A stretch of DNA of 64,000 nucleotides, from assembly GCF_025465275.1 (NCBI RefSeq), contig NZ_JAODNK010000022.1:1-64000 (forward strand). The letters are read 5' to 3'. The position numbers and the translations under genes are program-made. The notes below the pieces were generated by a model. That model searched no databases. It saw only the letters and a list, made by a program, of their open reading frames with translations, and was not told the origin of the DNA. Positions 1 to 64,000 of this stretch are shown here, in pieces. Source of the stretch: Nocardia sp. (lineage in GTDB: Bacteria > Actinomycetota > Actinomycetes > Mycobacteriales > Mycobacteriaceae). Position 1 is the stretch's first letter; each line of letters begins with the position of its first letter.

Positions 1-2
1 AC

Positions 3-44
3 AGCTTCCTCGCCAAACGGCAGCCGACCTTCACCGGAAAGTGA
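3..44 (+). CDS. C-terminal fragment of an upstream CDS, possibly enoyl-CoA hydratase/isomerase (…SFLAKRQPTFTGK*)
   Basis: Open frame running in from the window edge and ending at TGA 42-44; tail resembles crotonase C-termini and it precedes an acyl-CoA dehydrogenase. Confidence 0.4.
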   Translation, partial: SFLAKRQPTFTGK

Positions 45-51
45 GCACACC

Positions 52-1212
52 GTGTCCGCATTCGTCGTCGATTCCGACGAGCACAAACTACTGCGCGAGA
101 GCGCGGGCAAGATTGCGACCAAGTACGGGCAGGAGTACTTCCTGGAGCGATCGCGCGCGCAGGGCAAGGTCGACGAGCTGTGGGCCGACCTCGGTCAGGC
201 CGGACTACTCGGCATGCATCTGCCCGAGGAATACGGTGGCGGCGGCGCGGGGATGTCGGAGCTGCTGATCGTCATCGAAGAGCTTGCCGCTCATGGTATT
301 CCGCTGCTGCTGACGGTCATCTCCCCCGCGATCTGCGGTTCGATTCTCGCCGCACACGGCTCGGCGGAGATGAAGTCCCACTGGCTGCCCGGTATCGCCG
401 ACGGCACCAAGAAGATGGCCTTCGGGCTCACCGAACCGGATGCCGGATCCAACAGCCACAATGTCAGTACCACCGCCCGGCGCGACGGCGAAGGCTGGCT
501 GATCTCGGGTGGCAAATACTTCATCTCGGCGATCGACGAGGCGGACGCGGTCCTCATCATCGCGCGCGATCAGGAATTCGTCGGTAACTCCCGCTCGCCG
601 CTGTCGATGTTCGTGGTGCCCACCGATTCTCCCGGCTTGACGCTGCAGCCGCTGCCGACCGCGGTGGTCTCGCCGGACGGGCAGTTCACCGTATTCCTGG
701 ACGAGGTCCGCGTAGGTCCGGAGGCGCTGATCGGCGTGGCGGGCAACGGTTTACGACAGGTCTTCGCCGGGCTGAACCCGGAACGCATTCTGGCAGCGGG
801 CATCAGCAATGGCATCGGCCGCTTCGCGATCACCAAGGCCGTCGCGTATGCCCGCGATCGCCAGGTGTGGAATACGCCTATCGGTGCGCACCAGGGCATT
901 TCGCATCCGCTGGCCGAGGCGCACATCGCCGTCGAGCTCGCCCGGCTGGCGACCTACCGTGCGGCTGAGTTGTTCGATGCCGGACAGCCTGCCGCCGAAG
1001 CTGCCAATATCGCCAAGTTCGCCGCCGCGGACGCCTCATTGCAGGCGCTCGATCAATCGATCCAGACCCACGGCGGCAATGGCCTGTCCAAGGAGTACGG
1101 CCTGGCCGAACTCTGGTTCTCCGCGCGCCTGCTGAAGACCGCGCCGGTGAGCCGGGAAATGGTCCTCAATTTTGTCGCGCAGACCAGCTTGAAACTGCCC
1201 GCGTCCTACTGA
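52..1212 (+). CDS. acyl-CoA dehydrogenase family protein
   Basis: 386 aa; FGLTEPDAGSN and THGGNGLSKEYGLAELW motifs. Confidence 0.93.
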   Translation: MSAFVVDSDEHKLLRESAGKIATKYGQEYFLERSRAQGKVDELWADLGQAGLLGMHLPEEYGGGGAGMSELLIVIEELAAHGIPLLLTVISPAICGSILAAHGSAEMKSHWLPGIADGTKKMAFGLTEPDAGSNSHNVSTTARRDGEGWLISGGKYFISAIDEADAVLIIARDQEFVGNSRSPLSMFVVPTDSPGLTLQPLPTAVVSPDGQFTVFLDEVRVGPEALIGVAGNGLRQVFAGLNPERILAAGISNGIGRFAITKAVAYARDRQVWNTPIGAHQGISHPLAEAHIAVELARLATYRAAELFDAGQPAAEAANIAKFAAADASLQALDQSIQTHGGNGLSKEYGLAELWFSARLLKTAPVSREMVLNFVAQTSLKLPASY

Positions 1213-1234
1213 TTCAGCAAGGGAGACAAGAACA

Positions 1235-2098
1235 ATGCCCGGAGTAACCGATCGTGTCATCGTCGTCACGGGAGCGGGTGGCGGACTCGGCCGCGAGTAC
1301 GCCCTATTGCTGGCGCGGGAGGGTGCGCTGGTGGTGGTGAACGACCTGGGCGGCGCTCGCGACGGCTCGGGTGCGGGCCATTCGATGGCCGATACCGTCG
1401 TCGAGGAGATTCGTGCCGCGGGTGGGACCGCCGTCGCGAACTACGACAGCATCGCGACCGACGAGGGGGCGGCCGCGCTGATCAAAACGGCGGTCGATGC
1501 CTTCGGGACCGTGCACGGCGTGGTCAACAACGCCGGCATCCTGCGTGATGGTTCGTTCGCCAAGATGACCACCGAGAACTGGGAATCGGTGCAGCGCGTG
1601 CACCTTTGGGGCGCCTACTTCGTCACCCGCGCCGCGTGGCCGTACTTCCGCGAGCAGAATCACGGCCGCGTCGTAATGGCCACCTCGACCAGCGGCCTGT
1701 TCGGCAATTTCGGTCAGGCCAACTACGGCGCCGCGAAGCTGGGGCTGGTGGGCCTGATCAACACCCTCGCGATCGAGGGCGCCCGAAACAATATCCTCGC
1801 GAATGCCGTTGCGCCGCTGGCGGCTACCCGCATGACCGAGGACATCGCGCCCAAGGAGATGCTCGACAAACTGCCGCCCGCGTACGTCGCCGGAGTTGTC
1901 GGCTACCTGATGAGCGACGAATGCTCCGACACCGCAACGGTTGTCGTCGCCGGTGGCGGCCGCGTGCAGCGGGTCGCACAGTTCCAGAACAAGGGCGCGG
2001 TCTTCACCACGCCCCCGAGCATCGACGATGTCGCCGCGCAGTGGGGCGAGATCACCGATATGTCGGGCGCGGAGCTCGGCATCAACCCGCTCGGCTGA
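1235..2098 (+). CDS. SDR family oxidoreductase
   Basis: TGAGGGLGREYA Rossmann motif, NNAGI, Y-x3-K (NYGAAK). Confidence 0.95.
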   Translation: MPGVTDRVIVVTGAGGGLGREYALLLAREGALVVVNDLGGARDGSGAGHSMADTVVEEIRAAGGTAVANYDSIATDEGAAALIKTAVDAFGTVHGVVNNAGILRDGSFAKMTTENWESVQRVHLWGAYFVTRAAWPYFREQNHGRVVMATSTSGLFGNFGQANYGAAKLGLVGLINTLAIEGARNNILANAVAPLAATRMTEDIAPKEMLDKLPPAYVAGVVGYLMSDECSDTATVVVAGGGRVQRVAQFQNKGAVFTTPPSIDDVAAQWGEITDMSGAELGINPLG

Positions 2099-2113
2099 GC
2101 CGGAGGACCTCTC

Positions 2114-3421
2114 ATGACCGAAAACAACTGGGACGCACTGGTTATCGGCGCGGGCGCGGGCGGATTGTTCGCCGCCGCCCGGCTGACGCACCTGGGCTAC
2201 AAGACGCTGGTCGTCGAGCGACTGGATAAGGTCGGCGGCCGCGCCTCCACCGACGAGATCGACGGCTTCAAGGTCAATAACGGCGCCATCGTGATCGAGC
2301 TGGACGGCATCACCGAGGAGACCTTCGACGAGGTCGGCGCCAAATTCGACATCCGCCGCCCGGAACCGCCGATTCTCTACCGCATCGGCGGCAAGGATGT
2401 CGACGTCACCGGTGGCGGCTGGGGCTTCCTGCTGTCCAAACTGACACGCCAGGGCGCGAAGCTGGTCAAGGGCCTCGGCGCCGCGCGCAATGACAGCGGT
2501 CTGCCCGAAGCCGAATTGTCCACTGCCGAATGGGTTGCCAAGTACACCAAGAACGAGTCGGTGCACGGCATCTTCCGCAATATGTGCGGCTCGGTATTCG
2601 CGGTCGGCTCCGAGGAGCTGCCCGCGCGGGTGTTCCTGACGTACTTCACCCGCAAGAGCGCGTTCAAGAAATTCGGTTTCAGCCCCGACGGCACCATCGG
2701 GGTGTGGAAGTCGCTGGCCGAGGTCATCGAAAGCAACGGCGGCGCAATCTGGCTCGACAGTGAGGTCACATCGCTGACCTTCACCGACGGCGTGATCAGC
2801 GGAGCTGTCATTCAGCGGGCCGGTGAGACCGTGGAGGTCTCCAACCGATTCACGGTCAGCGATATCGGCCCCTTCGCCACCCTCGACCTCGTCGGGAGGG
2901 CCAATCTGCCCGCCGACTACATCGAGACCGTGGAGACGGGGAACAAGCCCTGCGGAATGATCTCGGTCAACTTCGCCTCCCAGCGCAAACTGGTGCATTC
3001 ACCCGGACTGCTCAGCTTCGCCCAGACCCGCCGACTGTGCTACATCGCGAACTTCAGCGAACTCTGCCCCGAGATGTCACCCGAGGGCTGGTACCTCTAC
3101 CAGGGCACCGCCGTGCCGAAACCCGCCGTCGGCGACTTCGACGAGGAATCGGAAACCCAACTGCTCCTACAGGATCTGCGCGATGAGATCGAAGGCTTCG
3201 ACGAGGCGCGCATCCTGTCGATCAATGTCACCCGCGACGCCTGGCCACCGCAGCGCGCCGTAGCCGGCTTCGATCTCCCGCACGACACCCCGATCGCCAA
3301 CCTCTGGAATGTCGGCGACGCGGTCAAGGAATACGCCAATGGCGGCACCACCGCCTGCGCCGAGACGGCGAAGATCGTCGTGGACAAGATCCGTGACGCC
3401 TATCCGGTGGCAGTGAAGTGA
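2114..3421 (+). CDS. FAD-dependent NAD(P)/FAD oxidoreductase (phytoene desaturase/amine oxidase-like)
   Basis: GAGAGGLFAAARL dinucleotide-binding motif and C-terminal FAD motif. Confidence 0.85.
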   Translation: MTENNWDALVIGAGAGGLFAAARLTHLGYKTLVVERLDKVGGRASTDEIDGFKVNNGAIVIELDGITEETFDEVGAKFDIRRPEPPILYRIGGKDVDVTGGGWGFLLSKLTRQGAKLVKGLGAARNDSGLPEAELSTAEWVAKYTKNESVHGIFRNMCGSVFAVGSEELPARVFLTYFTRKSAFKKFGFSPDGTIGVWKSLAEVIESNGGAIWLDSEVTSLTFTDGVISGAVIQRAGETVEVSNRFTVSDIGPFATLDLVGRANLPADYIETVETGNKPCGMISVNFASQRKLVHSPGLLSFAQTRRLCYIANFSELCPEMSPEGWYLYQGTAVPKPAVGDFDEESETQLLLQDLRDEIEGFDEARILSINVTRDAWPPQRAVAGFDLPHDTPIANLWNVGDAVKEYANGGTTACAETAKIVVDKIRDAYPVAVK

Positions 3422-3470
3422 TCTGCTCGCCGCGGTCATAGACCGTGGCGGAACGGTCCGAACGTGAAAG

Positions 3471-3499
3471 AGCCCCTGGCCCAAATGGGACCAGGGGCT
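3471..3499. terminator. Hairpin between convergent genes
   Basis: AGCCCCTGGCCC-AAAT-GGGaCCAGGGGCT followed by ATTTTG; lies between convergent CDS ends at 3421 and 3507. Confidence 0.8.
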
Positions 3500-3506
3500 A
3501 TTTTGC

Positions 3507-4664
3507 TCAGCGCGACAAACCGCCGCGGCTGATGAGTTGGTTGACGATCACGTTGCGCTGGATTTCGTTTGTGCCCTCGCCGACGATCATCAGTGGTGCG
3601 TCGCGGAAGTAGCGTTCTACGTCGTACTCGGTGGAGTAGCCGTAGCCGCCGTGGATGCGCACCGCGTCCAGGGCGATCTCCATGGCCACCTCGGAGGCGA
3701 ATAGTTTGGCCATACCCGCCTCCATATCGCAGCGTGCGCCGGATTCGAAGCGATCGGCGGCGTGCAGCACCAATTGCCTTGCGGCCGTGAGCTTTGTCGC
3801 CATGTTGGCGAGGTAGTTGCCGATCGACTGGTGCTTCCAGATGGGCTTGCCGAAGGACTGCCGATCCTGTGCGTAGCGCAGGGCGTCGTCGAAGGCCGCC
3901 TGCGCGACGCCCAGTGCGCGCGAGGCGACTTGGATGCGGCCGGTTTCCAGGCCCTTCATCATCTGCGCGAAACCCTGGCCCTCCGAGCCGCCCAGCACCG
4001 AGTCCAGCGGAGTGCGGTAGTCGTCGAAGGACAGTTCGCAGCTCTCGACACCCTTGTAGCCGAGCTTCGGCAGATCCCGGGAGACGGTGAGACCGGGACC
4101 GTGCTCGACGAGCAGGATGCTGACACCCTGATGACGCGGCTGTGCCTTCGGATCCGTCTTGCACAGCAGCGCAATCAGTTTCGAATGCCGGGCATTGCTG
4201 ATCCAGGTCTTGGCGCCGGAGATGACGTACTCCTCGCCCTCGCGGCGGGCTACCGTCGTCATGGCCTGCAGATCGGATCCGCCACCGGGTTCGGTGAGCG
4301 CCATGGTCGCCCGGATTTCGCCGGTCGCCATCTTGGGGAGATACCGCTGCTTCTGCTCTTCGGTGCCAAAGGCGAGCAGCAGCTTCGCGACGACGGTGTG
4401 ACCGCCCATCGCGCCGGCCAGACTCATCCAGCCGCGTGCCAGCTCCTCGGTGACCCCGACATAGCAGGGCATCGAAACCGGCGCTCCACCATAGGATTCC
4501 GGTACGGCCAACCCATAGATGCCGAGCTGTTTCATCTGCTCGATGAGCGCCTCGGGGTAGGTGTTGTTCTTCTCGAGATCGTGGACGACCGGCCGGACCT
4601 CCCGGTCGACGAATTCCCGTACGGTCTTGACAACGATCTGTTCGTCATCGGAAAGGCTTGACAC
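3507..4664 (-). CDS. acyl-CoA dehydrogenase family protein
   Basis: MALTEPGGGSDLQAM and IHGGYGYSTEYDVERYFRDA; GTG start at 4664 preferred over the longer ORF. Confidence 0.93.
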   Translation of the reverse strand: MSSLSDDEQIVVKTVREFVDREVRPVVHDLEKNNTYPEALIEQMKQLGIYGLAVPESYGGAPVSMPCYVGVTEELARGWMSLAGAMGGHTVVAKLLLAFGTEEQKQRYLPKMATGEIRATMALTEPGGGSDLQAMTTVARREGEEYVISGAKTWISNARHSKLIALLCKTDPKAQPRHQGVSILLVEHGPGLTVSRDLPKLGYKGVESCELSFDDYRTPLDSVLGGSEGQGFAQMMKGLETGRIQVASRALGVAQAAFDDALRYAQDRQSFGKPIWKHQSIGNYLANMATKLTAARQLVLHAADRFESGARCDMEAGMAKLFASEVAMEIALDAVRIHGGYGYSTEYDVERYFRDAPLMIVGEGTNEIQRNVIVNQLISRGGLSR

Positions 4665-4719
4665 CGTTGTCCCTCCAGCACCTGGACTATTTACTTTAAT
4701 ATAGATTAAAATCCGTGCC

Positions 4720-5589
4720 ATGCAAAGCAGCGACTGGCAGGCGATCCGCTGCCTGGTGTCGGTTCCCGCGTCCCGGCCGGCACTGATCGCGAAGGCGATG
4801 GCGACGAATGCCGACGCGGTGCTGATCGATCTGGAGGATGCCGTCGCACCGGGGGATAAGGACACCGCCCGCCTCGCTCTCGCCGACATCGCCGGTGCGA
4901 AGCCGACAGTCGTTCGGGTCAATGCGGCCCGCACTCCGTGGTGTCACCAGGACGTGCTGGCCTGCGCGATGCCGGGTGGACCGGACGCGATCATGCTGCC
5001 GAAGGTGGAGCAATCCGGCGACCTCGAATTCCTCGACCGCCTGCTCTCCGGGGCCGAGGCCGCATCCGATCGAACGACTCCGCTGACCGTGCTGGCATTG
5101 ATCGAGAGCGCAACGGGATTGGCGAATGTGCGGGAGATCGCCAGGGCGTCGAATAGAACGGGCGCACTGGTACTCGGATATGCGGATTTGGGCGCATCTC
5201 TCGGCCGCTCGGCAAACCTCGGAGCCTCCCGCTGGCTCTATGCGCAGGAAGCAATGCTGACCGCTGCCAGATCCGCAGGTCTCGCCGCGATCGACGGGCC
5301 ACACCTCGGCGTCGCTGTCGACGACGAATTCCTTGCAGGCGTCGAGCATTCGGTTGCTCTCGGATTCGACGGCAAATGGGTTATCCATCCGCGCCAGATC
5401 GACACCGTCACAGCCGCTTTCACGCCGAGTGCCGCGGCAGTCGATGAGGCGCAGGCCATCATCGACGCCCTCACCGCAGCGCACGAATCGCACCGCGGCG
5501 CGGTCACTGTCGGCGGTCGAATGATCGACGAGGCATTGGCTGTTTCGGCTCGCCGACTACTCGCCCGGGCACACTACGGCCGGGCATAG
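4720..5589 (+). CDS. HpcH/HpaI aldolase / citrate lyase beta-like CoA ester lyase
   Basis: LIDLEDAVAPGDK, ALIESATGL, GKWVIHPRQI motifs. Confidence 0.9.
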   Translation: MQSSDWQAIRCLVSVPASRPALIAKAMATNADAVLIDLEDAVAPGDKDTARLALADIAGAKPTVVRVNAARTPWCHQDVLACAMPGGPDAIMLPKVEQSGDLEFLDRLLSGAEAASDRTTPLTVLALIESATGLANVREIARASNRTGALVLGYADLGASLGRSANLGASRWLYAQEAMLTAARSAGLAAIDGPHLGVAVDDEFLAGVEHSVALGFDGKWVIHPRQIDTVTAAFTPSAAAVDEAQAIIDALTAAHESHRGAVTVGGRMIDEALAVSARRLLARAHYGRA

Positions 5590-5768
5590 CCGCCCGGGCT
5601 ACTCGCGTTCCACCGCCTGATCCGGACCGCTACAGGGGCCTGCCGGACTCTTCCGGAGGCGAACTCTGCGAATTGTCCGCGGGCTTGATTTCGATTTGAA
5701 CTGCTCCCATGCGTACTGTCCGCAAAATCAGAGCGCATGCCGCGAGTATCCCGCCCCGACAAGATTGC

Positions 5769-6167
5769 TCAATACATCATGCGGGGGTCGAGGTAGTGCT
5801 TGAACTCCAGGAGGTTGTTGGACGGGTCCTGGAGGACGAAGCTGCGGTGTTCTTCGGCGGTGCCGGCGAAGCGGGTGAATGTCGGGGCGTGGAAGGGGAG
5901 TTTGCGGGTTTCGGCCAGGTGCACCAGGCGGTCGAAATCCTCCTTGCTGCGGAAGGTCACGCCGAAGTGGCGGGGGTACAGGTCGGGTTCGTGCTCGATC
6001 TTGTCCGAGAGGTGGCAGACGACCTGGTCGCCGAAGAAATCGAGGGTGATGCGGTCGGGGTAGCGGCGGGCCAGTTTCGCGCCGAGGCCGCGGACGTAGA
6101 AATCCTCCGCGGCGTCGAGATCGAGTGCGGGGATGGCCAGGTGGAATGCATCGCGCATCTCACGCAT
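5769..6167 (-). CDS. VOC/glyoxalase family protein
   Basis: AFHLAIPALDLDAAEDFYVRGLG and FVLQDPSNNLLEFKHY typical of the VOC fold. Confidence 0.88.
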   Translation of the reverse strand: MREMRDAFHLAIPALDLDAAEDFYVRGLGAKLARRYPDRITLDFFGDQVVCHLSDKIEHEPDLYPRHFGVTFRSKEDFDRLVHLAETRKLPFHAPTFTRFAGTAEEHRSFVLQDPSNNLLEFKHYLDPRMMY

Positions 6168-6954
6168 GGGTCTGCTCCTGCGCCACGACGGAATCGAAAT
6201 CGGTGAGGGTGTCGGCGCGCAGGCCCAGTCGCAGGGTTTCCAGCCCGATTACCTCACCGGTGTGGATATTGCCGAGATTGACCTGCGGCCCGAAACGCTG
6301 CAGCAGGTAGATCTGCAAATCCTTGGTCGGGGCCTCGAACATCAACCGGTTCACATCGATTGCGGACTCGGCGATCTCTTCGATCAGCCCGTAGCGCAGT
6401 TCGCCGTCGGGGCGGCAGATACCGCTGCGGCCGCTCTCGCGGGCCTCGGCGATGACGAATTGCGCACCCGCGTCGAGATCCTGCTGGATGTACTCGATCC
6501 AGCGCGCGGGCGACAAGGTCTCCGAGCGGATGGGATCCTTGAAGCCGACTTCGGCGAGCACCGTGAACTCGTCGGCGAATTGCCGGATGTAGCCGGCCTT
6601 CTCCTCATTGGACAGCGGGATGGTGCCGTTGGAGATCTCTACGACGGTGGCGCCCGCGTCACTACAGAGCTTGTACCATTCGTCGACCCGGTCGTTGATC
6701 AGGAACTTCTCGAAAAGTGTTCCACCGAAATAGAATTCGACCCCATTGTCGCGGGCGGCGCGGGTCTTTCCGAGAATGCCCGAGGTGGCCAGGCAGGTGC
6801 CCCAGCCGAATTTCACATAGTCGATCAGATCGCCGTAGCTCGCCATGATGTCGCGGAAACAGCTGTTCGGAAGTCCCGGGTCGATCACCATCGTGAGGCC
6901 GCGCTCGCGCGGTTTGGCGTCCCGGCCGGGCAAGGTCAGGGTGTGGGCGAACAT
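6160..6954 (-). CDS. phosphosulfolactate synthase (ComA)-like protein
   Basis: YVKFGWGTCLAT, FYFGGTLFE, AEARESGRSGI, EAP segments characteristic of the ComA family; start at MFAHTL. Confidence 0.75.
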   Translation of the reverse strand: MFAHTLTLPGRDAKPRERGLTMVIDPGLPNSCFRDIMASYGDLIDYVKFGWGTCLATSGILGKTRAARDNGVEFYFGGTLFEKFLINDRVDEWYKLCSDAGATVVEISNGTIPLSNEEKAGYIRQFADEFTVLAEVGFKDPIRSETLSPARWIEYIQQDLDAGAQFVIAEARESGRSGICRPDGELRYGLIEEIAESAIDVNRLMFEAPTKDLQIYLLQRFGPQVNLGNIHTGEVIGLETLRLGLRADTLTDFDSVVAQEQTHA

Positions 6955-8162
6955 ACGACCTCCTTGGAGGAATCGCGGGTGGGCGCCGGCATACGGAATC
7001 GTCGGGGAACGAGCACGGACAGATCGGTGCGGAGCATGGGTCGTCCGGTGAGCCACAGACTTCCGGGGATGCGGCGCAGCACCTCGGTGCCGGCCAGCGA
7101 CAGCGCCACGACTGCGAAATACAGCAGGACGGTCTCCCAGAATCGCCCGATCGTCGATCCGAAGGATACGAAGATGGGCATCAAAATCTCGAGGATCAGG
7201 GGATGGATCAGGAAGATGCCGAACGAGCGATCCGCTCCGTAGCGAACGGCGCGGGCCAGCAGGTCATGGTCCTGTCGCTGTGCGGCCCACTGTGTCCCGA
7301 GCAGATAGAGGCCCACGGTGACCCCGATGAACCAGACGATTCGCTCCGGCATGAACTCACCGGAGGCCATCCACGGCGGCAGACCGCCCTGCACCAGGCG
7401 CTGGTAATCCCATTCGGCCGCAATGGCGGCCAGGACCACGGCTATCGCGATAACCCGGGCATGCCTGCGCAGGAAGGCGTGCACAGTCTCGATATGCCAC
7501 GCGGCGATGGCGCCGAGCACGGTGAAGAACTGGTACGGAACAACAGTGGCGTACAGGTGCAGCCAGAGCTGCCCGGGAAAACCGGTGGTGAACGGCGGGT
7601 ACGTGAGCGACCACAGGCAGAGCAATTCCAGTGCGGCACTGACCATCAGCACCCAGCGGTGCCGGCCTTCGGTGCGCCGCAATAGCTTCAGCAGGAGCGG
7701 GAACAGCAGGTACACCTGCATCGTGACCAGCAGGAAGTAGAGGTGGTAGTAGGCGGTGCCGAACAGGAGGTCGAGGCCGAGGCGGCTGAGCAGCCAGCCG
7801 GGCGTGCCGTAGTTCTGGCCCAAATGAATGGAATAGGCCCAATACACCACCGACCAGGCCACATACGGAATGCCGACCAGCGCGAACCGCCGCGGCCAGA
7901 AGTTCTTGGCGCGGAACGAGTCGTTCGCGAATTGGTAGACCAGCACGAACCCGGTCAGCGCGAAGAAGGCGTAGCGGGTGAAGTGCAACAGTGTCATCAC
8001 ACCGTTGGCCGAGACGTTCCCCGGATCGTTCGCCTGGCCGACGACGTGTACCCCGATGACACAGGCGAAGGTGAGGATTCGGAACAGATCGATTTGATGC
8101 AGGTAGGGACGCGCCCGCCGGCGACCTGCCTCGGGCACCCGAATTGCCGCGTCGGTGCTCAT
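6936..8162 (-). CDS. acyltransferase family 3 membrane protein
   Basis: Multi-TM; HQIDLFRILTFACVIGVHVV N-terminus typical of acyltransferase 3. Confidence 0.85.
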   Translation of the reverse strand: MSTDAAIRVPEAGRRRARPYLHQIDLFRILTFACVIGVHVVGQANDPGNVSANGVMTLLHFTRYAFFALTGFVLVYQFANDSFRAKNFWPRRFALVGIPYVAWSVVYWAYSIHLGQNYGTPGWLLSRLGLDLLFGTAYYHLYFLLVTMQVYLLFPLLLKLLRRTEGRHRWVLMVSAALELLCLWSLTYPPFTTGFPGQLWLHLYATVVPYQFFTVLGAIAAWHIETVHAFLRRHARVIAIAVVLAAIAAEWDYQRLVQGGLPPWMASGEFMPERIVWFIGVTVGLYLLGTQWAAQRQDHDLLARAVRYGADRSFGIFLIHPLILEILMPIFVSFGSTIGRFWETVLLYFAVVALSLAGTEVLRRIPGSLWLTGRPMLRTDLSVLVPRRFRMPAPTRDSSKEVVCSPTP

Positions 8163-9676
8163 GTTCCGACCGCATCGTGGGCTTGGATGCGCAGCATATG
8201 GCGCCGCACCTTGCCGGTCGCCGCGCGCGGGAAGTCGTCGACGAATCGGATCTCGGCAGGGCACTTGAAACTGGTCAGCTGCCGTGCGCAATGTTCGTGC
8301 AGCTGCCGGGCCAATGCTGTGCCGCCGTCGCGCTGGGGCAAGGTCGAGACCACGAAAGCGACTGGTACACTACCGAGAACGGGATCGCTGCGGCCGACCA
8401 CCACCGCATCGCGCACGCCCGGATCCGCGAGCAGTACCTCTTCGATCTCACGCGGGTACAGCAGTTCGCCGCCGCGATTGATCACATCGTCACTGCGGCC
8501 GGTCAGGTACACGAATCCGGCGGCATCGATGCGCCCGAGATCGCCGGTATCCATCCAGCCCTGCGCATCGAAGCGCTCGTGCGCGCGACCGCCGCGATAA
8601 CCGCTGATCACCCCGGCGCCTCGAATATGCACGTGCCCGATCTGTTCCGGAGGCAGTACCGCGCCGTCCGGGCCCCGAATCTCGAGCTGAACACCCACCG
8701 GGCGACCGCACGAACCCAGTGGCGTGGGACCGTCCAACGGCGTGGCGGTGATCTGACTCGCCGCCTCGGTCATCCCGTAGCTCTCGACGATCGGCACGCC
8801 GGTGGCTTCGCTGATCCGCTTGCGCACAATGCTGGGCAGCGGCGCGGACGCCGAACGGATGAAACGCAGATCGGTACACGAACTCTCGCTCCCGGTGATA
8901 TCGCCGCTGAGCACCGACAGGATGGCGGGCACCGCATTGAGCCAGGTGATCCGCTTGTTCGCGAGCAGCTCCCAGAACCCGGAGGCATGGAACCGCTGGT
9001 CCAGCACCAGACAGCCACCCGCGGTCAAAGTCGCAAGCAGTGCAACAACTTCGCCGTTGATATGGAACAGCGGCAGGCAGTTGTAGCCACGGTCGTCGTC
9101 GGTGAGCCGATGGTGCCGCACCACCGCGCCCGCGACATGCAGCAACTGGTGTTCGGTGAGATGGACGGCCTTCGGTTCCCCGGTCGAGCCGGAGGTCGAC
9201 AGCAGTACCGAGCCCCGGCGCGCCAGCGATATCGGGCCGGAGCGAACGGGTTCAGCAGTCGGGGAGATGAACAGGGCATCGCAGACCACAGCCAGTTCAG
9301 GTCTGGTGCCGACGACCACGACGGGGCGAACGCCGAGCAGTACCCGCAGCAGTTCTCCGATCGGGGCGCGCGGGTCGACCGGGAGGGCGCAGCGCCCGGA
9401 CGCGATCACCGCTATGAAGACCACGGCGAAGGTCAGCGGGTCGGGTACGTCGACGACCACCACCGCGCCGGGGCCCGCGCCCATGGCGTCGAGGCGTCGA
9501 GTCCACTCCGATACCGCGGTGTGTAATTGCCGGTAGGTGACGGTCCGGCCACTGCGCGCATCCTCGAAAATCGCTCTCGAGGCATGAAGCTCGGCGCGCG
9601 TGGCGATCATCGTCACGAGTGTGTCTGCGTGCGAAGGGTCCTCGGCTGGATCCTGACACTTGGTCACCGCATCCAT
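8159..9676 (-). CDS. AMP-dependent acyl-CoA synthetase/ligase
   Basis: LLSTSGSTGEPKAVHLT, YGMTEAA, DTGDLGRID, PRAATGKVRR. Confidence 0.9.
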   Translation of the reverse strand: MDAVTKCQDPAEDPSHADTLVTMIATRAELHASRAIFEDARSGRTVTYRQLHTAVSEWTRRLDAMGAGPGAVVVVDVPDPLTFAVVFIAVIASGRCALPVDPRAPIGELLRVLLGVRPVVVVGTRPELAVVCDALFISPTAEPVRSGPISLARRGSVLLSTSGSTGEPKAVHLTEHQLLHVAGAVVRHHRLTDDDRGYNCLPLFHINGEVVALLATLTAGGCLVLDQRFHASGFWELLANKRITWLNAVPAILSVLSGDITGSESSCTDLRFIRSASAPLPSIVRKRISEATGVPIVESYGMTEAASQITATPLDGPTPLGSCGRPVGVQLEIRGPDGAVLPPEQIGHVHIRGAGVISGYRGGRAHERFDAQGWMDTGDLGRIDAAGFVYLTGRSDDVINRGGELLYPREIEEVLLADPGVRDAVVVGRSDPVLGSVPVAFVVSTLPQRDGGTALARQLHEHCARQLTSFKCPAEIRFVDDFPRAATGKVRRHMLRIQAHDAVGT

Positions 9677-9768
9677 TCCTCACATGGTCGTCGCCGAACC
9701 TGTGATACCCGTTTCCCGGTTCTGTGAACCTGCTGTGTGCGGTCCGGCGAACCTGCCGTCAACTCGGG

Positions 9769-10575
9769 CTAGGCGGTCGGCCTGCGGACGGCGGGCACCC
9801 GGGCGGGATCGTGCACAAGACCATCGGCACGCAGGTCCGACGCAAGTTGGTCGGCTATCCAGCGATGCCCCGCAGGAGTCGGATGTAACTCGTCCGGCAG
9901 CCGTGGAAAGCGCCAACTCGATACCAGTGGATCGAAGACGTACACGCCCGGATCCGCCGATCGCGCGGCGGACACGATGGCGGAGTCGGTGTCCCACACG
10001 ATTTTCGAGGGGTGGTCACCGGTCGGGAAAACGGTGAGCACGGCGATTGCGGAGGTGGGTGATTCGGCGCGAATGCGTTTGATCAGCTGCACTACACCGG
10101 CCTGCACGCGCGCGCAGGGCTGACCGACGTCATTGTGACCGGACTGGATGATCACCAGCGCGGGCTTCAGATGCGGTAGATCCAGTTTCGTCAGCAGGCG
10201 GTTGAGCGGGCCGAGCGAATGCGCGCCGCCGACGAGGTAGCCGGCGCCGGAATCGGCACTGACCACTGCTCGCCATCCGATCGAGGTCGCGAGCACCTGG
10301 GGCCAGGCCTGGGTGGGTGATGCGGCTCCGGTACCGGCGGAGAACGACGCGCCGACCACCGCGAGCACCGGGAGATTCGCTGCCGCAGCGCTCACCGCGC
10401 GTGGGCCCCCGTGCACGAGGGCGACGACTGCGGGCCGCGAACGCGCGTCCTCGTGGTAGGCCACCACCGATGACAACACTACGGAAACCGACAGAACAGC
10501 GAAACCGGCAGCGAGCCAGCCCATCAGGGTGCGACGCACGCCGACAGTCTGCGGGACGGGGCCGAGCGGGGTCAA
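9769..10575 (-). CDS. SGNH/GDSL-family hydrolase, membrane anchored
   Basis: N-terminal TM, VVGASFSAG (GxS block), IQSGHNDVG, DELHPTPAGHRW. Confidence 0.85.
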   Translation of the reverse strand: MTPLGPVPQTVGVRRTLMGWLAAGFAVLSVSVVLSSVVAYHEDARSRPAVVALVHGGPRAVSAAAANLPVLAVVGASFSAGTGAASPTQAWPQVLATSIGWRAVVSADSGAGYLVGGAHSLGPLNRLLTKLDLPHLKPALVIIQSGHNDVGQPCARVQAGVVQLIKRIRAESPTSAIAVLTVFPTGDHPSKIVWDTDSAIVSAARSADPGVYVFDPLVSSWRFPRLPDELHPTPAGHRWIADQLASDLRADGLVHDPARVPAVRRPTA

Positions 10576-10632
10576 GGAATACCCAGAAGCTGACGCATTA
10601 TTCGGATTGGCCCGGATTTGTTTCGCGACCGA

Positions 10633-12111
10633 TCAGCAGCGGGTGAGTTTCAGCAGAGCCACGCCGTGCGCGGGGATGTCGTGGCCTGTTACGCGGTCGG
10701 TGGTGGTGCCGCCGGTGTGCGCCCACAGATCGCGTACCTGATAGCACTGCCCGGACTGCAGGCCCAGTGCGGCAAGCGTGGTTTCGACTGTGGTCGTGAT
10801 GCCGCCGCGGTTGATCAGGGCTACCGCGAGCGCGCCGTCGGCCAGTGGTTTGGTCAGGACCCGATCCTCGCCCGGCAGCGGAGTGGCCTGCGCGACGAGT
10901 GCGTCTTGATCGATCGCGATGACCTCGGTGTTGGTCAGCAGCGCACGCGTTTGCTCGCTCATGGTGCGGACATCATTGCCTGCGAGCAGCGGTGCGGCGA
11001 GCATTGCCCACAGCGAAAAATGGGCGCGCTGCTCATCGGGTGTGAGGCCTTCTTGCAGATCACCCAGCTGTGCAATCGCTTCCGGCGTGAGCGGCACGCC
11101 CGAAGCGAGCTGCCGCGACTGGTCCGGGGTGAGCTTGTCCGGCAGGGCGAAGTCGGGAACATTACTGAGCTGGACGCCGAAGAATCGGGCGATCGGGACA
11201 CCGACCACCAGCATGTCCGGATCGTTCCAGTAGCCGGGCCGGCTGCGAACGGCCAGCGGGGCAGCGGCGTGCAGTTGATCGATGATGCCGAGATACGAGC
11301 TGGTCGAGTAGCCGTACGTCTGAACCGTGAAGAAGGTGTTCTGCCACAGCGGAATCAGATCGCCGTTATTGCGGGTCATATCGGCGACCGCGGACCAGTC
11401 GTAGCCGGCATCCGCCGCCGGATTCGCCGAGCTGTGCGGATTGATGCTGTAGATGATGTGCCGCCCACTCGCCCGCAGGGCATCACGCATGGCGGTGAAG
11501 GCGCGCACCTGATCGCCGAGGTCCGCATCATCGCGGCACCAGTCGTACTTCAGGAAGTCCACACCCCACGCCGCGAAGGTGCGGGCATCAGCGACCTCAT
11601 GCCCCAGTGAGGCATTCCGCGTGGTCTGCCCGCAGACCTGGTTGTACGGACTGGAATACAACCCGAGGTACATGCCGCGGTCATGCGCATACTGCGCCAG
11701 CGCGGCGATCCCGCCCGGGAACCGGCCCGGATCGGCTCGCAGATTCCCCTCGGTATCTCGCGTCGGCGCGGCCCACCCCGCATCGAGATTCACATACCGA
11801 TATCCCGCATCCCGCATCCCGGACGCCACCATCGCATCGATGGTCGCCCGAATATTCCTGTCGGACAATGAGATTCCGGAATTCCACGAATTCCACCCCA
11901 TCGGCGGCACCGCCCGGTACGCCACCGCGGGCGCGGCTCGCACGGGCGTCGGAATCACACCCGCATCCGCGCTGAGGGCAGTCGCCATGCACGCGGCCGC
12001 GACCAACGCGATAGCCCGGTCCCGGATACGCACGCTCGATATTCCCTTCGGTCGTGCAGATCCGGTGTCCCCGGCGGAGGTAGCGTACTGCCACCCGTGC
12101 CGACCGAACAT
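10633..12111 (-). CDS. glycoside hydrolase family 27 (alpha-galactosidase-like), secreted
   Basis: MGWNSWNSG, YVNLDAGW, FLKYDWC, GYWNDPDMLVVG, FSLWAMLAAPLLAGNDVR. Confidence 0.92.
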   Translation of the reverse strand: MFGRHGWQYATSAGDTGSARPKGISSVRIRDRAIALVAAACMATALSADAGVIPTPVRAAPAVAYRAVPPMGWNSWNSGISLSDRNIRATIDAMVASGMRDAGYRYVNLDAGWAAPTRDTEGNLRADPGRFPGGIAALAQYAHDRGMYLGLYSSPYNQVCGQTTRNASLGHEVADARTFAAWGVDFLKYDWCRDDADLGDQVRAFTAMRDALRASGRHIIYSINPHSSANPAADAGYDWSAVADMTRNNGDLIPLWQNTFFTVQTYGYSTSSYLGIIDQLHAAAPLAVRSRPGYWNDPDMLVVGVPIARFFGVQLSNVPDFALPDKLTPDQSRQLASGVPLTPEAIAQLGDLQEGLTPDEQRAHFSLWAMLAAPLLAGNDVRTMSEQTRALLTNTEVIAIDQDALVAQATPLPGEDRVLTKPLADGALAVALINRGGITTTVETTLAALGLQSGQCYQVRDLWAHTGGTTTDRVTGHDIPAHGVALLKLTRC

Positions 12112-12388
12112 CGGCGCTGGTCAGGCGCGGTGGCGATCAGTAGGCGGCGCGTATCGGCGGTCTGCGAAGTCTTCACACGACCCCTGGCGATCGAGTTGAG
12201 CTCCGTCGTAGTGACCGTTGGGGAGCACGGTAGCGAAGGCGGCCGACGAAGGGTGGGTAGCCGAGACTGCGCTGTTTGGCCGGGGGATCGAACTCGCCGT
12301 TATGCGCGGTGCCCTGTCGGATATGAGTCGATGCCGTAGGTTTGCTGATAGACGGTTCGTACCATGCTTTTGGGCGTGAGGAGGCGCG

Positions 12389-15300
12389 TTGGCGCGGGTC
12401 GGCGGGGACCTGGGTGCGGCGGGAATCGCAGGCGCATCGATGCGTGTTGTGGGTGCCGACTTTTCGCTGTCTGCTACGCAATTGCGGTGGTGGGTGGCGC
12501 AGCAGCTTTATCCGGATGTGCCGAATACCGTGGCTATGTATCTGGAGTTGCGGGGGCCGCTCGAGGTGGGGTTGCTGGGGGAGTGTGCGGGGCGGGCTGC
12601 ACGGGAGTTGCAGTCGCCGTTGGTGCGGTTTCGGGTTGTTGCGGGGTATCCGCGGCAGTATCTGGACTTCGGGGCGTTCGGGCCGGTGGGGTTCGAGGAT
12701 CTGAGCGGCTGTTCCGACCCGAGTGCGGTTGCGCGGGAGGCGATGGATCGCGACTACGGGTCGCCGCTGGATTTGCTTACCGATCGGTTGACGGTGGCCA
12801 CTGTGTTCCGGGTCGGGCCGGACGTCAATCTGCTGTATCTGCGTAGCCATCACATTGTGCTCGATGGCATGGGTGCGGCCGGGGTGCTGCGCCGAACGGC
12901 CGAATTGTATGCCGCTGCAACGGGTTCGCCCATCGGATCGAATGGCGCATCGCGAGGGCCGATGACGATCGCTGAGCTGCTGGAGGAGGAGCGGGCCTAC
13001 TCCGACTCCGCGCGAGCGCAATCCGATGGTGAGTACTGGGTGGAGCAATTGGCGGGGATCGGCGAGCCTGCGCGGTTGGCGGGTGTGCAGCCGGCGGGGC
13101 TGCGACCGCACCGGGTGGGGGCGACATTGCCGACGCAGACCGCGGACCGCCTGACCGTGGTGCGGCAGCGATTCGGGCATATGTTCCCGGAGTTGACGAT
13201 CGCGGCCTTCGGTTGCTATCTGGCCGCGATGACGGGTGCGGACGAGGTGCTGCTGTCATTGCCGGTGGCGGCGCGGCCGAGTGCGGCGCTGCGGCAGTCG
13301 GGTGGATCGGTGTCGAATGTGGTTCCCTTGCGGCTGAGTGGATTCGGCGTTGCCACGGCGGGGAAGATGGTTGCGCAGGTGCGGGCGCGGGTGGTGGGGG
13401 CGCTGCGGCATCAGCGGTACCGGTACGAGGACATGCAGCGTGGGCTCGGCGAAAACCATACTGTGCGAGGTGGTTTCGGGCCTGTGGTGAATATGCTCCG
13501 GTTCGTCGAAACTCCGCGCGTGGGACCGCTCAGTGCGGAGATGCGGCTGCTGGCACTCGGGCCGGTGGAGGATCTGCTGGTCAACGGCTATCAGATCGGG
13601 CCCGACGATCGGTCGATCGTCATCGATATGCAGGCCAACTCGCGGATGTACTCGGCCGAGGCGCTGGCCCGCCATCATCGGCAGTTTCTGGCGTACCTCG
13701 ACGACTTCCTTGCCGACCTGGAGCAGCCGGTGCGCGCCCTGAGCTCGTATCGCGCGCTGCCCGTCGCTTCGGCTGCGCGTACGGACCGATTGCTGCCAGA
13801 TCTGCTGCGCGGGAGGGTGATCGGCAGCGACAGGGTTGCGGTACAGGATGGTGCGCGCACCCGGACCTATCGTGAGCTGGACGAGATGTCGTCGCAGTGG
13901 GCACGCGAACTGATCGAATCAGGTGTGGGACCAGGCGCATTCGTGCTGCTGGCGGTGCCGCGATCGGCCGAATCGGTGCTCGCCGTGTGGGCCGTGGCGA
14001 AGACCGGAGCCGCCTTCGTTCCGGTCGATCCTGCTGATCCGGCACAGCGATTGGCCACCGTCGCAGCCGATTCCGGCGCGCGACGGGGTATGACCGTGAC
14101 CGCCGCACGTGACAGCCTCCCCCCGAGCCCAGGCTGGCTGGTGCTGGACGATCCGGACACCCTCGCGCGGGTCCGTCAGCACTCCGGTGCGCCGATCCAG
14201 GATTCCGAACGGACACGGCCGCTACTCCCCGAGCATCCGGCCTATCTCATCTACACCTCGGGCACGACCGGTACACCGAAGGGCGTGGCGGTCACCCATC
14301 GTGGGCTCGGGCCGCTCACCGACCACATCGTCGAACGCTATGGTGTGGATCAGGATTCACGCATCCTGCACGCACACGCCCCGTCGTTCGACGCGCATCT
14401 ACTGGAGCTGCTGGCCGCTTTCGCGGGTGGAGCCCGGCTGGTCGTCGAACCACCGTCGGTGGTGGCCGGACCCGAATTGGCCGGCCTATTGCAAGGGGCC
14501 GCGATCACCCACTTCCTCACCACCCCGGCGGTACTGGCGACGCTCACTCCCGACCAGGTACCGGGTTTGCGGGTCGTAGTGGTCGGCGGCGAAGCCTGTC
14601 CTGCCGAACTGGTGCGGCGCTGGGCACCGAATCTGGGGTTGTTCAATGGCTACGGACCCACCGAAACCACCGTCATGGCAACACAATCCGAAGCATTGAC
14701 CGCAGACGGTCCGGTGCCGATCGGTGCACCACTGCCCGGGGTCCGGGCGCTGGTCCTGGACGACCGGCTGCGATCCGCCGCGCGCTGTGGAACCGGTGAG
14801 CTGTATCTGGGTGGTCCCGGCGTCGCGGAAGGTTACCGCGGCCGCCCGGGCGCCACGGCCCAGCGTTTTGTCGCGGATCCATTCGGGAAGGGCGAAAGGA
14901 TCTATCGCACAGGTGATCTGGTGCGCTCGGCAGTGGATGGCAGTCTGGAATTCCGCGCCCGGGTCGACGACCAGTTGAGTGTGCGCGGGCGTCGCGCGGA
15001 GCCCGCCGAGGTGGAGGCCGCGCTGACGGCGCTGCCGGAGGTATCGCACGCCGTCGTCACCGCCCACGAGGGTGCCGGCGGAACCCGATTGATCGGCTAT
15101 ATCGTTGCCGTGCAGGGGATTCAGCTGGATCGCTCCGCTCTCACCCGTCGGCTGCGTGAGCTTCTGCCGTCCGCTCTGGTGCCCGCCCAGCTGGTCGAGC
15201 TCGACCAGCTGCCGGTCACCGCGCACGGCAAAATCGATCGCGCCGCACTGCCCGCCCCGGTGCCCGCGCAGCGCCCCTATCGCGCTCCCGAGTCCGATCT

Positions 15301-16321
15301 GGAATGCCTGGTCGCCGACCACTTCACCGCGATCACCGGAGCCGCACGCGCGGGCCTCGACGACGACTTCTTCGAATTGGGCGGCAATTCACTGCTGGGC
15401 GTGGCACTTTCGGCCCAACTCGCCGCCGCCACCGGTCTGCCGGTCACGGTCCGCTGGCTCTACACCGCCCCCACGGTGCGGGAACTCGCCGATCGCCTGG
15501 CCGGTCACGATGGCAGCACCGCGACCGACGACGCCCTGGGCGTAGTACTCGCCCTGCACCGCAACGGATTCCGCGCCCCGCTGTTCTGTGTTCATTCGGC
15601 CGTCCCGCTGGCCTGGTGCTACGCAGGTCTGGCGCGACACCTCATGGACCGTCCCGTGTACGGCTTGCAGGCATTGACTTTGACGGGTGAGCCGCGCTCG
15701 GACGTCACCATCGACGACCTCGCAGACGGATACGTCGCCGAAATCCTCCGCGTACAACCGCACGGCCCCTATCACCTGCTGGGCTGGTCGCTGGGCGGGC
15801 AGATCGCGCACGCCATCGCCGTCCGCCTGCGCGAGCGCGACGCCACCGTCGCGACGCTGGTCATGCTCGACAGCATCGTCTTCCCCGATGACATGCCGCC
15901 GCCACCGGTCCCGCGCATGCGCGATCTGCTCACCCACCTGCTCGGCGACGAACCCGAGGACGGCGATGCGCTGCCGGACCTCACGGCGGACGAGGCTGCC
16001 GACGAATTAGCCGCCGCGGCAGCGTCTTTCGGTACCGGCCTCACAGCCGAGCAGCTCACCCGCCTGCATCGCGGCTACGTCGACGGCGTGCGCCTGTCCC
16101 ACGGCTATCGCCCCGATGTCTTCGACGGTGACCTGCTGTACTTCTCGGCCACCCGCGGTGTCACCGAATCATTCGGGGCGGATATGTGGCGCCCGTACAT
16201 CTCCCGCGCGCTCATCGAGCATCCCGTCGCCGCCACCCACGCCCAGTTGACCAACGCCGACGCCGTCGCGGTCATCGGCCCACTGCTCGCCGCCCATCTC
16301 GCGCGCGAGGACGCCGGATGA
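12389..16321 (+). CDS. single-module NRPS, C-A-PCP-TE (start may be ATG 12440)
   Basis: C: HHIVLDGMG; A: YLIYTSGTTGTPKGVAVTH; PCP: FFELGGNSLL; TE: GWSLGGQ. Confidence 0.93.
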   Translation: MARVGGDLGAAGIAGASMRVVGADFSLSATQLRWWVAQQLYPDVPNTVAMYLELRGPLEVGLLGECAGRAARELQSPLVRFRVVAGYPRQYLDFGAFGPVGFEDLSGCSDPSAVAREAMDRDYGSPLDLLTDRLTVATVFRVGPDVNLLYLRSHHIVLDGMGAAGVLRRTAELYAAATGSPIGSNGASRGPMTIAELLEEERAYSDSARAQSDGEYWVEQLAGIGEPARLAGVQPAGLRPHRVGATLPTQTADRLTVVRQRFGHMFPELTIAAFGCYLAAMTGADEVLLSLPVAARPSAALRQSGGSVSNVVPLRLSGFGVATAGKMVAQVRARVVGALRHQRYRYEDMQRGLGENHTVRGGFGPVVNMLRFVETPRVGPLSAEMRLLALGPVEDLLVNGYQIGPDDRSIVIDMQANSRMYSAEALARHHRQFLAYLDDFLADLEQPVRALSSYRALPVASAARTDRLLPDLLRGRVIGSDRVAVQDGARTRTYRELDEMSSQWARELIESGVGPGAFVLLAVPRSAESVLAVWAVAKTGAAFVPVDPADPAQRLATVAADSGARRGMTVTAARDSLPPSPGWLVLDDPDTLARVRQHSGAPIQDSERTRPLLPEHPAYLIYTSGTTGTPKGVAVTHRGLGPLTDHIVERYGVDQDSRILHAHAPSFDAHLLELLAAFAGGARLVVEPPSVVAGPELAGLLQGAAITHFLTTPAVLATLTPDQVPGLRVVVVGGEACPAELVRRWAPNLGLFNGYGPTETTVMATQSEALTADGPVPIGAPLPGVRALVLDDRLRSAARCGTGELYLGGPGVAEGYRGRPGATAQRFVADPFGKGERIYRTGDLVRSAVDGSLEFRARVDDQLSVRGRRAEPAEVEAALTALPEVSHAVVTAHEGAGGTRLIGYIVAVQGIQLDRSALTRRLRELLPSALVPAQLVELDQLPVTAHGKIDRAALPAPVPAQRPYRAPESDLECLVADHFTAITGAARAGLDDDFFELGGNSLLGVALSAQLAAATGLPVTVRWLYTAPTVRELADRLAGHDGSTATDDALGVVLALHRNGFRAPLFCVHSAVPLAWCYAGLARHLMDRPVYGLQALTLTGEPRSDVTIDDLADGYVAEILRVQPHGPYHLLGWSLGGQIAHAIAVRLRERDATVATLVMLDSIVFPDDMPPPPVPRMRDLLTHLLGDEPEDGDALPDLTADEAADELAAAAASFGTGLTAEQLTRLHRGYVDGVRLSHGYRPDVFDGDLLYFSATRGVTESFGADMWRPYISRALIEHPVAATHAQLTNADAVAVIGPLLAAHLAREDAG

Positions 16322-17001
16322 GCATCGGCGTCAACTGGTGCAATGTGTACGGGGATCCGCAGCGCTGGGAAGGGCAGGGCCCGGCGGCCGCGACGCTGGT
16401 GCGATGGGTGGACGATCACCTGCTGAAACCGCATGCCGGACTGGGCCGTCCGGGCCCGGTGTGCCCGTTCATGCGGCATACGACCACTCGGCAGCTGCTC
16501 TGGGCCGGCGCGGTCGCCGGCACGGACTGGTCGCCGGAGGGCATGCAGGAGGTAATGGACGACGCATTCGAGGTGTACGCGCGACTGCGGCGGGAAAACC
16601 CCATGGACTCCGGGGGTTTGACGCTTGTCACCCTCTTCCCGGAGCTGACCCGCTATGAGCTGATCGATGCCGTGCACCGGGCTCGTAAAACGCAGGTTGT
16701 CGCAGAAGGCTTGATGCTCGGCCAGTTCTATCCGGGCTGCACCGTCCCGGGACTGTGGAACAGCGACTTCCATCCCCTCGATGCCCCGGTACCGATGCTG
16801 GTGCTCCGCCCGATGATGAGCACCGACTTCCCGTTCCTGGTCGCCCGGACCGAGTGGCTCTACGCGTACTTCACGCGATTCGCACCGGACCTGCCGGGCC
16901 GGCTGCGCTGGGCGATTGCCGAGCGAATGCGAGTGGTCGGCCCGGAAGCGAGCGAGATCACCTCACTGCGCATGCATTCCGCAGGCGAACACGCGCGGTG
17001 A
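16318..17001 (+). CDS. hypothetical protein overlapping the NRPS stop (ATGA); DUF6875-like by recollection
   Basis: ATG overlapping upstream TGA; 227 aa MSIGVNWCNVYGDPQ…. Confidence 0.65.
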   Translation: MSIGVNWCNVYGDPQRWEGQGPAAATLVRWVDDHLLKPHAGLGRPGPVCPFMRHTTTRQLLWAGAVAGTDWSPEGMQEVMDDAFEVYARLRRENPMDSGGLTLVTLFPELTRYELIDAVHRARKTQVVAEGLMLGQFYPGCTVPGLWNSDFHPLDAPVPMLVLRPMMSTDFPFLVARTEWLYAYFTRFAPDLPGRLRWAIAERMRVVGPEASEITSLRMHSAGEHAR

Positions 17002-18017
17002 TGACGGAAAACCGGCCTCTTACGGGGGATACTCCAATAATGCGTCGGCTATCGATTTGCCTTGCCACCCTGACCGCCGTATTAGCTGGACTAATGCCAG
17101 CAGTATCGGCCGCCGATCCTGGTGCCGGTTCGGCGATACTCGACGTCCGCCCACTGGGTGGCAGGCAGTACGAGGTCGACGTCTATTCACCGGCCATGAA
17201 CAGGACGATCCCGGTGTGGATTTCGCACCCGGACGGCCCCGCTCCCGCGCTGTATCTGCTCAATGCCGTCGATGGCGGCGAGACCGGCGGCCCGTGGACG
17301 AATCGCACCGATGCCGCGCAGTTCTTCGCGGACAAGCAGGTCAATGTGATTCAGCCGATCGGCGGTCGCGCCTCCTTCTATACCGACTGGGCGGCCGATG
17401 ATCCGGTGCTCGGCCGCAATAAGTGGTCCACCTTCCTCATCGACGAGTTGCCCGCGGCACTGTCGGGTCGTTTCGGCCTGACCGGCCGCAATGCGGTTGC
17501 GGGAACATCGATGTCGGCAACCTCCGCCCTGGATCTGGCGATCGAAGCGCCCGGCATGTATCAGGCGGTCGGCGCCTTCAGCGGCTGCTCGGGCACCAGT
17601 GACCCGCTCTCTGCCGCCGTCGTACGCTCCGAGCTGCAGCTGTTCGGCGCGAACGCCGACAATATGTGGGGCGGACCCGGCGCCCCGGCCTGGGCGGCGC
17701 ACGATGCGGTGCTCAATGCCGACCGGCTGCGCGGTGTGGCGCTCTACATTTCGGCGGGCAATGGTCTCCCCGGTGTGCACGACACCCTCTCCGACCCGTC
17801 GATCGGCGGCGATGCCGGCCGGTTGGCCGACCGCCTCGCGGTGGGCGGCAGCATGGAATCGGTGGTGCACGGCTGCGCGGCCGCCCTGGCAGGCCGGCTC
17901 GCCTCGCTCGGCATCCCGGCCACCGCGGTCTTCCGCAACGGCACCCATGCCTGGCCCTACTGGCAGGACGACCTGCACGACTCCTGGCCGGTATTCGCCG
18001 CCGCCCTCGGCGTCTAG
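17001..18017 (+). CDS. secreted esterase / mycolyltransferase (antigen 85)-like
   Basis: Signal peptide, PALYLLNAVDGG, VAGTSMSATSALDLA nucleophile elbow. Confidence 0.8.
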   Translation: MTENRPLTGDTPIMRRLSICLATLTAVLAGLMPAVSAADPGAGSAILDVRPLGGRQYEVDVYSPAMNRTIPVWISHPDGPAPALYLLNAVDGGETGGPWTNRTDAAQFFADKQVNVIQPIGGRASFYTDWAADDPVLGRNKWSTFLIDELPAALSGRFGLTGRNAVAGTSMSATSALDLAIEAPGMYQAVGAFSGCSGTSDPLSAAVVRSELQLFGANADNMWGGPGAPAWAAHDAVLNADRLRGVALYISAGNGLPGVHDTLSDPSIGGDAGRLADRLAVGGSMESVVHGCAAALAGRLASLGIPATAVFRNGTHAWPYWQDDLHDSWPVFAAALGV

Positions 18018-18164
18018 CCACAGCCGTCCGGGGGTCGCAGGCGGGGATGACGTCGGTCGCTCGTGCGGCTGGAAGGTCGTAGGCTGGTTGATGAAGCAGC
18101 AAGATCATCGATGCCGGGGTGGGCGGTGCGAGCCAACGGACTCCCGGAGGCAACAGGAGGAAGC

Positions 18165-18521
18165 ATGGCACTCGGATCAGTTTTGGGACAGGCTGCGCGC
18201 GGCATGAACGGTGTGATCGTCAAGCTGATCGACGCGCCCGTGATCGGGCCGCTGCTGGGCCGCGGTTTTGTGGTCATCAGCTACGTCGGCCGGCGCTCCG
18301 GCAAGACCTTCAGCACCCCGGTCAACTACTGGCGATCGGGTGACACGCTCACCATCGGTGTCGCCATGGCGGATTCGAAGTCGTGGTGGCGCAATTTCCT
18401 CGGCGAGGGCGGCCCGATCTCCTTGCACCTCAACGGTTCCGACCGCACCGGGCACGCGATCGCCAATCGCGACGACAAGGGCCGGGTAACGGTGAAAGTG
18501 AAGCTGGACGCCGCGAACTGA
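18165..18521 (+). CDS. small nitroreductase/deazaflavin-family-like protein
   Basis: VVISYVGRRSGKTFSTPVNYW; start after SD-like ggaggaagc. Confidence 0.6.
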   Translation: MALGSVLGQAARGMNGVIVKLIDAPVIGPLLGRGFVVISYVGRRSGKTFSTPVNYWRSGDTLTIGVAMADSKSWWRNFLGEGGPISLHLNGSDRTGHAIANRDDKGRVTVKVKLDAAN

Positions 18522-18536
18522 TTCAGTGGGTCGTGC

Positions 18537-19691
18537 TCACTGCCGAACTCGGCTCGCCAGGAAGTCGTTGAGGGCCGCCCACATCTGCGGATTGAGCTGG
18601 GTGTGGGTGCCGGTGCCGACGACGCTCCGGAAGTCGACGCCATTGCCGGCGAACTGGGCAACCAGGGCGGCGTGCAGCGGCGAGGGCACACTGGTGTCGG
18701 TGGCATTGAGCAGCAAGAGGATCGGCCTGTTGTAGCCATTGGTCGGCACGGCCATATAGCTGTCCACCGCCCCGAGCAGCGGGCCGTCGGAGAGCGGCCT
18801 GCTCAGCAGTTGGCCGATGCCCAGATCGCTGAGGGTGGCATTGATCTGCGGCTGGCACATGGTCCCGATCCGATCGAGCACGGAATGACCCAGCAGCGTC
18901 AGATAACTGTCGACGGTGGCGTCGGGACGTGCGGCGCGCAGCCCGGCCAGAATGTCGGTGAGGTAGCCGACCGTTTCGGCGGTGCCGGGTATAGCCGGAG
19001 TGCTGGGCCCGGCGATCGCGAGCGCCTTCTCTACATCGGATTCGGGATCGATGGCGATGGTGCCGCGGAAGTCGAGATCGGGTGAGTAGGTAGCTTGCAG
19101 GTGGCTGGTGCTCAAGGCGGCCTGGCCGCCCTGCGAGAGCCCGAGTACCGCCCAGGTCCCCGAGAGCTCGGGGCGGGCGGCTCGGGCCGCGCGCACCATA
19201 TCGATGGTGGCGGTCGCCTCGCTCTGCAGTTCCAGGTACGGATGCGGCCCGGTGTCGTACAACCCGAGCCCGAGATAGTCGGGAGCCACCACCGCGTACC
19301 CCTGGGAGACCAGGGATCGCATGATGGTGTCCTCGTCGGCGATGAAGTGGTCGTACGGCGCGGTGCTCGGATCGGATTTACCGCCGCACCCCATGCCCAG
19401 ACCGGTGGTTCCGTGATCGAATGCGACTATCGGCCAACCACTTTCGGGCGCCGGTCCGGCCGGGACGAACAGTGCGCCGCTGGCCTGCTTCGGTGCGCCG
19501 TCGGAACCGGCCATCCAGTATCGGACAACCGATCCGCCGGGGATCCCATGGAAGCCATCGGATTGCGATTCGGCCGAGATCAATGTCCCGGGCGGATCCG
19601 CGGCCGCCGGCCCGGCATCGAAGGCGACGGCCATACTCGCCGACGCGGTGGCCGCGACCACGGCGCCGGTCCATTTGCGAAGCCCGCGCAT
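18537..19691 (-). CDS. secreted lipase-family alpha/beta hydrolase
   Basis: Signal peptide MRGLRKWTGAVVAATASASMAVA; DHGTTGLG, VLGLSQGGQAAL. Confidence 0.85.
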   Translation of the reverse strand: MRGLRKWTGAVVAATASASMAVAFDAGPAAADPPGTLISAESQSDGFHGIPGGSVVRYWMAGSDGAPKQASGALFVPAGPAPESGWPIVAFDHGTTGLGMGCGGKSDPSTAPYDHFIADEDTIMRSLVSQGYAVVAPDYLGLGLYDTGPHPYLELQSEATATIDMVRAARAARPELSGTWAVLGLSQGGQAALSTSHLQATYSPDLDFRGTIAIDPESDVEKALAIAGPSTPAIPGTAETVGYLTDILAGLRAARPDATVDSYLTLLGHSVLDRIGTMCQPQINATLSDLGIGQLLSRPLSDGPLLGAVDSYMAVPTNGYNRPILLLLNATDTSVPSPLHAALVAQFAGNGVDFRSVVGTGTHTQLNPQMWAALNDFLASRVRQ

Positions 19692-19810
19692 CGAAGACCC
19701 TCCTGAATCGCCAGGCGCAACCGTGCAGTATTTGCTGACTATTCGCCAACCCTGTCGGCATTGCAAGGTGACCCGGCACACCGGAGGTCGCTCGGCAGGT
19801 CGGCTCGGCC

Positions 19811-20539
19811 TCAGAAGAGCCGGAAGCCCGCTCCGGCGCCGCCGTGCTGATCGATACTGGTCAGGACATTGCCGATGCCCGTGGAGAGGTCGGGCTCGTG
19901 CACGGGGTCGGCGGGGTTGGTGCAGGAGGGCATCTGCAGCACCACGCTGCCGAGGTCCAGTAATTGCCCGGCGATGACCATGCCGACCAGTCGGTCGCCT
20001 ACCAGTACCGGCGCTCCCGAGTCGCCGTGATCGGCGCACACATGACTGCTGAATCCCTCCGGCAGCGTCTGCCAGACCGGGCCGCAGGTGAACCCGGTGG
20101 TGCGCCCGTTCTTGCACACCGTCTCCAAAAGTCCCGGCGGCGAACCGATTCCATTCACCACGCTCTGCGTGATCTGCCGCACCGGAACGACCTTGTCCGG
20201 ATCGAGCTCGATGACCGCCCAGTCCCAATAGTCGTCGACCTCGGCAACCCTGCCGATGACACCGGTGCGCACCGACCCCTCCGACCACACCGAGGCGCCG
20301 ACATCGCCGCAGTGTCCGGCGGTCACCGCGACCAGTCGATTTCCGCCGTCGAATCCGATGGCGGTCACCGTGCACAGTGCGTAGAGCTGGGGATCTTCGG
20401 TGCTGATGGCGATACCGGAGCCACCGCCCAGCACGGCGGGACCGTCTGCCGCGGCCGTCCCGGGTGTCAGCCCGAGGGCGAAAATCGAAGCGGCGGAGAT
20501 CAATCCGATACTGGTCAGGATTCTGCCGAGCGCCAACAT
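19811..20539 (-). CDS. secreted trypsin-like serine protease (S1)
   Basis: VAVTAGHCG and DHGDSGAPVL catalytic motifs, signal peptide. Confidence 0.85.
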   Translation of the reverse strand: MLALGRILTSIGLISAASIFALGLTPGTAAADGPAVLGGGSGIAISTEDPQLYALCTVTAIGFDGGNRLVAVTAGHCGDVGASVWSEGSVRTGVIGRVAEVDDYWDWAVIELDPDKVVPVRQITQSVVNGIGSPPGLLETVCKNGRTTGFTCGPVWQTLPEGFSSHVCADHGDSGAPVLVGDRLVGMVIAGQLLDLGSVVLQMPSCTNPADPVHEPDLSTGIGNVLTSIDQHGGAGAGFRLF

Positions 20540-20782
20540 GTCGAACCTCCCGTAGGGGAAGTCGTGCGGATGGGCTGGAACCGAACAAGTCAAACACACC
20601 GATCGGCCTCTTTTGTGGCGAATGTCGGTTTCATGCCGATGAGCGGCCCGTCTGTTCGAGCGGGTGGGTGTTGGACGCCGATATTTCGGAGGGCGGAAGT
20701 GCTGAGCGCAAGTTGTGCGGGGCTCCTGCGGTCGCACTTAGTGTGATCGGAAAGGCACCCGAGACGAGGGTTGTGAATTGCC

Positions 20783-21256
20783 ATGACATTTGAGACAACT
20801 GCTCTGCCGCGCAGCGCGGTAATGCATATCGGTCAGGTACGGCATCGGAACGGTGAACACGGGCCGGGGTATCTGCATCGCGGCGACCAGATGGACGTCG
20901 GTGTACTGCGACTGCGACCCGGCGATTCGACCGTGAACCATTTCCATTTGCGGCTGGACGAGATATTCCTGGTACTCGAGGGATCGGCCGCAATGTGGCT
21001 CGGTACTCGCCAACGGGTCGAGATCGAGGTGGGCGAGAGTTATTTTTCGCCCGCCGGTGAATATCACTACTTCCGCAATGAGGGCACGGGCTTGTTTCGT
21101 GCGCTGTTCGTGAAGTCGCCGTTCGATCCGTCGGATACCAATGAGGTGCCGTGGTCGCCGGAGGATGGGCCATTGTCGGAAGCACAATTGCAGGCGCATC
21201 GCAGCCGGGTGGCCTGGGAAAGAGAAGATCCAGCAGCAGACCGGGCAGTCTCCTGA
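20783..21256 (+). CDS. cupin-domain protein
   Basis: NHFHLRLDEIFLVLEG and FSPAGEYHYFRNEG. Confidence 0.82.
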   Translation: MTFETTALPRSAVMHIGQVRHRNGEHGPGYLHRGDQMDVGVLRLRPGDSTVNHFHLRLDEIFLVLEGSAAMWLGTRQRVEIEVGESYFSPAGEYHYFRNEGTGLFRALFVKSPFDPSDTNEVPWSPEDGPLSEAQLQAHRSRVAWEREDPAADRAVS

Positions 21257-21341
21257 CCTTCGGCTCATGGATGGTACGGTTCCGTCCCGCGGAGGGTGGC
21301 CGTGCGAAGGGGGGTCTTCATGAGCGAAAGGACACTGTCAC

Positions 21342-22118
21342 GTGCAGGTCGTTGTGCGTGCGCTGCGGGTACTCAGTGCGCTGAGTACCAAAGGCGGAGG
21401 AGTTACATTGCAGGAACTCCACGAGGATCTGGACATCCCGGTCGGGAGTCTGCATCGCGTGCTGTCCATCCTCATGCAGGAGAACTTCATCACCCGGTCT
21501 CCCGCGAACAAGCGGTATTTCATCGGCCCGGCCGCGCGCCGGCTGGGGGAAGCGGCCTCGCGGCAGACCCAATTACTGATCACCCCGCACCGCGCGGTCG
21601 TCAAGGCCGCGCAGGTCAGCGGGGAGACAATCTTCTTGACCGAACTGATCGGAGCGCGCGCGGTCTGTGTGGCGCTCGTGGAGGGTCGTCATCCGCTGCG
21701 CCTGTTCGTGCGGATCGGACAGGACATGCCCCTGCACGCCGCGGCGTCCAGCCGTGCGCTGCTAGCCTATCTGCCCACCGCCGACGCGCGAAAGCTGTTG
21801 CAGGCGTATCCACTTGACGCATTCACCCCGGAGACGCCGACCACGGTCGATGAGGTGATCGAACACCTCGAGGTGGTCCGCGAGCGCGGCTACGACATCT
21901 GCGATGATGAACTCGATCGTGGCGTCTGGGCGGTGTCCGCGCCGGTCTTCGCCTCCACCGGATCGGCCGCGGCAAGCGTGACCCTGGCCGCGGCCGGGGG
22001 CCGGATCCAAGATCCGGCCGCCCGCGAAGCGGCCGTGCAGACGGTGCTGGCCGCCGCGCGTGAGATGTCCACCGAGCTCGGATTCGCCGGCGAGGACGTC
22101 GTGGACCCGGACGAATGA
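21342..22118 (+). CDS. IclR-family transcriptional regulator (copy 1)
   Basis: N-terminal wHTH, SPANKRYFIGPAARRLG, MPLHAAASSRALLA effector domain; contains a TTA codon at 21573-21575. Confidence 0.88.
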   Translation: MQVVVRALRVLSALSTKGGGVTLQELHEDLDIPVGSLHRVLSILMQENFITRSPANKRYFIGPAARRLGEAASRQTQLLITPHRAVVKAAQVSGETIFLTELIGARAVCVALVEGRHPLRLFVRIGQDMPLHAAASSRALLAYLPTADARKLLQAYPLDAFTPETPTTVDEVIEHLEVVRERGYDICDDELDRGVWAVSAPVFASTGSAAASVTLAAAGGRIQDPAAREAAVQTVLAAAREMSTELGFAGEDVVDPDE

Positions 22119-23404
22119 CCTCGCTGGAGGGTGTGACGCTGGGTAATGTTCGCCTGCTCGGCGGCCCGCCCGCCGATCTTGTGCTCCGCGACGGACGCAT
22201 TGCCGCGATCCGGGAGCCCACGGCCGCCGCGGGCCGGATCGACTGCGCAGGGCTGGTTGCCCTGCCTGCCTTCGTAGACCTGCACACGCACCTGCGAGAA
22301 CCCGGCGGCGAGGATGCCGAGACCATCGCCTCCGGTACCCGTGCCGCCGCTTACGGCGGATTCTCGGACGTCTTCGCCATGGCCAACTGTGATCCGGTGA
22401 CCGACACGCCCGGCCGCATCCGGTATGTGCTCGACACCGCGGCGCGCACCGCTACCGCGCGGGTACACGCGGTGGGCGCCATCACCACCGGATTGGCGGG
22501 CGAACAGCTTGCGCCCCTGCGCGATATGGCCGCCGCCGGCGCGCGCATGTTCTCCGACGACGGCAGGTGTGTCGACAATCCGGCACTGGTGCGGGCCGCG
22601 CTCGTCGCCGCCCGCGAGACCGGCACGGTGATCGCGCAGCACGCCCAGTGCCGGCACCTGGTCGGGGACGGTCAGATCAATGCCGGGTACGCGGCCGAGC
22701 ACACCGGATTCCCGGGCTGGCCGGGTGTCGGCGAGGAGACCGTTGTCGCGCGCGATGTGGTGCTCGCCGCGGATACCGGTGCGCCACTGCATATCTGCCA
22801 CGTTTCGACCGCGCGCACGGTCGCGGTCGTCCGGTGGGCCAAGGCGCAGGGCTGGCCGGTCACGGCCGAGGTCACCCCGCACCATCTGCTGCTCACCGAC
22901 CGGCAGGCCGCCACCGCGGACACCGTGTACAAGGTCAACCCGCCACTGCGGTCGGCGGAGGATGTGGCCGCTGTGCGCGTCGCGCTACTGGACGGCACCA
23001 TCGACGCGGTCGCGACCGATCATGCGCCGCACACCGCCGCACGCAAGGCCGCCGACTGGTGTGGTGCTGCCTTCGGCATGACCGGGCTGGAGACCGCCCT
23101 CGCCGTTGTCGCCGAGGTGTTCGGGAACGAGCCGGACTGGGCGCTGATCGCACAGCGCATGTCGCACAACCCCGCTCGGATCGGTGGCATCGGCGCATTC
23201 GCCGGCCGGCCATTGCGGGCCGGCGAGCCCGCCACTTTCACTCTCATCGATACCGCGGCGAATTGGACCGTTGATCCCGCCCTGGGCATCAGCCGTTCGC
23301 ACAACAGCCCGATGCGCGGCCTGCGATTCCGGCATCGGCCGGTCGCCACCGTCGTCGACGGCCACCTCACGGCGAATCTGCTGCCGCACTTGCCGCCGGT
23401 CTAG
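22115..23404 (+). CDS. pyrC: dihydroorotase
   Basis: DLHTHLREPGGEDAETIASGTRAAAYGG, ICHVSTARTV, ATDHAPHTAARKA; metal ligands retained; ATGA overlap with the IclR gene. Confidence 0.88.
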   Translation: MTSLEGVTLGNVRLLGGPPADLVLRDGRIAAIREPTAAAGRIDCAGLVALPAFVDLHTHLREPGGEDAETIASGTRAAAYGGFSDVFAMANCDPVTDTPGRIRYVLDTAARTATARVHAVGAITTGLAGEQLAPLRDMAAAGARMFSDDGRCVDNPALVRAALVAARETGTVIAQHAQCRHLVGDGQINAGYAAEHTGFPGWPGVGEETVVARDVVLAADTGAPLHICHVSTARTVAVVRWAKAQGWPVTAEVTPHHLLLTDRQAATADTVYKVNPPLRSAEDVAAVRVALLDGTIDAVATDHAPHTAARKAADWCGAAFGMTGLETALAVVAEVFGNEPDWALIAQRMSHNPARIGGIGAFAGRPLRAGEPATFTLIDTAANWTVDPALGISRSHNSPMRGLRFRHRPVATVVDGHLTANLLPHLPPV

Positions 23405-23509
23405 CGCGAAAGCGGTATCTCACTGCGCAACCGTGCGCCGGATTTCCATTCCGCGAGTAGCCGGATTGACCGGACTAAGGCGCAGCGGGTCAACTTTCAG
23501 CTATGGACA

Positions 23510-24124
23510 TTGCACGGATGGACATTGCACGTTGGGCCGCACGGTATGCCGGGTGACGGCGTGCTGATCGGCGGGGCCGGTACGGGATTCAGCCAGCCGC
23601 ACGAGCACCGCAGAGTGGAGCTGGGCCGCGATATCGTCAGCGCCGCCTACATTCGCGGTGACTTCGTACTCAGCTCGGGCGGACGCAGCAGCTACTACTT
23701 CGACAAATACCTGTTCGAAACCAAGCCGACGATTCTGCGCAGGCTCGCCTCATTTCTCGCAGAGATGGTGCCCAGTGGCATCGACCGGCTCGCCGGACCG
23801 GAACTGGGAGCAGTGGCCCTGGTGACGGCGCTCTCGCTGGAGACGGGCATCCCGTTCGTCATCGTCCGCAAGGGTTCGAAGGGCTACGGCACCTCCCGGC
23901 TCGTGGAAGGTGAACTGCACGAGGGCGAACGGCTGCTGATCGTGGAGGACGTGATCAGCACCGGCTCCGAGGCGCTCAATGCGGCCACCAAGGTGCGGCA
24001 GGCCGGGGCGGATGTGCGGGGCATCCTCGCCGTCATCGACCGCGAACAGGGTGGCGCCGAAAACATTGCGGCCGCGGGGTTCCGGATGGAAGCCCTGTAT
24101 CGACTGAGCGATCTGCCGGTCTGA
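23510..24124 (+). CDS. pyrE: orotate phosphoribosyltransferase (start possibly ATG 23546)
   Basis: PRPP loop LLIVEDVISTGSEALNAA, RKGSKGYGTSRLVEGE. Confidence 0.9.
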   Translation: MHGWTLHVGPHGMPGDGVLIGGAGTGFSQPHEHRRVELGRDIVSAAYIRGDFVLSSGGRSSYYFDKYLFETKPTILRRLASFLAEMVPSGIDRLAGPELGAVALVTALSLETGIPFVIVRKGSKGYGTSRLVEGELHEGERLLIVEDVISTGSEALNAATKVRQAGADVRGILAVIDREQGGAENIAAAGFRMEALYRLSDLPV

Positions 24125-24134
24125 GGAGAAACCG

Positions 24135-24620
24135 ATGAACGTGAGAGAACTCTTGTCCCAGGGCGGCATGCTGGACGCCGGCATCCTCGCCGGAGACGAC
24201 ATCAACTGGTCGAAGTACAACGCCGCGATCGATCCCGGTGGCGCCGAGCAACTCGGCATCGCGCTGGCCGCCGAGCTCGCACCCGCCGCACCCGAGGTCG
24301 TGCTGGTGTGGGAGTCCGCGGAGGATCTGGTGCTCGGGCACATCGTGGCCAGGGAGCTCGGCGTGGCCGTGGTGCGCGCCTACGATTTCGACGGGCTCGT
24401 GCGCTACGTGGGCTCGTTCCCCGACCGCCCGCGTGTGGCGCTGCTCGCCGACGCTTTCCAGGACGCCTTCGTCCTGCGGGCCCTCAATTCGCTGGTGGCA
24501 CAACAGGGTGGCACCGTCATCGCGACCGCGGCACTGGTGCCGACGCCCGCGGTCGACGGCGATCCGACCGCGCGCACGCTGCTCGGCGGCGCACTCACGA
24601 ACGAAGGGGTCGCCGGGTGA
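24135..24620 (+). CDS. phosphoribosyltransferase-fold-like protein with degenerate PRPP loop
   Basis: 161 aa; RVALLADAFQDAFVLRALNSL aligns by position with a PRPP loop but lacks the T/S-G; adjacent to pyrE. Confidence 0.55.
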   Translation: MNVRELLSQGGMLDAGILAGDDINWSKYNAAIDPGGAEQLGIALAAELAPAAPEVVLVWESAEDLVLGHIVARELGVAVVRAYDFDGLVRYVGSFPDRPRVALLADAFQDAFVLRALNSLVAQQGGTVIATAALVPTPAVDGDPTARTLLGGALTNEGVAG

Positions 24621-25939
24621 TGTCGGCAGCGGAACTGGCCGGCCACGACCTCGACGAGGCGGCGGTCGCGGCCCGAATCGGAGTCATGCTCGAGGAACTG
24701 GCGGCGCTCACCGAGCCCGGTCCGGGAGTCACCCGGCTGGCCTACACGCCGACCGAACGGCGGGCGCACGACCTGGTCGCCTCCTGGCTGCGCGAGGCCG
24801 GTCTCACGGTATCGGTCGATGCGGCGGGTAATACGATCGCCGAACTCGCGGGCACCGAACCCGGATTGCCGGCCATCGGCACCGGTTCACACCTGGACAG
24901 CGTCCGCTCGGGCGGGCGCTTCGACGGTATCGCGGGTGTGGTCGCCGCCGTCGAAGTCGTACGGGCACTGGCGGATTCGGGTACACCGCTGCGGCATCCG
25001 GTGCGGGTCGTTGCCTTCGCCGCCGAAGAGGGCGCCCGGTTCGGCCAGTCGTGTATCGGCAGCAAGGCCGTGGCCGGACTGCTCGACGAGGAGCAGGTGG
25101 CCGGACTGCGCGATGCCGACGGGATCTCGCTCGCCGACGCGATGATCTCGGTCGGACTGGCGCCGTCCCGGCTGCGCGAGGCGCGCTGGCAGCCCGAGGA
25201 CTGGGCGGCGTTCCTGGAACTGCATGTCGAGCAGGGCGCGATCCTCGGCGAACAGGGACTGCCCATCGGAATCGTCGATCTCGTCTCCGGCAGCACCCGG
25301 CTGCTGATCGAATGCCGGGGCCGCGCCACCCACAGCGGCAGTACGCCGATGGCGGGCCGGGCCGATGCTCTCGCCGCGGCCGCGGAGATCATCCTGGACG
25401 CCGAAGCGATAGCGCACGATCCGCGGCATCACGGAACCCGTTGCACCGTGGGAAGACTCGAAGTGCTTCCCGGCTCTACCACGACCATCCCCGGACTCAC
25501 CCGCTTGACCCTGGATGTGCGCGACGTCGACAGCGACCGGCAGCGGGATACGGCCACCGAACTGGCGCGGCGCGCGCAGGTGGCCTGCGATCGGCGGGGC
25601 GTCGGCGTCTCCTTCACACTGATCGGCGACGCGTCGCCGGTGGTGCTGCCGGTCTGGGTCCGGCAGGCCGTTTCGGAGGCCTGCGCGGAAACCGGTGCGC
25701 GATACCGGGTGATGAGCAGCGGTGCGAGCCACGACTGCCAGATGGTGAATCATGTGGTGCCCGCCGGACTGCTGTTCGTGCCCAGCCGCGGCGGGCTGTC
25801 CCATGTGCCGGAGGAGTGGACCAGCACCACCGATCTCGCGTACGGGGCGGGCGTGCTGCTGGGGGCGCTGCGGCGGATCGACCGGACTCTGAGCAGTCTG
25901 GCGGACGTAGCCGGCGACAGCGAAGCGGCCACACCGTGA
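24620..25939 (+). CDS. M20 Zn amidohydrolase (N-carbamoyl-L-amino-acid hydrolase / allantoate amidohydrolase family)
   Basis: TGSHLDSVRSGGRFDGIAGV, FAAEEGARFGQS, LELHVEQG, SHVPEEWTS; ATGA overlap with the preceding gene. Confidence 0.9.
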   Translation: MSAAELAGHDLDEAAVAARIGVMLEELAALTEPGPGVTRLAYTPTERRAHDLVASWLREAGLTVSVDAAGNTIAELAGTEPGLPAIGTGSHLDSVRSGGRFDGIAGVVAAVEVVRALADSGTPLRHPVRVVAFAAEEGARFGQSCIGSKAVAGLLDEEQVAGLRDADGISLADAMISVGLAPSRLREARWQPEDWAAFLELHVEQGAILGEQGLPIGIVDLVSGSTRLLIECRGRATHSGSTPMAGRADALAAAAEIILDAEAIAHDPRHHGTRCTVGRLEVLPGSTTTIPGLTRLTLDVRDVDSDRQRDTATELARRAQVACDRRGVGVSFTLIGDASPVVLPVWVRQAVSEACAETGARYRVMSSGASHDCQMVNHVVPAGLLFVPSRGGLSHVPEEWTSTTDLAYGAGVLLGALRRIDRTLSSLADVAGDSEAATP

Positions 25940-27183
25940 CAGCCGCGAATGCACCGCGGCGGTGGCCGTTCTGGTCGGCCGCCGCCGCGACGCGGGTCGC
26001 GGCGCTCGTCACCGAGCCGGATGGACTCAAATCGTGGCCGCACCCCGAGATCAAGGGCCTGGAGAAGAAGTTCGCGGCATTGCACGGCGCCCGCTACGGG
26101 CTCTTCCTCAACTCGGGCACCTCGGCACTGGCGGCCGCCTATTTCGGGCTCGGGCTGCTGCCCGGCGACGAGGTCCTGGTGCCTGCCAACACCTTTCTGG
26201 CGACGGTGACCCCACTGTTCGCCTGCAATCTGGTGCCGGTGCTGTGTGATGCGGACCCGGTGACCGGGCTGCTCGACCTCGCGGACGCCCGCCGCCGGAT
26301 CGGCCCGCGCACCCGGGCGATCGCGGTCACCCACCTGTGGGGCACCCCGATGGACCCGATCGCATTGCGCGCCTTCGCCACCGAGTACTCGCTCGCGGTG
26401 GTCGAGGACTGTTCGCACGGGCACGGCACCCGCACCGTGGCGGGCCCGGTGGGAGGCGACGCCGATGCGGCCGCGTTCAGCATGGGGGCCGCGAAGACCG
26501 TCACCGGCGGCACCGGCGGCATGCTGCTGACCTCCCGGCAGGATGTGTACGAACGCGCAATACTGCTGGGGCTTCCTATGAAACGCGCGGTCACCGACGT
26601 CACGCTGCCGCAGCACGAGGGACTTGCCGCCACCGGGCTGGGCGCCAATCTGCGCGGCAATCCGATGTGTGCGGTGCTGGCGGCCGACCACCTGGACCGC
26701 CTGCCCGAAATCCTCGCCACCAAGAACGCCAATCTGCGGGTGCTCGAAGAGCTGCTGGCGGAGTCCTCCGTGCTCGCACCGCCGGCTCGGCCCGAATACT
26801 GGACCGCCGGAACGCGATTCGGATTCAAGGCCGCTGTCCGGCCCGAGCTGATCGGGCAGATCGACCGGAACGCGGTGGTCGCCTACTTGAAGACGCACGG
26901 TGCACCGGTGAGCGGTGCGCCCGGACCACTTCTGCACCGGCGCAGGCTCTTTCATGATCGTTCCGCGCTGACCGGCTATCACCCCGGCCGCCCGGCCGTC
27001 GAACTCGATGTCGACCCCGAGGGTTATCCGGCCGCCGATCGGATTCAGGAGGCCATGGTGACCGTCGACGCCGAGCTGCTGCACGAGCCCGCGCCCGCAC
27101 TGTTGCGGACCTTCGCCAGGGCGCTGGCCGGACTGGACCGCGAACTCGACCGCTTGGTCCTCGCGCACGGAGTGTGGACATGA
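25936..27183 (+). CDS. DegT/DnrJ/EryC1-family PLP aminotransferase (copy 1)
   Basis: NSGTSALAAAYFGLGLLPGDEVLVPANTF, EDCSHGHG, AAKTVTGGTGG (PLP Lys); GTGA overlap. Confidence 0.92.
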   Translation: MTAANAPRRWPFWSAAAATRVAALVTEPDGLKSWPHPEIKGLEKKFAALHGARYGLFLNSGTSALAAAYFGLGLLPGDEVLVPANTFLATVTPLFACNLVPVLCDADPVTGLLDLADARRRIGPRTRAIAVTHLWGTPMDPIALRAFATEYSLAVVEDCSHGHGTRTVAGPVGGDADAAAFSMGAAKTVTGGTGGMLLTSRQDVYERAILLGLPMKRAVTDVTLPQHEGLAATGLGANLRGNPMCAVLAADHLDRLPEILATKNANLRVLEELLAESSVLAPPARPEYWTAGTRFGFKAAVRPELIGQIDRNAVVAYLKTHGAPVSGAPGPLLHRRRLFHDRSALTGYHPGRPAVELDVDPEGYPAADRIQEAMVTVDAELLHEPAPALLRTFARALAGLDRELDRLVLAHGVWT

Positions 27184-28457
27184 TCAGCACCGATCGAGTC
27201 GCGACCACCGAATTCGGGTTGCGCACGTCCGCTGCATTCGAGCTGCGCCCGGAAGACCATCCCCGCGAATGGCCCTGGTACTCACCGGAAACCGTTGATC
27301 GGATCGCCGAGCTGACCGCGCGGGGGAGGGTTTTCGACTACGGTCACGGACCCGAGATCGCCGAACTGGAATCCGCGTTCGCCACCGCGCACGGCCGCCG
27401 ATTCGCGGTGGCCGCCAACAGCGGCACCAGCGCGCTGTTCGAAGCCTTTCACGGGCTGAACCTGCAGCCCGGCGACGAGGTCGTGGTGCCGACCTTCACC
27501 TTCCTCGCCAGCGCCTCACCGCTGCTGCTGCTCGGCGCGGTGCCGGTGCTCGCCGATGCCGGCGACGCCGCGGGCAATGTCACCGCGGACACTCTCGCCG
27601 CGGCGCTGACCCGGCGTACCGCGGCCATTGTGGTCACCCACCTGTTCGGCGAACCGGTCGATATCGGACCCATTGTGGCGCTGGCCCGACGCGAGGGCCT
27701 GGCCCTGGTGGAGGATTGCTCGCACGCCCACGGCGCGCACTACGCCGACGGCAGACCGGTCGGCACCGCGGGCGATGTGGCCGTGTACAGCATCGGCGCA
27801 CACAAGACGGTGACCGGCGGCCTCGGCGGCGTGCTGCTCACCGACGACGAGGACATCCACGACAATGCCGTGCTGCTGGGTAGTTTCAAACAGCGCAGCC
27901 GGCTGACCATCGCGCGGCCGGAGGTGCGCGCGCTGGCCGATATCGGGCTGGGCGGCAATCTGCGGATTTCCCCGCCGGCCGCGCTACTCGCCGCCGCCCA
28001 TCTGGCCGAACTCGAGGAGATCGTCGCGGTGAAGCAGCGCAACGCATCCCGGCTCGAGTCCGTGCTGACCGGGTTCGCGGGGGTCCGTGCCGTGCCGACG
28101 GCGCCGCAGGCCGACCGGGGCGGCCGCTACGGCGTGCATGTGGAGCTCGATCCGGCCGTATCCCGTGCCGACGCGCTCGCCCGGCTCACCGCGCGCGGAC
28201 TGCTCGTGAGTCCGCCGCAAACCCAGCTGCTGCACCGCAGTTCGCTCTTCCAAGGGGTCCGTCCGCCGCGGCAGCTGTACTCCGAACACGTGTGGCGGCG
28301 CGCATTCGCGTACCGGCACCACGACTTTCCGGTCGCGTCCGGGCTGCACGACCGCTGGGTCGCGCTACCGGCGACGCGTCTGCACGGCGACGCTGATCGG
28401 ATGATCGACGACTATGCCGAGATCTGGGGTCAGGTCTGGGCGGAAATGGGGCTGTGA
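27174..28457 (+). CDS. DegT/DnrJ/EryC1-family PLP aminotransferase (copy 2)
   Basis: NSGTSALFEAFHGLNLQPGDEVVVPTFTF, EDCSHAHGAHY, GAHKTVTGGLGG. Confidence 0.93.
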   Translation: MDMISTDRVATTEFGLRTSAAFELRPEDHPREWPWYSPETVDRIAELTARGRVFDYGHGPEIAELESAFATAHGRRFAVAANSGTSALFEAFHGLNLQPGDEVVVPTFTFLASASPLLLLGAVPVLADAGDAAGNVTADTLAAALTRRTAAIVVTHLFGEPVDIGPIVALARREGLALVEDCSHAHGAHYADGRPVGTAGDVAVYSIGAHKTVTGGLGGVLLTDDEDIHDNAVLLGSFKQRSRLTIARPEVRALADIGLGGNLRISPPAALLAAAHLAELEEIVAVKQRNASRLESVLTGFAGVRAVPTAPQADRGGRYGVHVELDPAVSRADALARLTARGLLVSPPQTQLLHRSSLFQGVRPPRQLYSEHVWRRAFAYRHHDFPVASGLHDRWVALPATRLHGDADRMIDDYAEIWGQVWAEMGL

Positions 28458-29335
28458 TGATCGAATCAGTCTGTGAAGCAGCCGATTCCGTGTCGGTCGA
28501 TACGCCGCTGGTGTTGAGCGACCGTGGTCTGCACACGCTGACCGCCGATCCGCGCCCACTGCTGGCCGCGGTAGCCCCGGGGTCACGCCTGGTGGGCGTC
28601 GGCCCGGGCGGGGTGCTCGTGGGCGCGGTACTGGCCGCGCTGTCTCGTCGCGATTTCGCCTTCTATCGGCGGCAACGCAAGGGGCACGGCACCCGGCAGC
28701 ACATCGAGGGGCGCCACGGCGGTGGCCAGTGGACCGTGGTGCACTGCGGTGCCACCGATCCGGACCTGCTCCGGGCGGCCGGTATGGACGTGGTCGCGGA
28801 GATCCGGGTGACTCGCGAAGAGGGAACGGGTGCTGCCGGATTCATCCTGCCGGAGCCGGAATGCGCACCGGCCGAGCCGGTTTCCCTGGCCGACTCCGTG
28901 GAGTTGCTCACCGGGTCGGAATTCGTGCGGTCCTCCGGAGAACGCGTCGACCACTACTTCGAAACCCTGGCCGCGGCACACACTTACGACGTAGCGGCTC
29001 TGTTCGCCGACACCCTGGGCGGGCGTCCCGACCTGGTGGCGGGCGTGATGTGGGGCGGCTGCTACCTGGCCGCGGTCGCCGCCACCCGGAGGGGGGCGCA
29101 GCTGACCCTCGTCGATCCCGATGGACTCGATCCGGCCGCCGCCCTCGGGCCCGGCATCGGTTCGGTCGCGTTTCTCGACGATCTGGTCAACTCCGGCACG
29201 GACTTCCGCCGCTGCGAACGGCTCGCGGCCCATACCGGGGCGCGCGCCACCTTCCACGCGCTCTACAGTCCGCACGCCCGGGCGGACGTCGACCGCCATC
29301 CGGTCGCCATCGGACACCGGTTGGTTCGCTCATGA
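28454..29335 (+). CDS. divergent phosphoribosyltransferase-fold protein with intact PRPP loop
   Basis: VAFLDDLVNSGTDFRRC matches the PRT signature; ATGA overlap. Confidence 0.65.
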   Translation: MMIESVCEAADSVSVDTPLVLSDRGLHTLTADPRPLLAAVAPGSRLVGVGPGGVLVGAVLAALSRRDFAFYRRQRKGHGTRQHIEGRHGGGQWTVVHCGATDPDLLRAAGMDVVAEIRVTREEGTGAAGFILPEPECAPAEPVSLADSVELLTGSEFVRSSGERVDHYFETLAAAHTYDVAALFADTLGGRPDLVAGVMWGGCYLAAVAATRRGAQLTLVDPDGLDPAAALGPGIGSVAFLDDLVNSGTDFRRCERLAAHTGARATFHALYSPHARADVDRHPVAIGHRLVRS

Positions 29336-30030
29336 CGTACACCCTCGCCGCCGACGGCTGGGATGTGCCGGTGCCGATACACGTGCGCGCACCCGGCGGT
29401 CCGGCCGCACAGGTCGTCCTGATGTTCCACCACCGCACCGGTCTCGATGCGTTCACCGAGGACGCCGCCGCCCGGCTCACCGCGACCGGCGCGCTGGTCG
29501 TCATCCCCGAACTCTTCGCGGGCATGCCCGCGGGACTCGAGCCCGACGAGTACAAATCCCGGTTGCACGACGATCCGGTGATCGACCTGACCCGCATGCT
29601 GGTCGCCGACACCGGAACCCGATTCGGGCTCGGGCGGCCCGCGGCGATCGGCTTCTGCCTGGGCGGGCGGCTCGCGCTGCTGGCCGCGGCGGCCGATACC
29701 GGAGTGCGGCGCGCCAGCTGCTTCTACGGTGGCGCAACGCAAGTCGGCTGGCACAGCCCGCTGTCCCCGATCGACCGGCTGGCCGGCGGCGGCGGAGTTC
29801 CCGTTCAACTACATCGGGGCAACCGGGACTCCGCGGTCACCGCGGAGTCCGAGCTGGCGGCCGTGCAGGCCGCCGACGCGACCGGAACACCGCTGGAAGC
29901 CTGCGTCTACGCGGGCGCGCGGCACGCCTTCTGCAATGCGTCCGATCCGCTCCGGTATCACTCGTATGCCACCGAGCGCGCCTGGGCGAACGCACTGAGC
30001 TTCCTGGCGATGGAAGAGGTGCTCGCATGA
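29332..30030 (+). CDS. dienelactone hydrolase-family protein
   Basis: AAIGFCLGGRLALLAA (Cys nucleophile GFCxGG), ARHAFCN. Confidence 0.87.
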   Translation: MTYTLAADGWDVPVPIHVRAPGGPAAQVVLMFHHRTGLDAFTEDAAARLTATGALVVIPELFAGMPAGLEPDEYKSRLHDDPVIDLTRMLVADTGTRFGLGRPAAIGFCLGGRLALLAAAADTGVRRASCFYGGATQVGWHSPLSPIDRLAGGGGVPVQLHRGNRDSAVTAESELAAVQAADATGTPLEACVYAGARHAFCNASDPLRYHSYATERAWANALSFLAMEEVLA

Positions 30031-30575
30031 TGTCGATCGGCGTGTTCGGCGGGTTCTCGGCGGGGGAAGGCGAGCAATACCGCACTGCCGCACGCGAATT
30101 GGGCACCCTCATCGGGCAGGGCGGGCACCGGCTGGTCTACGGCGGCGGCCGCGGCGGTCTCATGGGTGAGGTCGCCGCGGCGACCCTGGCCGCCGGGGGC
30201 ACCGCGCTGGGCGTGATTCCCGAATTCCTGGTGGCGCGCGATCGGATTGCGCACACGCCGATACATCCGGTCGTCCACACCCCGGATCTGTTCGAGCGCA
30301 AGCGGATCATGATCGCCGAATCGGACTGCTTCGTGGCACTGCCCGGCGGGTACGGCACTCTCGACGAAGTGCTCGACGTGGTGGCGATGCGAGCGCTCGG
30401 CGTGCTGTCGGCGCCGCTGGTATTGCTCGATATCGACGGGGCGTGGCAGGGGTTCCTCACGGTGACCGGAGATCTCCGGAGCCGGGGATTCATTCGCCGC
30501 GATCCGGGATTCCAGCTCGCGGATACCGCGGCCGCCGCCTTCACGCACCTCGCGAGCCTGCACCCGGTGTCCTGA
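30027..30575 (+). CDS. LOG-family nucleotide 5'-monophosphate phosphoribohydrolase
   Basis: GGGRGGLMG and PGGYGTLDE signature motifs; ATGA overlap. Confidence 0.87.
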   Translation: MMSIGVFGGFSAGEGEQYRTAARELGTLIGQGGHRLVYGGGRGGLMGEVAAATLAAGGTALGVIPEFLVARDRIAHTPIHPVVHTPDLFERKRIMIAESDCFVALPGGYGTLDEVLDVVAMRALGVLSAPLVLLDIDGAWQGFLTVTGDLRSRGFIRRDPGFQLADTAAAAFTHLASLHPVS

Positions 30576-30602
30576 TCATTCGGTGCGAGCGAACGGACGG
30601 GC

Positions 30603-31562
30603 ATGCTGGATCTGAGCGGAACTCCATCGCCCTGGCCCGGTGATATCGAGGCACTGTGGTCCGATGCCGCTGCCACACAGGATATTTCGGCTGCCGACGG
30701 TCCGGACGCGTGGCGTGCGACAGTCGCCGCGATGCTCGGAGCGGGATCCGGCGATCGCCTGCAGATCACGGCGGGAGTGCGCCCGGTCGTCGCGGCGTTC
30801 GCGGATCTGGGGCGCACGGTACTGCTCGAGGGGCCGACCTTCGCCGGAGTCCGGCGGGCGTTCGAGCGCGCCGGACGCCCGGTCACGATCGCACAGCTGG
30901 ACGAACTGCTGCGGCAGGCGAAACCTGCTGCCCGCACCCTGATCTGGCTGACCTCGCCGGGGCGGAATCCCGACGGCTGGACGGCCGGGCCCGAATTCGT
31001 CACCGAGCTCGAAGGATTCATCGCCGACGGGGGACTGGTCGTGCAGAACGAGACCTACCGCTGGCACGGCCCGCCGGCGCCGCCCGTCCCCGGCGCCGTC
31101 CGCATCGGCTCGCTCGCGAAAGTCGCTGGACCGCACCGGAATATCGGCTGGCTGCTCGGCAGTCCCGAGGTGACGCCGACCGCATCCCGGATCGTATCCG
31201 CCCCGGGTCGGGAAGTGCAGGCGCACTGGGCGAGATTCGCCGCGGCCGGCGGGCTGGATCTACTTGCCCGCCGTGCCCGGGCTGTCGCGGCGACGACCGG
31301 ACGGGCACGTTCGGCCATCGCGGGCGGAGATGTTCAGGCCGCGTGGCACGGCGCCTCCTTCCTGCTCCGGATTCCCGGGGCGGACGCGGCGGCGGTGCTC
31401 GAGCGCGCGGGCGTCAAGGCCGGACCGGGCCCGGCCTTTCACGCGGCCTCCGATACCGCGCGGCTCTGCTTTCTGGGATGCGACGCCGATTGTGCGCACG
31501 ATGCCCAACTCGCCCGGCTCGCCGAGAGATTGGGCGCCCGCATCGCCGGTTGCTCCGGATGA
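30603..31562 (+). CDS. short fold-type I PLP aminotransferase-like protein
   Basis: IWLTSPGRNPDGWTAGP, VVQNETYRWHG, RIGSLAKVAGPHRNIGWLLG (candidate PLP Lys). Confidence 0.65.
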   Translation: MLDLSGTPSPWPGDIEALWSDAAATQDISAADGPDAWRATVAAMLGAGSGDRLQITAGVRPVVAAFADLGRTVLLEGPTFAGVRRAFERAGRPVTIAQLDELLRQAKPAARTLIWLTSPGRNPDGWTAGPEFVTELEGFIADGGLVVQNETYRWHGPPAPPVPGAVRIGSLAKVAGPHRNIGWLLGSPEVTPTASRIVSAPGREVQAHWARFAAAGGLDLLARRARAVAATTGRARSAIAGGDVQAAWHGASFLLRIPGADAAAVLERAGVKAGPGPAFHAASDTARLCFLGCDADCAHDAQLARLAERLGARIAGCSG

Positions 31563-31586
31563 CCGCCATCGATAATCAGGCGCCGC

Positions 31587-31680
31587 TTTTCCATTTCCCG
31601 ATCCGAATTTCGTTCCGCCGCGCGTTCACCACCGGCCGGTATTAGTGTCGAATGCACCGCGCTGACGTATTCGGAGCCCT
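31587..31680 (+). promoter_or_regulatory. duplicated promoter/operator element, copy A
   Basis: TTTTCCATTTCCCGATCCG (31587-31605) identical to 39188-39206; downstream TTAGTGTCGAATGCACCG resembles TTAGTCTCGAATCCACCG of copy B. Confidence 0.65.
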
Positions 31681-31757
31681 CCGGAATTGCCGCCCCAGCC
31701 TTCGGTCGATGCTGCCGCAGATTTTCGTCAGGCGGAAGAATTTGATTCGGAGGAGTC

Positions 31758-33074
31758 ATGCAAGACGTCATTCAGGAAAAGGAGCAGGCCGCGGTATTGG
31801 CTCTCGGCCTCGTGCTGCCCGGCTGCGATCTCGCCACGAGCAACGCCGCGCTCGCCGTGCTGGGACCGGAGAAATCGGCGGAACTGCTCATCCGCCACAA
31901 GGTCAGCCGCATAGCCCGTGCCCGCCTGGCCGGACTCGGCGCGGACCCGGTCGCTGCGGCCACGGCCCAACTGCTCGCCGACTACATCGAACCGATCGAT
32001 ATCCGGTTCCTCGGCAGCGGCGAACTGCTCGACCTGGTGGCCCGGGTGGCCGCCGAGGGCGGCTTCGGAGTGCGGCGGATGAAAGGATTCAGTCAGCGCG
32101 ACCGCTACCCGCAGGGGCTGATCCGCGATGTCGGCGATATCGATCTGCTGGTCGCCGATTACGACGCGGCCTGGCTGCTCGCCGAGGCGTTCCTGGATCG
32201 CGGATACATCTATCCGCCACACGAATTGCCGTGGTTCAAGGGCGATCTCACGGGTGGTCTCTACGGTCAGGTCCGCCTGATCAGCCCCGGCCGGGTGGAA
32301 CTGCCGATCGATATCCACGTCGGCCCCTATTCGGTGCGGCACTGCGGGCTCATGCCGATGCGCACCGATCTCACCGCGCACATCGGCGGCGAGCCGCTGC
32401 CGCCGGTCGATCCGATCGACGACTTCTGCTGTGTCATAGGCAATGCCGCCGGCGATTGCTTCATCGATGCCAAAACCGTGAACGACATTGTGCTTGCGCT
32501 GCGGGCACATCCAGATCCGGAGGCGCTGCGCGCCGCCGTCCACCCCACGCTGGACGCCGCCGCCCTGCTGCCCTTCTTCGCGACCTGCCTGGACCGGGTA
32601 CACGCGCTCTGCGCCCCGGACCCGGCCTTGTCGGCAGCCCTGGACCTGTTGCGTCCCGATGTGGAGCCCGAGCCGCAGCCACCGCTCGCCGCGCCCAATG
32701 CGGACCATCGCATCGAGGTGACGATCGCGCACGCCGGATTCGCGGCCGAACGTGTCCCAGGTTCGTCCCCCGCGCTCACCGCGGCGATCGTCGAAGGTGC
32801 GCGCCGCGCCTACAGTTCGCCGTCGCCGCTGCTGGTGACGGAGTTGCCCTATGACGACTCCCGGCGCGCCCTCCCGCAATTGGTGCGCTGGAACTGCGTC
32901 CGGCTCGTACCGCTGACCAGCACACCCGCGTTCGCCGCACACGCCTTCCGATTGGCCGGGCGCACCGTGGTGCTCGCGACGCCGGAGGGGCAACTCGTGG
33001 ATGCCGGAGCGGCCGGGCAATTCGTGCCCACCGTCGACTTCGTGCTGCCCTCCGGTCTGGTCGGCACACCGTGA
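31758..33074 (+). CDS. nucleotidyltransferase-fold family protein (NTP_transf_5-like)
   Basis: RRMKGFSQRDRYPQGLIRDVGDIDLLVADYD; SD ggagg upstream. Confidence 0.72.
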   Translation: MQDVIQEKEQAAVLALGLVLPGCDLATSNAALAVLGPEKSAELLIRHKVSRIARARLAGLGADPVAAATAQLLADYIEPIDIRFLGSGELLDLVARVAAEGGFGVRRMKGFSQRDRYPQGLIRDVGDIDLLVADYDAAWLLAEAFLDRGYIYPPHELPWFKGDLTGGLYGQVRLISPGRVELPIDIHVGPYSVRHCGLMPMRTDLTAHIGGEPLPPVDPIDDFCCVIGNAAGDCFIDAKTVNDIVLALRAHPDPEALRAAVHPTLDAAALLPFFATCLDRVHALCAPDPALSAALDLLRPDVEPEPQPPLAAPNADHRIEVTIAHAGFAAERVPGSSPALTAAIVEGARRAYSSPSPLLVTELPYDDSRRALPQLVRWNCVRLVPLTSTPAFAAHAFRLAGRTVVLATPEGQLVDAGAAGQFVPTVDFVLPSGLVGTP

Positions 33075-33207
33075 ATTGGAAATACGGTCCATGATCTCTC
33101 GAATTCACTTCGGTGAATGCAGATATCGGAAAGCGCGGTCACCGAATATTGACCACATTGTCGCCATCGTGATGAACTCCTTGGGCAACCCCGATTGCGG
33201 GGTTGAC

Positions 33208-33234
33208 AACATCGGACAAGCGTCTTCCGATGTT
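33208..33234. repeat. inverted repeat upstream of a short ORF
   Basis: AACATCGGA-N9-TCCGATGTT, perfect 9-bp arms. Confidence 0.6.
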
Positions 33235-33283
33235 CAATCTCTCGGGCCCACATGGCCATTCACTTATCGAGAGGAGGGTAACC

Positions 33284-33352
33284 ATGGATCGCAATCACGC
33301 CGTAGGCCTGCGTCCGCAGCTGGACAAGGTCGTCGTTCGCACCGGCAAGTAG
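33284..33352 (+). CDS. short ORF, putative precursor/scaffold peptide MDRNHAVGLRPQLDKVVVRTGK
   Basis: 22 codons + TAG; strong SD gaggaggg 5' of ATG; followed by a 12-bp hairpin; between NTase-like and M16 genes. Confidence 0.6.
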   Translation: MDRNHAVGLRPQLDKVVVRTGK

Positions 33353-33360
33353 TGGTGTAA

Positions 33361-33389
33361 GCCAGGTGCCGCACCATGCGGCACCTGGC
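33361..33389 (+). terminator. hairpin/attenuator after short ORF
   Basis: GCCAGGTGCCGC-ACCAT-GCGGCACCTGGC, perfect 12-bp stem, no U-tract. Confidence 0.6.
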
Positions 33390-33426
33390 TCCACGTCACA
33401 CCCTCTCCCTCAGAAACGGGATCGTC

Positions 33427-34647
33427 GTGACCGAAGCACTCCAGACCATCCGCCGCACCCCCGCGCTCGTCGATCACGAATCATATTTGCGCACAACCAG
33501 TCTGTGCTTCGCGCTCGGCCACGGCGCCCGGCACGACCCGCACGGCGCGGCGGGGACCACGCACATGCTCGAACACCTGCTGATGTCCGCTCCGCTCGCG
33601 GACGGCATTTCCGTGGCACAGCACATCGAGCGTCTGGGCGGCAGCTGTAATGCCACGACCGGACCGGAGTCGCTGGTCGTGCACGCGCAGGTACTCGATC
33701 AGGATGCGGAGCGGATCATCGAATTGCTCGGCGAGGCGCTGCTGCGCCCGCGGCTGAGCCAGGAATGCCTGGACTCCGAACGCCGGGTGGTACTGCAGGA
33801 GCTCACCGCGGCCGCGACCGATCCCGCCGATGCCGTCCAAGACGCCTTCCTAGCAAGGCTTTTCGCGACGCACCCGCTGGCATCACCCGTCGGAGGCCTC
33901 GCGGAGACCGTCTCGGGTATCGGCCTTGCCGACGTGCAGGACGCGTACACGCGCGCACTCGCCCTGGCGCCGCGGACCGTCGCCGTCGTCGGCGGCCTGT
34001 CGAAGGACCGAGTGATGACCGCTCTGGCCGGCAGTGGCCTGCTCGATATACCCAGCGCGGCAACGGAACCTCCGGAAGACGCAGCGCCCGGCCCGGTGGC
34101 GCCGGGTACCGACGAAGCCTGGCCCGATGAGTTCTGCTGGATGATGGTCGGCGGACGCGCACCCCGCGCGAGAGATCCCCGCAGGTTGACCTACACCGTG
34201 CTGGCACATCTACTGGGATCCAGCCCCGCCTCGCTGCTGTACGCACGGTTTCGGGGGCAGGAGGCGCTGGCCTATTACTTCAGTTCCTGGTCCCGCACCT
34301 ACACCGACAGCGGGGCATGGCGCATGCTCGCAGGCTGCGAGCCCGGAAATGCCCCGCGACTGCTGTCCGCATTCCGGGAGGTATTGCACTGTGTAGCAGC
34401 AGGATCTACCGCCCCGGGTGATTTCGCCGCCGCAGTCCACCAGGCGGTGGTGGAGAAGGTGCTCGATGCCGAGTCGCCGCTCAACCGCGCCATCCGGCTC
34501 GCCTCCCGCGGCATCCTCGCCGACGATCGCTGGGATCCGGAACACGATATCGCCGCGCTGCGACAGGTGACCCCGGACCAGGTGGCCGAGGCCGCGGCCG
34601 AACTGGCTGCCGGTCTGGTGTCGGTGGTCCGTCCGGAGCGGTCGTGA
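33427..34647 (+). CDS. M16-family zinc metallopeptidase
   Basis: Inverted zinc motif HxxEH in TTHMLEHLLM; ERRVVLQELTAA; FRGQEALAYYFSSW; GTG start chosen to avoid the hairpin. Confidence 0.88.
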   Translation: MTEALQTIRRTPALVDHESYLRTTSLCFALGHGARHDPHGAAGTTHMLEHLLMSAPLADGISVAQHIERLGGSCNATTGPESLVVHAQVLDQDAERIIELLGEALLRPRLSQECLDSERRVVLQELTAAATDPADAVQDAFLARLFATHPLASPVGGLAETVSGIGLADVQDAYTRALALAPRTVAVVGGLSKDRVMTALAGSGLLDIPSAATEPPEDAAPGPVAPGTDEAWPDEFCWMMVGGRAPRARDPRRLTYTVLAHLLGSSPASLLYARFRGQEALAYYFSSWSRTYTDSGAWRMLAGCEPGNAPRLLSAFREVLHCVAAGSTAPGDFAAAVHQAVVEKVLDAESPLNRAIRLASRGILADDRWDPEHDIAALRQVTPDQVAEAAAELAAGLVSVVRPERS

Positions 34648-35492
34648 TCGGGCAGGCAGCGCTCGACGTGCCCGCCGCATATCTCGAAGCCGCGGAAACG
34701 GCAGGTCTGGTGCATCGACTGGGGGACCTGCCGGTAGTAGCCGGACTCCACGTGGATGCGTTGACCGGTGAAAACCAATGCCTCGTCGAGTACGCCGACC
34801 GTGCCCTGCTCACCGATATCCCGGGATTGCTCGATCAGCTGTTCCGCCGATTCCCCTCCTGCACTTCCACAGTCGTGCGCCTGCCCGCGGATATCGGACC
34901 GTCCCCGTACCTGGAACCGGTGATCAGCTATCTGCGGTTCCTGCCGGACCGATCCCGCACCGCCGCCACACCATCCGGTACCGCACTGCGAATTGCCTTG
35001 GACGACGGCAGCTTTGACGAACAGGTCCGGGCCTGGCTGGCTCAGGCGCTGATCGTCGCCCAGTCGGATCGCGGCAATGCCGCGGATGTGGACGCGGTCA
35101 CCAGCGCCGTCACGGGCATCATGAGCGCTCCCGCCCGCCGCACCTGGACCGTGCATACCGCCGGCCGCCGGGAGCCGATCGGTCACGCGACCGCGCTGAT
35201 CGACGCCTTCGATGATGTCACCGGCACCGCCTTCGTCGACCTCGTCGACATTCTGATCGACGATCCGGCACAGGTGCGCGCGGCGACGGCGGCGCTGGTC
35301 GACGCCTGCGCCGCCGAAGCCGGACGCTTGGGGCTGCCGATCATCGGAAACGTGTGTCATCCGAGCACATTCGAGGGTCGTGATCCGGCCGCCGAGACGA
35401 TAACCAAGCTGTGCCGCCGTGGTTGGCGCCCGGTCTACCGGTATTGCTCCGCGCCACGCCCCGCCGGCGCGCGGCCGGCTTCCCGTGACTGA
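34644..35492 (+). CDS. hypothetical protein with GNAT-like C-terminal half
   Basis: PIGHATALIDAF…FVDLVDILIDDP…GLPIIGNVCH…RRGWRPVYRYC; ATGA overlap. Confidence 0.5.
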   Translation: MIGQAALDVPAAYLEAAETAGLVHRLGDLPVVAGLHVDALTGENQCLVEYADRALLTDIPGLLDQLFRRFPSCTSTVVRLPADIGPSPYLEPVISYLRFLPDRSRTAATPSGTALRIALDDGSFDEQVRAWLAQALIVAQSDRGNAADVDAVTSAVTGIMSAPARRTWTVHTAGRREPIGHATALIDAFDDVTGTAFVDLVDILIDDPAQVRAATAALVDACAAEAGRLGLPIIGNVCHPSTFEGRDPAAETITKLCRRGWRPVYRYCSAPRPAGARPASRD

Positions 35493-36606
35493 ACAGGAGT
35501 TTCGTGTGCCTCCCGAACCGCGTGCCGGCGTCGCCGTCCAGCTTGACCTGATTCGTGAACTCATGGCGGTCGATCCCGGCCTCGGTGCCCGTGACCTGCT
35601 ACTGGCCGCGCGTGACGCCCGTGGCGGACTCCCCGCGCTGGTGCTGTCCCTGGCCGCGCTCGAAGCGGTCCCGATGGGCACCGGCGCCCGTGACGAGCTG
35701 CGACGGCTGACCCGGCGCAGCGAGACCTACCGGCAGCTCGCGGACCGCATCGCGGACGCGACCGGTGCCCGTGTAGTGAAGGGCCCGTCCCTGGCGAGCT
35801 ACTACCCGCCCGGCGTGCTGCGGTCGGTGGGTGATCTGGATATCGTCGTCTCGGACGAGCCGCAGCTGTGGCAGGTCTTGTCCCTGGTCCTCGACGCACA
35901 CCCCGCCCACGAAGCGCTCTTCACCGAATTGCCCAGTGCGGCAGGCACCCAGCTGTACGCGTGTGTGCAATGGCCCGGGGAGGATCCGCTGCTGGATCGC
36001 GACTACCGGGTCGAAGTGAGCACCTTCGCCTTCGCGGGGGAGCCCGGGCTCGGCCCGATGCGGATCACGCTGCCCGCCGACCCCGCCGCGGCCGACCTGC
36101 TATCCCTCGCGGAGGAACGTTTCCAGCGTCCCTTCGGAATCCGGGACATGCTGGACCTGGCCCTGGTGCTCACCTCCGGGCGGGCGCCGGAACCGCGGCG
36201 GCTCGCCGAGATCGCCGCCGCGCATCGTCTCACGCCGGAACTGCTCGAATTGTGCGAGCGCACGGCCGCGTACCCGGCGCTGGCCGGAACGGTTCCCGCA
36301 GAACTGATTTCCGCCCTGCGGGAGTTCGCCGACGCCGAGCAGGCGCTGCGCTGCCCGGAGGTGCCCGAAGCCCCGGACGGTCCGCCCTGCTACGGAATGC
36401 AACTGACGACACCATTGCGCCGCGGCGCGGGAGATCGGTGCGAACGCCATAGGACCGGCTCCGAAGTTGTTGTCCGAACCCCGATCTCGGACTTCCTGAT
36501 GGTCCCCGGTGCACTGGTGGACCCGGACGCGTATGAGCGAGCGCTCGCCTACCTGGCCACCCTGCGAACCTGGCCCGTGCGCTGCGCCACCACAACGAAG
36601 GGATGA
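35485..36606 (+). CDS. nucleotidyltransferase-fold family protein (NTP_transf_5-like), second copy
   Basis: VVKGPSLASYYPPGVLRSVGDLDIVVSDE. Confidence 0.72.
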   Translation: MTEQEFRVPPEPRAGVAVQLDLIRELMAVDPGLGARDLLLAARDARGGLPALVLSLAALEAVPMGTGARDELRRLTRRSETYRQLADRIADATGARVVKGPSLASYYPPGVLRSVGDLDIVVSDEPQLWQVLSLVLDAHPAHEALFTELPSAAGTQLYACVQWPGEDPLLDRDYRVEVSTFAFAGEPGLGPMRITLPADPAAADLLSLAEERFQRPFGIRDMLDLALVLTSGRAPEPRRLAEIAAAHRLTPELLELCERTAAYPALAGTVPAELISALREFADAEQALRCPEVPEAPDGPPCYGMQLTTPLRRGAGDRCERHRTGSEVVVRTPISDFLMVPGALVDPDAYERALAYLATLRTWPVRCATTTKG

Positions 36607-37550
36607 CCACCGTGCCGATTGTCGAAACGGACCGGCTCACCCGGATGTTCACCACGGCCGGTGGTCGCCGGATCACCGCGCTGGACAGTGTCACGCTGGC
36701 TGTCGAGCAGGGCGAAGTCGTCGGACTGCTCGGCCCCAATGGTGCCGGGAAGACGACTCTTTCGCGAATTCTCACTACGCTGCTGGTGCCGAGTTCGGGC
36801 ACCGCCCACATTGCGGGCCACGACGTCGTGCGCGAACCCAAGGAGGTCCGGCGGCGCATCGGCCTGGTGCTCGGTGGCGATCGGGGTCTCTACGGCCGGT
36901 TGACCGCACGCCAGAATCTGTTGTACTGGGCGGCATTACAGCGACTGAGCAGCCGGGCGGCACGGCAGCGCACCGACGATCTGCTCGAGCGCCTGGGACT
37001 CACCGCCCGCAGCGAAGACCGGGTGGAAACGTTCTCCCGCGGCATGATTCAGCGGGTGCACCTGGCCCGGGCGCTGATCGGCGACCCCGAAGTATTGATC
37101 ATGGACGAACCGACCAATGGCATGGATCCGCACGCGGCCGCCGGATTCCGCACGCTGGTACACGAACTGCGTGCGTCGGGAACAACCGTGCTGCTGGCCA
37201 CGCACGATATGCACGAGGCCCAGGCGCTGTGCTCGCGACTGGCATTGATCGACCGCGGCCGGGTGCTGCGATGGGGCACAGCGGAAGCACTGCTGTCCGG
37301 ACTGGGCTACGCCCGCATCGTGACGGCGCGCGGCGTCCCCGCGCGTGTCATCGCCGAAATCGCCCTGCTGCCTGCGCAATCCGAGGCCGGGCCGGATGAA
37401 TCCCTCATTGTGCGGCCGCAGGACGAGGAGACGCTCAGCCTGGTGCTCGATCGGCTGGTGCAGGCGCGGGTGCAGCAGATCTCCGTCGAAGCGCCCGGCC
37501 TGACCGAGGTCTATCGCAGCATTATCGAGGATCGGGAGCTGACCGTCTGA
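36603..37550 (+). CDS. ABC transporter ATP-binding protein
   Basis: Walker A GPNGAGKTTL, VETFSRGMIQRVHLARAL, LIMDEPTNGMD; TTA codon at 36936-36938. Confidence 0.95.
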   Translation: MTTVPIVETDRLTRMFTTAGGRRITALDSVTLAVEQGEVVGLLGPNGAGKTTLSRILTTLLVPSSGTAHIAGHDVVREPKEVRRRIGLVLGGDRGLYGRLTARQNLLYWAALQRLSSRAARQRTDDLLERLGLTARSEDRVETFSRGMIQRVHLARALIGDPEVLIMDEPTNGMDPHAAAGFRTLVHELRASGTTVLLATHDMHEAQALCSRLALIDRGRVLRWGTAEALLSGLGYARIVTARGVPARVIAEIALLPAQSEAGPDESLIVRPQDEETLSLVLDRLVQARVQQISVEAPGLTEVYRSIIEDRELTV

Positions 37551-38305
37551 TGCTCACCGTGGCGCGGACCCAGTTCCTGCTCATCGCCCGATCGCCGCAC
37601 CTGCTCGCGACGCTGGTCGTCATACCGCTCTACTCGCTGGTGTTCTTTTCGGTCCTCGCCAACCACCACCGGCCCGAACTCGCCACCACGGTGGCCTTCA
37701 CGGCGTTTCTGATGAGCCTGTGGTCGCATGCGGTATTCGTGGCCGCCGAGGCCATCGACGACGATCGGCTGCAGGGCACGCTGGTGCTGGCCCTGCTCAC
37801 GCCCGGGCGCTACGCCGGAGCCCTGACGGTGCGAATATTCACCACCACCGCGCTCGCCCTGCCGGTGCTGGCGGAGGTACTTCTCATCGGGCGCTGGGTG
37901 TTCGGGTTCGATATGCGCACCGCCGATACCGGGCTGTGCGCCGCGATCGCCGTGCTCATCACGCTCGGTGCGGCGGGCGGCGCCATAACGATCAGCGGAC
38001 TGATGATCCTGGTGCGCGGCGCGCGCACCCTTCAGAACGCCCTGACCTACCCGTTCTATCTGCTCGGTGGCCTGATCGTGCCGGTCGGCACCCTGCCGCA
38101 GCCGATACCGGCCGTCTCCCGGATCTTCTTTCTCGCGCAGGGCGCGCAGCTACTGCGGGATGTGGCTGCCGGGTCGGCGGGCGCGGTCGGTGGCAGACTC
38201 GCCGGTTTGCTCGCCCTGGTCCTGCTGCAATCACTGCTCGGAATGCTGTTGCTGCGCAGGGTGCTTGCCTCCGTCCGGCACGGAAAGGTGCCCCTCGATG
38301 GCTGA
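37550..38305 (+). CDS. ABC transporter permease
   Basis: Multi-TM, follows the ATPase; GDxxxGTLxLALLTP-like motif. Confidence 0.85.
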   Translation: MLTVARTQFLLIARSPHLLATLVVIPLYSLVFFSVLANHHRPELATTVAFTAFLMSLWSHAVFVAAEAIDDDRLQGTLVLALLTPGRYAGALTVRIFTTTALALPVLAEVLLIGRWVFGFDMRTADTGLCAAIAVLITLGAAGGAITISGLMILVRGARTLQNALTYPFYLLGGLIVPVGTLPQPIPAVSRIFFLAQGAQLLRDVAAGSAGAVGGRLAGLLALVLLQSLLGMLLLRRVLASVRHGKVPLDG

Positions 38306-39110
38306 TCCAGTACGCGTGCAGCGCGCCGGCAGCGCGGTGGCCCGGCAGATCGCCTACGGAGTGATCAGCAGTTACCAGGACTATCGGGCCATGTTCACCT
38401 GGCGCTCGTGGGCAGGCGGCTGGCTGCTCCGGCTGATCTGCCAGGTCCTGTTCTTCGCCACCCTGGGCCGATTGCTCGGATCGGCTGCCGCGCAGGGCTA
38501 TCTCGCCTTCGGCAATGCCGCGGTGCTCGGTCCGGTCGGGGCCCTCGGCGTGGTTTCCTCGACCGTGCGGGAACGGCGCCTGGGCACGCTGCAATTCCTG
38601 CTCATCACCCGCGCCGATCCCTTCCTGGTACTGGCTTCCCGTGGCCTGTACTGGGTTGCGGACGCGGTGGTCACCTCATCGATCGCCCTTGCCGTGGTGC
38701 CGGTACTGCTGCCGGTGCCGATGCACTGGGCCGCGTTTCCCGCGGTGCTCGGCATCGATGTGCTCACCACATTGAGTTGCTACTGTCTCGCCTTGTCGCT
38801 CACCGGTTTCAGCGTGGCGCGACCCGGCCTGCGGATGTACCTGACGATGGGCGTCACCATCACCCTGATGACGCTCGCCGGTGTCAGCACCCCTGCGCCA
38901 ACCACTGGTTTCGCGGGGGGAGTGGCGGGTGTACTGCCACTCACACACGGCCTGCGGGCCATGCGCGCCCTGGCCGCAGGGGAGCCGACTCCGATAAAAG
39001 AGATCTTCGGCGAGGTCGCGGTGGCGCTGGCGTGGGCGGCGGTCGGCTATCTGGTGCTGACTCGCGCGCTGCGCAAGAAGGTGCGTTCGGGGTCCCTGAC
39101 CGTCGGGTGA
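38298..39110 (+). CDS. ABC transporter permease
   Basis: Multi-TM; RERRLGTLQFLLITRADPF; overlaps preceding permease. Confidence 0.85.
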   Translation: MADPVRVQRAGSAVARQIAYGVISSYQDYRAMFTWRSWAGGWLLRLICQVLFFATLGRLLGSAAAQGYLAFGNAAVLGPVGALGVVSSTVRERRLGTLQFLLITRADPFLVLASRGLYWVADAVVTSSIALAVVPVLLPVPMHWAAFPAVLGIDVLTTLSCYCLALSLTGFSVARPGLRMYLTMGVTITLMTLAGVSTPAPTTGFAGGVAGVLPLTHGLRAMRALAAGEPTPIKEIFGEVAVALAWAAVGYLVLTRALRKKVRSGSLTVG

Positions 39111-39187
39111 ATTCGATGATATATCAAGATCACAATCATATTAGCTTGGTTAATTACCTGTAACTCGCGCCATGAATCGTGCAGAGG

Positions 39188-39280
39188 TTTTCCATTTCCC
39201 GATCCGGAAACAATCTGGTCGTGCGGTTTTCGGTTACCCGGCGTTAGTCTCGAATCCACCGGACTCACGTACTCGGAATT
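39188..39280 (+). promoter_or_regulatory. duplicated promoter/operator element, copy B
   Basis: TTTTCCATTTCCCGATCCG + N37 + TTAGTCTCGAATCCACCG; paralogous to the element at 31587. Confidence 0.65.
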
Positions 39281-39298
39281 CGGTAATTCGGAGGCTTC

Positions 39299-40207
39299 AT
39301 GCAATACGAGTGGATGGTCGTACCCGTCCCCGCTGTCGTCGACGGCCTGGTGGAAGGTGTGGCCAAAGAATTCGATGCGATAGTCGGCGACTATCAGCGG
39401 ATTCTCTTCGGCAATGGAAACATGCTCGTCAAGGCCGATCGGCCGCCCCCGGGCGTGCGCCGGGTGCTGCTGGTCATGGACGGCATCGCCGGACCCAATG
39501 GCAATATCGTCGAACTCGGGCTGGTCGCCGACGCGCTGCGGCGCTGGGGGCCGCTGGAGATCTACTGCCTGCTGCGCTACCTGCCCTACAGCCGGAGCAA
39601 TCGCGTCTCGTCGCCCGGCGTCGCGCTCGGCGCGAAGGTCTTCATCGATCTGCTGTGTGCGCTGCCGATCGACCGCTTTCTCACCTTCGATCTGCACGCG
39701 CCCGAACTGGTCGGATTCTTCGGTAAACCGGTCCATCAACTCGGCACCCTCACCGGCATCACCGAGCAGCTCATAGACGACGGACTGACCTACGACCTGA
39801 TCGTCGGCACCGACCGCGGCCGGGCCGACGAGTGCACCGTGCTGGCCGACAACTTCCGCGCCGATATCGAGTTCTTCACCAAACGACGGGTTGGGCACAC
39901 CGGCGAAAGCCATACCCGGCTCGAGGACAAGACCCGGGTGCGCGGCGCGCGAGTGCTCTTGTACGACGACGAGATCGACAGCGGTCACTCGGCCGCCGAG
40001 GCCATTCGCATGCTCGACCGCAGCGGCGCGGCCTCGATCGACTTCCTCTCCCTCTACGACATCGGCCGCCCGGGAGCGCTCGAGGGTCTCGCCGGCACCG
40101 GCGCCCTGCGCACCCTCATGCTCACCAATGCCACCGCGCGGCCCTCGGCTCCGGTGCTGCCCACCCGGACCTTCGATCTCTCGCCCCTGCTCGCCCCTTT
40201 CCGTTGA
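39299..40207 (+). CDS. ribose-phosphate pyrophosphokinase (PRPP synthetase)-like
   Basis: RYLPYSRSNRVSSPGVALGAKVFIDLL, FDLHAPELVGFFG, VLLYDDEIDSGHSAAEA. Confidence 0.87.
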   Translation: MQYEWMVVPVPAVVDGLVEGVAKEFDAIVGDYQRILFGNGNMLVKADRPPPGVRRVLLVMDGIAGPNGNIVELGLVADALRRWGPLEIYCLLRYLPYSRSNRVSSPGVALGAKVFIDLLCALPIDRFLTFDLHAPELVGFFGKPVHQLGTLTGITEQLIDDGLTYDLIVGTDRGRADECTVLADNFRADIEFFTKRRVGHTGESHTRLEDKTRVRGARVLLYDDEIDSGHSAAEAIRMLDRSGAASIDFLSLYDIGRPGALEGLAGTGALRTLMLTNATARPSAPVLPTRTFDLSPLLAPFR

Positions 40208-40217
40208 AAGGACCGCC

Positions 40218-41060
40218 GTGACCGTTCCACCGCTCGCCATCGTCGTGCCGGCCCGGGAGAAACTCAGTACCGTCCATCGCTGTCTCGATGCGCTCGAGGC
40301 GCATGCGCCCGCCGGATCGGTGGTCTACCTCGTCGACGTCGGATATTCGGCCGAGACGATCGCCGCCGTGCACGCCCGGCCCCCGGGCCGCATCGGGCTG
40401 CGGATCGTGCGGGCCGGACCCGGGCCGGTGCTCGTCAATGCCGCGGTCAATGCCGCGCTCGCGCACATCGATGAGCCCACCGTGTGCGTGGTGGAAAACG
40501 ATGTTGTTGTGGGGCAGGGCTTCTGGGTGGAAATGGCGGCGGCGCTCGATGCGTTCGACGCCGATCTGGTGTCGCCCACCATCGTCGACGGGCATACCGG
40601 GAAGATTCACTTCGACCCGCCGGTCAGTGAACTCACGCTGGCCGAGGACGGGTATCGCAGCCGGCTCGTGCGACGGCCCAAGCCTGCCTGGCCACGGGTC
40701 ATCGGCCGCAGACGGATCAGCCATCTGGAGAAACACTGCTTCGGCGGCACCCTGGAGGCGTTCCGCGCGCTGGCGCCGTTCGATGAAAAGGTATGCACGC
40801 GAACGGATGTCGACCTGTCGCTGGCCTGTCATCGGGCAGGGCTCCGGCTGGTGATGGCGCCCGCCGCAGCGGTGGCCTTCTTCGGGCCACCGGTCGAGCC
40901 GGCGGATATGGCCTTCTTCGCCTATCGCTGGGACCTCGACCGCGCGACGCGCTCCAACGAGCGGCTGGTGGCCAAATGGCAGCTGCGTGACGACCACGAC
41001 TACCTGGAATTCGTGCACGAGATGCGGGCCTTCATCGGCCGTCGTGTATCCGCCCGTTGA
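40218..41060 (+). CDS. family 2-like glycosyltransferase
   Basis: LAIVVPAREKLSTVHRCLDALE, VCVVENDVVVGQGFW, TDVDLSLACHRAGLRL. Confidence 0.78.
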   Translation: MTVPPLAIVVPAREKLSTVHRCLDALEAHAPAGSVVYLVDVGYSAETIAAVHARPPGRIGLRIVRAGPGPVLVNAAVNAALAHIDEPTVCVVENDVVVGQGFWVEMAAALDAFDADLVSPTIVDGHTGKIHFDPPVSELTLAEDGYRSRLVRRPKPAWPRVIGRRRISHLEKHCFGGTLEAFRALAPFDEKVCTRTDVDLSLACHRAGLRLVMAPAAAVAFFGPPVEPADMAFFAYRWDLDRATRSNERLVAKWQLRDDHDYLEFVHEMRAFIGRRVSAR

Positions 41061-41188
41061 CCCCGAGTTACATCTGTGTTGTCCAGCTTGACGTTCCGGC
41101 TACGGTCAGCAAATCTTCATGAGGTAGAAAGTACTCCTCCGCTACACGGAAACAATATCCGTCGATAAGTCGAGTCTGGTGGTAGCCC

Positions 41189-42010
41189 ATGCGTAGTCTC
41201 AAGAGGGCCTTGTCCGTTGTCTCCGCGATCAGTCAGAGCCACATCGGGCTGAGCCTGCAGGATCTGGCGACACAGCTGGACGTCCCGGCCGCGAGCATGC
41301 ATCGCCTGCTCGCGACGCTGGAAGACGAGGAAATGGTCGTTCGCTCACCGTCCAACCGGCGCTACTTCATCGGTCCCAGCGCGATGAATTTCGAGAGCGC
41401 GTCGGTGCGCAGCCGGCGATTGCAGCAGATCCCGCCCGGGCCGCTGGCGCGCGCGGCCATCATCAGCGGCCAGACCGTCTTCCTGACCGAGATGATCGAG
41501 CTCAAGGCGGTCTGTGTGGCACTGGCACCCGGGCGGCGCGCGGGCATCCTGCACGTTGTCCTCGGCCGGGAAATGCCGCTGCACGCCGCATCGAGCGCAC
41601 GAATTCTGCTGCTGGACGCGGCGGACGCGCAGATTGTCGGACTGCTCGACGGGATGACGCCGGAACCCTGCGCCGGGCCCGCGCCGACCAGTCCGCAGGA
41701 GGTGCTTTCGCGGGTGCAGCTCGCCCGCCGCCGCGGTTACGACGTCTGCGACAACGAACTCGACCTCGGCAAATGGAGTGTCTCGGCGCCGGTCCGTGAC
41801 GCCATGGGACGGATCCGGCAGGGCGTCACGCTGGTCGCGGACAGCGGCCGGACCCGGCGCCAGGGCACCCGGGAGAATCTGATTCGCCTGACCCGGCAGG
41901 CCGCCGCGGAACTGTCGGCGCCCGCCCGGGCGGGCAAACAGCTGAGTGCGGTCAAACACGGCCACGGGCTCACCGCGATACCGGCCGGCGCGCACCCGCG
42001 GGCAGTCTGA
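41189..42010 (+). CDS. IclR-family transcriptional regulator (copy 2)
   Basis: SPSNRRYFIGPSAMNF, MPLHAASSARILLL; clear paralog of copy 1. Confidence 0.88.
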   Translation: MRSLKRALSVVSAISQSHIGLSLQDLATQLDVPAASMHRLLATLEDEEMVVRSPSNRRYFIGPSAMNFESASVRSRRLQQIPPGPLARAAIISGQTVFLTEMIELKAVCVALAPGRRAGILHVVLGREMPLHAASSARILLLDAADAQIVGLLDGMTPEPCAGPAPTSPQEVLSRVQLARRRGYDVCDNELDLGKWSVSAPVRDAMGRIRQGVTLVADSGRTRRQGTRENLIRLTRQAAAELSAPARAGKQLSAVKHGHGLTAIPAGAHPRAV

Positions 42011-43029
42011 TGAGCACCGGTGACAGTGCCGGGCTACCCACCCGTCATGTGGTGTCACCGCCCAGCTGCCGGTCCTGGTTCGACGCATTCTGTTCTGCCC
42101 CTTGGGATCACGTGCACTACGTCGGTGAGCGGGACACCGACGAGTCCGCGGTGCTCGACCTACTGAGCGGAGTCGGTCCCGCCCGGATCGCCATCCACGC
42201 CGGGCATCGATCGCTGGCTCGCGACCATCGGCTCGCGACCGAGCTCCGCCGTCGCGGGTACCCGGTCATCGGACCGGGCGCGCACGCCGTCGAACTCGGC
42301 CTGAACAAGGTCGCGATGAAGCAGTGGTTCGCCGGGGCGGGCATCGCGACGCCTTCCGGTCCGACCGGTCGATCCGGAAGCTGGGTGGTGAAACGACGAT
42401 TCGGCACCGAGGGTGCGGGCATGAGCCTGGTTTCCGGCCGGGCTCCCGTGGTCGACGACCAGCACTATGTCGAGGCGTACGTCGAAGGCGAGGAGTGTTC
42501 GGTCGTCGTATTCCGCGGTGACGGTCGCACGGTCGTGCTGCCACCGGTGTGGAAGGGCCGCTCGAATTCCGCGCTCGTGCCGCCGTATCGGCGGATGCGC
42601 GTATGCCCGGGCGAGCCCGAGCAGCGGGTGCTGGAAGAGGAGATGATCGCGATCAGCACCGCGATCTCGGCCGGTGTCCCCTGTGAGGGCTGGCTCGAGG
42701 TCGAGTTCGTTGTCGATCCCGACGGTGTGCCGCTGGTCCTCGAGATCAATCCGCGGGTCAGCGGGACCATGCGGCTCGCGGCCATGGCCGCGCAGGTCCG
42801 GATTTTCGACATTGCGTCGGATCCCGCGTTCTCCGGCAGGCTGGCCGCGCGGGCCTACGGCGTCGAGGTGCCCTGGGAGGGCCCAGCATTCGTGCGCCCG
42901 GCGGACGGGGTCTTCGCGACCAGTCGGCTCACCGTGTCCGGAGCGACCAAAGCGGACGCCTTCGAGGCGCTGCACCGGCTGCTCGACCGCAGTCGCACCC
43001 CCCGGGTGCCGGAGCAACTTTCTTCCTGA
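42010..43029 (+). CDS. ATP-grasp-family ligase
   Basis: SWVVKRRFGTEGAGMSLV, YVEAYVEGEECSVVVF, VLEINPRVSGTMRLAAMA. Confidence 0.85.
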   Translation: MSTGDSAGLPTRHVVSPPSCRSWFDAFCSAPWDHVHYVGERDTDESAVLDLLSGVGPARIAIHAGHRSLARDHRLATELRRRGYPVIGPGAHAVELGLNKVAMKQWFAGAGIATPSGPTGRSGSWVVKRRFGTEGAGMSLVSGRAPVVDDQHYVEAYVEGEECSVVVFRGDGRTVVLPPVWKGRSNSALVPPYRRMRVCPGEPEQRVLEEEMIAISTAISAGVPCEGWLEVEFVVDPDGVPLVLEINPRVSGTMRLAAMAAQVRIFDIASDPAFSGRLAARAYGVEVPWEGPAFVRPADGVFATSRLTVSGATKADAFEALHRLLDRSRTPRVPEQLSS

Positions 43030-43320
43030 AATGAACGATGAATCCGATTTCCGTACGCCGGAAAGCGCGATATTCCGGCTCCGGTATTTCGTGATTCCCT
43101 CGGTATCGTAGAACTCGAAGGGGCCGCGGCAGGTCGGCCGGAATTCCCTGACACAGCACCCTTGGGCCGATTGTTTCCGAACTGCGGAGAGCATTAACTC
43201 TGTGGTTCGGGAATCGCCGGCAATGATTTCGTTCGCCGGTGAACAAGAAATCGGAAAGCGGGGTCCGGTATCGAATTCGATGCTGTCCTGCGCGCCGTAT
43301 CGCCCGGCAGGAGGTGAATC

Positions 43321-43389
43321 ATGAAGAAATATGTCAAGCCGGCCACCAAACCGGTTGCCGCGAGCAGCTGCCGCTCCCACCGCGCGTAG
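43321..43389 (+). CDS. short ORF, putative RiPP precursor/scaffold peptide 1: MKKYVKPATKPVAASSCRSHRA
   Basis: 22 codons + TAG; SD aggaggtgaatcATG identical to paralog 2; paralog 60 nt downstream. Confidence 0.78.
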   Translation: MKKYVKPATKPVAASSCRSHRA

Positions 43390-43407
43390 CCCGGAATTTG
43401 CGGGCTA
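43387..43407 (+). other. small hairpin after peptide 1
   Basis: TAGCCCG-GAATTTG-CGGGCTA, perfect 7-bp arms. Confidence 0.45.
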
Positions 43408-43448
43408 TGGAAAACCGATTCCATTGGATCCCGGATAGGAGGTGAATC

Positions 43449-43517
43449 ATGACGAAGTACATCAAGCCGACCACCAAGCCGGTCAGCGCCTGCAGTCGTA
43501 GCCTGCACAGCGCGTAA
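43449..43517 (+). CDS. short ORF, putative RiPP precursor/scaffold peptide 2: MTKYIKPTTKPVSACSRSLHSA
   Basis: 22 codons + TAA; same SD (aggaggtgaatcATG); 12/22 identities to peptide 1. Confidence 0.78.
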   Translation: MTKYIKPTTKPVSACSRSLHSA

Positions 43518-43531
43518 TTCTCCAGCAGACA

Positions 43532-43560
43532 GGCCGGGGTTCACTGCGTGAGCCCCGGCC
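43532..43560 (+). terminator. hairpin/attenuator after peptide 2
   Basis: GGCCGGGGTTCAC-TGC-GTGAGCCCCGGCC, 13-bp stem with one G·U. Confidence 0.6.
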
Positions 43561-43588
43561 CCCGGGGGGCGACGAAATACCTGGTTCG

Positions 43589-44863
43589 ATGAAGGGATAC
43601 GAGTTGGCGACCACGACTGCGCCGCTGGGCCAAGACTTCCGCCGCATGTGGGTCGCGGGCACCACCAGCTCCTTCGGCACCGCGGTCTCGACGCTGGCCC
43701 TGCCCCTGGTCGCGGTTTCGACCTTGCACGCCTCCACGTTTCAGGTCGGCCTGCTGGATGCGGCCGGCACCGTCGCGTGGCTGGCCATCGGCCTGCAGGC
43801 GGGCGTCTGGGTCGAAGGGCTGCGTCGGCGTCCGCTGCTGATCGGCTGCGATCTCATCAGAGCCGTACTGCTGCTGTCGATTCCGCTTGCGGCCGTCGGC
43901 GGGGTGCTGTCGCTGGCGCAGCTGATCGTGGTGGCACTCGGAATGGGCATGATCGCCGTCGTCTACGGCGTCGCCCGGCAGACCTACCTGCCGTTCCTGG
44001 TGAGCCGGGAGCAGCTCGTCGCCGCGAACGGCCGCAGCGATTCGGCGCAGACCGCGGCGTCCGCCGGCGGGCAGTTGCTCGGCGGCGTGCTGGTCACCGC
44101 GATCGGCGCGGCGACCGCGGTACTGATCGACGTCGGCAGCTATCTGGTCTCGGCATGGCTCATGGCCCGCATCGGTGTCCGCGAACCCGCACCGGAACAG
44201 GCCGGCAAGCGCGGCGTAACCTGGGATCGGCTGACCGCGGGACTGCGATATGTATTGCGCGATCCGGTGATTCGACCGCTCACCTTCACGGTCGCCGCGG
44301 TCAATGCGGCGGGTGCTGCGCTCAGTGCGCTGCTGGTGCCGTATCTGGTGCACGACGTCGGCGCCTCCGCGACCGTCATAGGCTTGATCATGGCGCTGTC
44401 GTACGTGGGTGGTTTCCTCGGCGCCACCGTCAGCGGACGGCTGGTGCGGGTCGCCGGGCCGGTGACCACCCTGTTCGCGGTGGTGATCATCACCCCGCTG
44501 TTCGAGCTGCTGGTGCCGGTGACCACCGGACCGCTCGCGACGGCCCTCGTCTCCCTGGGCCTTACGGTCGGCTGCGCCGGTGGGTCGGTGCTCAGCATCG
44601 TGACCCGCAGCCATCGGCAGGCATCGGTTCCTCGGGAATTTCTGGCCAGGGTGTCCGGAAGCATCCGGTTCATCACCTGGGGAGTGCTGCCGATCGGTGC
44701 ACTCGCGGGCGGTGCGCTGGGCACGGTGCTGGGGAACCGTCCCGCGCTGTGGGTGGTGTGTGGCGTGGCCCTGGCGGGCGGGCTGCCGCTGGGGCTCGCG
44801 CTCGCTGCTCGCGGTCGCGGTTTTCTCGCCGAGCTGCGCGGCCCGTCCGAGGAGGCTCGATGA
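43589..44863 (+). CDS. MFS transporter (macrolide-efflux-like)
   Basis: Multi-TM, DFRRMWVAGTTSSFGTAVSTLALPLVAV. Confidence 0.88.
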   Translation: MKGYELATTTAPLGQDFRRMWVAGTTSSFGTAVSTLALPLVAVSTLHASTFQVGLLDAAGTVAWLAIGLQAGVWVEGLRRRPLLIGCDLIRAVLLLSIPLAAVGGVLSLAQLIVVALGMGMIAVVYGVARQTYLPFLVSREQLVAANGRSDSAQTAASAGGQLLGGVLVTAIGAATAVLIDVGSYLVSAWLMARIGVREPAPEQAGKRGVTWDRLTAGLRYVLRDPVIRPLTFTVAAVNAAGAALSALLVPYLVHDVGASATVIGLIMALSYVGGFLGATVSGRLVRVAGPVTTLFAVVIITPLFELLVPVTTGPLATALVSLGLTVGCAGGSVLSIVTRSHRQASVPREFLARVSGSIRFITWGVLPIGALAGGALGTVLGNRPALWVVCGVALAGGLPLGLALAARGRGFLAELRGPSEEAR

Positions 44864-44905
44864 CCGCGGATCGAAATACGTTGACAGACAACACGGGAGA
44901 GAGAC

Positions 44906-47152
44906 ATGTGCGGCTTGGCAGGCATGGCGGCCATCGGCGGTGTGCTCGGCGAACAGGTGAATCCACTACTGGAGAGCATGGGCCACGCGATCGCGCACCG
45001 GGGACCGGACGGCGCGAACATATTGCTAGAGGGGCCGGTGGGGCTGGTCTTCCGGCGGCTCTCGCTGGTCGGGCCGGAGAACGGTGATCAGCCGCTGCAC
45101 AGTGCGGACGGCAATGTCTCGCTGATCGCCAATGGTGAGGTCTACAACCATCGCGACCTGGAGGCAGGGATGCCGGGGCTGCGGCTGCGCACCCGCTCGG
45201 ACTGCGAAATTCTTGCCAATCTGTATGCGCGCGACGAACTTCGCTTCCTCGGCGAGGTGGCCGGGATGTTCGCGCTGGTGCTGTGGGACCGTCGCCGCAA
45301 TCGGCTGATCCTGGCCCGCGACCGGTTCGGTATCAAACCCCTGTATTACGCCCGCCTGGCCGATTCCGTGGTGTTCGCCTCGGAGATCAAGGCGCTGTTC
45401 GAGCATCCGGACTGCCCGCGTGAACTCGATTGGACTGCGGCCCTGCGGGATTTGGCACCGGCCTCCCCGTCCAATCCGGTCACGTCGTGGTTCCGTGGCA
45501 TCGAGGTCGTTCCGGCGGGCACCATCATCACCATCGATCTCGGCACCGGTGTGGAGTCTCGGACAACCTACTGGGAGTTCCCGGACTTCGGCGGCGCCGA
45601 CTTCGACGATCGGTCCGACGCCGAACTCGGCGCGGCCTACCTCGATCTGCTCACCGCCTCGGTCGCCGACTGCGCCTCGGCCGACACCGAGCTGGGCCTC
45701 ATGCTCAGTGGCGGCATCGATTCGGCCTCCGTGGCCGCGCTCACCGCCGCCGCCGGGCACAATGTGCACACCTTCACTGCGCTCACCGGTAGTACCTACG
45801 CCAGTGGCGATGCGGAGTTCAGTGCCCGCGTCGCAGCGGACTTCGGCATGCCGAACCATCAGGTGATCTTCGAAGCCGACCGGGTTCCGGGCGTGCAGGA
45901 GTGGCTGCATCTGTTGTGGCTGCAGGAAACACCCCTGTGTGGGCCGGAGCAATACTTCAAGCACAGCCTCTACGCCTATGCCAAGCAGGTGCGCCCGGAA
46001 TTGCGGGGCATGATGCTCGGGCAGGCCAGTGACGAGTTCAACGGCGGCTATTCGGCGGGTATCTCGCTCGGCACCGACTGGGCCGGATTCGAGGCGGCCA
46101 CCGCCGATCTGGCGAGAACCGCTGCGCTGAGCCGCAATTCGGGAATGGCGGCGTGGTGTTCGATCACCGGTCTCGGGCCGCTGCTGGCGGACGAGCTGAT
46201 CTACGGCGCGACCCCGCCCGCGGATCCGTATGCGGCCTATGTCGCGGGGCGGTATCCGGCTATCCAGCAGTACAACTGCTGGCACGAGGACCGATCCGCG
46301 GCAGGACACGGCGTGGAGGCGCGGGTGCCCTTCCTCGATCATCGGATTATCGAGCTGATGGCCACGGTCCCGCGGCCGCGACGCGCGAAACTGCTGTGGG
46401 ACAAGCGGATTCTGCGTGACGCCATGCGGGGGATCGTGCCGGAAGCCGTGGTCGAGCGGCCCAAGGCCTCGTTCTACATGCAGGACCAGCCCGGCTTCGC
46501 CTACCGGATGGTGGTGCGCATGCTGGCCCAGGACGGCGGTGCGCTCCTGGAACGGGCGCTGGCCGCGCCGGGCGCGCAGGGCGTGCTCGACCCCACCGGC
46601 CTGCGCACCGCGATCACCCGGCTCGGTACGGTCGCCGAACCGCAGGCGGTGGAACATGTGCTGGTACTGGCGAATCTCGGCCTGCTCGACTCGATGGCCC
46701 GCGATCTGCCCGTCCGGCCGGTGGATCGACCCCGATACGAGGTCACCGGTACGCAGGTCACCGATTGGGATATCGAGGGCAAGGCGCTGGGGGCGGCGGT
46801 CCGGCGGGTGCCCGCGCCCGACCACGCGGACCGTATCGAATTGGGCGCGGACACGCTGCTCGTCTCACCGCTCGGCGATCCCGGAGTGATTCTGGTGTCG
46901 GTCTCGGGGACTTTCGAATACGTCATCGATGTGGCGGAGGATCCGGGCTGGCACGCATTCTTGACGGCGATAGACGGAAGTCGCACGCTCGGTGAGGTTT
47001 TGGCGCATGCGGGGACGACCTTCACCGCGGTGGAGGAGCCGCTGCGCTATGCCTTCGACGAAGGCCTGATCGTGGCGGTGCCTGTCCCGCTCGTGGGACC
47101 GGAAGCGGGGGAGCGGTTCAGTCCGAGCGAAGCCGCCGCGGTGGGCGTCTGA
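44906..47152 (+). CDS. asparagine synthetase (glutamine-hydrolysing)-type amidotransferase with ~130-aa C-terminal extension
   Basis: MCGLAGMAA (Cys nucleophile), NGEVYNH, LMLSGGIDSASVAAL PP-loop, GVEARVPFLDHR; extra tail FLTAIDGSRTLGEVLAHAGTTF…. Confidence 0.92.
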   Translation: MCGLAGMAAIGGVLGEQVNPLLESMGHAIAHRGPDGANILLEGPVGLVFRRLSLVGPENGDQPLHSADGNVSLIANGEVYNHRDLEAGMPGLRLRTRSDCEILANLYARDELRFLGEVAGMFALVLWDRRRNRLILARDRFGIKPLYYARLADSVVFASEIKALFEHPDCPRELDWTAALRDLAPASPSNPVTSWFRGIEVVPAGTIITIDLGTGVESRTTYWEFPDFGGADFDDRSDAELGAAYLDLLTASVADCASADTELGLMLSGGIDSASVAALTAAAGHNVHTFTALTGSTYASGDAEFSARVAADFGMPNHQVIFEADRVPGVQEWLHLLWLQETPLCGPEQYFKHSLYAYAKQVRPELRGMMLGQASDEFNGGYSAGISLGTDWAGFEAATADLARTAALSRNSGMAAWCSITGLGPLLADELIYGATPPADPYAAYVAGRYPAIQQYNCWHEDRSAAGHGVEARVPFLDHRIIELMATVPRPRRAKLLWDKRILRDAMRGIVPEAVVERPKASFYMQDQPGFAYRMVVRMLAQDGGALLERALAAPGAQGVLDPTGLRTAITRLGTVAEPQAVEHVLVLANLGLLDSMARDLPVRPVDRPRYEVTGTQVTDWDIEGKALGAAVRRVPAPDHADRIELGADTLLVSPLGDPGVILVSVSGTFEYVIDVAEDPGWHAFLTAIDGSRTLGEVLAHAGTTFTAVEEPLRYAFDEGLIVAVPVPLVGPEAGERFSPSEAAAVGV

Positions 47153-47931
47153 TGTCCGGCCTGTCTAATCGGCTGCCGTCGGCCCTCACTCTGCACGACC
47201 TGATGCCGCCGGACCCGAAGGCCGTGCTGCTGGTCGGATCGCATGCCCGCGGCTGGGCCCACGAGAGCAGTGATGTGGATGTGATCGTGGTTGTCGAACA
47301 ACCGATTTCGGATCCGCGGGCCGGCGGCATCGAGGTGGCGCTGCAGCCGGAGCGGGTGCAGGCCGTCGCCACCTACGCCGACGATGCCCGGCTGGAGGTC
47401 AAGTACTGGCTGACCGGCCAGATCGACCAGGTGCTGGACAAAGTCTCCTGGGATGCCTTCGAGCACAGCGACACCCTCAACGACCAGCTCGACGAGCAGT
47501 CGAAGATCATGCTCGACCACATGATGACCTGTGTGCCGCTCGCGGGCGAGCCGTGGGTGCAGGCACTGCGGGAACGCATCCGCGACTCCGCGTTTCGCGC
47601 GTTTCTGGTGGACGCGGCGCTGAACCGCTGCGACGACAAGGCCGAGTCGGCGCTGGGCATGCTCGCCTCGGGAGACCCGCACAGCGCGGTGCTTGCGGCG
47701 CGTGAGGCCTTCGGTTTCGCGATCGACGCGCTGCTGCTGGGCCAGGGCGAGTTCAATCTGCATCGCAAGTGGCGGGCACGCCGCTTCCGCGAGCTGGCGC
47801 CCGGATCGATGAGTTACGCGCAGTACTGGGAGTGGGAGACGATGCGCGGCCTCGATCCCGAGGCCCCCGAACGATGGGTCGAGGCGATCGTCCGGCTGTG
47901 CAAGAACGTCTGGCTCGATATCGATGTCTAG
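47152..47931 (+). CDS. nucleotidyltransferase domain protein (Pol-beta-like)
   Basis: VLLVGSHARGWAHESSDVDVIVVV (GSxARG…SDxD). Confidence 0.82.
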   Translation: MSGLSNRLPSALTLHDLMPPDPKAVLLVGSHARGWAHESSDVDVIVVVEQPISDPRAGGIEVALQPERVQAVATYADDARLEVKYWLTGQIDQVLDKVSWDAFEHSDTLNDQLDEQSKIMLDHMMTCVPLAGEPWVQALRERIRDSAFRAFLVDAALNRCDDKAESALGMLASGDPHSAVLAAREAFGFAIDALLLGQGEFNLHRKWRARRFRELAPGSMSYAQYWEWETMRGLDPEAPERWVEAIVRLCKNVWLDIDV

Positions 47932-47938
47932 GAGTGCC

Positions 47939-48223
47939 ATGGGCTGGAATGCCGAGTCGATTCCTGTGCGCAGGCTCGATATTCGGGTGCGCAGCATTCG
48001 CGGCAGTCTCCTGGTGGTCAATCACGAGCATCAGATGATCGAACTGGCCGACGTCGGCGCACTGCTGTTCCGGTCGGCGGACGGTAAGCGGACGATCGGC
48101 GAGCTGGCCGGCCTGCTGGTCGCCGAGTTCGGCATAGACGTCGAATCCGCGCTGGCCGACACGGTGGAATTCATGGCCGATCTGGCGGCGACCGCCTTCA
48201 TCGAGCAGTACGGGGAAGCCTGA
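47939..48223 (+). CDS. PqqD-like / RiPP recognition element (RRE) protein
   Basis: LLVVNHEHQMIELADVGALLFRSADGKRTIGELAGLLVAEFGIDVESALADTVEFMADLAATAFIE; SD ggag upstream. Confidence 0.82.
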   Translation: MGWNAESIPVRRLDIRVRSIRGSLLVVNHEHQMIELADVGALLFRSADGKRTIGELAGLLVAEFGIDVESALADTVEFMADLAATAFIEQYGEA

Positions 48224-49161
48224 TGGACCTGCCGCAGTACCGGAGTAGTTTCCGGCAGTGGGAGACGCGCAGTACCGTCCGCAACGCACCGCGGCGGGAA
48301 CCCGGTCCGCTCGAGGCCGTGGACAGCTTTTTCTTTCCCCCGGAACTGTTTCCGGTGCTGTCGGCGCCCGCGCTCGGCGATCTGGGCGACCGGATTCGGC
48401 AGCAGGCGCTGCTGCACGCGCTCTATCAGTACCTGCACTTCACGACGGTGCTGGAGCAGCAGGCCGTCTTGCCGGTCACCTCGCTGATCTCGCTGGGCCG
48501 GGCGGGGGTGGTGCTGCCCGCAGAGATGCGCGCCGACGCTTTCAAGATCACCACGGACGAGGCCTGGCACGCCCAGTTCGCCTACGACTTCGTGCGGGAT
48601 CTGGAGTCGGTGACCGGCGTGCCGTCCGATGCGCTGGTCGAGCCGCGTTTCGTACAGGCCGTCGCGCGGCTGCGCGAGGAGGTCGAGCCGGGCCGGCGGC
48701 GGCTGGCCGATCTGTTGTTCACCACGGTCAGTGAAACCCTTGTCTCCCAACTGCTCACCGATATTCCGCGGGACTCGCGGCTCCCGCGTCCGGTGCGCGA
48801 TGTGGTTGCCGATCATGCCATGGACGAGGGCCGCCACCAGACGTATTTCAAGCGGTTCCTGCGTGAGCTGTGGGTGCAGCTCGATGCGGCCGAGCGCCGA
48901 TTCGCCGGCCCGCTGATCCCCCGGCTCGTGGAGGCATTCCTCGCCCCTGATCTGCTGTCGGTCGAGGCGATACTGCTGTGCTCCGGTGTGCCGTCGGCGC
49001 TCGCCGAAGACGCGCTCGATCAAACGTTCTCGACCGGGCGGACGGCCGGAGCGCTGGCCGCGGCCGCGCGGGTGACGGTGCGCTCGTTCACCGAGGTGGG
49101 TGCGCTGGAGGATCCGGGCACCCACGCCGCGTTCGCCTCCTCCGGGCTGGTGAGTGGATAA
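48223..49161 (+). CDS. diiron oxygenase (AurF/p-aminobenzoate N-oxygenase-like)
   Basis: TTDEAWHAQFAYDF and DHAMDEGRHQTYFKRF (DExxH-type ligands) in an all-helical protein. Confidence 0.75.
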   Translation: MDLPQYRSSFRQWETRSTVRNAPRREPGPLEAVDSFFFPPELFPVLSAPALGDLGDRIRQQALLHALYQYLHFTTVLEQQAVLPVTSLISLGRAGVVLPAEMRADAFKITTDEAWHAQFAYDFVRDLESVTGVPSDALVEPRFVQAVARLREEVEPGRRRLADLLFTTVSETLVSQLLTDIPRDSRLPRPVRDVVADHAMDEGRHQTYFKRFLRELWVQLDAAERRFAGPLIPRLVEAFLAPDLLSVEAILLCSGVPSALAEDALDQTFSTGRTAGALAAAARVTVRSFTEVGALEDPGTHAAFASSGLVSG

Positions 49162-49196
49162 TGCTGTCGCACAGCGCTATCCACTCCGCCGAGTGG

Positions 49197-49856
49197 CTAA
49201 CGATCCAGTAGATCCAGGAACGATTGCACGTGATCCTCCCGGACGAAACCTTCGGTGTCCGCGAGTTCCCGGTACATCCGCAGTTGCTCACCGCAGAACC
49301 AAGTGAAGGCGTCCAGCTCGACGTCGTCCGCGTCCAGCCGATCCGGGAATCGGCGGTCGTAGAGGTCGCGTCCGACGCCGAACCAGCCGCCGCCCTTGCG
49401 GGTTCGCAGAAAGCGGTCGGTAATCGTCTCCATGCCGGGGTCCAGGAAGAGCGTGAGATCCGGCCGGGGAAATACCGCCGTGATCTGCCGCAGCAGCTCC
49501 TCGGGTACCCCGCGCAGGAGTCCGCGGATCCAGCCCGAATAGACATAGCGGTCGTAGACGACGATCTCACCGGCCTGCAAGGCGGGGAGCGCGACCGCCT
49601 CGAAGGTGAGCCGCAGGTCCGCGATGAACAGCAGTGTCGAGGTCAAACCGCTCAACTCGCTGCGCCTGGTCAATTCGGCTGTCACCGGTGCGAGTTCGGC
49701 ATGCGAATTCCACTTCACCCGGCGCACCGGGCGCGGGGATTTCTCGGCCAGTTGCTGCCCGAGTGTGGTCTTACCGGACCGCGAAACACCCTCCAGGACA
49801 ACGAGCAGCCCGGGGGTGGACTGCCCGGTGAAAGGCAGTATCGGCTCAGACGACAT
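49197..49856 (-). CDS. thymidylate-kinase-like P-loop kinase
   Basis: LVVLEGVSRSGKTTLGQQLAEK, VVYDRYVYSGWIRG. Confidence 0.75.
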   Translation of the reverse strand: MSSEPILPFTGQSTPGLLVVLEGVSRSGKTTLGQQLAEKSPRPVRRVKWNSHAELAPVTAELTRRSELSGLTSTLLFIADLRLTFEAVALPALQAGEIVVYDRYVYSGWIRGLLRGVPEELLRQITAVFPRPDLTLFLDPGMETITDRFLRTRKGGGWFGVGRDLYDRRFPDRLDADDVELDAFTWFCGEQLRMYRELADTEGFVREDHVQSFLDLLDR

Positions 49857-50916
49857 CGGCGGGCCCACTCGCGGGCGGCGGGCCGACATGCTCGGCGAGC
49901 ACCGCGGCATTGCGCCGATGATCGGGACACCATTGGAACTGGATCGCCGCCGCGCCCGCGATGGCGCGTTCGACGAGGCGGGCCGTCGCGTCCACGAGGT
50001 CGGCGAACGGCTGCTGCGGCCCGAGTGCCCATTTGAGGAAGTAGTCGACATTCTGCAGCAGGCGGGTGGCCGCTTCGTCGGCATCCATCGGCCGCACCCG
50101 GGGATGGTCGAGGTCCAGTGCCGCTTCCGGGAACACCAGGTGCCGCAACGGGGTGCGCAGGCGCAGCTCATCACGACTGGAGATCTGCTCCCAGCCGAGG
50201 CGCTGCTTGCTGCCGGCCTCGTACCAGTACAGCTCGCTGGGTCCCATGCCCTCGGGAATCGTTGTGGGAGCGGTGATCCCGAACTCCGGGACATGTGCGG
50301 CGAACCACTGCTGGGTGCCGGTTCCCATGGGCAGGGCCTGCGGCATGCCGCCCACCTCGACCTCGCCGTCCGCCCCTGGAAGCAGCAGGGTGATGTCATT
50401 GCTGAGGTAGCTGTAGCCCGCCGAGACCATGGCCAGCACGAGCGAGGTCTTTCCCGCCATCTTCTCGCCGGCGAAGATCACCCCGCCGTCGCGGGCGCGC
50501 ACGGCACTCGCGTGCACATTGGCCGCGCCGCGGCGCCGGTGCAGTCCGATCACGCTGGCGGTGGTGTACGGGCGTATCTCCCGCAGATACGCGGCGCGGG
50601 TGGTCACGTTCGGGCCGCGCACTTCGACGGTGCCGGGGCCCACCACGATCGTGTCGCCGAGCAGGCCCGCGATGGCGCCGGGAATCAGCGGGGCGTCGTC
50701 CTCCTCGACGACCGTCACCCGCAATTCCGCGGTGCAATTTCGACCGACCTGCGAGCAGTCGGAAGCGGTGCGCACGGCAGCATCGTCCGGTTGCGCGAAC
50801 ATGCCGTAGTCGTACATCAGCGCTGCTCGTGTCTGGGCTCCTGGCGCGTCGATATGCACGGTGATTCCGTGCATATCGAGACGCACGATTTCGGTGGCTA
50901 CCTCGGACTCAGTCAT
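49846..50916 (-). CDS. HPr-kinase-like P-loop protein (HprK family as seen in lasso clusters)
   Basis: VHASAVRARDGGVIFAGEKMAGKTSLVLAMVSAGYSYLSNDITLLL. Confidence 0.75.
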   Translation of the reverse strand: MTESEVATEIVRLDMHGITVHIDAPGAQTRAALMYDYGMFAQPDDAAVRTASDCSQVGRNCTAELRVTVVEEDDAPLIPGAIAGLLGDTIVVGPGTVEVRGPNVTTRAAYLREIRPYTTASVIGLHRRRGAANVHASAVRARDGGVIFAGEKMAGKTSLVLAMVSAGYSYLSNDITLLLPGADGEVEVGGMPQALPMGTGTQQWFAAHVPEFGITAPTTIPEGMGPSELYWYEAGSKQRLGWEQISSRDELRLRTPLRHLVFPEAALDLDHPRVRPMDADEAATRLLQNVDYFLKWALGPQQPFADLVDATARLVERAIAGAAAIQFQWCPDHRRNAAVLAEHVGPPPASGPADVV

Positions 50917-51116
50917 TGCGCGAATCTATCCTTTTCCGGTGTTCGCGGAAACCGGCAAATGCGATTCCGAGCTGAATTCCGAAACGCGGGCGGGCATTTT
51001 CGCGAGGCCGAAACCGCAGCTGGAAAATGCTGCTGACGTGCGCTGAAGCCTTGACAGGGGGTGGTCTTATCGCCCAATCTCGTGATCTCACATGTCGGGT
51101 GAAAGGCATCCATCAC

Positions 51117-51182
51117 ATGGAAATTTCAGAAACGTGGCGCCGAATTTCTACCCGGCGGAAAGATGAGCAGGTATTTCCGTGA
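51117..51182 (+). CDS. candidate short ORF MEISETWRRISTRRKDEQVFP, stop overlapping pyrD GTG start
   Basis: 21 codons + TGA; GTGA overlap with 51179; modest SD (gaaagg). Confidence 0.3.
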   Translation: MEISETWRRISTRRKDEQVFP

Positions 51183-52102
51183 CTGTAATCGAATCACCGG
51201 TCGATATGCGGGTCCGAATCGGTGAGCTGTCGCTGGCCAATCCGGTCATGCCCGCCTCCGGATGTTTCGGCCCGGAACTGGGTGCGATCACGGCGGCGGA
51301 CCGGCTCGGCGCGGTTGTCACCAAGACGATCTTCGCCGGCATCCGCTCGGGGAATCCGGCGCACCGGCTGGCGGAGACGCCGCACGGCATGCTGAACTCC
51401 GTCGGCATCCCCAGTCCGGGTGTCGCGCGGTTCCGTGGTGAGGTGCTGCCGCGGTATCAGGCGTTCGGGGTGCCGGTGATCGTCAGCGTGGGCGGGCTGT
51501 CGGTCCAGGAGTACTTCGAGGTGATGGACGAGCTGGCCGGAGCGGAATTCGCCGCCGTCGAGGTCAATGTGTCATGCCCCAATCTGGAGGCCGGCGGCCT
51601 GGAGATCGGCGTCGACCCGCACCTCATCGAGCAGGTGACCCGCGGTGTGGTGGCGCGGACCGAGCGGCCGGTGATCGTCAAACTGACCCCGAATGTCAGC
51701 GCCATCGGAACCCTCGCCCGGGCCGCCGAAGCAGGCGGTGCGGCGGCGGTCACCGTGGCGAACACCTTCACCGCCATGGCCGTCGATCACCTGACCCGGC
51801 GACCGGTGCTCGGCAACAATGTGGGCGGCCTATCCGGGCCCGCCATCAAACCGCTTGCGCTGCGGCTGGTCTGGGAGACCGCGCGGCACGTCTCGGTCCC
51901 CGTGATCGGGTGCGGCGGCGTATCCACGGCCGCGGATGCGGCGGAGTTCCTGCTTGCCGGTGCGACCGCCGTGCAGGTCGGCACCGCGAGTTTCGCCCGC
52001 CCCGACGCCATGCTCACCATCCTCGACGGTCTGCGGGACGTGGCGCGAGCCCAGTCCGTCGATTCGATTCGCACTCTCACCGGAGCGCTGCGCCTCAATT
52101 AG
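51179..52102 (+). CDS. pyrD: dihydroorotate dehydrogenase, class 1B-like
   Basis: NPVMPASGCFG, VEVNVSCPNLEAGG (Cys in NxSCPN), VIGCGGVSTAADAAEFLLAGATAVQVGTA. Confidence 0.92.
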   Translation: MTVIESPVDMRVRIGELSLANPVMPASGCFGPELGAITAADRLGAVVTKTIFAGIRSGNPAHRLAETPHGMLNSVGIPSPGVARFRGEVLPRYQAFGVPVIVSVGGLSVQEYFEVMDELAGAEFAAVEVNVSCPNLEAGGLEIGVDPHLIEQVTRGVVARTERPVIVKLTPNVSAIGTLARAAEAGGAAAVTVANTFTAMAVDHLTRRPVLGNNVGGLSGPAIKPLALRLVWETARHVSVPVIGCGGVSTAADAAEFLLAGATAVQVGTASFARPDAMLTILDGLRDVARAQSVDSIRTLTGALRLN

Positions 52103-52135
52103 GTGGCGGCAGCACAGATTACGCAGGAGATAGAC

Positions 52136-53365
52136 ATGACCGAGCCAGCCCTGGGCGAAAGTTCGATCCAGGAAACACCGGCCCCGGCCGACCACCCCAT
52201 GAAAATGCTCTGGGCCTCCATCGTCGGCTACGCGGTGGACGGCTTCGACATGCTGCTGCTGAGCGTGGCACTGGTCTCGATCACGGCATCGCTGAAACTG
52301 ACCACCGGCCAGGCGGGTTCGCTGGCCAGCTACACCCTGTTCGGCGCGGTTGTCGGCGGAATCCTGTTCGGCATGCTGAGCGACCGGATCGGCCGGGTCC
52401 GGGTACTGACCTGGACGATTCTGCTGTTCGCCGTCTTCACCGGCCTGTGCGCACTGGCTCAGGACTACACGCAGATGGTGATCCTGCGCTTCCTCGCCGG
52501 TGTCGGCCTGGGCGGGGAGTTCGGTATCGGGATGACCCTCGCCGCCGAAACCTGGCCTGCCGCAAAGCGTGCGCGCGCCACCTCGTATGTCGCGCTCGGC
52601 TGGCAGTTCGGTGTGCTGCTCGCTTCGCTGTCGGGTCTGTGGCTGCTGCCGCACCTGGGCTGGCGCGGTCTGTTCGCGCTGGGTGTGCTGCCGGCCGTCA
52701 TCGCCTACCTGTTCCGCCGGAAGATCGGCGAGCCGGCGATGTTCACGGCGGCCACGCACAAATCGGTGCCGATCAGCGAATTATGGCGCGACAGAGCGAC
52801 TGTGAAGATCAGCCTGGGGCTGATCGTGCTGACCTCGGTGCAGAACTTCGGCTACTTCGGCCTGATGACCTGGCTGCCCAGCTACCTGGCCAAGCACCTG
52901 CACTACGGGCTGACCAAGACCGCGACCTGGACCTCGGTCACGGTGCTCGGCATGGCGGTGGGCATTGTGGTGTTCGGGTGGATCGCGGATCGTTTCGGCC
53001 GCCGGCCCGCGCTGTGCGGCTTCCAGCTCGGTGCGGCGATCTCGGTGGTCGCGTACAGCCAGCTCACCTCGTCCGGTGCGCTGCTGATCGGCGGTGCGAT
53101 CATGGGATTCTTCGTCAACGGAATGCTGGGCGGCTACGGCGCGCTGCTGGCGGAACTGTTTCCGACCGAGGCCCGGGCGACGGCCGAGAATGTGCTGTTC
53201 AATATCGGGCGCGGGGTCGGCGGTTTCGGCCCGTGGCTGATCGGCCTGCTCATCGCGCACTACACGTTCAACTCCACCATCGGATTCCTCGGGTGCATTT
53301 ACCTTGTGGCACTGGTGACTACGGTGTTCCTGATTCCCGAGCGCCGAGGGGTGGCGCTCGTATGA
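52136..53365 (+). CDS. MFS transporter (sugar porter/aromatic acid symporter-like)
   Basis: 12-TM pattern; DGFDMLLLSVAL, GMLSDRIGRVRVL, GEFGIGMTLAAE; TTA codon 52781-52783. Confidence 0.9.
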   Translation: MTEPALGESSIQETPAPADHPMKMLWASIVGYAVDGFDMLLLSVALVSITASLKLTTGQAGSLASYTLFGAVVGGILFGMLSDRIGRVRVLTWTILLFAVFTGLCALAQDYTQMVILRFLAGVGLGGEFGIGMTLAAETWPAAKRARATSYVALGWQFGVLLASLSGLWLLPHLGWRGLFALGVLPAVIAYLFRRKIGEPAMFTAATHKSVPISELWRDRATVKISLGLIVLTSVQNFGYFGLMTWLPSYLAKHLHYGLTKTATWTSVTVLGMAVGIVVFGWIADRFGRRPALCGFQLGAAISVVAYSQLTSSGALLIGGAIMGFFVNGMLGGYGALLAELFPTEARATAENVLFNIGRGVGGFGPWLIGLLIAHYTFNSTIGFLGCIYLVALVTTVFLIPERRGVALV

Positions 53366-54237
53366 TGCCGGATCTGATGTTGCCGCCCGCCGGGGAAGGG
53401 CCGGCGGGACGGCTGACTCCGCTCCCCGGGGAGGCTGCGGGGACCTCCGGTGCGCGGGTGGTGGACGCCGAGGTCGTGGCCAACAGCCATCGTGGTGATC
53501 GCTACTGGCGCTTGCGGCTCTACGCGCCGGAGGTCGCCGCGGCGGCGTCGCCCGGTCAGTTCGTCATGCTGACCGTTGCCGGGTCTCCGGCCGGGTCCCC
53601 GGTGCTGCCGCGCCCGATGGCGTTGTACGACTGGGACTCGCACGCCGGATGGATCGATGTGCTCTACGGTGTGGTGGGGGCGGGCTCGCTGCTCATGACC
53701 GGGTTCGCCACCGACGACCGGATGACCGTCGTCGGCCCGCTCGGCCGCGGGTTCGCACTGGACCCGGCCACGCGGTCGATCCTGCTGGTGGGCCGGGGCA
53801 TCGGCATCTGTTCGCTGACCGCGCTCGCGGGTGCGGCCGCCCGGCGTGGCGTGCACGTCACCGCCGTGCTCAGCGCCCGGTCTCCGGCCGCGCTGACCGG
53901 TCAGGATGTCTTGTCCCGGTACGGGATCGGCGACCTTGTCGAGGTGGTCGACGCCGACGGCTCGAGCGCGCCGATCCGGCTCGCCGAGGCGCTGATCGAC
54001 AAGCTGGACCGGCAGCCGCCCGAGCAGATCTTCACCTGCGGCTCGGAGCGATTGACCGCGCTCTGCGCGGAACTGGCCCTGCGCTGGAACGCCGATCTGC
54101 AGGTATCCCTGGAAGCGCGGATGGCGTGCGGCCTGGGTTACTGTCACGGCTGCTCGTCCGGCCGCCGGACCTCCACAGAAGAGGCTCCACTGGTGTGCAA
54201 GGACGGTCCTGTTTTCCGCTGGCACGAGGGTGAGTGA
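53362..54237 (+). CDS. pyrK: dihydroorotate dehydrogenase electron-transfer subunit-like (FAD/2Fe-2S, PyrK-like)
   Basis: Ferredoxin reductase fold; RPMALYDWD, VGRGIGICSLTALA, ACGLGYCHGCSSG…C 2Fe-2S ligands. Confidence 0.85.
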   Translation: MMPDLMLPPAGEGPAGRLTPLPGEAAGTSGARVVDAEVVANSHRGDRYWRLRLYAPEVAAAASPGQFVMLTVAGSPAGSPVLPRPMALYDWDSHAGWIDVLYGVVGAGSLLMTGFATDDRMTVVGPLGRGFALDPATRSILLVGRGIGICSLTALAGAAARRGVHVTAVLSARSPAALTGQDVLSRYGIGDLVEVVDADGSSAPIRLAEALIDKLDRQPPEQIFTCGSERLTALCAELALRWNADLQVSLEARMACGLGYCHGCSSGRRTSTEEAPLVCKDGPVFRWHEGE

Positions 54238-55364
54238 CCGCCGTGCAGTCCCCCGACCGTGATGTGCTGGAGCGCTGGATCGCCCGGCTCGGCGGGCTGC
54301 CCCGGCGCAGCCCGCCGATCGCCCGGGGTGATCGCCTGTTCTATACCGAACGGGGGAGCGGGGAGCGGCACCCGTCCCTGTGGATGTGCCATCCGTCCGG
54401 TACGGCCCGCCTGATCGATCCGGCCCGGTGGAATTCGCCGCATCCGGTGTGGATCACCGACTGGAGCGTCTCCCCGGACGGTAGGCGAATCACATTCCGG
54501 CTCAACCGCAATCGGGCCGCCGTCCTGCTGCTGGACATAGCCACCGGCCGGATCACCGGCGCGCCGAAGCCGGAGCTGCGGCGGCCCGTGATCGCATCGT
54601 GTGGCTCCGGGCTGCGGACCGTGCTCGCCGCCGACCCGGAAGCCGTGGTGCGGCACCTGGTTCCGCTCGACGGCATGGTGGCCGTCGCGCGATGGCGGAA
54701 CGGGCGCTCAGAGGTAGTGGTCGTGGATTCGGATTCCGGTGCGGTGCAGGCGGTTCCGCTTCCCGGAGTGGGGACGGTCTCCGGTATGACGGGCACCGCC
54801 GAGGGGCAGCGCAGGCTGTGGATCGGGTACGCCGAGCCCACGCGCCCCGGTTCGGTGCTGGAGGTGGATCTGTCCTCGCCCCGGCACCCGGTGGTGCGGG
54901 ACTGGTATCGCCCGGATCGGATCGGCCCGCTGCCCCGCATTCGGCGGCTGGGTCTGATGTGCGTTTCCGCGGCGGGCGCCGAGCTCGAGATCAGCGTGCT
55001 GCGCCGGGCCAATGGAACGGCCGGGCCGGTGCCCACGGTGCTCAGTTTCTGGGGCGGGGTCCGGTCGCAGCCCCGTCTCGGATTCGATCCGGGCACCCTG
55101 ACCTGGGTGCTGGCCGGGGGAGCCCATGCGGTGGCCCGTGCGCGGGGCGAGTCCGCGGATCTCGTAGCGGCCGCCGAATGCCTGGTGAATGCCGGTCTGG
55201 CGCATCCGGATCAGCTGGCGGTGATCGACGGCCCGCTCGCCTCCGCTGCCGGGATCGCCCTCCTGGCCGAGATTCTCGGTCTGCCGCTGCATCGACTGTG
55301 GGGTCTGGAAAAGCAGCGATCAGTGCCTGCGGAAGGAATGGTGCCGACGTGCCTGAAGCACTGA
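54234..55364 (+). CDS. prolyl-oligopeptidase-like beta-propeller protein with degenerate hydrolase part
   Basis: YTERGSGERHPSLWM, DWSVSPDGRRITFRLNRN; ADLVAAAECLVNAGLAHPDQLAVIDGPLASAAGIALLAEI resembles POP but lacks GGSNGG. Confidence 0.6.
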   Translation: MTAVQSPDRDVLERWIARLGGLPRRSPPIARGDRLFYTERGSGERHPSLWMCHPSGTARLIDPARWNSPHPVWITDWSVSPDGRRITFRLNRNRAAVLLLDIATGRITGAPKPELRRPVIASCGSGLRTVLAADPEAVVRHLVPLDGMVAVARWRNGRSEVVVVDSDSGAVQAVPLPGVGTVSGMTGTAEGQRRLWIGYAEPTRPGSVLEVDLSSPRHPVVRDWYRPDRIGPLPRIRRLGLMCVSAAGAELEISVLRRANGTAGPVPTVLSFWGGVRSQPRLGFDPGTLTWVLAGGAHAVARARGESADLVAAAECLVNAGLAHPDQLAVIDGPLASAAGIALLAEILGLPLHRLWGLEKQRSVPAEGMVPTCLKH

Positions 55365-56212
55365 ATACCCGTTTGCGCGAGTGGCTTTCGAACGGACGCC
55401 CGCCGATTGCCCTGATACTGGAGCCGAATCGCTCCGCGCTGCTGCACTGCGGGTTGCCCGATACTCCGCTCGGCGCCCTCACTCTGACCGGACGAGTGGT
55501 GGCGGCCGCCCGGGATCTGGTGCCGCTGATCAAGATTCAGCCGGCCGCCTTCGAACGGTTCGGCCCGGAGGGCTGGTCCGCCTGCCAGGAGGCGATCGCC
55601 CTGATCCGCGCGGCGGAGATCGGTGTACTCCTGGATTTCAAACGTGCGGACCACGCCCCGGTGCTGACCTCGCTGATCGCCACCTATACCGGCCCCTATA
55701 GCGCCTATGGGGCCGACGGATTGACGCTGCTGCCGTATCTCGGTCTGGGCGAGATCGACCGTGCAGCAGAGGAATTGGCGGTGCATGGTGGTCTGCTGCT
55801 GGTGATCGCCATGACGTCCAATCCGGGCGCCGAGCTGGTACAGCGGGCGGTGAGCGAGGGCGTACCGGTGGCGGAGGCGGTCGTGCGATCGTTGCCCGAC
55901 CACGACGGGGTCGGATGTGTGCTCGGTGGGTCGCCGCAGCTCGCCGCGTGCCTGATCGAGTCGACGGATCGCCTTGTCGTGCTACCGGGTTGGGGGCGGC
56001 CCGGTGTCGATTGCGCCGAACTGCTCGGTGCCCGGGGCGCGGCCACCGATCGGGTGCTGTTCAGCATCGGCAGCCGGCTGCTGGCCGATCCCGCTCGGAT
56101 GCGCGAGTTCCTGGCCGAGCAGGCCGAGTGGATGGCTTCCTCGATTCCGAGGGTCGCAAGGCGGCGCCGAAATCACACCGGCGCCGAAATCAGAGAAGGT
56201 ATCGGGATATGA
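55349..56212 (+). CDS. pyrF: orotidine 5'-phosphate decarboxylase
   Basis: VPLIKIQPAAFERFG, GVLLDFKRADHA (DxKxxD), LVVLPGWGRPG; GTG start overlapping upstream ORF. Confidence 0.87.
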   Translation: MPEALNTRLREWLSNGRPPIALILEPNRSALLHCGLPDTPLGALTLTGRVVAAARDLVPLIKIQPAAFERFGPEGWSACQEAIALIRAAEIGVLLDFKRADHAPVLTSLIATYTGPYSAYGADGLTLLPYLGLGEIDRAAEELAVHGGLLLVIAMTSNPGAELVQRAVSEGVPVAEAVVRSLPDHDGVGCVLGGSPQLAACLIESTDRLVVLPGWGRPGVDCAELLGARGAATDRVLFSIGSRLLADPARMREFLAEQAEWMASSIPRVARRRRNHTGAEIREGIGI

Positions 56213-57327
56213 CGGTTCTGTTCGATCTGGATTCTCACCTGCAAATGGGTGCGGAGGAGATGGTCGCCGTGTTCGGACACGCCGCCAGCGTTCTGCCCGG
56301 TGCCGCGGCGGCCGTGAGCCGCCCGGCGGACGAGGTGCCCACGGCGGCTCCGCAAGTCGATCCGGCGACGGTCTGGCAGGTGAAGGGTTCGCGCGCACCG
56401 GGTGCGGCGGTGGCCGCGGATCGGGTGTCCGTACTGGACGCCATGGGCGTCGGCAGGCAATTGGTGCTGCCGCGGGTACGGGTGGCGCTCGCCGCGTGGC
56501 GCGGCGACGAGCCCGCGGCGACCGGTCTGGTACGACGCTACAACGATTTCATCGCCGACTGGCAGCGGCCCTATCCGGAGCGGCTGTACGGCGCCGGCAT
56601 CCTGACCATGCGGGATCCGGAGTCCGCGGTCGCGGAGGCGGTGCGCGCGGCCGAGGCGGGTCTGCGCGCGGTGCTGCTGCCATGTGTCGAGCCGCCGGGC
56701 GGGCGGTCACCGGCCGATCCGGCGTGGGAACCATTGTGGCGCACCCTGTCCGAGTCCGGTCTGGCGGTGATCCTGCACGCCGGCTCGGAGAGCGGTTTCG
56801 TCGATTCTCGATGGAAGCCGCCGGCGGATCTCGGCTTCACCGATCGGGCCGAGGGCGTTCGCGACAAGATCGACGTCGAGACGGTGGATCTCTTCAAGCT
56901 GATCACCATGCAGTACGGCCCCCAGATCCTGCTGTCCAGTCTGGTGCTCGGTGGCGTGCTGGAGCGGTTTCCGGACCTGCGATTCGCGGTGCTCGAGCTC
57001 GGCGCCGACTGGGTGGCGCCGTTCGTTCGCATGCTCGATGCCCGGGTCCGGGAGTTCGGGTCCTACAGCGACGTTCGACTGACCTGCCTGCCGAGCGAGG
57101 TGCTGCTGCGTCAGCTGCGGGTCAGTCCCTTCCACTGGGAGGCGGTCGCGGACTATCTGGCCGACGAGGAACTCTTTCCGCTGTACTCGTTCTCGACCGA
57201 TTTCCCGCATTCGGAGGGCGGTCAGCAGACGTACCCGATTGCCGAGCGCACGCTCGCGCACCTTCCGGAACCGGTGCGCCGCTCCTATTTCTCCGAGAGT
57301 GCGGGACTGATATTGCGTGCCGGGTGA
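56209..57327 (+). CDS. amidohydrolase 2 family protein (ACMSD/decarboxylase-like)
   Basis: LFDLDSHL, VILHAGSESG, LELGADWVAPFVRMLD, FSTDFPHSEGG; ATGA overlap with pyrF. Confidence 0.82.
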   Translation: MTVLFDLDSHLQMGAEEMVAVFGHAASVLPGAAAAVSRPADEVPTAAPQVDPATVWQVKGSRAPGAAVAADRVSVLDAMGVGRQLVLPRVRVALAAWRGDEPAATGLVRRYNDFIADWQRPYPERLYGAGILTMRDPESAVAEAVRAAEAGLRAVLLPCVEPPGGRSPADPAWEPLWRTLSESGLAVILHAGSESGFVDSRWKPPADLGFTDRAEGVRDKIDVETVDLFKLITMQYGPQILLSSLVLGGVLERFPDLRFAVLELGADWVAPFVRMLDARVREFGSYSDVRLTCLPSEVLLRQLRVSPFHWEAVADYLADEELFPLYSFSTDFPHSEGGQQTYPIAERTLAHLPEPVRRSYFSESAGLILRAG

Positions 57328-57334
57328 CGGCCGC

Positions 57335-57949
57335 TCACGCCGTATCGACTTCGAGCAGTCGTGCTGAGGCCGCAAATCCGTAGCGGCCGTACAGCGTGAC
57401 GGCCCGGCGGCTGGAATGCACTGTGACGCGCTCCAATTCGAGCTCCTCGGCAAGCCGCAGGACAGCGTCGAGCAGCCGGCCGCCGAACCCGCGGTTCCGG
57501 TGGCCGGGCGTCACGTAGACGCACTGCACGTCTCCCGATGCCCGGTGCACCATCCGTACGCTCGGCATGCGCGGCACGACCGCCAGCCATGCCATGCCGA
57601 TCAGTACATTGTCGTGGACGAGCACCAGACCCCGGTGGGACGCCCGGTGCTGCCGCGCCCACCCGGTGAACTGCCGGACGAATTCGTCATGGCCGACGGC
57701 CGGTACCGACTGCTTCTCCGATCCCCAATGCCATCGAAGTTCGGCGACAGCGGTGAGGTCGTCGTCGGCGATCGGGCGAACCGTGGGAGCCTGCACCACT
57801 GGATTCTGAAGCAGCCGAACGCCTATAGGTGCGATATCGGGGCCGCTCGCGAGAGTGGCGCAGGTCACAGTTTGGTAGCGGTTCTCCGTAATCGCCGCAA
57901 ACTCTTTCCGGATCCTTTGCATAGTCTTTACGATTACCGCGTTCTGCAT
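57335..57949 (-). CDS. GNAT-family N-acetyltransferase
   Basis: VQCVYVTPGHRNRGFGGRLLDAVL. Confidence 0.88.
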   Translation of the reverse strand: MQNAVIVKTMQRIRKEFAAITENRYQTVTCATLASGPDIAPIGVRLLQNPVVQAPTVRPIADDDLTAVAELRWHWGSEKQSVPAVGHDEFVRQFTGWARQHRASHRGLVLVHDNVLIGMAWLAVVPRMPSVRMVHRASGDVQCVYVTPGHRNRGFGGRLLDAVLRLAEELELERVTVHSSRRAVTLYGRYGFAASARLLEVDTA

Positions 57950-58052
57950 AGCGCGTCGTGCTGTCTACAGCCTCGCCCGCAGCTCGCTCTCGATGCCAGT
58001 ACATGTTGACCGATGAACCGGGCGGCTTCCGCCGTGCCGGCGAAGGAGAAAT

Positions 58053-60281
58053 ATGTCCACCGACACCGAACAGCCTCCCCGGACGTCGCTTCCAGGCCTC
58101 GCCGAGTTGGTACGCCACGATCTACCGGCTTCGCTAGTGGTATTCCTGGTCTCGTTGCCGCTGTCCATCGGTATTGCCGTCGCCGCCGGAGCCCCGGTGG
58201 CCGCCGGTCTGATAGCCGCGGTCGTAGGGGCGGTGGTAGCCGGACTAGTCGGCGGTTCGACACTGCAGGTCAGTGGTCCCACCGCCAGTCTCACCGTGGT
58301 CGTCGCCGAATCGATCAATCAATTCGGCTGGGCCGCCACCTGTTTCATCACCGTCGCAGCCGGCCTGCTGCAAATAGTGTTCGGGCTCAGCCGAATAGCG
58401 CGCGGCGCACTGGCCATCGCGCCGGTCGTGGTGCACGCCATGCTCGCCGGGATCGGCATAGTCATCGCACTGCAGCAGGTGCACGTACTGCTCGGCGGCG
58501 ACTCGCTGAGCTCCTCGTGGGACAGCCTGGTCGGCCTGCCGCAGGAGCTGCGCTCGGTACACGGCGGCGATTTCGCCGTCGGCCTGCTGGTGATCGTCAT
58601 TCTGGTCGCCTGGAAACGCCTGCCCGCCTCGGTGCGCGCGGTGCCCGGCCCGCTGGTCGCGGTGGTCGCGGCGACGCTGCTGGCGCTGGTGCTTCCGGTC
58701 CGGGTCGAGCACATCGTGCTCAATGGCTCGCTGCTGGATGAACTGCGCCTGCCCGAATTGCCGCACGGCAGTTGGGCAACGGTCGCACTCATGGCGGTGA
58801 CCATCGCGCTCATCGCGAGCGTGGAGACTCTACTATCGGCCGTGGCGGTCGACCGGATACGGCAGAACTCTTCGCGCCGTACCGATTTGGATCGAGAACT
58901 GATCGGCCAGGGCGCCGCGAACGTGGTGTCCGGACTGATCGGCGGCCTGCCGGTCGCGGCGGTCATCGTCCGCAGCATCACCAATGTGAAGGCGGGGGCG
59001 CGCACCAAGGCGTCGACCATGCTGTGCGGGTTGTGGGTGCTGCTGTTCTCGGTGGCGCTGGTCGGTGTGGTGCGGCAGATTCCGAAGGCCGCGCTCGCCG
59101 GACTGCTCATCGTGGTCGGCATTCAACTGATCAAACTCGCCCACGTCCGCCGCGCCCAGCGCACCGGTGATCTGATCGTCTACGCGGCGACCATCATCGT
59201 GGTGGTGTTCTGGAATCTGTTGCTGGGCATGCTCGTCGGCCTCGCGCTGGCCTTCGCGCTGCTGCTGTGGCGGGTGGTGCGGGTCTCGGTACACGCCGAA
59301 GCCGTGCAGCAGAATCGCTGGCGGGTCACCGTCGACGGCACCTTCACCTTCCTCGCGCTGCCGAAACTCGCGGCCGAGCTCGCGACGGTGCCGACCGGTG
59401 CGGACGTGGCCATCGAAATGACCGTGGACTTCCTCGACCACGCGGCCTACGACGCCATTCAGGAATGGGTGGCCGAGCATCGCGCTGGGGGCGGCACCGT
59501 CGAACTCGTGGAAATGGGCTCCGTGCGCATGGACGGCGCGACCGACGGCCCGCCGGCGCGTGGTGACTCGCGGCTCATGCTCAACGAGGCGCTGGCGCCG
59601 TGGCGGCGCTCCGGCGGCGATGTGGATCCGATCGTGGCGGGAGTGGCGGCGTACCACCGCAGTCACGCGCACGTGGTGCGCCCGCACCTCGATGTGCTGC
59701 GCGACGGGCAGGAACCGGATTCACTGTTCATCACCTGCGCCGACTCCCGGATCGTGCCGAATGTGATCACCAACAGCGGTCCGGGTGATCTGTTCACGAT
59801 TCGGAATATCGGCAATCTGGTTCCGGCCGACCGCCAGGACTTCTCGATGGAGGCCGCGCTCATCTATGCCCTCGACAAGCTCGATGTGCGGTCGGTGGTG
59901 GTGTGCGGGCACTCCGGCTGCGGCGCGATGGCGGCATTGCATTCGGAATTGGTGACCGGATCCGAACTCGACGGCTGGCTGGCCAATGCCCGGCCCAGTC
60001 TGGATCTGTACCGGCTCGGTCATCCGGTGGCGCTGGCCGCCGCGGCCGCGGGATTCGGTCCGGTCGATCAGCTGGGCATGGTGAATGTGGCTGTGCAGCT
60101 GGAGACTCTGTACGCGCATCCGGTGGTGCGCCGGGGCGTGGTCGAGCGGGGAGTGGTGCTGTCGGGCCTCTTCTTCGATATCGCGACCGCGCGCGTCATC
60201 GAGGTCACGGTGGACGGCATTGCCGAAATCGGGGATATGGGCAGTCGGCTGCAAACTGTCAGCACGGTGCTACCCGTGTGA
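58053..60281 (+). CDS. SulP-family anion transporter fused to beta-carbonic anhydrase (copy 1)
   Basis: N-terminal SulP (LQVSGPTASLTVVVAE) + C-terminal CADSRIVPN … VVCGHSGCGAM. Confidence 0.93.
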   Translation: MSTDTEQPPRTSLPGLAELVRHDLPASLVVFLVSLPLSIGIAVAAGAPVAAGLIAAVVGAVVAGLVGGSTLQVSGPTASLTVVVAESINQFGWAATCFITVAAGLLQIVFGLSRIARGALAIAPVVVHAMLAGIGIVIALQQVHVLLGGDSLSSSWDSLVGLPQELRSVHGGDFAVGLLVIVILVAWKRLPASVRAVPGPLVAVVAATLLALVLPVRVEHIVLNGSLLDELRLPELPHGSWATVALMAVTIALIASVETLLSAVAVDRIRQNSSRRTDLDRELIGQGAANVVSGLIGGLPVAAVIVRSITNVKAGARTKASTMLCGLWVLLFSVALVGVVRQIPKAALAGLLIVVGIQLIKLAHVRRAQRTGDLIVYAATIIVVVFWNLLLGMLVGLALAFALLLWRVVRVSVHAEAVQQNRWRVTVDGTFTFLALPKLAAELATVPTGADVAIEMTVDFLDHAAYDAIQEWVAEHRAGGGTVELVEMGSVRMDGATDGPPARGDSRLMLNEALAPWRRSGGDVDPIVAGVAAYHRSHAHVVRPHLDVLRDGQEPDSLFITCADSRIVPNVITNSGPGDLFTIRNIGNLVPADRQDFSMEAALIYALDKLDVRSVVVCGHSGCGAMAALHSELVTGSELDGWLANARPSLDLYRLGHPVALAAAAAGFGPVDQLGMVNVAVQLETLYAHPVVRRGVVERGVVLSGLFFDIATARVIEVTVDGIAEIGDMGSRLQTVSTVLPV

Positions 60282-60296
60282 CGTAGGTCGCTTTTC

Positions 60297-60330
60297 GGGC
60301 GTGAATCCGTAAGGATTCACGCCCGTTTTA
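60297..60330 (+). terminator. Rho-independent terminator
   Basis: GGGCGTGAATCC-GTAA-GGATTCACGCCC followed by GTTTTA. Confidence 0.9.
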
Positions 60331-60492
60331 CATTATGGCCTCGCTTTTCTCAGGGTTTACTAAGTCTTTACTTCTAACCTTGGCGAAGCTCGTCCGGTGA
60401 GTCTGTGGCCAACGCTGTCCACAGCAGCAATTCGATGCCCACAGAACATATTCGACGCTTCCGGGTCAATCCGATCCGGAGAAGGAGCCGAG

Positions 60493-62724
60493 ATGTCCAC
60501 CGACACCGATTCACCACCAGGCGGTAACGACGCGCCGCTCCGCAGCGGTGCGGACCGCTGGTCTGTCACCCTGCTGCGCCATGATTTGCCCGCTTCCATA
60601 GTCGTATTTCTTGTTGCACTGCCGCTATCTCTCGGCATTGCGGTCGCCTCCGGCGCGCCCATTGCGGCCGGCCTGATCGCCGCTGTGGTCGGTGGCGTGG
60701 TGGTCGGACTGCTCGGCGGCTCCCCGCTGCAGGTCAGCGGGCCGGCCGCGGGACTGACCGTGGTGGTCGCGGAGACCATCAACCAATTCGGCTGGCGCAC
60801 CGCCTGTTTCATTACCGCCGCAGCCGGTCTGCTGCAGATCATGTTCGGCCTCAGCCGCATTGCCCGCGCCGCACTGGCCATCGCACCTGTGGTGGTGCAT
60901 GCCATGCTCGCCGGTATCGGTATCACCATCGCGCTGCAGCAGCTGCATGTGCTGCTCGGAGGGTCATCGCGCAGCAGCGCCTGGAAGAACCTGACCGAGA
61001 TGCCGGACGAGTTGCTCTCGCTGCACGGCGACGACTTCTTCATCGGCGCCGTCGTCATTGCCATCATGCTGGGGTGGAAGTACGCGCCCGGACGCCTGCG
61101 GGTGCTGCCCGGACCGTTGGTTGCGGTCGCCATCGGCACGGGGCTGTCGCTGATACTGCCCGGCAATGTGGAACGAATCGTGTTGAGCGGCTCGCTCTTC
61201 GATGCCATCGGCCTGCCGGAGATCCCGTCCGGTGGCTGGGGTGCGGTGGCCCTTGCGGTATTGACGATCGCGTTGATCGCCAGCGTCGAAAGCCTGCTGT
61301 CGGCGGTCGCCGTCGACAAGATGCATACCGGCCCGCGCACCAATTTCGACAAGGAATTGATGGCGCAGGGTGCTGCCAATGTGACCTCCGGTCTGCTCGG
61401 CGGCCTGCCGGTCACCGGCGTGATCGTGCGCAGCGCCACCAATGTGCAGGCGGGTGGCCGCACGCGTGCTTCGGCCTTCCTGCACGGCATTTGGATCCTG
61501 GTGTTCTCGGTGGCGCTGGTCTCGGTGGTGCAGCAGATTCCCAAATCGGCGCTGGCCGGACTGCTCATCGTGGTCGGCATCCAATTGGTGAAGCTGGCGC
61601 ATATCCGGCTCGCCCATCGCACCGGCGACCTGATGATCTACCTCGTCACCGTGGTGGCCGTGGTGTTCTTGAACCTGCTGGAGGGCGTGCTCATCGGCCT
61701 GCTGCTGGCCTTCGCGCTGCTGCTCTGGCGTGTGGTCCGGGTTTCGGTGTCGGCGACTCCGGTGACGGGTACGGACCGCTGGCTGATCAGCATCGACGGC
61801 ACCTGCACCTTCCTGGCGCTGCCGAAGCTGTCCGCTGAGCTGGCCAAGGTGCCTGCGGGCGCGCACGCACTGGTCGAGCTGAGTGTCGACTTCCTGGATC
61901 ACGCGGCGTACGAGGCCATTCACGATTGGGCCGCGCAGCACGAATCCCATGGCGGCCGAGTCGAATTCGTGGAACTGGGGTCGGCTCCGATGGCCGATGC
62001 CCTGACCGGACCGCCGGTGCGCGGTCAGGCCCGCGGGCTGCTGGACGGGGTGCTGCGCCCGTGGCGGGAGGACGGCAATCCCATCACCACCGGTGTGGCC
62101 GCCTATCACCGTCGTAATGCGCACGTGGTGCGTCCGCACATGGACGAACTGCGTGACGGGCAGAATCCGCACTCCCTCTTCGTGACGTGCGCGGATTCCC
62201 GCATCGTCCCCAACCTGATCACCAACACCGGACCCGGCGACCTGTTCACCGTCCGCAATGTCGGCAATCTGATTCCCCGGGACGGTCGTGACAACTCCAT
62301 CGAGGCGGCGCTGTCCTTCGCTCTGGAGGAGTTGCAGGTGGATCAGGTTGTGGTGTGCGGACATTCGGGGTGCGGGGCGATGAAGGCCCTGCTGGGGGGA
62401 GTTCCCGCCGGCCCCGGACTGGGTGACTGGCTGGCCAATGCCGATGCCAGCGTGGACCGCTGGCACCGGGGCCACCCGGTGGGCACGGCCGCCGCCGCGG
62501 CGGGCTTCGACCCCGCCGACCAGCTGGCAATGGTCAATGTCGCAGTCCAGCTGGAAACCCTGCGCGCGCACCCGGTCATCCGAAGAACCATGCAGCAGCG
62601 CGAGATCGCGGTCTCCGGGCTGTTCTTCGACATCGGGACCGCCAGAGTGCTCCAGATAACCGCAGATGATCTGTCCGAGATATCGGAGCCTGACCTATCG
62701 GCCCTGGCAGCAGTGACTCACTGA
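60493..62724 (+). CDS. SulP-family anion transporter fused to beta-carbonic anhydrase (copy 2)
   Basis: Same architecture: LQVSGPAAGLTVVVAE … CADSRIVPN … VVCGHSGCGAM. Confidence 0.93.
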   Translation: MSTDTDSPPGGNDAPLRSGADRWSVTLLRHDLPASIVVFLVALPLSLGIAVASGAPIAAGLIAAVVGGVVVGLLGGSPLQVSGPAAGLTVVVAETINQFGWRTACFITAAAGLLQIMFGLSRIARAALAIAPVVVHAMLAGIGITIALQQLHVLLGGSSRSSAWKNLTEMPDELLSLHGDDFFIGAVVIAIMLGWKYAPGRLRVLPGPLVAVAIGTGLSLILPGNVERIVLSGSLFDAIGLPEIPSGGWGAVALAVLTIALIASVESLLSAVAVDKMHTGPRTNFDKELMAQGAANVTSGLLGGLPVTGVIVRSATNVQAGGRTRASAFLHGIWILVFSVALVSVVQQIPKSALAGLLIVVGIQLVKLAHIRLAHRTGDLMIYLVTVVAVVFLNLLEGVLIGLLLAFALLLWRVVRVSVSATPVTGTDRWLISIDGTCTFLALPKLSAELAKVPAGAHALVELSVDFLDHAAYEAIHDWAAQHESHGGRVEFVELGSAPMADALTGPPVRGQARGLLDGVLRPWREDGNPITTGVAAYHRRNAHVVRPHMDELRDGQNPHSLFVTCADSRIVPNLITNTGPGDLFTVRNVGNLIPRDGRDNSIEAALSFALEELQVDQVVVCGHSGCGAMKALLGGVPAGPGLGDWLANADASVDRWHRGHPVGTAAAAAGFDPADQLAMVNVAVQLETLRAHPVIRRTMQQREIAVSGLFFDIGTARVLQITADDLSEISEPDLSALAAVTH

Positions 62725-62740
62725 CCGCTTCACCCTGATC

Positions 62741-62779
62741 GCAACGAGCCCCCGGCCACAGTGGCCGGGGGCTCGTTGC
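62741..62779 (+). terminator. strong hairpin terminator
   Basis: GCAACGAGCCCCCGGCCA-CAG-TGGCCGGGGGCTCGTTGC, 18-bp perfect stem. Confidence 0.8.
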
Positions 62780-62845
62780 GGATTTGGTGCCTGGGGGCGA
62801 ATGCCGTTGTGATGGTGCGCTATTCAAGGTCTGGGCGTGAGGGGT

Positions 62846-63514
62846 TCAGGCATGCGCTTCCGCTGCTGCCTTCAGGTCCTTCAGCCAGGCTTCGAGGCCC
62901 GCCCCGAGGAATGCGGTGGAGGTGGGGACGTCGGCCTCGACCTGCGCCCCACTCCAGTTCTCTTCGGTGCGCACCAGGACGCCGCCGTCGACCTCGGTGA
63001 AGTTCCAGACGTGAACGCCATTGTCGATGTTCAGTCCGCCGCCGATCGCGGGTCCGCTCCAGCGAATGCAGCTGTCGGGCTGCATGTTCTGGACGGTGGA
63101 GGTGATGACGAGGGTGGTGGCCGGGGTCGTGGCGGTGGCGGGCACCGGAGTTGTCCACCGGAACTGCGAGCCCGGCTGCAACGGTCCCTGGTCCAGGCGC
63201 TTATTGCTTTCGACCGGCTGCTGCCACGACGGCCAGTGTTCGACATCCGTTTGCAGATTCCAGATGGTGCTCAGCGGCGCCTTGATCAAGGCCTCGGTCC
63301 GGTAGTGGATCGGGGCCTTGCTGTCGATACCGGATCCGCCGCAGGTCAGCGCGGCGGGGGCGGCGTTCGCCGTGGTGTGGCTCGGCTCGCTGCCGGCGGA
63401 ATCTTTGCTGTCGGTGCCGCACGCGGTGGTGGTCAGCGTGACCGCGGCCGCCAGCGGGATCAGGAACAGGGCAGTGCGGGCACCGGACCGGCGGCGGATG
63501 TGCGGGTGAGACAT
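62846..63514 (-). CDS. SRPBCC-family lipoprotein-like protein
   Basis: VTLTTTACGTDS lipobox-like; IHYRTEALIKAPLSTIWNLQTDVEHWPSW…RWSGPAIGGGLNIDNGVHVW. Confidence 0.8.
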   Translation of the reverse strand: MSHPHIRRRSGARTALFLIPLAAAVTLTTTACGTDSKDSAGSEPSHTTANAAPAALTCGGSGIDSKAPIHYRTEALIKAPLSTIWNLQTDVEHWPSWQQPVESNKRLDQGPLQPGSQFRWTTPVPATATTPATTLVITSTVQNMQPDSCIRWSGPAIGGGLNIDNGVHVWNFTEVDGGVLVRTEENWSGAQVEADVPTSTAFLGAGLEAWLKDLKAAAEAHA

Positions 63515-63554
63515 GATCGCTCCTCGTTCAGTTCCAACCAGTGACACTCGATTT

Positions 63555-63632
63555 ACTTAGAGGTTATAAGCGAACGGATTGGGTGTCAATCAAAAATCTG
63601 AGTGAAGATAGAGATGCTGATAGCCTCTAAGT
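63555..63632. repeat. inverted repeat in divergent SRPBCC/TetR promoter region
   Basis: ACTTAGAGG (63555-63563) and CCTCTAAGT (63624-63632). Confidence 0.5.
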
Positions 63633-63668
63633 CATCAGTTCTGAGAGTCTGAGCAGAGGCGGTTGACG

Positions 63669-64000
63669 ATGACACCAAGCCGGACGGGTTCGCGGGAGCG
63701 CTATCGCGCCCAAGTGCGCGAGGAAGTCAAGCAGCACGCCTGGGAGCAGATCGCCACCGCAGGCGTATCAGCGTTGTCGCTCAACGCAATTGCCAAACTC
63801 GTAGGCATGAGCGGCCCCGCCCTGTACTCGTACTTCGCCAGCCGTGACGACCTGATCACCGAGCTCATCCGCGACGCCTACCGCAGCCTCGCCGACACCC
63901 TCCGGGCGAAGTTCGACGCTGGCGCCGACATATCCGTACTCGCCTACGCCGTCCGGGACTGGGCCCTGCACGACCCACAGCGCTACTTCCTCATCTACGG
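63669..64000 (+). CDS. TetR-family regulator (truncated by window end)
   Basis: AWEQIATAGVSALSLNAIAKLVGMSGPALYSYFASRDDLITELI. Confidence 0.88.
   Translation, partial: MTPSRTGSRERYRAQVREEVKQHAWEQIATAGVSALSLNAIAKLVGMSGPALYSYFASRDDLITELIRDAYRSLADTLRAKFDAGADISVLAYAVRDWALHDPQRYFLIY

Follow-up and report, generated by a model that had tools for sequence, protein, structure and literature searches.

Several described systems resemble parts of the locus studied here, which spans positions 21342-57327 of a stretch of 64,000 nucleotides (the window). The trichostatin/benzohydroxamate TsnB6/7/9 cassette, like the window, places an AurF-family oxygenase beside an AsnB-family transferase, but the accessory subunit TsnB6 was not found at our locus, whose AsnB falls in a clade of its own, has a PqqD-like tail fused to it and is accompanied by a ribosomal peptide, a PqqD protein and a nucleotidyltransferase. 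For actinonin and matlystatin, the AurF-like and AsnB-like pairs ActI/ActJ and MatA/MatC are proposed to form hydroxamates without TsnB6, which is also missing here, but on an NRPS substrate, and neither a ribosomal peptide nor an RRE has been described for them. That AurF and AsnB pairs make and then transfer hydroxylamine is documented (PMC13418202; PMC11160463). In the nitrilobacillin (pes) cluster the AsnB-like PesC acts on the C-terminal carboxylate of a RiPP (PMC13060819) and M16 peptidases are present, as one is in the window; that system differs by relying on MNIO plus HExxH enzymes and by a conserved R(V/T)DN motif at the peptide's C terminus, and we found no MNIO partner in the window gene scans and no R(V/T)DN terminus in the peptide alignment. 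PEARL scaffold-peptide pathways (ammosamide, 3-thiaglutamate) use a ribosomal peptide as a small-molecule scaffold, as we propose below, whereas the window has a fixed 22-aa peptide with an AsnB/AurF/nucleotidyltransferase set, and scans of the window detected no PEARL (LanB-like) enzyme. Phosphorylated lasso peptides of the paeninodin type share the YxxP leader motif, PqqD-like B1, AsnB-like C, and HprK-like and nucleotidyltransferase genes, but in the window the peptides have no core, no B2 protease was found among the scanned genes, and AsnB does not reach the cyclase model. Finally, the orotate operon of Klebsiella and Roseomonas plasmids (pyrC-M20-pyrD1B-pyrK-MFS) matches the enzyme set of the pyrimidine half, but carries no peptide cassette, LOG, DegT or OMPDC. 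Within open-licence PMC text, the peptide-based cassette is apparently undescribed.

Gene calling gives 35 genes and two 22-aa ORFs in the locus (Table 1), with 94% of the sequence coding and nine 4-bp ATGA/GTGA overlaps, bearing out the tight packing seen in the initial annotation. Domain scans return the pyrimidine families PyrC, OPRT, DHODH class 1B, PyrK-like and OMPDC-like, together with PRPP-synthetase-like, LOG, M20, M16, two DegT and two NTP_transf_5 proteins, ATP-grasp, AsnB, PqqD, AurF, a weak HprK match, and ABC and MFS exporters. Our best explanation is that the locus comprises two modules, a RiPP-like carrier-peptide cassette and a second pyrimidine enzyme set with tailoring enzymes, the two being linked through a leader-peptide carrier mechanism; to this explanation as a whole, including its chemistry and the coupling, we give about an even chance.

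Table 1. Features of the locus, with positions in the window.
Feature	Position	Strand	Evidence
IclR-family regulator (g18)	21342..22118	+	Pfam IclR_C 1.3e-28; 49% identical to IclR adjoining G161 orotate-type operon
Dihydroorotase PyrC, second copy (g19)	22115..23404	+	TIGR00857 359 bits, above cut-off; housekeeping copy C158
Orotate phosphoribosyltransferase (OPRT), second copy (g20)	23546..24124	+	TIGR00336 above cut-off; other copy C56
Unknown protein, precedes M20 hydrolase (g21)	24135..24620	+	35% identical homologue, equivalent position in G161
M20 hydrolase, ureidosuccinase/carbamoylase-like (g22)	24620..25939	+	Pfam Peptidase_M20 9e-24; 52% to G161; operon position as L105/L106
DegT/DnrJ PLP aminotransferase (g23)	25936..27183	+	domain scan
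DegT/DnrJ PLP aminotransferase (g24)	27174..28457	+	domain scan
Orphan protein, weak phosphoribosyltransferase resemblance (g25)	28457..29335	+	weak TIGR00336 match
Dienelactone-hydrolase-like (g26)	29332..30030	+	domain scan
LOG-type phosphoribohydrolase (g27)	30027..30575	+	TIGR00730 above cut-off
PLP enzyme, weakly CobD-like (g28)	30603..31562	+	domain scans
NTP_transf_5 nucleotidyltransferase (g29)	31758..33074	+	domain scan
M16 metallopeptidase (g30)	33376..34647	+	domain scan; HxxEH intact, as HMLEH
Unknown protein (g31)	34644..35492	+	no family in scans
NTP_transf_5-like (g32)	35419..36606	+	score slightly below cut-off
Three-gene ABC-2 exporter (g33-g35)	36603..39110	+	domain scan; homologous exporters adjoin cassette in L053, L061, L067
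PRPP-synthetase-like (g36)	39299..40207	+	TIGR01251 above cut-off
GT2-like glycosyltransferase (g37)	40218..41060	+	domain scan
Second IclR-family regulator (g38)	41189..42010	+	domain scan
ATP-grasp ligase (g39)	42010..43029	+	domain scans
22-aa putative scaffold peptide 1, MKKYVKPATKPVAASSCRSHRA	43321..43389	+	conserved family; ribosome-binding site AGGAGGTG
22-aa putative scaffold peptide 2, MTKYIKPTTKPVSACSRSLHSA	43449..43517	+	conserved family; ribosome-binding site AGGAGGTG
MFS exporter belonging to cassette (g40)	43589..44863	+	domain scan, comparison with other cassette loci
AsnB-type amidotransferase with C-terminal PqqD-like domain (g41)	44906..47152	+	profile, fold, tree comparisons
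ANT-like nucleotidyltransferase (g42)	47152..47931	+	fold comparison, structure model
PqqD-family RRE protein (g43)	47987..48223	+	Pfam PqqD 3.9e-11
AurF-family diiron N-oxygenase (g44)	48223..49161	+	Pfam AurF 9.2e-20; conserved E78, E113, H116, E171, H198, E202, H205
Thymidylate-kinase (TMK)-like kinase (g45)	49197..49856	-	domain scan; recurs adjoining cassette
Divergent HprK-like kinase (g46)	49846..50916	-	HprK_rel_B E 1e-6, far under cut-off
Dihydroorotate dehydrogenase 1B, second pyrD (g47)	51206..52102	+	above model cut-off; 57% to G161
MFS transporter of orotate-type operon (g48)	52136..53365	+	51% to G161; 57-59% to Klebsiella and Roseomonas operon MFS
PyrK-like electron-transfer subunit (g49)	53362..54237	+	domain/profile scans
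Beta-propeller of S9-peptidase type (g50)	54234..55364	+	domain scan
OMP decarboxylase-like (OMPDC), second pyrF (g51)	55349..56212	+	108.9 bits vs cut-off 110.6; D-x-K-x-x-D kept
Amidohydrolase_2 (g52)	56209..57327	+	domain scan

The two 22-aa ORFs, already listed in the initial annotation, are genuine and belong to a conserved peptide family. Two matches to the pattern ATGNNNAARTAYNNNAARCC lie in the window, against 0.00 in shuffles, and the family comprises 26 distinct sequences, every one of them 22 aa long (26/26), with M1, Y4, K6 and P7 invariant in an ungapped alignment. The peptide is present in 22/22 loci (window counted) that combine AsnB with a PqqD-like tail, PqqD, the ANT-like nucleotidyltransferase and AurF, and in 0/26 of the remaining AurF loci; the 22-aa peptide MKKYTKPEATKVSFGAVLGLKV was also found blind in one further genome (L123). 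Another locus, L124, probably comes from the same genome as L070, with which it shares an identical peptide, and is therefore not treated as independent. Fisher's test of the peptide against the PqqD-nucleotidyltransferase pair gives p 3.7e-14, which is not a true probability because the loci are related by descent and include nearly identical pairs (L057/L058, L061/L067, L064/L068). All members have a YxxP leader motif and stop at residue 22, after the leader-like sequence, with no core region following; the peptide thus resembles a leader that lacks its core. In the window peptides the C-terminal half diverges from the [GS]TVL consensus of the alignment. Asp and Glu are absent from 16 of the 26 peptides, so the C terminus is the sole carboxylate of those members, and this lack of side-chain carboxylates suggests that AsnB acts at the C-terminal one. 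A genetically encoded precursor conserved with its modifying enzymes is one generic mark of a RiPP, and these loci have it.

The modifying enzymes can be compared with solved relatives. With its start corrected to 44906, AsnB opens MCGLAG and ends in a tail that matches PqqD with 91.6% probability (E 8e-7), against 0.05-1.2% for control segments. The locus thus has two RRE-type domains, the free PqqD protein and this tail, both predicted to recognize the peptide, and the RiPP-type machinery named in the initial annotation is indeed there. The glutaminase Cys2 is kept in 23/23 AsnB members checked. The nearest solved relative is the hydroxyamidotransferase TsnB9 (7ylz; profile E 1.1e-54, fold E 1.8e-28); E. 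coli AsnB comes behind it. In a tree, however, the cassette AsnB clade is split from TsnB9 with support 100/100, and TsnB9 clusters with a different AsnB-family protein from the window's own genome; hydroxamate chemistry therefore rests on analogy. AurF conserves its diiron-ligand positions and is 36.6% identical to SaAmOx of L037, family membership making it a candidate amide oxygenase. The ANT-like protein, strictly linked to the peptide across loci, is modelled (pLDDT 91) with a fold resembling kanamycin/ANT O-nucleotidyltransferases.

Together these enzymes suggest the following route. The RRE domains would bind the 22-residue leader-only peptide; AurF would N-hydroxylate the donor of the nitrogen (glutamine being the likeliest, with its gamma-hydroxamate as product); and AsnB would adenylate the C-terminal carboxylate of the peptide and pass hydroxylamine (or ammonia) on to it, so that the peptide would end in a hydroxamate or an amide. 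The ANT-like enzyme would then nucleotidylate the new O (or N), and the activated conjugate would serve to assemble or carry a small polar metabolite, varying between loci, which a peptidase (in the window probably M16) would set free before export. In the window the pyrimidine set, PLP enzymes, LOG, PRPP-synthetase-like protein and kinase would supply a pyrimidine- or orotate-type partner. The cassette is also found in phosphonate and aminocyclitol contexts, and we infer that such a modified carrier peptide may serve different small-molecule pathways. Only tentatively do we extend this to a new class of carrier peptides, a reading we consider rather improbable: a peptide-CO-NH-O-nucleotide handle would plug into many unrelated pathways, its activated hydroxylamine on a core-less 22-residue ribosomal peptide serving for nitrogen transfer or conjugation, and the dedicated pyrimidine pathway would here yield a peptide-built pyrimidine antimetabolite.

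The pyrimidine genes are not a housekeeping operon, as the initial annotation had also held: the same genome has second copies of pyrC (C158), pyrD (C34), pyrE (C56) and pyrF (C212). PyrC, PyrD1B, PyrK, M20 and MFS are all present, with a predicted role in orotate assimilation, and adding IclR and OPRT gives what looks like an operon of the orotate-assimilation/catabolic type. Similar sets occur without the peptide genes in G161 (IclR/amidohydrolase/PyrD/MFS/g21/M20/PyrK), on Klebsiella plasmids (pyrC-M20-DHODH-PyrK-MFS) and in Roseomonas (MFS-PyrK-DHODH-M20-OPRT). The pathway described as dedicated is thus extra to the genome, but in large part of a type found elsewhere on its own. The ORFs annotated as extra PRT folds (24135-24620, 28457-29335) have a PRT likeness that is weak at best; full-length relatives of the second, g25, were not found in about 550 genomes.

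These sets raise the possibility, which we consider real if on balance not probable, that the modules are unrelated neighbours, a mobile peptide cassette having inserted in or beside an orotate uptake/catabolism operon. PyrD1B/PyrK, PyrC, M20 and MFS would then degrade orotate to aspartate, OPRT/OMPDC would salvage it, and the cassette product would contain no pyrimidine. In line with this, the cassette occurs elsewhere without pyrC/D/E/K, cassette and pyr genes in the window form separate transcription blocks, and a survey of 152 congeners and about 395 class members turned up no locus that keeps both halves. Of what the initial annotation had named as counting against a hybrid, one half, the separation in relatives, was therefore found; the other, pyr genes present as the only genomic copies, was not. 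However, the orotate-type operon is split to both ends of the locus, 4-bp overlaps tie biosynthetic-looking genes to it (M20-DegT, PyrK-propeller), and the LOG, PRPP-synthetase-like, TMK-like and PLP genes suit a nucleotide-derived product. The sole exception to the separation among relatives is L060, an independent Streptomyces cassette in which an OMP decarboxylase (above cut-off), a protein with an M20 domain and a TMK-like kinase lie in line with the cassette, between peptides and AsnB. Coupling of the two modules is plausible. A second apparent parallel, L066, where AurF lies near carAB-pyrB-pyrC, was rejected: the pyr genes there run on the other strand and have the appearance of a normal housekeeping cluster.

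A microcin-C-like peptide-nucleotide Trojan horse is unlikely. AsnB would amidate the peptide C terminus, the nucleotidyltransferase would add a (modified pyrimidine) nucleotide there, and the pyr, TMK-like and LOG enzymes would make or handle that nucleotide. The strict linkage of nucleotidyltransferase and peptide would fit, as would the TMK-like kinase adjoining the cassette in several loci, the OMPDC shared with L060 and the exporters; but no ThiF/MccB-type adenylating enzyme was found among the scanned window genes, the cassette also occurs in phosphonate and aminocyclitol contexts, and microcin C needs no N-oxygenase. The YxxP motif, PqqD-family RRE, AsnB homologue, and HprK-like and nucleotidyltransferase genes speak for the lasso-like machinery of the initial annotation, but a lasso peptide is very improbable, since tests for core, protease and cyclase all failed: nothing follows the leader-like 22 aa, where a core with Asp/Glu at positions 7-9 would be expected, and most members lack Asp/Glu, no B2 transglutaminase-like leader protease was found among the scanned window genes, and AsnB scores 180 bits against the lasso cyclase (NF033535) cut-off of 525. 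The kinase g46 scores 28.1 and 17.6 bits against the NCBIfam models HprK_rel_A and HprK_rel_B (cut-offs 200), and as bait gave only short, partial, weak matches among 200 relatives.

Core-less 22-residue peptides amid spare pyrimidine enzymes hint at a new ribosomal-peptide route to small antimetabolites. If the carrier mechanism is true, ribosomal peptides act across actinomycetes as handles that small-molecule biosynthesis can use again and again, with AsnB, AurF and a nucleotidyltransferase rather than aminoacyl-tRNA ligases providing the handle chemistry. The fixed-length motif is also an easy bait for mining genomes for cryptic clusters of polar metabolites in phosphonate, aminocyclitol and nucleotide contexts; duplicated central-metabolism enzymes adjoining the cassette may indicate substrates or targets. 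We also considered that such copies act as resistance genes, but left this as a side idea because at least some of them (PEP mutase, phosphonopyruvate decarboxylase) look biosynthetic.

The locus holds a real RiPP-like carrier-peptide cassette, joined here with an extra pyrimidine/orotate gene set; within the open literature searched, the cassette is undescribed. Codon-bias gene calling gave 35 genes, a coding share of 94% and nine ATGA/GTGA overlaps, bearing out the tight packing described in the initial annotation, and Pfam and NCBIfam scans agreed with nearly all of the functions named there. The M16 peptidase retains HxxEH. Second copies of pyrC, pyrD, pyrE and pyrF lie elsewhere in the genome (contigs C158, C34, C56 and C212; 9.67 Mb in 242 contigs, the window being C186), so the pyr genes of the window are extra copies, and the alternative that they are the genome's only ones falls away.

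Coordinates of features in the window and in loci from other genomes
Feature	Source	Position (nt)
Acyltransferase and AMP-binding enzyme adjoining ComA-like phosphosulfolactate synthase	window	6160-9484
One-module NRPS (C-A-PCP-TE), then DUF6875 protein	window	12494-17001
Locus under study	window	21342-57327
Protein ahead of M20 (g21)	window	24135-24620
Orphan with weakly phosphoribosyltransferase-like stretches; no full-length relative among about 550 genomes	window	28457-29335
22-aa peptides	window	43321-43389, 43449-43517
OMPDC-like protein (g51)	window	55349-56212
Two successive SulP permease-carbonic anhydrase fusion genes	window	58053-62724
Peptides, OMP decarboxylase and neighbours, one strand	L060	1349-11000
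Conserved 19-20 aa peptide, MTKVSDKQIDARTAAMARI type	L069	9775-9837
Same peptide	L070	about 9759-9818

The cassette consists of a 22-aa peptide, an AsnB with a PqqD-like tail, an ANT-like nucleotidyltransferase (NTase), PqqD, AurF and an MFS protein. A scan of AurF alignment A1 against 84,980 species returned at least 48 loci; among the matches listed, clustering found 23 called loci with AsnB, and PqqD and NTase confined to one shared set of 21, to which annotation adds L036. By motif search, again among the matches listed, the peptide occurs in every locus with PqqD and NTase and is absent from all other AurF loci. In most loci, small-ORF comparison places it immediately upstream of AsnB; L040, L046, L060 and the window have two or three copies. 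The 22-aa ORFs first noticed here belong to a conserved family: all 26 distinct sequences are exactly 22 aa long, with M1, Y4, K6 and P7 invariant and K3 and K10 nearly so, and the window pattern had zero chance matches in shuffled sequence. Asp and Glu are lacking in 16 of the 26.

In lasso leaders Y(-17) and P(-14) are recognised by the B1 (RRE) protein (PMC10368454). The 22-mer shares this YxxP spacing, with 18 residues past the Tyr, and judged from sequence would be about one leader length with the core absent.

All AsnBs retain Cys2. Their tail shows homology to PqqD (91.6%, E 8e-7; controls at most 1.2%); in the model, strands within 643-675 lead into three helices. The nearest solved structure, by both profile and fold, is the hydroxyamidotransferase TsnB9, from which the cassette AsnBs stand apart as a clade of their own. 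AurF has seven kept residues spaced like what we take to be the AurF diiron ligands, and the NTase model (pLDDT 91) matches kanamycin/ANT nucleotidyltransferases. L069 and L070 carry an outlying AsnB pair, in which a HIT-like protein replaces NTase and PqqD (AsnB-AurF-HIT-MFS) and the short peptide is different. A distinct AurF-containing gene set, with neither cassette AsnB nor peptide, occurs in several Streptomyces including S. candidus (L042, L043, L044, L048, L065).

A profile search across 395 members of the class served as an out-of-sample check and added one cassette, in G237, with the window's gene order (MFS-AsnB-NTase-PqqD-AurF), an AsnB 54% identical and a 22-aa peptide. Across 152 genomes of the window's genus, the cassette AsnB was found in the window's own genome only. 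Tblastn against plasmids showed AsnB, AurF, MFS, PqqD and NTase sets on three Streptomyces plasmids, each in different surroundings: phosphonate-like genes with LanM, aminocyclitol-like genes, and radical-SAM/aminotransferase/formyltransferase genes.

The pyrimidine half is divided between both ends of the locus. Its left part is linked through gene overlaps with DegT aminotransferases, its right part with a propeller protein, the OMPDC-like protein (whose D-x-K-x-x-D motif is present as DFKRAD) and an amidohydrolase. Among 200 relatives the single strong PyrK match (50%) is in G161, beside IclR, amidohydrolase, a PrpD-like gene, DHODH, MFS, a g21 homologue and M20; this neighbourhood is 35-57% identical to the window except for the amidohydrolase (28%), and its 75 kb contain no homologues of AsnB, AurF, PqqD or NTase. 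Comparable sets are pyrC-M20-DHODH-PyrK-MFS on Klebsiella plasmids and MFS-PyrK-DHODH-M20-OPRT in Roseomonas. The reductive orotate route leads through dihydroorotate and carbamoyl-aspartate to aspartate, and on that basis the pyrC/M20/DHODH/PyrK/MFS-type set reads as putative orotate assimilation.

The two halves are plausibly coupled in this genome. That pyrimidine nucleotides matter to the pathway is best supported by a single case, the Streptomyces locus L060, where two 22-aa peptides, an M20-domain protein, an OMP decarboxylase scoring above cut-off, a BtpA-family protein and a TMK-like kinase are followed by AsnB-NTase-PqqD-AurF-MFS. Because this decarboxylase has no close relationship to g51, its association with the cassette would be independent in origin.

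Documented AurF/AsnB pairs convert glutamine to the gamma-hydroxamate and then pass the hydroxylamine to a carboxylate (PMC13418202; PMC5719088; PMC11160463), and PesC is an example of an AsnB-like enzyme capable of acting on the C terminus of a RiPP (PMC13060819). Read most economically, the carrier peptide's C terminus would become a hydroxamate (or amide) and then be nucleotidylated.

Elsewhere the cassette's neighbours include phosphonate genes (PEP mutase and phosphonopyruvate decarboxylase, L051), PanC (L047, L050, L051), ThrC (L053), enolase (L064, L068), a pyruvate-kinase barrel (L041) and PdxJ (L123); the partner pathway therefore varies. Central-metabolism enzymes have copies close to the cassette in L035, L041, L047, L050, L051, L053, L061, L064, L068 and L123; these also include aconitase with PGI and a PurN-like enzyme, and may serve biosynthesis or be resistant targets for hydroxamate-type inhibitors.
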